A stretch of 35,236 nucleotides of DNA, taken from Planoprotostelium fungivorum. Lineage: Eukaryota; Evosea; Variosea; Cavosteliida; Cavosteliaceae. Made by a program: the position numbers and the translations under genes. Shown in pieces: positions 1 to 35,236 of this stretch. Position 1 is the stretch's first letter, and the number at the start of each line of letters is the position of its first letter. The stretch is from contig MDYQ01000260.1 of NCBI GenBank assembly GCA_003024175.1, forward strand, positions 1 through 35,236, given 5' to 3'. The notes under the pieces are model-generated. The model was not told the origin of the DNA. It saw nothing but the letters and a program-made list of their open reading frames with translations, and searched no databases.

Positions 1-90
1 GGAACCGTGTCAAGCACAACCACCGGAGCTGCTGTTTCCCTTCTTCCTCTGGCCTCCTTGGCTCTCGTGTCTCTCTCCTTGCTCGCGTAG
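1..90 (+). CDS. C-terminus of GPI-anchored surface protein (partial, 5' end outside window)
   Basis: The reading frame is open from the window edge to TAG at 88-90. The last 28 residues begin T-V-S-S-T-T-T-G-A-A and continue as an uninterrupted hydrophobic run rich in L, A, V and S that ends exactly at the stop. This is the usual layout of a GPI-attachment signal: small residues at the cleavage (omega) site, a short spacer, then a hydrophobic tail with nothing after it. The protein would be cleaved in the ER and anchored at the cell surface or wall. An AATAAA at 117-122 can serve as its polyadenylation signal. It runs convergently toward the HMG-box gene. The protein's main domain is not visible, so its function is unknown; the call rests on one short peptide. 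Confidence 0.55.
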   Translation, partial: GTVSSTTTGAAVSLLPLASLALVSLSLLA

Positions 91-383
91 AGATGATCGG
101 ATTCTTGCGTTCGAGAATAAAATATGATGCTCATTTATTTTATTAATTTTTTCAGCGCGAAAGAATGGTTGATCAGAATGAGCTACGACTGATGCCATGA
201 ATGTTCTCAGGTCTACCTTTCTGAGAGGATCATCATCAAACAATGTATGAGCGGACGCGTCAGACCTCGTTCGACACTTGAAATGATTAGTAGACGTATA
301 GCTGGTAAGGATGTGAGTAGAAGGTCGGGAGAATAAATGATAAAAGATGAGAGGAAAAAAAAGTCAAGCTCACACATTTATAT

Positions 384-1148
384 TTACATTGCAAGTATGT
401 CTGTCCACTCCGTCTTCTCCTCTATAAATCTACAGTTTTCGTATCGTAACTCCCACGAGATGACATTCTGGTCATTATCTCCTTCTGAATAAAATTCAGA
501 ATCAAGTAAGAGAGATTCGATGAAGTCGTACGGTTCCTCCGTAGACTCATACGGAGTGGAAATATCTTCTATCGTGCTCGTGTGTGGATCATGATCAGAG
601 AGATCATCACCTAGACTGAACTGGGAGGATGGTGTGGAGGGCAGCGAGGTGTTGGGGGTCAGAGTGGAAGAGACTGTCGTAAACGAGTCGATGTCCTCCT
701 CAGAGTACCCTGTGATCTTTCTCTCGGTCATGTAGCCTTCGATGAAATCCAATGTCTCCTGGTAGTCCGGCTCTGGGGGGCTCGGTCCAGTGTGGAGGGC
801 TGCTTCTAGTAACTCCAGCGCCGACTGTGGTCTCACACTCTCGGGTTGGATGGTGTCGGCGTCCTCCGTGATGGGAATGGGATTGATTTTGAAGTAGTTG
901 GTCTTGATTCGGTCTGCTCGTTCTGTGAACCTCTTCTTCTCGTCTGGGTGGAGAGTCTTCCAAGTTGTTCCTAAGAGCTTGGCTAATTGTGCATTGTTGA
1001 GGTGTGGATTCTGTCTCTTTAATGCAGACCTTGTCGCGTTACTGAAAAGAAGAAAACTGTTCGGGGGTCTGGCCACCCTTATCCTCTTCTTACCTAGCTC
1101 TGCATCCGAGTCACTCAGCGGATTGCTCCTCTTCATTGAACTCTTCAT
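384..1148 (-). CDS. MATA-type HMG-box transcription factor
   Basis: A single intronless ORF of 254 aa. An HMG box occupies roughly residues 24-87. It opens with R-V-A-R-P-P-N-S-F-L-L-F, has the L-A-K-L-L-G-T-T-W-K core and the K-K-R-F-T-E-R-A-D helix 3, which is the sequence-specific MATA/SOX-like subtype used by fungal mating-type and sex-locus regulators. A basic stretch (G-K-K-R-I-R) precedes the box and could be a nuclear signal. The rest is Ser/Thr/Asp/Glu-rich with an acidic tail, as in activation domains. The protein should bind DNA in the nucleus. The gene follows the Pns1-like gene on the same strand and converges with the GPI-protein gene. MATA-HMG proteins are often multi-copy in early fungi, so a mating-type role is possible but unproven. 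Confidence 0.85.
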   Translation of the reverse strand: MKSSMKRSNPLSDSDAELGKKRIRVARPPNSFLLFSNATRSALKRQNPHLNNAQLAKLLGTTWKTLHPDEKKRFTERADRIKTNYFKINPIPITEDADTIQPESVRPQSALELLEAALHTGPSPPEPDYQETLDFIEGYMTERKITGYSEEDIDSFTTVSSTLTPNTSLPSTPSSQFSLGDDLSDHDPHTSTIEDISTPYESTEEPYDFIESLLLDSEFYSEGDNDQNVISWELRYENCRFIEEKTEWTDILAM

Positions 1149-1369
1149 CTGTGAGCTTCTTCGTGTGGGTGTGTGTAACGTTGTTGGGTATAATAAAGAC
1201 CTTCCTCCTTGGGTGTCCTCCTCTTTTTGAATTTGTCAGGCTCTTTCTTCAAAGGACCTTTCGTTGAATGTGCGTGGAAGAAAGTTCCGGAATCGTTCCA
1301 CAAGAGGAATAAAAGGAAAGAGAAACCTCTACAATGAGAAGATGATGAAGAGTAAGAGGGTGTATTAAC

Positions 1370-3310
1370 TCAATATCTTCTGAAGAGATCGACCTGACCC
1401 GAGTACCTCTCCTGGAACTGTGCGTAGAGTTCCGGGCTGTTTCTGGCGAGAACGGCAGGATCCATGACGAATGACACGAAGATGGTCGTGATGCCACTCT
1501 CCAAGACCTCCATGACCTGAGAGCACAGGAGAAGTCCGATCTGTTCAGCGTGAGAGGAGAACGCGGGCGTAGAGGAGAGCTCACCAAGAAGCCAAAGATG
1601 ATCATGGCCGCGAGGGCATTGGAGTTCTGAGGGAAGAGGATGACGGAGAGGATGGCACCGAGGACACCGTTGAGGACACCACCCAAGAGAGTGCTCATGC
1701 CCAGGACCGTTCCGGTGATGTCATCGTTGACCACGGCCATGAATCCGTGCTGCTCGAACATGGCCCACGTGTCCTTCGCCGCCTCGCAATACGATTTTCC
1801 GTAGATAGCAATCTGTCTTCGTCAGGGCGCAAATTGTCTCTCAGCCTCACCTGAGCGAAGGCGTACTTGTTGAAGTAGCGAACGAGGTTCTCGATGATGG
1901 AGAGGAAGCAATCGATGATGGCGTTGAGGATGTCGTGGTTCCCTCTCAATCCTCTCAGGAGGGTCCTGATGGTCTGCAGTGCCGCGATGATGAGACTGCC
2001 CAGGCAGATGGAGCCGAATGAAGTTCCAGTGGCCCTCTTGAATGAGGCGATGGATGGATTAACGGGCATAGCTTCGGTTCCGTAGAGGAAGTACCAGGAG
2101 GCGACGGTGCCGCTGGTGGTGACGTGCACGACGTTCTTAATGACTGGAGAGTGTCATTCCAGTGGAGGGGTGGATCCTCACCTTGGGCGACCCAGTAGAA
2201 AGAGAGGAGGAGGAAGACATAGAGGACGTAGACTGCTGTGGGTCTCTCGATGTGGCTCTGTCCGTTTTGATCTACGACCTTGGAAGATAAACCCTGGTCA
2301 TTGTTAATCCCAGACGATGATAAGGAAAGGGAAGAAGAGAGAAGACAAAAGAGAAAGAGTGGAGATAAGAAGAGAGAAGCACCTGATCCAAGAAGATGAC
2401 GGTAAGCACCCAGAGGACGATCCAAAAGATGGAGACGAAGAGGGAGAGATAAGAGATGACAGTCATACCGTGGTATCCTGTAGAGAATCAGAGAGGAGCG
2501 CTCATGGATGAACGAGAGGACGGATAGAGGGTAGAGGGTGACTCACGCTGAGTGACACCAGAGACAGTTCTGAGCATGAGACTCGCGAAAGGGATCCTGC
2601 TCCTCCAAGAGAACCAAAGGAAGATGTGCAACAGAGCTGCCAGGAGGGTGATGATACCTCCGAAGATCTGCATTGTTCAGAACTCTATGATGATGAAGAT
2701 GAGACGACTTACGGAGTGGATGGAGAAGAGGTAGATGGAGAAGGCAATCCACAGGGCAGAGCTCAGAACGAGGGTGATGTAGATGATCTGAGTGGCGAAG
2801 GTCTTGATGACCTGCAGCCAAACTCCCGCAAAGATGAGGGAGAGAGCGACCATGCCCATGCAGGAGAAGAGGAGCTTTCTCAGATTAGTGGAATCGGAGT
2901 AAGGCTCATTGTTTCCGGTGTTGTTTCCAGTGTTCGTGGTCTGTTGGTCCTTCATGACGGCTTGATACTTGACGGCGGCGAAGACAAAGAGGACAAAGAA
3001 GGCCACCTGTGGACGTGAGTATTTTGACGTACAATAAACGACTGACCAGGTGAACTAGGAAAACAATAGTCCAGGCGGGATCGCGACGATGATTCGCCGG
3101 CTTGAACTTGTCATCTGAATTACGATTGTTCTGAGGAAGTAATTAGATAGAGCCTCAAGTTCTTCGACTTACGATGGGGGACTCTTCATCGTAGTGTCTT
3201 GCGTACGTCTGATGCATCACAGGAGCCGGCTGATTTGTGTACTCGCGACCATCTTGTCCTGTATAGTATTCTGCATAATCAGAACCTTGGTGTTCGCTTT
3301 CCTTTCCCAT
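1370..3310 (-). CDS. Pns1/CTL (SLC44) choline-transporter-like membrane protein
   Basis: Eight introns can be placed, giving about 500 aa. The N-terminus is hydrophilic and Tyr/Gln-rich (starts M-G-K-E-S-E-H-Q-G), as in yeast Pns1. About ten hydrophobic segments follow. Two family blocks are unmistakable: the V-I-K-N-V-V-H-V-T-T-S-G-T-V-A-S-W-Y-F segment, and S-F-K-R-A-T-G-T-S-F-G-S-I-C-L-G-S-L. A later block reads I-A-I-Y-G-K-S-Y-C-E-A-A-K-D-T-W followed by V-N-D-D-I-T. SLC44/CTL proteins sit in the plasma or organelle membrane and are linked to choline or ethanolamine transport, though yeast Pns1 has no confirmed substrate. The gene is divergent from the VIT-like gene with 268 bp between starts. 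Its fifth intron (89 bp here) holds the only arm-to-arm length difference. Confidence 0.9.
2332..2379 (-). repeat. 35-bp repeat unit in left-arm Pns1-like intron, one full unit plus 13 bp
   Basis: Left-arm counterpart of 32823-32905 with one unit fewer: full unit 2345-2379 and partial unit 2332-2344. Typical of slippage in a simple pyrimidine tract. Confidence 0.95.
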
Positions 3311-3578
3311 GCTGTGCGTGTTGTGTCGTCCCTGCTTTTTTGATGTTGTATTTTTCTTGGGGGATCGCTAAACTTATTTGAATTTCTGATCTTTCCACAA
3401 ACATCACACCATGCTCTCTCGAAGAAAGGCCACACAACCAGAGTGAGACGACAAATCGTCAGATAAATTTCAGTTGTCCTATCTTGTTTCGGGCAGTGAT
3501 ACTCATCATCTGTTAGACACAATGATGCGCCCGACCTGGTTGGTATGTCTGATGCAGCATTAGCATCCAAAGGAGAAG
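3311..3578. promoter_or_regulatory. Divergent intergenic region between Pns1-like and VIT-like genes
   Basis: 268 bp between the two start codons and the only place for their promoters. An open frame crosses it on the minus strand but overlaps the Pns1-like start and resembles nothing known. Mirror: 31624-31891. Confidence 0.45.
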
Positions 3579-4514
3579 ATGGACACAGAGAAGTTCACGT
3601 GCAGTAGGTTGATTATCTCTTTGATGACTGAGATTTTAAGGGGTGGGAAATATTTGAAGAGCATCATCTATGGTGGTCTGGATGGTATCGCTTCCACTTT
3701 TGTCGCAGGTATGGACTCGATCCACAACCGAGTTAACACCCACATAGTGGCTGCGGTCGCCGGGCAGAGTAACATCAGCTTGAGTGTGGCCCTTGTCATG
3801 GGTTTAGCCAAACTATTTGCTGGAGGCTTTTCGATGGGTGTGGGTGACTGGTTGGCGACCGACGCTGAGTTGTCCCTCGCCAAGGCCGAGAGAGCGAGAG
3901 AAGCTTGGGAGTTTGAGAACTACCCCGAAGGAGAGATCGAAGAGATGGTAGACATCTACGTCAAGAAGGGTGATGATCACGATCCATGCGATTCGAACCA
4001 ACAGACAGTAGGGCTCTCTGAACCAGCGGCGAGAAGGATCATGGTCATATTATCGAAATACCCCCAAGCTTTCATCGACATCATGTTAGCTGAAGAGATC
4101 GGCATCTCTACAGACATCTTCCAACAGAAGCCATACATGCACGGTCTGGTAGGTATCAAAGGAGAACGAACGCGTTGACCGAGGCAGGTCAACTTTGGTT
4201 CCTTCATGGGGTGGGGAATTATTCCGCTCCTGGTTTACATCATCTTCGTTGCCATCAGCAAGACCCACCCCGTCGCACAGGAGATCGTCTTTGGTGTCTG
4301 TGCTGCCGTCACCGCCGTCACATTGTTCATCATGGGTGTCATCAAGGTGGGTGATTCATCATCGACCTTGTTGATGATCCCGCAGGGCCGTCTGACTGGC
4401 ACAAATGTCATCACCTCCGGAATCATCACTCTTTTCTTTGGTGCTCTCAGCGCCGGAATTGGCTACGGTGTCGTCATCGCCCTCTACAAGATCACCGGCC
4501 TCGCCATCGATTGA
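3579..4514 (+). CDS. VIT1/CCC1-family vacuolar iron/manganese transporter
   Basis: Splicing out 4149-4187 and 4347-4385 gives about 285 aa. The first membrane segment holds the family block I-I-Y-G-G-L-D-G-I-A-S-T-F, followed by G-L-A-K-L-F-A-G-G-F-S-M-G-V-G-D-W-L. Next comes the charged cytosolic metal-binding helix region rich in Glu (A-E-R-A-R-E-A-W-E-F-E-N-Y-P-E-G-E-I-E-E). Three C-terminal membrane segments end in G-R-L-T-G-T-N-V-I-T-S-G-I-I-T and G-A-L-S-A-G-I-G-Y. Known members move Fe2+ or Mn2+ from the cytosol into the vacuole in exchange for protons. The second intron is a stopless 39 nt, so retention would add 13 residues; the family alignment favours removal (K then G-R-L-T-G). 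The ATG at 3579 keeps the frame open; a further upstream exon is not excluded. Confidence 0.92.
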
Positions 4515-4596
4515 TCGACCATAAAAACTATTTCGAAGGACGAGTTCGATCTGTTGATTACTATTTTATTATTATGATACATAGAATGATCTTTTA

Positions 4597-5629
4597 TTAC
4601 ACTCTCGTCTTGGGCTGGACGGCCTCCTGTCTCCTCTCCTTCTCTTCCTTCCTCTGGTCAATCCTCTTCGCCGTCTCGCCTGCGTTGTTCTCTTCCTCTC
4701 TCGTTTTCTCTGCATCCTCTTCTTCGATCGTCGCCTCGTTGTGTCTTCCCTTCACTTCGTCAGAGGGATCCAGACCGATCACCTGAAGGAGATCAGACAC
4801 AGTATCTCTCGCTCGTCTCACCTTGCACGCCTCCAGGTACACTCTCTCCGCCACGATGGCCCTCACTTCGTTCCTTTCTTTTCCCTTCAGTCCTCCCTCT
4901 ATCTTTCCCTGCCTCTTCTCTCCCTCTTTGGTCAGAACGCAGAAGAAGGCGTGGGGCTCCAAATCTTCGACGCCTGATGAGGTCAGATGTAGAAGTAGAG
5001 GGAGGCTGAAGATACCAACCTTCTGTCTTTGCGAAGCCGGTGACACCGACACCCACTTCAGCCTGCTCTCCAAACATCTGTGACGGTGGGTTACGTTCCC
5101 TCCTTTGTCATCTCACGTTGAGGATACCCTGGGCCATCTCACAGGCCACACGCGGAGAGACACAGTCCACTTCGCCTGCATGTTCTTTGTCGACATCCAA
5201 GAGTTTGGCCTTGTGTTGGAGAGTGTAGACCGTCATCCCTCCCAAGAAGAACGAACCTAGACGGATCAGCTCTCGAATTTTCTTCATCTTTACCAGCTGC
5301 ATTGTGGGAAGCGAAAAGATCTGCCAACTTTCCTGCAGTAAGAGATTCGGCCAAAACTAGTTTCTTGATGGGTGCCTCTTCTTCTTCAGCATCATACTGG
5401 CGTTTGTGTGGATGAGTGGCCTGATTTGTGTTATCGTGTGTGCCGTATCTCCTCTCCTCCGTCTTCTGCTTCTCCTAATGTATGTCAATCGAGAGCACGT
5501 AGAGTGGAGCATTACGTTGATCTTCTGTCCCTTGGTCTGACCGGTCATCTTCTGTTGGTAAGCCTTCTGTATGTGAAACGTCCGTGCGTGATGATGTCTG
5601 AAAGCAATGAGTGACCGCGTGGACAGCAT
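4597..5629 (-). CDS. CinA C-terminal domain / PncC-type nicotinamide-nucleotide amidase-like protein
   Basis: About 276 aa after removing five introns of about 37-46 bp. The domain begins with the family motif L-A-E-S-L-T-A-G-K-L (bacterial form A-E-S-x-T-G-G; the Ser is the expected nucleophile). It continues S-F-F-L-G-G-M-T-V-Y-T-L-Q-H-K, then V-S-P-R-V-A-C-E-M-A, and V-G-V-G-V-T-G-F-A, all colinear with CinA-C. PncC enzymes deamidate NMN to nicotinic acid mononucleotide; fungal homologues are little studied. The start chosen gives an N-terminus M-L-S-T-R-S-L-I-A-F-R-H-H-H-A-R-T-F, basic and hydroxylated like a mitochondrial presequence; an ATG at 5722 is an alternative. The C-terminus is a charged Glu/Lys/Arg helix beyond the domain. 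The stop codon overlaps an AATAAA. Confidence 0.85.
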
Positions 5630-5702
5630 GGGGTGATGTGTTGTTGTTTGTAGAAGATTCACCTTTTTTGTGATCAACCGTGGCTGGACTCACACCACCG
5701 TG

Positions 5703-5710
5703 TCACGTGA
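5703..5710. promoter_or_regulatory. TCACGTGA E-box upstream of CinA-like gene
   Basis: The same 8-bp palindrome as in the 11281-11396 promoter, 73 bp before the chosen CinA-like ATG (5629). This supports the downstream start, since with ATG 5722 the site would fall inside coding sequence. Mirror: 29492-29499. Confidence 0.4.
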
Positions 5711-5793
5711 AGGTGTTGCCATGAAAATTCGGACGCGTAAGACATCCCGCAAAGCGTTTTGTCGTTCTGGGATACACATCTACATCTCTACAT

Positions 5794-8700
5794 TTATTCG
5801 CTGTCACTCTGCCCTCTCGTCTCTGGTGGTGGGGCGAATAGGGCTGCCATCATCGCGTCTTCATCTTCTTCCATCTGTGCTCGTCAGTCTCCTCTCTCTC
5901 CCTCTGTTCACCTCATCCATTCCTCTCCTCTCCTCCCTCCTCTCCTCTCTTGTCTCCTCCTCTGACTCAGATTCCCTTTCCTCTCTGATCTCCTCTCTGA
6001 TCTGTTCCACTTGTATCTCCTCTTCTCCACCTCCCTTCTCCGTTCCATCTTCCTCCGCGTCTCTGTTCACTTCCGTCTCGATCTCATCTTCTGAAGATGA
6101 CTCTATCCTGTTCTTCTTCCTCTTGTTGGGGGAAGGTGTGAGAGCGGTCGGTTGATAGGATTCCTGGAGGAAGAGGTCGTCATCTGTCTGCGTGAGTGCT
6201 CATCGACACCTTCAACCACCTTCATCTTGGAGCGTGATGGGTTTCATCTTCAGTCTCGGTCTCTGAACGGACACCGCCTCCTCTCCTCCCTTCGTCCCTT
6301 CTTCACGTTCCTCCTCCTGTTGTTCGAGTCAGATGTCATCTACATCTCCGAGTGCACCTGTTGCTGTCGCTCCAGCAGCGCGATGGCCTCTTCGTCCGCC
6401 TCCGTGAATCCTTCGAGGGGATCGAGAGCTCCTCCCTCCCCTTCGACTCCTTTCTTCCTGCACACGTCACCCATCACCATCCATACTCTCACTCACCTCT
6501 TCGATCGAGGAGGACGAGGTGTCCCCACGGATGGGGTTGGATCGGGGGGAAGTGGTGGGAGGTAGACGGCCCTTTCGCTCTTCTCGGGAAACTCACCTCC
6601 ACTCAAGAGGGTGGAGCCGTTGACGATCCCTCCTTCCATGCTGCTCGCCTCCGTGATGACCTGAACTCCTTCAGAGGAAGACGTTTAGGCTCCTCACCGT
6701 CCTCCATACGGCATCAGAGGACAAGACTTTGGACTTCCCCACGATGAAGAGGTGTCTGTGCGGGTCAGAAAGAGGAAGGGCACGATGGTTACCTCTTGGC
6801 TCGGGTCAAAGCAACGTTCAGACGGTTGGGAGAGTCACTGAAACCGAGAGCGACGGTCCTGGAGCAGGCCAGCAGGATGACTTCTTTCTCCGCCCCTTGG
6901 AAGGCATCGACGGTGGAGACCTAGAGGGTTCATCTTCGAGAGAGAGGAAGGTTACCTGGATGGAACGGAGAAGGGAGGAAGATTTCGGAGCTTTGATCGT
7001 CTTTCCCTTCTTCGAGGCATCGACGTGGATCATCTCTTCTTCTTCCTCCCTGTCGTATCGACTGTTCGCCTCTAGGATATCATGTGGTATCTCCATGTTG
7101 GTGATGGCTTGTATCAGATGATACATCTGGGCTTTATCTGCTGTATCTCAATCCTCTGTATGGGTGGTGTGGTGACTCACACAGGGCTATGACCCCGATT
7201 TGATTGCCTCTCACACCCTTCTTCAATAGCAGTCGGATGAGGTGACAGACTAATTTGACTTCGTAATCGTTATGATAGCTGCCGAATCGATCCCTCGTCT
7301 GCACGAAGGTGAGTTTGAATCAGCCATACTGAGCCAAACTGACCTCTTCACCCCTGTCATCGTTGCAGAAGAGAAGGGATGGAATGCTCTCTTCTAACGG
7401 CTTCCTGTCCTCCTCGCTGACTCCATCCTCTAATCTTCCTTCGTAGAACATGACGTTGGCTATCCGACTGAACTTGGGATGGCACTGAGAGGGGTGAGCT
7501 CAGTCTCTGATGAGAACTCACTCTGTACTGTCTCCTCAGAAGAATGGGAGGATGATCCAGGGAGGCGAGTCTAACGAAGAGGGTCCTCCCTATACCCTCT
7601 CTCATGGTGGCATCATCCGTGAAGATGGACAAGGTGGGAGGAAGTTGTAGAGGATCTCCCACACCCAACATTCGGTGACAGCCGAAGCGGTTCATGGGGA
7701 TGAGACTGAGGGGCTCTAGCATCTGAGAGCACTCATCTAGAAAGATGATGGGAAACACGTGATCCGTCAACACGGGGAAGGGTGAAGCGGCACATGTGAC
7801 ACCCACCACGGGAACCTGATGCATCAGAATCGGTGGATCATCCATCATCTCACTTCCTTCAATCGTTCCAGTCTATCGCTCATCTGACCTCCCTTGATCT
7901 CGTCGATATTCTTCTTGATATCCTTCCATTCCTTCACACTGATGCCTGGTTCGTTGAGCATCGAATTGAGGTCCCTCAGTGCTTCTTTCTCCTCTCCAGA
8001 TTGCAGTGTATAATCGAGTATGGGCTTGGCGATCTTCTTGATGGATCCCACCCTAATGAAGTCTGTGAACTGCTGATCCAGCAGACCCAGCAGGACTCTG
8101 TCCACGGCAGTGTTGGTGGAAGAGCACACGAGTATGCGGATCTCTCGATTTTCCTCCATCTCAGCAATGCGGCAGATGAACACAATGAGTACCACCAGCA
8201 GATAGCTCTTTCCCGAGCCAAATACACCATGGACGAGGAGAATGGGATCCCCGGAAGGAGATGAATCATCGCTGCAGTGAAACCACACCAGGAGAGAGTT
8301 GAGGACTCTGCTCTCATCAGATGGAGATGTTCTCGTGTGCTCTTTACCTCTCTTGATCTCGATTCAGGGAGTACTTATCGCTCGTCTCGTCGGCCAGTAC
8401 CTGATACTTCAATTTCGAATGTGTATGCACCAGATTCACCTGCAGGTCGTTCCTGGTCATCTTCAGGGAGAGGGGATCCGATCGAACCGATCTGATTCTC
8501 CCCCTAGGAACTCCACCGGGTGCACCCAGTAGATGCTCCAGGATGGGTAATTTATCGCTGTCCGGCTGCACGCTGGAGAGATTGTCCAACATGGAGAATT
8601 CAGTACTCAGATTGGGTCCGTGGATGACATACAATCCCTGTTTCGGGGGTATGAAACGATCGTTGATGGGTGTGATCTGATGTCAAGACTGAGAGATGTT

Positions 8701-11280
8701 TGCGGATAACGATAAGATACCTCGAGAAGGCCAGAGCGGGCAGGACCGTGAAAGGCACTGCGGACGAGATAGATCTGGTCGCTCGAGCTCTTGACCGTAA
8801 AAGTAGGTGTGGTGGACACAATCCACAGATCGTCTTTGGCATAGCTGGATTGATTTAGTCGTGATTGATGAGAGGGTACGGACTCGGTGGACTTCTCCTT
8901 AAATCCTTCGCTGAGTTTCAGATAAACCGCTCCTGATCGTGCATTCATGGGTGCACCCTCTTGCATTCTCTTGAAGCAGCTTCTTATCGATTGCTGGCTC
9001 TCGTTCTTACTTTGCACGTGTTAGAGATGATGGTGGGATCTATCGAGGAGATCACCTTCGTACGATCTCACAGTCTAAGTAGATCTTGACCCCCGAGGAT
9101 CTGAGGGTATTGGCATTTCCCGGTGTGATCTTTACATCGGGTACAATGAGAGGGTCCTCTTGTATGATTCCATCTGCTTTCAACTCATCCACCCACTTGA
9201 ACAGTTTACATTTGTTGTTCTCTTTCCCCGGACAGCAATAGAATTGCCTCCCTGGAGGAATTTAGCTCAGACTGTTCAGCATCGTTCTCACCTTTATTCG
9301 GGGTAGGCTTATTCACAGTTCTGAGCACTGCTTTACCGTGGGGGCAGGAGATAGCAGTGGCTCCTCCCATGATCTGACTAATCTGAGGAAATACTCCGTA
9401 GAGATCTACCGCAAGCTTCAACAATTGAAGGTTGATGTCTTCAATGAGTCCCGTCATCCAGATGGTTCGGTACTGAACGGTGTCCACAAAGGAAGTGGGT
9501 ATCTTGACTTTGTGGTGGGGAAGTCTTCCATTGTTCTTATTTCGTATCGTCGTAGCATCAGTGTAACCAGGGAAAGTCAGAGAGGCAGAGTCAGGGCTGT
9601 AAGCTTGAGAGACAATGGGTGGCTTGAAGGGCTTCGTGACCACACTGTTCTTGATCAACTACCGCACCAGATCGAGGACATCACCCGTTTTTAGCCCTAC
9701 CGAACAGGCTCGATCCCTTCGACTCGATCGGTATACGGATGGGTGCATCGTCTCCTTCTTTCTTCGTATGAGAATGTTTTTGTCCCCCCCGATCGACCAA
9801 AATCCTCTTTGTGGGGTTGTGAAGTTTCTTCCATGTGGACAAGAGAGGGACGTCATCTTCTTCGAGGGTTATGTTCCTTCCTTTCACTTGTGAAATGCGG
9901 ATCGGTACATCGTCCTCATGATCATCTTCCTCGAAATATCCATCCAAAATTCCGGGACTTTGTACTTGTGGTTTGGCTCCATTCTGTGATCTGTACTAGG
10001 TGAGTTTGCCCCTGCATCACTTTCTCACTTGTTTCTGGTAAGACGCTCGAAGGGAAGTGTATCCTCATCGTCCTCTTTGTTCATCAGTCCCATGGACATC
10101 TTAGGACCTGGTGGTAATTTGATCTCAGGATATTTCTTCGCCGGCGATTTCTGAAAATCGGAGGCTGTAGATACGACTCTGCGATCAATAGTTACATTTG
10201 TCTTTGGAATCTTCACAGTGGATGAGAAGAGAGTATCCAGACCAGCCTCTTCTAATTCTGTGATTCAGTGAGCAAAAATTTCGAGAAGCCAGCGGTTACC
10301 TTGTTCCATTGTAGGTCGCTCGAAGAACCGATCTCGATCTGCTTGCTCAGGAGAATCTTCCTCGACTTTTCTTCGCTTTGGAATCATCCTTTTTGATGAC
10401 TCTTCACTCTCAAACAGATCAGAGTCCTCAAGAGTCGGCTGCCACAATGATCACACACGGATCACGTGCTTTGCATACCTTCTGAGGAGTAATTGAGGCA
10501 GTTAGTTCTGGCTCAGGTGCTTTGATTACTTTTCTCTTGAAGTTCGCAAACTCAGATGCATCTGAGTACTGTTTCACTCCCAGTACCGTCTGTACCTATC
10601 AATCGTTTATGGATATTTCCCACTCATCTAGGTCACCTGTGGTTTATCTTCTGGGGTATCAGATGCTTCATTTTATTCAGAATACATCGCACCAGATGAA
10701 CCCACCCGTGTCGAGACGAATGGATCTCAGGTGTTCGTCTTGATTTCTGTGTCTGTCTTCTAAAGAAGGCTGTCTTTTGGATGGTGGCCGAAATCTGGCA
10801 GCGAGTCAAAGAGAGGTCATCCATTGCAACACACTTGGCCAATCTCGGTACGGAGGGCGCAGAAACAGGAGTAGCTGGCGATACAACACTCTTTGGGACG
10901 GATCCAACGTCATTCTCTCCTTCAATTGTCACCAAGTGAAGTTCAAGTTCGAGATCTGATCCAATCTAAAATCATTCAGAAAAAAATGATACAGATTACT
11001 TGCCTCTGGATACTCTGCAGGTTGTAAGAATTTAGAGTCGATGACCATTCGTCCTGTTGGGTCATACAGTGTGCCCTTCAAAAATCAGGCATAATTTCAC
11101 TTCTATACCCACTTTTCGATTGGATGAGTTAAAACTGAAAATTCCATCCTGCCATGTCTTGGATTTCTGTGTCTTGTGCTTCGTATACAAGCAGGTGAAT
11201 CTCTTGATATTGTTCTCCGTGTGTATTACTTTCAATTCGCTCTGTCTCGTCACGCCATTTGGTTTCAACCTCCTAATCAT
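5794..11280 (-). CDS. ZGRF1-like superfamily 1 DNA helicase
   Basis: A multi-exon gene of about 5.5 kb. Domains in order: an N-terminal DUF2439/Mte1-like domain (C-L-Y-T-K-H-K-T-Q-K-S-K-T-W-Q-D-G, then G-T-L-Y-D-P-T-G-R and E-L-H-L-V-T-I-E-G); a long disordered linker; a GRF zinc finger (C-P-H-G-K-A-V-L-R-T ... G-R-Q-F-Y-C-C-P-G ... C-K-L-F-K-W); then a Upf1-like SF1 helicase core. The core has Walker A G-V-F-G-S-G-K-S, Walker B L-D-E-C-S-Q, motif III G-D-P-L-Q-L-P-P, S-T-V-D-A-F-Q-G and N-V-A-L-T-R-A-K-R. It ends in an acidic Glu/Arg-rich tail. This matches ZGRF1, a nuclear 5'-3' helicase that promotes homologous recombination at blocked forks; yeast Mte1 shares only the N-terminal domain. 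It is transcribed divergently from the small membrane-protein gene, with 116 bp between starts. Confidence 0.9.
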
Positions 11281-11396
11281 GCTTCGAAGTAAGATGATTA
11301 ACACTGTCTGTTTCCGGGAAATGTTAGGTCACGTGATTGTATGGTCTACAACCCATATGATTCACTGGGTTTTCTCCAGAACAAAGATGCATCATC
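11281..11396. promoter_or_regulatory. 116-bp divergent promoter with TCACGTGA site
   Basis: Lies between the start codons of the ZGRF1-like gene (-) and the small membrane-protein gene (+), so it must hold both promoters. TCACGTGA at 11329-11336 is a perfect E-box palindrome of the type bound by fungal Cbf1-like or other bHLH factors. No clear TATA box. Mirror: 23806-23921. Confidence 0.5.
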
Positions 11397-12097
11397 TATA
11401 TACGATATGCTGTCTACTGTTGTTCATTTATAAATGTCACTCCGGTGAGTTTCGACGGGTGATGGGATCCAACTGATTATGGATAGAACCCATGTATTTT
11501 CATGGGTTCCTGAATCAGTCTAATCCTGTTATATTGTCAACGAGGACACCCACAGATATGAGATACACTATTTCGGCTCACAGTAGAATCGATGTGTTGT
11601 TTCTGTCACACACCAACTATGAAAAATATACAAACCAGTCAGGTAACGTTTAATAGCTATTTTCGCTTAACAAGATGAAGATTACACCGTCATACCCGAG
11701 TTGACGAAGAAGAACGTTTACTTCGCTGAGGTGGGAACGATCTACTCGATGATTCGCTGCGATGTAACCTTCAAAGGTATTGAATCGAGCCGTCGGAACA
11801 CCGGAAGGAGAGACGAACAACACGATCTTTTGTATCATCAAGAACGGTAGAGCCAAGCCGGTGGAATTCAGGTACCTGATCAATTTTGACATCGACGATC
11901 GACGGCTCCCAAAATGGGCTATCTTTCTCCTAGGAGCAGGTAAAGTGATCAATTGAATCGTCATCTGAATCAGATTCCAGGAGCAGTCTTCTTGTCACTG
12001 TGTGTATTGGGAAGTATCATCTACTATTTCGTTTCCAAATGTAGAGACAGGAGATCTTATTCGCTAGTTGGTGACGGAACTGTGATCATCTCATAAA
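11397..12097 (+). CDS. Small type I membrane protein, unknown family
   Basis: Four introns (11459-11518, 11643-11674, 11777-11807, 11940-11980) give about 190 aa. The N-terminus M-H-H-L-Y-T-I-C-C-L-L-L-F-I-Y is a signal peptide. The lumenal part of about 120 aa is beta-strand-like, with possible N-glycosylation sites N-Q-S and N-N-T and a few Cys. One membrane helix (about 23 residues from A-I-F-L-L-G-A-G-A) is followed by a stop-transfer K-C-R-D-R-R and a short tail carrying Y-S-L-V, a YxxPhi endosomal/vacuolar sorting motif. I do not recognise the family. The topology and tail resemble cargo receptors or lysosomal membrane proteins, an inference from layout alone. The stop codon lies 21 bp from the end of near-perfect arm identity. 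The first intron's donor was chosen to keep the frame and is the least certain. Confidence 0.65.
11486..11509 (+). other. Perfect 9-bp hairpin inside an intron
   Basis: GAACCCATG, a 6-nt loop TATTTT, then CATGGGTTC, all within intron 11459-11518 of the small membrane-protein gene. The stem brings the splice sites closer together. The mirrored copy is at 23693-23716. Confidence 0.7.
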
Positions 12098-12118
12098 TTT
12101 GGTGGAGACAAGATGTAT

Positions 12119-12265
12119 CATGAATAGTCATTCGAAGAAAATGACCGATATGTCATCTTTTATTCAATCTGAAGGTGGAAAATGATCTGTCCCACTCACA
12201 ATAGGATCTTTGGTGTTACTAGACCACACGAACGACAGCCAAGCCAGAGAGCCGCTTAGTGTAGC
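12119..12265 (+). repeat. Diverged inner extension of the inverted repeat, left side
   Basis: Continues the homology with 22878-23083 over 116 alignable bases, with SNVs at 12168 and 12220 and a 31-bp block (12185-12215) absent from the right side. Beyond 12265 the two sides are unrelated. Confidence 0.9.
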
Positions 12266-12383
12266 TATATATTTCAATCGAAGGTAGAATTTCGTGATGA
12301 TTTATAAAGTAAGGATGAAGCAAATCCTCTCAACTATCGGCCTATCTCACTTCTAGATACTGTCTGGACCGGACGTCGTCCGA

Positions 12384-15300
12384 ATGATAATAGTTGGTAG
12401 TTGGTCCGACTTTCCAAGTCCGACTTTCCGGAAAAAAGTGGGACGAAGTCATGGGTATTGTAGATTCTTTCTCGACCCGTCGACAGGACGTCGACTTGAA
12501 CCAATCAGATCTTCTGATTCGATCAGAGATGCTAGGCCTTCTGAGACACCGCCAACAGATTATAAAGAGCAGTAAGATTAAATATCATACAACACCCTGA
12601 ATTGATCCTTAGCGGTGCTCACATCCACATCCCAAAGGCCCAAAGTTGCCTTTGCGAGGGGTCTTTACCTTTCCCCCGCCGATAGATGGACTTTGCAGCA
12701 TAAGCAACACAAAAATCAGAATCACAGAGTAAGATTGAATGCGATTTGAGTGTGAAGACTGAGTGATTCCAGACGAGACCCTTCACACCGCATTGGTCAG
12801 ATGTCTACAAAAATCCACCAGCCAAGGAAGTTGACCTAAACTCTCTGACACGCTTGGGGTATCGTCTGAAAGAGCCTGAATTCATAACGGCTGCTTCGGT
12901 CAATACAGCAGGACCCATAGTCAGACTCCAGAGCCTCTCCAAACTTGCACCCATACTTCACCTCAACTCGCCCAAAACCCTCAACCATCTCTCACCCATG
13001 GTAGTTGAGTCTCTCAACCAGTATGCCTTGGTGAATAGACCCTTTCTACTCTCAACTGACCGATGCAGTATTACGGAGCCAATAACGCAAACCACATCCT
13101 GTTATTGCGCTCCTTCGGTAGCGCTTGGTGTTCTGGTTTGGATTTCGTCAGTGAGTTGTTCTGTTCGGATCAGCGTCGTAACTCAACGTTTAGCTCTGGC
13201 TGGAGATGATGAGCCACTGAAGCAGAAATACTTGGACAATTTCATCAACATGATTCAACACTTTAGGGGTTGGCAGAAGCCTTTTATGCCGGTATTGGAT
13301 GGTGCAGCCTGTATGTGAATGTCTGATTACACTCTATTCAATCATCACAGCCGGCGCCGGTGTTTCTTTGTTTTTAGCTGGAGGTGCCCGCGTGGCCACG
13401 GATCAATCTGTCATCTCGTTCAACGATGCTGGTGATCGTTCACTACTTTCCTTCACTGAATTCATCAGACGATGGTCTCGTCCCTATTGGATCCAGCCAC
13501 TTTCTGGCCAACCTACCCAAGAACTTTGGAATCTTCTTGGGTGTTACTGGACTCTCCCTGCAGGGCAAGGACTTGGTGTAAGTCATAGAGATTGATCCTA
13601 TTTCACATCGAATGACTCTCCCAGTACCCATGGGATAGCCAATCACTTCTACACTGTCGACACAGTCCATGAGTTCGCCGTGGAGATTGGTAAGATACCC
13701 TTCACAGAGATTGAGAGCGCCCTCTTCGTACTCAGACTGCACGACGACATGTGGTATGGTGGGTAAAGATCAGATGCGTCAAGTACTCATCCTTGATCAG
13801 AGGCACCCAGAGAGACCGAGTATTCCAAGTACAGTGATGAGATCGATCAAGTTTTTGGTCTGTCGACCATCCAAGAGGTGAGAGGGAGAAGGAGAGCTGA
13901 GCTAAGGAGAACAGGTACTGACTGCCTTGAAAGAACATCCCATGCCATTTATGAGGGATATCCACCAACGTATTTCCCTTTTTGACGCTCAGTCCTTACG
14001 TGTTAACTTTGAACTCATGAAGGCCATTCAGAAGGATAATCTGTCCTTCGAACAATCTCTTGGCCTAGAGAAACACGCCGCCAATTATCTGATGGTGAGA
14101 GTGTGTTCATCTCTTGCACAACTCTGATGGTCTTCAAGTCCAGAGAATACTTTAAGACAAAGTTCAGCCAACCCAGAACTTTCGTGGCAAATAAGTTCTT
14201 CGAATGGAAAGATGCCATGATGCCTCTCAGAAAGAGAGCAAACCTCCTCCTCGACACTCCCTTGAACCGAAGAGAGTGAGTTCATTCACCCGAGACGATT
14301 CTCAACCATCCAAGGGAGGTGTATCCGTTCGTTAAGCAGTTACTGGATAAGGTCTTATCGAAGAGGAGAGTCCTGTCACCCATCGTGAAGGAAATGGAGG
14401 ATCGATGGGACATCAACACACTCTTGTCCTTTGAGGTACAATCATCGACACTCTACCCACTCACCTTCCTCAGAAGAGAGAACCCAACCCAGAGACAGTC
14501 GATTTCACCAAGCATGAATCGGTTGAATCCGAATTGGCAAAATGGAAATCCGGCGAGAAATACAACAAGAAGGTAGGAGACATCATCAGAAGGATGAGAT
14601 ATTTCATATCGTTAAGATAGAACATACAAGTGATATAAGACGAGAGAGTATGTATGAAGAGATCATGTAGATTTTGGTGACAGCGCTGCTGGAAGTCGAA
14701 ACAGAATTGAACACCTTGATCCGTCAATGGACTACCAGGACTGGACTGAAGCCTCTGTACAACCAAGAGGAAGAGCAGGTGAATCGATAGGTCAGAGAGA
14801 AACTGACAAGGACAGAATGCACTGATGAACACTCCCACATTCAACAAAACTATCGCAGACCTGCAGGTAGAAAGACTTCCCGAGAGCAGAGTCAATGAGG
14901 TTTTGAGACGTGATACCGTGTCCAGGCAATCCCCGACATTCCGCGACAGGTACTGGAGCATCGTATTCGTCTTCTCACTTTGTTCCATATGTTCTTCTGT
15001 AGTATTCCATCCATATGTTCTTCTGTTCTATCCCACTTGCTGACGTTGTGCAGCTACGGAGAACGTAATCTTAGAGCTAGAATCGTGGAGGGAGTGTTGG
15101 CCAACAACACCCACTACATGACAGTGGACGGTCTGCGCAAAGCCCTCATGTGAGAGAGATGTGATGATCTCTCTGAAGCAGAACAGACAACCCCTCGACC
15201 CCGTCATCACGGATGAGCTTCTCAGGAGATTCGATGATGTTTGCCAGGAGGCTCACTTACTGAAGCTGGAGAAGATTGGAACCGAGATGACCGAGAAGAT

Positions 15301-15642
15301 TCTTCACCGATTCGCCAACAGTGGAAAGAACGAAGAAGTCGTCACAGTGAAAGGAACGACCAAGGAGGAAGTGGCCGACATGGCAGCTGGATCACAGAGG
15401 CAGATGATGGCCAAGATGTTGACTGGAGAAGTTCGCAAAGAAACTCACACTGTCGTTGTCAACCGATCGTTACGTCAGCCGAGAGTTCGGTGTGTCATTT
15501 CTTATAGACGGGGTCTGACACACACAGACCCATCGAAGATGGTATCGCCCCTCCGTTTGTAGAGCCAGAGACCCTTCAAGAGGCAGATCACATCGAAGCC
15601 ATCCAACACGAGCAGGTGAACTCATCTTTCAGTGCGTCATAG
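12384..15642 (+). CDS. Ehd3/HIBCH-like enoyl-CoA hydratase-fold protein, possibly mitoribosomal mS47
   Basis: Many introns of about 37-47 bp, e.g. 13031-13068, 13151-13193, 13311-13350, 13432-13468. The core at about 12850-14100 follows 3-hydroxyisobutyryl-CoA hydrolase: I-L-H-L-N-S-P-K-T-L-N-H-L, S-F-G-S-A-W-C-S-G-L-D-F, D-G-A-A-S-G-A-G-V-S-L-F, A-R-V-A-T-D-Q, S-S-H-F-L-A-N-L-P, L-Q-G-K-D-L-V-T-H-G-I-A-N-H-F. The family's P-E and F-P-D acidic positions read N-D and V-P-I here, so catalysis may be lost. An N-terminal extension of about 150 aa and a long charged C-terminal extension frame the core. Fungal mitoribosomes use this fold as small-subunit protein mS47, so a structural role in the mitochondrion is a reasonable inference. 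The start is uncertain: ATG at 12384 needs a tiny intron to reach the open frame at about 12394. The end may be 15642 or the gene may continue. Confidence 0.72.
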
Positions 15643-15722
15643 CATAGCACATCATTCAAATATGTATTGTACATGACCAATGTGTGCGTACTACATAAGA
15701 AATCGTCACCATAGATATAGCC

Positions 15723-15757
15723 ATCACCATGGTTGAAAATAAAAAGACCATGGTGAT
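15723..15757 (+). terminator. Hairpin with AATAAA in the loop, possible 3' end signal
   Basis: ATCACCATGGT (15723-15733) pairs perfectly with ACCATGGTGAT (15747-15757). The 13-nt loop contains AATAAA (15738-15743). It lies 81 bp after the TAG at 15640-15642, which fits the 3' end of the Ehd3-like gene. If the two neighbouring genes are one, the hairpin would instead sit inside a 163-bp intron. Confidence 0.5.
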
Positions 15758-15778
15758 AGAGGAACTAAGAGGAAATAG

Positions 15779-18332
15779 TTTTTACGATACAATGATCCAG
15801 AGATCATGTGGGAGTTGAAGATGATGAAAGACAAAGCGAACGGACACCCCGTAGATTTCGAAGGAGTGCCCATCTATGGAGAGAACCATCTCATCGGGTA
15901 CGAAGAATGGGCGGAGGCAAGGAAGAAGGCACCCCCTCACTCTTACTATGACGTCACTATCCCCGTCGGCAAAGAGAGGGAGCAGATTGAGAAGGAAGGT
16001 CCGGGCATCCGATTCTACGAGAAGATGTACGAAGCAGGTGAAAGGACCAGGGAGGATAACTGACTCATCCGTTTCAGCCGCAAAAGACTTTCTCACTAGA
16101 CCCGAGACGCAGAAGTTCATTGATGAATACAACGAAAGAGAGGGTGCTCAGCTCACCCTGGCAGACATAGAGATCAATGACGTCAGGCCTAGTATCGACC
16201 TGCCTGGAGTGATCAGCAAGTTTCCAGTTAGGCGTCAGTCAGCTGCCGATGAGACTGTGAACCACGAGACAGCAAGGAGGGAGCCCACCGATCAGGACAC
16301 GGTCAGCCAGATCTCTGTGACAAGGGAAACGAGTCAGGGGCCTGTGAGCCAGGAAGGGAAGAGCCAAGGATCTGCGAGGAGGGAAGTCACGAGCAGTGAT
16401 TCCGTGGGAAGGGAATTTGTGGCCAAGGGAGCCATGGGAAGTGAAGCGGGCATCCAGGGAAGTGTGACCCACAAGGGTAGGGAATCTCTGAGCAAGGAGG
16501 CTGTGAACACGGAAGGAGAGAGTCTGTCGAAAGGACAAGGGAAGAGGAGCAACTACGTAGAAGAGGATGAACTGGAGGAGCCAGGCTTGTTTGCAGAAAA
16601 GGACGCGGAGGCAGATACAAAGAGATTGTTCACCATCCGATCCGACCCCGGCTTGTTGTTGGGCCATTATGAGCCCCTCATCAAAGACGACGTGAAAGGG
16701 GCAGAGGAGATGCTGAAGGATGCAGGAGAAGACACCACAAACGCAGAAGAATTGTACGATGACCTCGTTGATGACCAGGAAGCCAAAGATCGATTCGAGG
16801 CACACGTCGAGAAATGCAGAAACGAACTCTTCCCACCGAAGAAGGAAGAGGTGGTCGTGCCAATGCCCACAAAGGTGACGAAGAATTAGATTGTAAGCCT
16901 GATCGATGTAGATCGAAGAGAGCGATATCGACAATGAGTTCGATCTGTACAAGATCTTCGCTGGGGCTGTTTACGATTTCAGAAGCTCAGACAAGATCAT
17001 GGAGGGTGTGAGAGAGAGTGAGAACCCAGTGACGAACGAAGAGCAATCGCTCAAAGACATCATCGTCCCACCCCACCACAGAACTGACGCTCCCATACCT
17101 CCAACCGACGATTTCAAACCAGAGCACTCTGTTGAAGAGGTAAGACTGATATGCTTGGGCTATCTGACCTTCTCAGTTGTTGATTGATATTGGTATCAAC
17201 GATGCGAGGGTGAGAAGAAATGATGGGATGTGAGGTGTGACAAAGGTAGGTAAGAAAAGCGGCTTCCAAGGGATACGAGTATCTGCTCCGTGCTTACAAG
17301 ATGAGAGAGACGATTGCACAGAAGAAGCAACAGGTGCGTATGTGCAGAGGACTTCAATTAAGAGAAAATAGGACCACTTTAAGCAGACGGGCAAGATGGT
17401 CTCCCTGAGGGTGTTCATGCCCCAGAGACATCACGTGTAAGAGAGGAGCATTCGACTGTCAGTGACAATCACAGGTCTGATACCGTGTTTGACCCACAAG
17501 TGGAGCCTCACATGGCAGCGGCAGAGTACGCTAGAAAGCTGAGGAGAGGTGAGAGGAGAGACATGTGCGATGGTGACAGAGAACAGAGGCGTTCGAGGCT
17601 CAGTCGTTTGCCAATCCGCTACCTGCAGATCGGATGTTCCCAATCGATCCTAGACCCGTGGATGTTCTCAACGAAGAGGCCATGAAGAAGGACATCCTCA
17701 AGGAGAGGTTCGGATTCGATGAGGACCAGATGAACAAATTGTTCCAGATCATCAGAACAGACATCGACCGCAGGGTTCGTCTCTCCTCACGCAAGTCACT
17801 GACACTGGACAGGTGCAGCACAACCTGCCTCTACCCAAATTTGGAGGGTACTTGGCCAAGAGAAACCTTGTCGGCGATGCATTGAAGAGCGATTATGATC
17901 CAGAAGATGATCGAGTGGAGGAGTTCTTTGGTGATAAGGCTCTGAACGACTACATGAACAAGTTGGTCAAGCACTACGGCTACACTCACCCACTACAAGA
18001 GGATTCGTGGGACGAAGAGACGACGGGACCATTCCAGCACCATACTTATCCGGTGAGAGGAATGAGAGTGCTTTGATGACACGTCAAAGGACCCAGCATA
18101 CCAAGAGTGGATGGAAGATCTGAATCTGGCCACTTACGGATACAACCCAAGAGACGAAGGCATCGACTACTCATCCTTCTCCAACAACGACATCATTACA
18201 AGCAAATACGAGAGGGACAACAGAAAGAACCCAGAAGTTCTCACAATCTTCGACCTCACCAACAAGGAGATCATGGGCCCGAGGAAGAAGTTCACAACAG
18301 TCAGCACAGACGACGCCAGTTTGGCCGTATAA
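15779..18332 (+). CDS. Unrecognised large charged protein; separate gene or C-terminal half of the preceding one
   Basis: Roughly 700 aa over about a dozen exons with introns near 35-50 bp, for example 17781-17819. It is hydrophilic throughout, with no signal peptide or membrane segment. Residues coded at about 16240-16540 form a degenerate Ser/Glu/Arg-rich repeat (blocks such as S-Q-E-G-K-S-Q-G-S-A-R-R-E). The ends are better ordered: H-P-V-D-F-E-G-V-P-I-Y-G-E-N near the start and Y-G-Y-N-P-R-D-E-G-I-D-Y near the end. If it is a separate gene, translation starts at ATG 15806. If an intron 15616-15778 is removed, the frame joins the Ehd3-like protein without a break and starts here with F-L-R-Y-N-D-P-E-I. 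The stop is TAA 18330-18332. I recognise no domain; a mitochondrial role would follow only if the fusion is real. Confidence 0.6.
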
Positions 18333-18407
18333 AAAGAGCACAATTTCAACAAGTGCTTGATTTTTATTGATTTGAAACCCATCTTTCCCGCGTTTCAGCA
18401 CAAACGG

Positions 18408-20780
18408 ATGATCCTTCAAAACAGAGATCAGATGGAGGACCGCGGATATAAGATAGTGTCTGCGGCTTCGAGTTATATCCATCTATGGAATATAGGAGGG
18501 ACAGAGAAGGATCCTAAGCCCTTGAAGGAACTACACAAAAGTCATCCCTCCGATTCGGTTATCAATGATATGTGTTGGAACACCTCTTGTGAGAGACGAT
18601 TATTTGAGATGTTCTGATTAGAGCAGTCCAATTGTTAGGATCCTGTTCCAACAAAGGAACAATAGTGATTCATCACTTCAATAGCGGGAGACAGGATGAT
18701 TTGATTCGTTCTCCCAACAATGTACGTAATCTAGCTTCACATCAGGAATTAATGTTCAATTCAGGCGGAGGTATTATGTCTAGACATCACTTCAAGATAT
18801 GTGGCATACGGCCTGGAAGATGGCAGAGTGATCATACACGATTTGAAGACGAAAGCGGACATCAAGACGTTAAGTGTAAGAGAGAAGTCTGTTAGTCCGA
18901 AGAGATGAACCGAAGACAGATGCACAGAAGAGCTATCAAATGTGTGAGATTCTCTGGTGATCACATCGCCATCTCTGATGAGTCTGGTTGTGTATCCTAC
19001 TCGAACATAAGTACTGGAAAGTCCAAACTCCAATGGAAGAACAGCGCCTCAGATGCCGTGAACTGTCTTCAATTCAAAGATGGATACACCTTAGCTGGAT
19101 GTGACGACGGCGGATCGGTCTACCTTTGGGATTTGAACAGCAAAGGAGATGCTGTGAAGCATCATTTTGATAAGGTGACTCTCATACGCTTGGTCTCGTC
19201 TGAATGGAGCAGGTGCACGGCGCTCCGGTTACTGCAATTACTTTCTCCACGTTCAACTCATCCCATCTACTCTCTGCTTCTTATGATGGACGGATCATCA
19301 TCTTTGACGTGAATCTCAAGAAGGTAATACTACCCGATCCACATCCACTGAATATAACGCATCGTAGATTGCAGCTGAGATCGCAACGGAGGAGTCACTC
19401 ACTGCGATCACACAGTCATCTGATAAGATCATGATGGGAACGGCCAATGGTAAAATCTTATTTTACAGTATGAAGGGGTGCGATGAATGTGTTCTATCTA
19501 AATTGATCAACTCTCAGGCAACCGTTGGCTGTGATTCATGCTCACGTACCACTTGGCATTGTGAGACTATGCGTGCTTAATCCCCCGAGTCAACCCACAC
19601 GGAATGTGAGGAATACTGTATCACTCTTTCTGCTAATTACACCATTAAGGCCTCTGCTATGCCATCACAGATGATTACACCTGCCCCCACAACAGCTGCG
19701 TCAAGAGTTAAGAGGTATACAGAGTCTGAAGGCGTGCTTCCCTCCCGGTCTCAGGTGATCTTGCCTGGCGATCGATGGACAAAGCAGTGATCATCATTCA
19801 GATATCTGAAGACAGCATATTGACACCCACAAAGCCGAACGTTTCACGGGTTACAACGAACACAGACCACGGTAGAATATCACAATTATTGAGTGATCGC
19901 ACCTATTCTCGTGACAAGAATCTCAGTAGAGGAGTGAAGGTAACCGTTCAAAGTTGGATCATATTCACATCATACAATAGAATGCAAAGATAGACGCAGA
20001 TAGTGTACTGTCTCCCATAGCCTCTAGAACGGCATCAAAGATCGATTACAGTGTACCAATAAGCAACCCAAACGTCAAAAAGGTGTGGCAAAATAAGTAT
20101 ATGAAGGTAAACAACAACAGATATCCTTACCCATAGAGCCAGAGCAAGATATGCCTCCACAGATACGAGTGGTTGTAGCTACCACAATGCATCTCAACTG
20201 ACATACAACAGAAGACAGACAATTTCTTAGTCCCTACCTCTTACAACCAGACACTAGACTCGAGCATACTCAGGAACGACATTCCACCTTTTGAGTTGTC
20301 CGAGCAACCAACTGCCATCAGTCCTCTAGAGACGACAAACAGAACAGAAACAGTCACCGTGAGTTCCTATAGAGGAGGGTTCCAATGGATCGATGTGTGA
20401 CAGTTCCCAGGGTAAAACAGATCAAGTGACAGAATTACCCATATCCAATGAAAGCAATTCAAAACAGACACTGAGTAAGGAGAGTCGAGGAGAGAGGACA
20501 GAAGCACAAGTAGATGTACAGGCAGCAGTGATGAGGAACATGATAGAGGACATCATGGCACATTACATGACAAGACTGCACATGCAAGGACAAACAATCC
20601 AAATGGAAATGATCAGGCATTCCCAATCTGTACAGGTAGAGGTATATCTGGTTATCTTCATTAAATTACGCGTAGGAAATGATGGAAGTATTGATGGATG
20701 AGGTGAAGGAGATGAAAGATCGACAACAAAAGCTTGAAGAGGAGAATACGAGGCTGAGGCACCTTCTCAATCTGAATTGA
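18408..20780 (+). CDS. NEDD1-like WD40 protein (gamma-tubulin recruiter)
   Basis: The N-terminal half is a WD40 propeller. Recognisable blades include I-V-S-A-A-S-S-Y-I-H-L-W-N, L-L-G-S-C-S-N-K-G-T-I-V-I, Y-V-A-Y-G-L-E-D-G-R-V-I-I-H-D-L-K, L-A-G-C-D-D-G-G-S-V-Y-L-W-D-L and H-G-A-P-V-T-A-I-T-F-S then S-A-S-Y-D-G-R-I-I-I-F-D-V; the last matches the H-K-A-P block of NEDD1. A disordered middle follows. The C-terminus is a helix/coiled coil (M-I-E-D-I-M-A-H-Y-M-T-R-L-H-M-Q-G-Q and L-E-E-E-N-T-R-L-R-H-L-L), as in NEDD1's gamma-tubulin-binding end. NEDD1 tethers the gamma-tubulin ring complex to centrosomes, spindles and basal bodies. ATG 18408 or 18432 are both possible starts. Introns are about 35-50 bp. 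AATAAA at 20789-20794 follows the stop by 8 bp. Confidence 0.82.
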
Positions 20781-21728
20781 TCTCTTGGAATAAATAGTCA
20801 ATTTTGTCTAATGGATATGAATACAGAGAACAAATACAGAAACGGAATGAATACAAAGAAAGAAATAGGTGGAAGATAAAGCTTGAATCGTCAAGCGACC
20901 TCCTGGAATCATATCCATGTTGGATGTATGTCTTATCAGGAATTACAAGACACATCTCCTGCTATTATGTGCTTTGTGTTTCTCTTTGTGTGTGCTCAGA
21001 GCATGCTTTGTGTACACCTCCCACACACCTCTTTTCATCTGTACAGACTAAAACAACACTTTACAGACAGGGTTGGGCTGTTTTGCGATCGAGATATCGC
21101 AAAAAGATATCAAAGCGTAACTTGTCGAAAACGTACTCACTTTTCAGAGGCCTTCACTCCGCACAGGTAGACGTCTTATCGTATCATCGCCGTCTCTCAA
21201 TCATCGTATGGTCTGTCTCCAATCTGACTTATTTCTTTTCAGGTCTTCGGTCCGTCTCACGCATCTTCTTAGATTTCGTCTCGACATTCACAGGTGACGA
21301 CACCTTTGCAGTGTTACGACATCAACTGTTCCTTTATTATCATAATTTATCACATGGCGTGACCACAAGATGAAATCACAACTCACGTGCAGTTCTTCCT
21401 TGATTCCTAAATATTTAGTCACTATTGTTGATAATGACTACTCACCATGATTACTGTCAGAATAAGTTACCACTCAAAATTGACAGACTCAACTCTGCCC
21501 TTTGTCTTGGTTCCATATCCAGCGTTCCAATCTTGTTGACTGATTATCAATCTACGTAATTTACGCATGTAATGATGTTGCTGATTCGACTCTGATTATT
21601 ACCGATTAGATCATCCTCTACCGTTGGCTGGCAACCGTTGGGACGGCAGCATCCAATGCCTACTGAATAAATGATAAGACTGCCTAGTTATTCATCTGCA
21701 TGCACGTGTCTCCCTTCAAACTGCATAC
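20781..21728. other. Gene-poor stretch downstream of NEDD1-like gene
   Basis: It begins with the NEDD1-like polyadenylation signal. I see no ORF with family resemblance on either strand. Open stretches around 20804-21373 lack a credible domain or a consistent set of splice sites. Composition is AT-richer than the coding regions. I see nothing else definite. Confidence 0.5.
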
Positions 21729-21886
21729 ACATTTCGAAACCTGATCAAGTAATTTTTGACACACAATTCGAAATGTTAGCTGGATCATCAGCCACTTCAA
21801 ATTGCTAGAGAAACGGAATTGACATGGATTTCGAAATGTTTATCTGATAATGCTAATAAATCGAAAAACTACATTTCGAAATCCAT
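21729..21886. repeat. Cluster of four TTCGAA palindromes with a 16-bp inverted pair
   Basis: Four sites centred on TTCGAA lie within 158 bp: 21729-21740, 21764-21777, 21824-21839 and 21871-21886. The last two are exact reverse complements over 16 bp (ATGGATTTCGAAATGT and its partner) separated by 31 bp, so they can form a cruciform or hairpin. They could be terminal repeats of a small decayed element or protein-binding sites; the sequence does not say which. Confidence 0.6.
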
Positions 21887-21915
21887 CGCGAGCATTCCTG
21901 ACGGTTATTCCGAGG

Positions 21916-22311
21916 CCCCCAAGTGTGTTTGAGATCTCCTCAGACTAGAGAATATCTCTCTATTGATATGGATGCCTCTTCTGGAGATGTTCCTGAGCCC
22001 TTTGTTGGTACAGAGTCTCTTTCTCCATCATGTGTTTGTTAAGGGAAGGAACTGTGTCATCAATACGTTCAAGCTGCTGAATAGAACAAGTGACCTCAAA
22101 TCAGAGAAGGATAGTAGATGTGGAAGGTGCATTGGGTTATCGCACCTCTCGGTATGAGCATGTAGGGATGACAACAATGACGAGCGCTCGCAGACTGTTG
22201 ACTGTCCAAAGAGCTGATCTCATCTGCATCTGCATCAAGGATGAGAAGGTAGTCGAACAGGGCAAGCATTTTGAACTCCTCAATGATGATGAGATCCATG
22301 GTCCTCTATGT
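21916..22311 (+). pseudogene. Decayed ABC transporter (B-family) fragment
   Basis: Two separated remnants in different frames resemble a B-type ABC exporter. At 21916 P-P-S-V-F-E-I then, after a frame change and stops, S-I-D-M-D-A-S-S-G-D-V-P-E-P-F-V-G looks like the linker between membrane and nucleotide-binding domains. At about 22170-22300, A-R-R-L-L-T-V-Q-R-A-D-L-I followed by V-V-E-Q-G-K-H-F-E-L-L matches the C-terminal end of the nucleotide-binding domain (normally H-R-L-S-T-V ... A-D ... V-V-E-x-G-x-H-x-E-L-L). Walker A, the signature motif and Walker B between them are missing, so most of the domain is deleted. It cannot encode a working transporter. Confidence 0.65.
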
Positions 22312-22877
22312 GTCACCGATGGAACACATTCACAAACGCATCAGAGGTGTCTGTGCATCAACTGTCTGAAGTGAACGTCTCTGGTGGGTATTCGCTATGC
22401 AGATGCAAATAATTTTGCGCATTGGGTGAATCTGATCGGCGAATACTGAAGCGATTCTTGGACATCATCCCACCAGTACAGGTCATTCTCCCGTCACCTT
22501 CACCTCAAACTGAAGACAATGACAGACACAGGGGACTAGAGAACTTCACAGGTTTGCCATTGCCGACGCCTCATACGATTCGCTCTTGAAGAACCTCACA
22601 CACTTGTGCCCATTGAGAGAGGAACATAGGAGAGCTATCTTGATCGCAAGGTTTTGGGTATGAGGCAAGCGTTTCTGTGAAATCAGACGTCAGAAGAAAT
22701 GCTAACGGTCCAGTCAGCGTGGCAAGAAGACCACTTCTTCAGGCTCTATTGTAGACCTTCAGGAGAATTGAAACCTGTTCTCAATGATGCACAACAGGAA
22801 ATGTATTCAAGAAGAAGACTCAGAAGTAGCTACCTCAGACTCTATCATCAACTGTCAAGAGATTGCGCAGATTGAGG
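22312..22877. other. Gene-poor stretch with possible transporter-like remnant
   Basis: No intact ORF. A short stretch at about 22855-22920 reads E-I-A-Q-I-E-G-Y-T-K-R-L-S-G-L, reminiscent of the E-L-A-G-Y-T-x-R-V-x-E-L-L segment of D-family ABC transporters, but it is isolated and ends in stops. I would not annotate it as a gene. Confidence 0.4.
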
Positions 22878-23083
22878 GCTACACTAAGCGGCTCTCTGGC
22901 TTGGCTGTCGTTCGTGTGGTCTGGTAACATTTTCCACCTTCAGGTTGAATAAAAGATGACATATCGGTCATTTTCTTCGAATGACTATTCATGGTATTGT
23001 TCGAGTTGCTAATAGCAACAGACACGATAACAACCGTGTTTTTGTGTACTAATTAAATGGTTGGAAAACGAACCCGCTGGACA
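22878..23083 (-). repeat. Diverged inner extension of the inverted repeat, right side
   Basis: Partner of 12119-12265. It includes a 90-bp block at 22994-23083 that is absent from the left side, placed exactly where near-perfect arm identity ends. Confidence 0.9.
22994..23083. repeat. 90-bp insertion at the inner edge of the right arm
   Basis: Absent from the mirrored left site. Its edges read GTATTGT on one side and, within the flank, ACAATAC on the other, a 7-bp inverted pair. Inside lies a small palindrome GTTGCTAATAGCAAC. This could be a MITE-like insertion (a TA duplication is possible) or simply sequence deleted from the left side. Confidence 0.5.
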
Positions 23084-23104
23084 ATACATCTTGTCTCCAC
23101 CAAA

Positions 23105-23805
23105 TTTATGAGATGATCACAGTTCCGTCACCAACTAGCGAATAAGATCTCCTGTCTCTACATTTGGAAACGAAATAGTAGATGATACTTCCCAATACAC
23201 ACAGTGACAAGAAGACTGCTCCTGGAATCTGATTCAGATGACGATTCAATTGATCACTTTACCTGCTCCTAGGAGAAAGATAGCCCATTTTGGGAGCCGT
23301 CGATCGTCGATGTCAAAATTGATCAGGTACCTGAATTCCACCGGCTTGGCTCTACCGTTCTTGATGATACAAAAGATCGTGTTGTTCGTCTCTCCTTCCG
23401 GTGTTCCGACGGCTCGATTCAATACCTTTGAAGGTTACATCGCAGCGAATCATCGAGTAGATCGTTCCCACCTCAGCGAAGTAAACGTTCTTCTTCGTCA
23501 ACTCGGGTATGACGGTGTAATCTTCATCTTGTTAAGCGAAAATAGCTATTAAACGTTACCTGACTGGTTTGTATATTTTTCATAGTTGGTGTGTGACAGA
23601 AACAACACATCGATTCTACTGTGAGCCGAAATAGTGTATCTCATATCTGTGGGTGTCCTCGTTGACAATATAACAGGATTAGACTGATTCAGGAACCCAT
23701 GAAAATACATGGGTTCTATCCATAATCAGTTGGATCCCATCACCCGTCGAAACTCACCGGAGTGACATTTATAAATGAACAACAGTAGACAGCATATCGT
23801 ATATA
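23105..23805 (-). CDS. Small type I membrane protein, right-arm copy
   Basis: Identical mirror of 11397-12097: signal peptide, lumenal domain, one membrane helix and Y-S-L-V tail. Its stop is 21 bp from the inner end of the right arm, so the whole coding region is inside the homogenised repeat while its 3' flank is not. Confidence 0.65.
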
Positions 23806-23921
23806 GATGATGCATCTTTGTTCTGGAGAAAACCCAGTGAATCATATGGGTTGTAGACCATACAATCACGTGACCTAACATTTCCCGGAAACAGACAGTG
23901 TTAATCATCTTACTTCGAAGC

Positions 23922-26900
23922 ATGATTAGGAGGTTGAAACCAAATGGCGTGACGAGACAGAGCGAATTGAAAGTAATACACACGGAGAACAATATCAAGA
24001 GATTCACCTGCTTGTATACGAAGCACAAGACACAGAAATCCAAGACATGGCAGGATGGAATTTTCAGTTTTAACTCATCCAATCGAAAAGTGGGTATAGA
24101 AGTGAAATTATGCCTGATTTTTGAAGGGCACACTGTATGACCCAACAGGACGAATGGTCATCGACTCTAAATTCTTACAACCTGCAGAGTATCCAGAGGC
24201 AAGTAATCTGTATCATTTTTTTCTGAATGATTTTAGATTGGATCAGATCTCGAACTTGAACTTCACTTGGTGACAATTGAAGGAGAGAATGACGTTGGAT
24301 CCGTCCCAAAGAGTGTTGTATCGCCAGCTACTCCTGTTTCTGCGCCCTCCGTACCGAGATTGGCCAAGTGTGTTGCAATGGATGACCTCTCTTTGACTCG
24401 CTGCCAGATTTCGGCCACCATCCAAAAGACAGCCTTCTTTAGAAGACAGACACAGAAATCAAGACGAACACCTGAGATCCATTCGTCTCGACACGGGTGG
24501 GTTCATCTGGTGCGATGTATTCTGAATAAAATGAAGCATCTGATACCCCAGAAGATAAACCACAGGTGACCTAGATGAGTGGGAAATATCCATAAACGAT
24601 TGATAGGTACAGACGGTACTGGGAGTGAAACAGTACTCAGATGCATCTGAGTTTGCGAACTTCAAGAGAAAAGTAATCAAAGCACCTGAGCCAGAACTAA
24701 CTGCCTCAATTACTCCTCAGAAGGTATGCAAAGCACGTGATCCGTGTGTGATCATTGTGGCAGCCGACTCTTGAGGACTCTGATCTGTTTGAGAGTGAAG
24801 AGTCATCAAAAAGGATGATTCCAAAGCGAAGAAAAGTCGAGGAAGATTCTCCTGAGCAAGCAGATCGAGATCGGTTCTTCGAGCGACCTACAATGGAACA
24901 AGGTAACCGCTGGCTTCTCGAAATTTTTGCTCACTGAATCACAGAATTAGAAGAGGCTGGTCTGGATACTCTCTTCTCATCCACTGTGAAGATTCCAAAG
25001 ACAAATGTAACTATTGATCGCAGAGTCGTATCTACAGCCTCCGATTTTCAGAAATCGCCGGCGAAGAAATATCCTGAGATCAAATTACCACCAGGTCCTA
25101 AGATGTCCATGGGACTGATGAACAAAGAGGACGATGAGGATACACTTCCCTTCGAGCGTCTTACCAGAAACAAGTGAGAAAGTGATGCAGGGGCAAACTC
25201 ACCTAGTACAGATCACAGAATGGAGCCAAACCACAAGTACAAAGTCCCGGAATTTTGGATGGATATTTCGAGGAAGATGATCATGAGGACGATGTACCGA
25301 TCCGCATTTCACAAGTGAAAGGAAGGAACATAACCCTCGAAGAAGATGACGTCCCTCTCTTGTCCACATGGAAGAAACTTCACAACCCCACAAAGAGGAT
25401 TTTGGTCGATCGGGGGGGACAAAAACATTCTCATACGAAGAAAGAAGGAGACGATGCACCCATCCGTATACCGATCGAGTCGAAGGGATCGAGCCTGTTC
25501 GGTAGGGCTAAAAACGGGTGATGTCCTCGATCTGGTGCGGTAGTTGATCAAGAACAGTGTGGTCACGAAGCCCTTCAAGCCACCCATTGTCTCTCAAGCT
25601 TACAGCCCTGACTCTGCCTCTCTGACTTTCCCTGGTTACACTGATGCTACGACGATACGAAATAAGAACAATGGAAGACTTCCCCACCACAAAGTCAAGA
25701 TACCCACTTCCTTTGTGGACACCGTTCAGTACCGAACCATCTGGATGACGGGACTCATTGAAGACATCAACCTTCAATTGTTGAAGCTTGCGGTAGATCT
25801 CTACGGAGTATTTCCTCAGATTAGTCAGATCATGGGAGGAGCCACTGCTATCTCCTGCCCCCACGGTAAAGCAGTGCTCAGAACTGTGAATAAGCCTACC
25901 CCGAATAAAGGTGAGAACGATGCTGAACAGTCTGAGCTAAATTCCTCCAGGGAGGCAATTCTATTGCTGTCCGGGGAAAGAGAACAACAAATGTAAACTG
26001 TTCAAGTGGGTGGATGAGTTGAAAGCAGATGGAATCATACAAGAGGACCCTCTCATTGTACCCGATGTAAAGATCACACCGGGAAATGCCAATACCCTCA
26101 GATCCTCGGGGGTCAAGATCTACTTAGACTGTGAGATCGTACGAAGGTGATCTCCTCGATAGATCCCACCATCATCTCTAACACGTGCAAAGTAAGAACG
26201 AGAGCCAGCAATCGATAAGAAGCTGCTTCAAGAGAATGCAAGAGGGTGCACCCATGAATGCACGATCAGGAGCGGTTTATCTGAAACTCAGCGAAGGATT
26301 TAAGGAGAAGTCCACCGAGTCCGTACCCTCTCATCAATCACGACTAAATCAATCCAGCTATGCCAAAGACGATCTGTGGATTGTGTCCACCACACCTACT
26401 TTTACGGTCAAGAGCTCGAGCGACCAGATCTATCTCGTCCGCAGTGCCTTTCACGGTCCTGCCCGCTCTGGCCTTCTCGAGGTATCTTATCGTTATCCGC
26501 AAACATCTCTCAGTCTTGACATCAGATCACACCCATCAACGATCGTTTCATACCCCCGAAACAGGGATTGTATGTCATCCACGGACCCAATCTGAGTACT
26601 GAATTCTCCATGTTGGACAATCTCTCCAGCGTGCAGCCGGACAGCGATAAATTACCCATCCTGGAGCATCTACTGGGTGCACCCGGTGGAGTTCCTAGGG
26701 GGAGAATCAGATCGGTTCGATCGGATCCCCTCTCCCTGAAGATGACCAGGAACGACCTGCAGGTGAATCTGGTGCATACACATTCGAAATTGAAGTATCA
26801 GGTACTGGCCGACGAGACGAGCGATAAGTACTCCCTGAATCGAGATCAAGAGAGGTAAAGAGCACACGAGAACATCTCCATCTGATGAGAGCAGAGTCCT

Positions 26901-29408
26901 CAACTCTCTCCTGGTGTGGTTTCACTGCAGCGATGATTCATCTCCTTCCGGGGATCCCATTCTCCTCGTCCATGGTGTATTTGGCTCGGGAAAGAGCTAT
27001 CTGCTGGTGGTACTCATTGTGTTCATCTGCCGCATTGCTGAGATGGAGGAAAATCGAGAGATCCGCATACTCGTGTGCTCTTCCACCAACACTGCCGTGG
27101 ACAGAGTCCTGCTGGGTCTGCTGGATCAGCAGTTCACAGACTTCATTAGGGTGGGATCCATCAAGAAGATCGCCAAGCCCATACTCGATTATACACTGCA
27201 ATCTGGAGAGGAGAAAGAAGCACTGAGGGACCTCAATTCGATGCTCAACGAACCAGGCATCAGTGTGAAGGAATGGAAGGATATCAAGAAGAATATCGAC
27301 GAGATCAAGGGAGGTCAGATGAGCGATAGACTGGAACGATTGAAGGAAGTGAGATGATGGATGATCCACCGATTCTGATGCATCAGGTTCCCGTGGTGGG
27401 TGTCACATGTGCCGCTTCACCCTTCCCCGTGTTGACGGATCACGTGTTTCCCATCATCTTTCTAGATGAGTGCTCTCAGATGCTAGAGCCCCTCAGTCTC
27501 ATCCCCATGAACCGCTTCGGCTGTCACCGAATGTTGGGTGTGGGAGATCCTCTACAACTTCCTCCCACCTTGTCCATCTTCACGGATGATGCCACCATGA
27601 GAGAGGGTATAGGGAGGACCCTCTTCGTTAGACTCGCCTCCCTGGATCATCCTCCCATTCTTCTGAGGAGACAGTACAGAGTGAGTTCTCATCAGAGACT
27701 GAGCTCACCCCTCTCAGTGCCATCCCAAGTTCAGTCGGATAGCCAACGTCATGTTCTACGAAGGAAGATTAGAGGATGGAGTCAGCGAGGAGGACAGGAA
27801 GCCGTTAGAAGAGAGCATTCCATCCCTTCTCTTCTGCAACGATGACAGGGGTGAAGAGGTCAGTTTGGCTCAGTATGGCTGATTCAAACTCACCTTCGTG
27901 CAGACGAGGGATCGATTCGGCAGCTATCATAACGATTACGAAGTCAAATTAGTCTGTCACCTCATCCGACTGCTATTGAAGAAGGGTGTGAGAGGCAATC
28001 AAATCGGGGTCATAGCCCTGTGTGAGTCACCACACCACCCATACAGAGGATTGAGATACAGCAGATAAAGCCCAGATGTATCATCTGATACAAGCCATCA
28101 CCAACATGGAGATACCACATGATATCCTAGAGGCGAACAGTCGATACGACAGGGAGGAAGAAGAAGAGATGATCCACGTCGATGCCTCGAAGAAGGGAAA
28201 GACGATCAAAGCTCCGAAATCTTCCTCCCTTCTCCGTTCCATCCAGGTAACCTTCCTCTCTCTCGAAGATGAACCCTCTAGGTCTCCACCGTCGATGCCT
28301 TCCAAGGGGCGGAGAAAGAAGTCATCCTGCTGGCCTGCTCCAGGACCGTCGCTCTCGGTTTCAGTGACTCTCCCAACCGTCTGAACGTTGCTTTGACCCG
28401 AGCCAAGAGGTAACCATCGTGCCCTTCCTCTTTCTGACCCGCACAGACACCTCTTCATCGTGGGGAAGTCCAAAGTCTTGTCCTCTGATGCCGTATGGAG
28501 GACGGTGAGGAGCCTAAACGTCTTCCTCTGAAGGAGTTCAGGTCATCACGGAGGCGAGCAGCATGGAAGGAGGGATCGTCAACGGCTCCACCCTCTTGAG
28601 TGGAGGTGAGTTTCCCGAGAAGAGCGAAAGGGCCGTCTACCTCCCACCACTTCCCCCCGATCCAACCCCATCCGTGGGGACACCTCGTCCTCCTCGATCG
28701 AAGAGGTGAGTGAGAGTATGGATGGTGATGGGTGACGTGTGCAGGAAGAAAGGAGTCGAAGGGGAGGGAGGAGCTCTCGATCCCCTCGAAGGATTCACGG
28801 AGGCGGACGAAGAGGCCATCGCGCTGCTGGAGCGACAGCAACAGGTGCACTCGGAGATGTAGATGACATCTGACTCGAACAACAGGAGGAGGAACGTGAA
28901 GAAGGGACGAAGGGAGGAGAGGAGGCGGTGTCCGTTCAGAGACCGAGACTGAAGATGAAACCCATCACGCTCCAAGATGAAGGTGGTTGAAGGTGTCGAT
29001 GAGCACTCACGCAGACAGATGACGACCTCTTCCTCCAGGAATCCTATCAACCGACCGCTCTCACACCTTCCCCCAACAAGAGGAAGAAGAACAGGATAGA
29101 GTCATCTTCAGAAGATGAGATCGAGACGGAAGTGAACAGAGACGCGGAGGAAGATGGAACGGAGAAGGGAGGTGGAGAAGAGGAGATACAAGTGGAACAG
29201 ATCAGAGAGGAGATCAGAGAGGAAAGGGAATCTGAGTCAGAGGAGGAGACAAGAGAGGAGAGGAGGGAGGAGAGGAGAGGAATGGATGAGGTGAACAGAG
29301 GGAGAGAGAGGAGACTGACGAGCACAGATGGAAGAAGATGAAGACGCGATGATGGCAGCCCTATTCGCCCCACCACCAGAGACGAGAGGGCAGAGTGACA
29401 GCGAATAA
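23922..29408 (+). CDS. ZGRF1-like superfamily 1 DNA helicase, right-arm copy
   Basis: Mirror of the 5794-11280 gene. Landmarks: DUF2439-like domain about 24002-24290, including a GC-AG intron beginning right after the P-E codons near 24198; GRF zinc finger about 25855-26015; Walker A 26974-26997; D-E-C-S-Q 27465-27479; motif III about 27544-27570; motif VI about 28383-28410; acidic tail 29040-29280. The stop TAA at 29406-29408 lies inside an AATAAA. The ATG at 23922 was chosen because it precedes the DUF2439 domain in frame. Confidence 0.9.
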
Positions 29409-29572
29409 ATGTAGAGATGTAGATGTGTATCCCAGAACGACAAAACGCTTTGCGGGATGTCTTACGCGTCCGAATTTTCATGGCAACACCTTCACGTGAC
29501 ACGGTGGTGTGAGTCCAGCCACGGTTGATCACAAAAAAGGTGAATCTTCTACAAACAACAACACATCACCCC

Positions 29573-30605
29573 ATGCTGTCCACGCGGTCACTCATTGCTT
29601 TCAGACATCATCACGCACGGACGTTTCACATACAGAAGGCTTACCAACAGAAGATGACCGGTCAGACCAAGGGACAGAAGATCAACGTAATGCTCCACTC
29701 TACGTGCTCTCGATTGACATACATTAGGAGAAGCAGAAGACGGAGGAGAGGAGATACGGCACACACGATAACACAAATCAGGCCACTCATCCACACAAAC
29801 GCCAGTATGATGCTGAAGAAGAAGAGGCACCCATCAAGAAACTAGTTTTGGCCGAATCTCTTACTGCAGGAAAGTTGGCAGATCTTTTCGCTTCCCACAA
29901 TGCAGCTGGTAAAGATGAAGAAAATTCGAGAGCTGATCCGTCTAGGTTCGTTCTTCTTGGGAGGGATGACGGTCTACACTCTCCAACACAAGGCCAAACT
30001 CTTGGATGTCGACAAAGAACATGCAGGCGAAGTGGACTGTGTCTCTCCGCGTGTGGCCTGTGAGATGGCCCAGGGTATCCTCAACGTGAGATGACAAAGG
30101 AGGGAACGTAACCCACCGTCACAGATGTTTGGAGAGCAGGCTGAAGTGGGTGTCGGTGTCACCGGCTTCGCAAAGACAGAAGGTTGGTATCTTCAGCCTC
30201 CCTCTACTTCTACATCTGACCTCATCAGGCGTCGAAGATTTGGAGCCCCACGCCTTCTTCTGCGTTCTGACCAAAGAGGGAGAGAAGAGGCAGGGAAAGA
30301 TAGAGGGAGGACTGAAGGGAAAAGAAAGGAACGAAGTGAGGGCCATCGTGGCGGAGAGAGTGTACCTGGAGGCGTGCAAGGTGAGACGAGCGAGAGATAC
30401 TGTGTCTGATCTCCTTCAGGTGATCGGTCTGGATCCCTCTGACGAAGTGAAGGGAAGACACAACGAGGCGACGATCGAAGAAGAGGATGCAGAGAAAACG
30501 AGAGAGGAAGAGAACAACGCAGGCGAGACGGCGAAGAGGATTGACCAGAGGAAGGAAGAGAAGGAGAGGAGACAGGAGGCCGTCCAGCCCAAGACGAGAG
30601 TGTAA
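29573..30605 (+). CDS. CinA C-terminal domain / PncC-like protein, right-arm copy
   Basis: Identical mirror of the 4597-5629 gene. One intron is easily checked here: 29909-29945 (37 bp) restores N-A-A-G-S-F-F-L-G-G, the family's expected reading. The stop TAA at 30603-30605 runs into AATAAA at 30604-30609. The alternative upstream ATG is at 29480. Confidence 0.85.
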
Positions 30606-30687
30606 TAAAAGATCATTCTATGTATCATAATAATAAAATAGTAATCAACAGATCGAACTCGTCCTTCGAAATAGTTTTTATGGTCGA

Positions 30688-31623
30688 TCAATCGATGGCG
30701 AGGCCGGTGATCTTGTAGAGGGCGATGACGACACCGTAGCCAATTCCGGCGCTGAGAGCACCAAAGAAAAGAGTGATGATTCCGGAGGTGATGACATTTG
30801 TGCCAGTCAGACGGCCCTGCGGGATCATCAACAAGGTCGATGATGAATCACCCACCTTGATGACACCCATGATGAACAATGTGACGGCGGTGACGGCAGC
30901 ACAGACACCAAAGACGATCTCCTGTGCGACGGGGTGGGTCTTGCTGATGGCAACGAAGATGATGTAAACCAGGAGCGGAATAATTCCCCACCCCATGAAG
31001 GAACCAAAGTTGACCTGCCTCGGTCAACGCGTTCGTTCTCCTTTGATACCTACCAGACCGTGCATGTATGGCTTCTGTTGGAAGATGTCTGTAGAGATGC
31101 CGATCTCTTCAGCTAACATGATGTCGATGAAAGCTTGGGGGTATTTCGATAATATGACCATGATCCTTCTCGCCGCTGGTTCAGAGAGCCCTACTGTCTG
31201 TTGGTTCGAATCGCATGGATCGTGATCATCACCCTTCTTGACGTAGATGTCTACCATCTCTTCGATCTCTCCTTCGGGGTAGTTCTCAAACTCCCAAGCT
31301 TCTCTCGCTCTCTCGGCCTTGGCGAGGGACAACTCAGCGTCGGTCGCCAACCAGTCACCCACACCCATCGAAAAGCCTCCAGCAAATAGTTTGGCTAAAC
31401 CCATGACAAGGGCCACACTCAAGCTGATGTTACTCTGCCCGGCGACCGCAGCCACTATGTGGGTGTTAACTCGGTTGTGGATCGAGTCCATACCTGCGAC
31501 AAAAGTGGAAGCGATACCATCCAGACCACCATAGATGATGCTCTTCAAATATTTCCCACCCCTTAAAATCTCAGTCATCAAAGAGATAATCAACCTACTG
31601 CACGTGAACTTCTCTGTGTCCAT
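30688..31623 (-). CDS. VIT1/CCC1-family vacuolar iron/manganese transporter, right-arm copy
   Basis: Identical mirror of the 3579-4514 gene with the same two 39-bp introns. It converges on the CinA-like gene with an 82-bp gap that contains A/T-rich polyadenylation-like sequences for both strands. Confidence 0.92.
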
Positions 31624-31891
31624 CTTCTCCTTTGGATGCTAATGCTGCATCAGACATACCAACCAGGTCGGGCGCATCATTGTGTCTAACAGATGATGAG
31701 TATCACTGCCCGAAACAAGATAGGACAACTGAAATTTATCTGACGATTTGTCGTCTCACTCTGGTTGTGTGGCCTTTCTTCGAGAGAGCATGGTGTGATG
31801 TTTGTGGAAAGATCAGAAATTCAAATAAGTTTAGCGATCCCCCAAGAAAAATACAACATCAAAAAAGCAGGGACGACACAACACGCACAGC

Positions 31892-33867
31892 ATGGGAAAG
31901 GAAAGCGAACACCAAGGTTCTGATTATGCAGAATACTATACAGGACAAGATGGTCGCGAGTACACAAATCAGCCGGCTCCTGTGATGCATCAGACGTACG
32001 CAAGACACTACGATGAAGAGTCCCCCATCGTAAGTCGAAGAACTTGAGGCTCTATCTAATTACTTCCTCAGAACAATCGTAATTCAGATGACAAGTTCAA
32101 GCCGGCGAATCATCGTCGCGATCCCGCCTGGACTATTGTTTTCCTAGTTCACCTGGTCAGTCGTTTATTGTACGTCAAAATACTCACGTCCACAGGTGGC
32201 CTTCTTTGTCCTCTTTGTCTTCGCCGCCGTCAAGTATCAAGCCGTCATGAAGGACCAACAGACCACGAACACTGGAAACAACACCGGAAACAATGAGCCT
32301 TACTCCGATTCCACTAATCTGAGAAAGCTCCTCTTCTCCTGCATGGGCATGGTCGCTCTCTCCCTCATCTTTGCGGGAGTTTGGCTGCAGGTCATCAAGA
32401 CCTTCGCCACTCAGATCATCTACATCACCCTCGTTCTGAGCTCTGCCCTGTGGATTGCCTTCTCCATCTACCTCTTCTCCATCCACTCCGTAAGTCGTCT
32501 CATCTTCATCATCATAGAGTTCTGAACAATGCAGATCTTCGGAGGTATCATCACCCTCCTGGCAGCTCTGTTGCACATCTTCCTTTGGTTCTCTTGGAGG
32601 AGCAGGATCCCTTTCGCGAGTCTCATGCTCAGAACTGTCTCTGGTGTCACTCAGCGTGAGTCACCCTCTACCCTCTATCCGTCCTCTCGTTCATCCATGA
32701 GCGCTCCTCTCTGATTCTCTACAGGATACCACGGTATGACTGTCATCTCTTATCTCTCCCTCTTCGTCTCCATCTTTTGGATCGTCCTCTGGGTGCTTAC
32801 CGTCATCTTCTTGGATCAGGTGCTTCTCTCTTCTTATTTCCACTCTTTCTCTTTTGTCTTCTCTCTTCTTATTTCCACTCTTTCTCTTTTGTCTTCTCTC
32901 TTCTTCCCTTTCCTTATCATCGACTGGGATTAACAATGACCAGGGTTTATCTTCCAAGGTCGTAGATCAGAACGGACAGAGCCACATCGAGAGACCCACA
33001 GCAGTCTACGTCCTCTATGTCTTCCTCCTCCTCTCTTTCTACTGGGTCGCCCAAGGTGAGGATCCACCCCTCCACTGGAATGACACTCTCCAGTCATTAA
33101 GAACGTCGTGCACGTCACCACCAGCGGCACCGTCGCCTCCTGGTACTTCCTCTACGGAACCGAAGCTATGCCCGTTAATCCATCCATCGCCTCATTCAAG
33201 AGGGCCACTGGAACTTCATTCGGCTCCATCTGCCTGGGCAGTCTCATCATCGCGGCACTGCAGACCATCAGGACCCTCCTGAGAGGATTGAGAGGGAACC
33301 ACGACATCCTCAACGCCATCATCGATTGCTTCCTCTCCATCATCGAGAACCTCGTTCGCTACTTCAACAAGTACGCCTTCGCTCAGGTGAGGCTGAGAGA
33401 CAATTTGCGCCCTGACGAAGACAGATTGCTATCTACGGAAAATCGTATTGCGAGGCGGCGAAGGACACGTGGGCCATGTTCGAGCAGCACGGATTCATGG
33501 CCGTGGTCAACGATGACATCACCGGAACGGTCCTGGGCATGAGCACTCTCTTGGGTGGTGTCCTCAACGGTGTCCTCGGTGCCATCCTCTCCGTCATCCT
33601 CTTCCCTCAGAACTCCAATGCCCTCGCGGCCATGATCATCTTTGGCTTCTTGGTGAGCTCTCCTCTACGCCCGCGTTCTCCTCTCACGCTGAACAGATCG
33701 GACTTCTCCTGTGCTCTCAGGTCATGGAGGTCTTGGAGAGTGGCATCACGACCATCTTCGTGTCATTCGTCATGGATCCTGCCGTTCTCGCCAGAAACAG
33801 CCCGGAACTCTACGCACAGTTCCAGGAGAGGTACTCGGGTCAGGTCGATCTCTTCAGAAGATATTGA
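31892..33867 (+). CDS. Pns1/CTL (SLC44) choline-transporter-like protein, right-arm copy
   Basis: Same protein as the 1370-3310 copy. Intron 5 spans 32820-32943 (124 bp) and contains an extra 35-bp unit. A synonymous change (Gln CAG at 32970 here, CAA in the left copy) lies in the exon just after that intron, and an intronic SNV lies at 32923. None of these alters the predicted protein. Confidence 0.9.
32823..32905 (+). repeat. 35-bp tandem repeat in Pns1-like intron, two full units plus 13 bp
   Basis: Pyrimidine-rich unit at 32823-32857 and 32858-32892, with a partial third copy to 32905. It lies wholly inside intron 32820-32943, so it does not change the protein. Confidence 0.95.
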
Positions 33868-34088
33868 GTTAATACACCCTCTTACTCTTCATCATCTTCT
33901 CATTGTAGAGGTTTCTCTTTCCTTTTATTCCTCTTGTGGAACGATTCCGGAACTTTCTTCCACGCACATTCAACGAAAGGTCCTTTGAAGAAAGAGCCTG
34001 ACAAATTCAAAAAGAGGAGGACACCCAAGGAGGAAGGTCTTTATTATACCCAACAACGTTACACACACCCACACGAAGAAGCTCACAG

Positions 34089-34853
34089 ATGAAGAGTTCA
34101 ATGAAGAGGAGCAATCCGCTGAGTGACTCGGATGCAGAGCTAGGTAAGAAGAGGATAAGGGTGGCCAGACCCCCGAACAGTTTTCTTCTTTTCAGTAACG
34201 CGACAAGGTCTGCATTAAAGAGACAGAATCCACACCTCAACAATGCACAATTAGCCAAGCTCTTAGGAACAACTTGGAAGACTCTCCACCCAGACGAGAA
34301 GAAGAGGTTCACAGAACGAGCAGACCGAATCAAGACCAACTACTTCAAAATCAATCCCATTCCCATCACGGAGGACGCCGACACCATCCAACCCGAGAGT
34401 GTGAGACCACAGTCGGCGCTGGAGTTACTAGAAGCAGCCCTCCACACTGGACCGAGCCCCCCAGAGCCGGACTACCAGGAGACATTGGATTTCATCGAAG
34501 GCTACATGACCGAGAGAAAGATCACAGGGTACTCTGAGGAGGACATCGACTCGTTTACGACAGTCTCTTCCACTCTGACCCCCAACACCTCGCTGCCCTC
34601 CACACCATCCTCCCAGTTCAGTCTAGGTGATGATCTCTCTGATCATGATCCACACACGAGCACGATAGAAGATATTTCCACTCCGTATGAGTCTACGGAG
34701 GAACCGTACGACTTCATCGAATCTCTCTTACTTGATTCTGAATTTTATTCAGAAGGAGATAATGACCAGAATGTCATCTCGTGGGAGTTACGATACGAAA
34801 ACTGTAGATTTATAGAGGAGAAGACGGAGTGGACAGACATACTTGCAATGTAA
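34089..34853 (+). CDS. MATA-type HMG-box transcription factor, right-arm copy
   Basis: Identical in protein sequence to the 384-1148 copy: 254 aa, no intron, HMG box in the N-terminal third and acidic tail. It lies 221 bp downstream of the Pns1-like gene on the same strand. Having identical HMG genes at both outer ends means the two arms do not encode alternative mating alleles at this gene. Confidence 0.85.
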   Translation: MKSSMKRSNPLSDSDAELGKKRIRVARPPNSFLLFSNATRSALKRQNPHLNNAQLAKLLGTTWKTLHPDEKKRFTERADRIKTNYFKINPIPITEDADTIQPESVRPQSALELLEAALHTGPSPPEPDYQETLDFIEGYMTERKITGYSEEDIDSFTTVSSTLTPNTSLPSTPSSQFSLGDDLSDHDPHTSTIEDISTPYESTEEPYDFIESLLLDSEFYSEGDNDQNVISWELRYENCRFIEEKTEWTDILAM

Positions 34854-35146
34854 ATATAAATGTGTGAGCTTGACTTTTTTTTCCTCTCATCTTTTATCAT
34901 TTATTCTCCCGACCTTCTACTCACATCCTTACCAGCTATACGTCTACTAATCATTTCAAGTGTCGAACGAGGTCTGACGCGTCCGCTCATACATTGTTTG
35001 ATGATGATCCTCTCAGAAAGGTAGACCTGAGAACATTCATGGCATCAGTCGTAGCTCATTCTGATCAACCATTCTTTCGCGCTGAAAAAATTAATAAAAT
35101 AAATGAGCATCATATTTTATTCTCGAACGCAAGAATCCGATCATCT

Positions 35147-35236
35147 CTACGCGAGCAAGGAGAGAGACACGAGAGCCAAGGAGGCCAGAGGAAGAAGGGA
35201 AACAGCAGCTCCGGTGGTTGTGCTTGACACGGTTCC
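35147..35236 (-). CDS. C-terminus of GPI-anchored surface protein, right-arm copy (partial)
   Basis: Exact mirror of the 1-90 fragment, also cut by the window edge at the same base. A Ser/Thr-rich, repetitive upstream body is typical of such proteins and would be a natural place for an assembly to break; that is an inference. Confidence 0.55.
   Translation of the reverse strand, partial: GTVSSTTTGAAVSLLPLASLALVSLSLLA

Follow-up and report, generated by a model that had tools for sequence, protein, structure and literature searches.

A near-perfect palindrome with gene-bearing arms in the genome assembly of Planoprotostelium fungivorum: structure, related loci and possible origins

Introduction

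The nearest known kinds of structure to the palindrome described here are those of the Y chromosome and those reported from Adineta vaga and Folsomia candida. Like the primate Y palindromes, it consists of long inverted arms that surround a spacer, carry genes and are nearly perfectly identical to each other (PMC7953838). It differs from them in its setting, as several contigs carry palindromes in a genome of 36.9 Mb and nothing points to sex linkage, and in what its identity can be taken to mean: arm-to-arm gene conversion operates in the primate Y palindromes, whereas conversion and assembly collapse look alike in the present case. The drafts of A. vaga and F. candida likewise contain several gene-bearing inverted duplications on single scaffolds, for which conversion was proposed and artefact suspected, and the Adineta palindromes were reportedly judged to be assembly errors in later work. 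One survey lists 19 palindromes for A. vaga and 16 for F. candida (PMC7953838). The blocks of F. candida show a wide range of synonymous divergence (PMC5490193), whereas the present arms differ little or not at all. Artificial palindromes created by erroneous scaffolding are a recognised problem (PMC7953838), and three palindromes of Botryllus were accepted after checks of read depth and duplicated genes (PMC12448946).

A further comparison is offered by fold-back inverted duplications, which, like this locus, combine a spacer of several kilobases and exact outer arms with an imperfect inverted repeat where arm and spacer meet. In yeast, single-stranded DNA folds back at inverted repeats that lie 30 kb apart, and the resulting instability is suppressed only by heterology above 25% (PMC10164571). 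The yeast events involve a dicentric chromosome and gross rearrangement (PMC10164571), whereas the second palindrome described below, on contig C446, lies within its contig.

Extent and arms of the palindrome

The window, that is, the whole stretch of DNA analysed, is the complete contig C214 of 35,236 bases, from an assembly of 36.86 Mb in 471 contigs. When the contig is aligned to its own reverse complement, positions 1-12118 pair with 35236-23084, a match far above chance that is interrupted by three substitutions (at 2267, 2314 and 2364 in left-arm coordinates) and one 35-bp gap corresponding to a tandem-repeat unit. Homology extends inward to 12265 and 22878, with further differences. The sequence-only reading had described a near-perfect palindrome with arms of about 12.1 kb in which base 1 pairs with base 35236, and the self-alignment agrees. 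The parts of the structure are as follows.

1..12118, plus strand: left arm of the inverted repeat, difference-free at 1-2266 and 2365-12118
12119..12265, plus strand: inner edge of the left arm, a homologue of 22878-22996 that carries substitutions and 31 bp found on the left only
12266..22877, no strand: spacer (centre) of 10.6 kb, from the alignment
12490..20815, plus strand: central block of 8326 bp without difference from contig C446, where it lies on the minus strand
20974..22355, no strand: part of the spacer with dispersed repeats, matching other contigs mostly at 75-99%
22878..23083, minus strand: inner edge of the right arm, holding an 88-bp insertion, from the alignment
22997..23084, no strand: dispersed element of 88 bp, confined to the right arm, flanked by TA on both sides
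23084..35236, minus strand: right arm, mirror of 1-12118, from the self-alignment
32823..32905, minus strand: tandem repeat of a 35-bp unit with 2.4 copies here in the right arm; the left-arm counterpart near 2331-2380 is shorter by one unit

As printed, the two arms can be told apart by their inner edges and by a patch near 2267-2400. Their differences total nine and are clustered in two short stretches, leaving difference-free tracts at 1-2266, which is the reverse complement of the last 2266 bases, and at 2365-12118 (about 9.75 kb); a gap of 9.75 kb arose from nine uniformly placed differences in about 1 of 100,000 simulations. Searches of the assembly with arm pieces 1-2000, 2501-7500 and 7501-12300 returned two copies, both on C214, and elsewhere two short matches only, at 71-72% (C374 and C29). 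The search with 1-2000 matched C214 alone and revealed no contig carrying a C214 flank. These copy counts, and that of the central block below, rest on query pieces of 2-5 kb, bases 2001-2500 having been covered by a longer query of 10-11 kb.

The locus as printed has the two near-identical inverted arms on one contig that characterise a Y-type palindrome, and it also ends at the same base of both arms, as does an assembly-collapsed inverted repeat. The contig starts and ends within an open frame, as read by eye, and the arms may extend beyond it. A linear, palindromic, telomere-capped minichromosome was rejected: the telomere repeats CCCTAAACCC and TTTAGGGTTT are absent from the window, including both of its ends, while contig C216 of the same assembly begins with such repeats. 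These repeats, the genome's size and its frames split by introns all point to a eukaryote. Neither an Rfam scan at the gathering threshold nor a tRNA scan of the window gave a match.

Inner edges and the one-sided element

The inner edges differ by an 88-bp element present only on the right, a 31-bp stretch present only on the left and three substitutions. The TA is duplicated around the element, the left arm having a single TA at 12116-12117, and the termini of the element are inverted over five of six bases. It matches at least 12 further places in 10 contigs at 93-94%, a lower bound taken from the 39 candidates scored out of 119. It looks like a small TA-inserting, MITE-like element that entered one of two inverted copies. 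Such a one-sided element would not be expected if the palindrome had been reprinted from one stretch, although for C214 alone, copying begun at an older imperfect inverted repeat could leave it as well. The TA-flanked insertion on one side of the inner edge, together with the patch at 2267-2400, disfavours a trivial hairpin or single-molecule chimera.

Genes and open frames

The Pfam matches below are to open frames and not to gene models.

1..90, plus strand: 3' end of an open frame crossing the contig start, mirrored at the contig end, translation read by eye
384..1235, minus strand: HMG-box open frame (PF00505, E 3.3e-18), mirror at 34002-34853 (plus)
1249..2153, minus strand: choline-transporter-like exons (PF04515), mirror at 33084-33988 (plus)
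3564..4514, plus strand: VIT1-like transporter exons (PF01988), mirror at 30688-31638 (minus)
7357..8363, minus strand: AAA_11 helicase-like exons (PF13086), mirror at 26839-27845 (plus)
13378..13578, plus strand: ECH_2 exon, E 8.6e-5, 22.6 bits and so below the cut-off of 27.2
18896..19431, plus strand: WD40-repeat exons, supported at family level, single exons below curated cut-offs

The frame at 1-90 encodes a hydrophobic tail, perhaps of the GPI type. Seven mirrored arm genes had been proposed, and Pfam bears this out for four families (HMG box, choline transporter, VIT1 and AAA_11). The 15 spacer frames scanned against Pfam yielded the ECH_2 exon, the WD40 exons and a chance-level TSP_1 match, with no mating-type gene among them. 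An Ehd3-like gene, also proposed for the spacer, comes down to one ECH_2 exon beneath the family cut-off, while a putative NEDD1-like gene holds at the level of the WD40 family, its single exons falling under the curated cut-offs. For a spacer frame of 337 residues, the protein search gave no scored homologue.

A gene block shared with a second palindrome

The centre had been taken to be unique, but its central block recurs inside the spacer of a palindrome on contig C446. Positions 12500-20810, searched as 12500-16700 and 16701-20810, are 100% identical to C446:64829-56519, and the block has exactly two listed places in the assembly, C214 and the minus strand of C446. Diverged homology to C446 flanks the block at 12292-12489 (198 bases) and, after an 88-base unaligned gap, at 20816-21306, and the two spacers share dispersed repeats. 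Neither at the DNA level nor after translation do the arms of C446 resemble those of C214. Given that the block is shared and the arms are dissimilar, one gene block sits in the spacers of two different palindromes.

The C446 palindrome lies in the middle of a contig of 123,150 bases, where 40619-55121 pairs with 87161-72388 around a spacer of 17.3 kb that contains the shared block at 56448-65031. Its difference-free tracts measure 9423 and 2590 bp and are separated by an indel-rich gap; along its inner edge identity is about 96% (95.9% across 1379 columns) and in its outer mirrored blocks 84-94%, after which homology ends. The remaining sequence at 1-35.9 kb and 93.3-123 kb contains no large mirrored match. 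These outer diverged blocks are at odds with a single recent fold-back and favour an older duplication that was homogenised later.

Further palindromes and shared contig termini

Matches to four protein families were listed across the assembly: kinases (at least 150 rows), mitochondrial carriers (at least 128), WD40 proteins (at least 150) and RRM proteins (at least 101). Since the listings score the best candidates, the numbers are lower bounds, and contig pairs were chosen by eye. Among the matches listed, inverted pairs with equal or near-equal scores on the same contig were found on C155, C116, C132, C254, C257 and C269. At the DNA level five of these six candidates are palindromic; C155 was rejected, as its inverted kinase pair is only 83% identical and represents paralogues.

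C116: 99.9% identity over 1001 bases, 100% over the last 296 of the contig
C132: 1457 identical bases inward from the contig end, then a diverged stretch to the limit of the compared sequence
C254: 100% identity in a 2000-base comparison and in the first 600 bases of the contig
C257: 100% identity over the first 700 bases
C269: 100% identity in a 1501-base comparison and in the final 300 bases of the contig, with a diverged inner edge

Other loci of the assembly show the same pattern as C214. The C254 palindrome is a mosaic in which stretches rich in differences alternate with tracts of 688, 1070 and at least 2210 bp that have none. Where both inner edges are visible, the spacers measure 2.1 kb (C254), 6.0 kb (C269), 10.6 kb (C214) and 17.3 kb (C446). 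In all five further palindromes a contig end falls inside an arm, which together with C214, where both ends do so, makes six of the seven palindromes examined, C446 being the exception. Mirrored ends are not a general habit of the assembly, as none of 20 other contigs has them (300 bases compared per end; 19 contigs informative, one with a masked start).

The same matches yielded 12 contig pairs with identical or near-identical family members, two of which share an exact terminus, the termini having been compared for all pairs but C167/C451. The last 300 bases of C1 and C80 are identical and end at the same base, and the first 200 bases of C295 and C470 are identical and start at the same base. 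In addition, C129 begins within a block that it shares with C234 (200 of 200 bases). Eight pairs gave no match or a partial one at one or two predicted termini, a miss being weak evidence given that indels shift the offsets: no shared terminus was seen for C376/C153, C78/C420, C55/C462, C120/C5, C406/C441 and C53/C130, whereas C141/C15 matched over 163 bp at 94.5% at one terminus and C367/C362 over 293 identical bases at the far end of C367. The exact shared termini suggest that the assembler prints one graph stretch in several contigs, up to a node. The suspicion that the mirrored ends of the window may betray an assembly product, raised from the sequence at the outset, was justified, as the window is a whole contig and other contig pairs share exact termini.

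Origin of the palindrome

We contend, with about even confidence, that C214 represents a real inverted segmental duplication that was homogenised by conversion or by assembly collapse and truncated at its mirrored ends. Two gene-bearing arms of at least 12.1 kb would lie in opposite orientation around the 10.6-kb spacer, and this arrangement would plausibly have arisen when a short imperfect inverted repeat, located where the inner edges now are, annealed to itself by fold-back. This process predicts just such a repeat next to the spacer and exact arms beyond it. The arms would have been kept or made identical by arm-to-arm copying (gene conversion), by the assembler merging the reads of both arms, or by both. 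The assembler would then have followed arm, spacer and arm, and, being unable to choose a flank, would have printed the collapsed arm twice, so that the mirrored ends would be those of the collapsed stretch and not of the molecule. If the arm stretch was reprinted in this way, the base-to-base mirror of C214 is explicable without biology. The inverted duplications are judged real given that the old outer blocks and indel-rich gap of C446 and the mosaic of C254 are unexpected from a fresh chimera or a reprint.

As the assembler may reprint stretches, arm identity is not by itself proof of gene conversion. Conversion would fit the way in which diverged zones enclose tracts without differences in C214, C446 and C254, and assembly collapse could give the same pattern; likewise, the mosaic identity tracts, with arm differences confined to edges and patches, are found as in Y-type palindromes and could also be produced by collapse. 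A broader proposal is that gene-bearing palindromes occur genome-wide as a counterpart of the Y palindromes, their arms and the block shared by C214 and C446 being kept identical by frequent arm-to-arm or ectopic gene conversion, and this we regard as unlikely. Several points weigh against the inverted duplication itself: the search with 1-2000 revealed no contig carrying a flank, erroneous scaffolding is known to create artificial palindromes (PMC7953838), the 9.75-kb identity may reflect collapse instead of conversion, an artefact also predicts palindromes that reach a contig end in six of seven cases, and the inner-edge differences of C214 could be those of an older imperfect inverted repeat at which an artefactual copy started.

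A less likely but serious rival is that the palindrome exists in no chromosome and is an assembly product, in which a single arm, carried once by each haplotype, was attached to the spacer on both of its sides. A spacer heterozygous for its orientation, or two haplotypes joined head to head, could for instance have led to this. Such an origin is consistent with a palindrome that fills its contig and is mirrored to the base, with the dozen near-identical pairs among the matches listed, two having an exactly shared terminus, with the contact between palindromes and contig ends in all but C446, and with the published caution on artificial palindromes (PMC7953838, PMC12448946). It accords poorly with the position of the C446 palindrome within its contig and its diverged outer mirrored blocks, and, apart from the two short matches at 71-72%, the three arm pieces of C214 were not found in other contigs. 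In addition, the substitutions (about 4-14%) and indels in the edge or inner stretches of C446, C254, C269 and C132 would appear to lie above the usual allelic difference.

Inverted chimeras from whole-genome amplification (multiple displacement amplification), or fold-back reads, could also have been built into contigs, and in amplified long-read data 25.6-38.5% of the matched reads of tardigrade mitochondria were palindromic (PMC13265396). The frequency with which palindromes reach a contig end fits this origin too, and copying begun at an older imperfect repeat would yield exact arms whose inner edges are diverged, the pattern of C214, C269 and C254. The arms of C214 differ at their inner edges and at 2267-2400, and while the former differences could predate a copy begun there, the latter patch is internal to the arms; neither this nor the diverged outer blocks of C446 and the indel-rich gap between its exact tracts is expected of a fresh copy, and we therefore consider the amplification origin improbable.

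The flip/flop mating-type loci of methylotrophic yeasts are flanked by inverted repeats, and the arms of C214 might by analogy recombine to flip the centre as a programmed invertible locus. The geometry, with long near-identical inverted arms around a gene-bearing spacer, is common to both, the invertible gene block of Ogataea and Komagataella spanning 19 kb in O. polymorpha (PMC5720833), and an HMG-box gene lies within the arms. No second spacer orientation was seen in the assembled sequence, the spacer matches in Pfam are the ECH_2 exon and the WD40 gene, not mating-type genes, and the same assembly has palindromes with other contents, all of which makes an invertible locus very improbable. 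The putative HMG-box gene, as a family match, gives no ground for a mating-type reading, and a link to sex chromosomes, also raised from the sequence, is without support.

Implications

If the palindromes are real, they provide a set of independent gene-bearing palindromes for measuring arm-to-arm copying, and genes at such loci could be prone to changes in copy number and orientation. If they are assembly products, some share of the genes in the assembly has been doubled or put in the wrong place, and contigs of this kind should be marked as suspect before anyone describes palindromes or expanded gene families on its basis.

Palindromes and dispersed sequence in other contigs

Another large palindrome was found mid-contig at C446:35915-93275 (loci L025-L028 and L013-L015), on a separate contig of the same assembly; its spacer includes the central block of the window, and its arms carry a gene that was named histidine-kinase-like by eye from the frames. 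Five more palindromes, each lying within one contig, were identified on C254, C257, C269, C132 and C116 (loci L074-L085 and L127-L132), and in all five a contig end falls within an arm.

Among the kinase matches listed, C65 and C190 each have many along their length, and C190 has one direct pair with equal scores and about 33 kb between its members.

The window also contains a dispersed element:
22997-23084, 88 bp long and flanked by TA on both sides
Sequences 93-94% identical to this element lie at a minimum of 12 further sites, spread over 10 contigs, as judged from the 39 of 119 candidates that were scored.

Shared contig ends

The start of C216 (L037) consists of CCCTAAA repeats, with an internal array and an adjoining stretch common to the start of C210 (L032); by sequence, these are a putative TTTAGGG-type telomere and subtelomere. 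C1 and C80 match each other at their ends (L101, L102), and C295 and C470 at their starts (L086, L087); in each pair the match runs to the very tip of both contigs, which falls on an identical base position, a sign that stretches were reused in the assembly.
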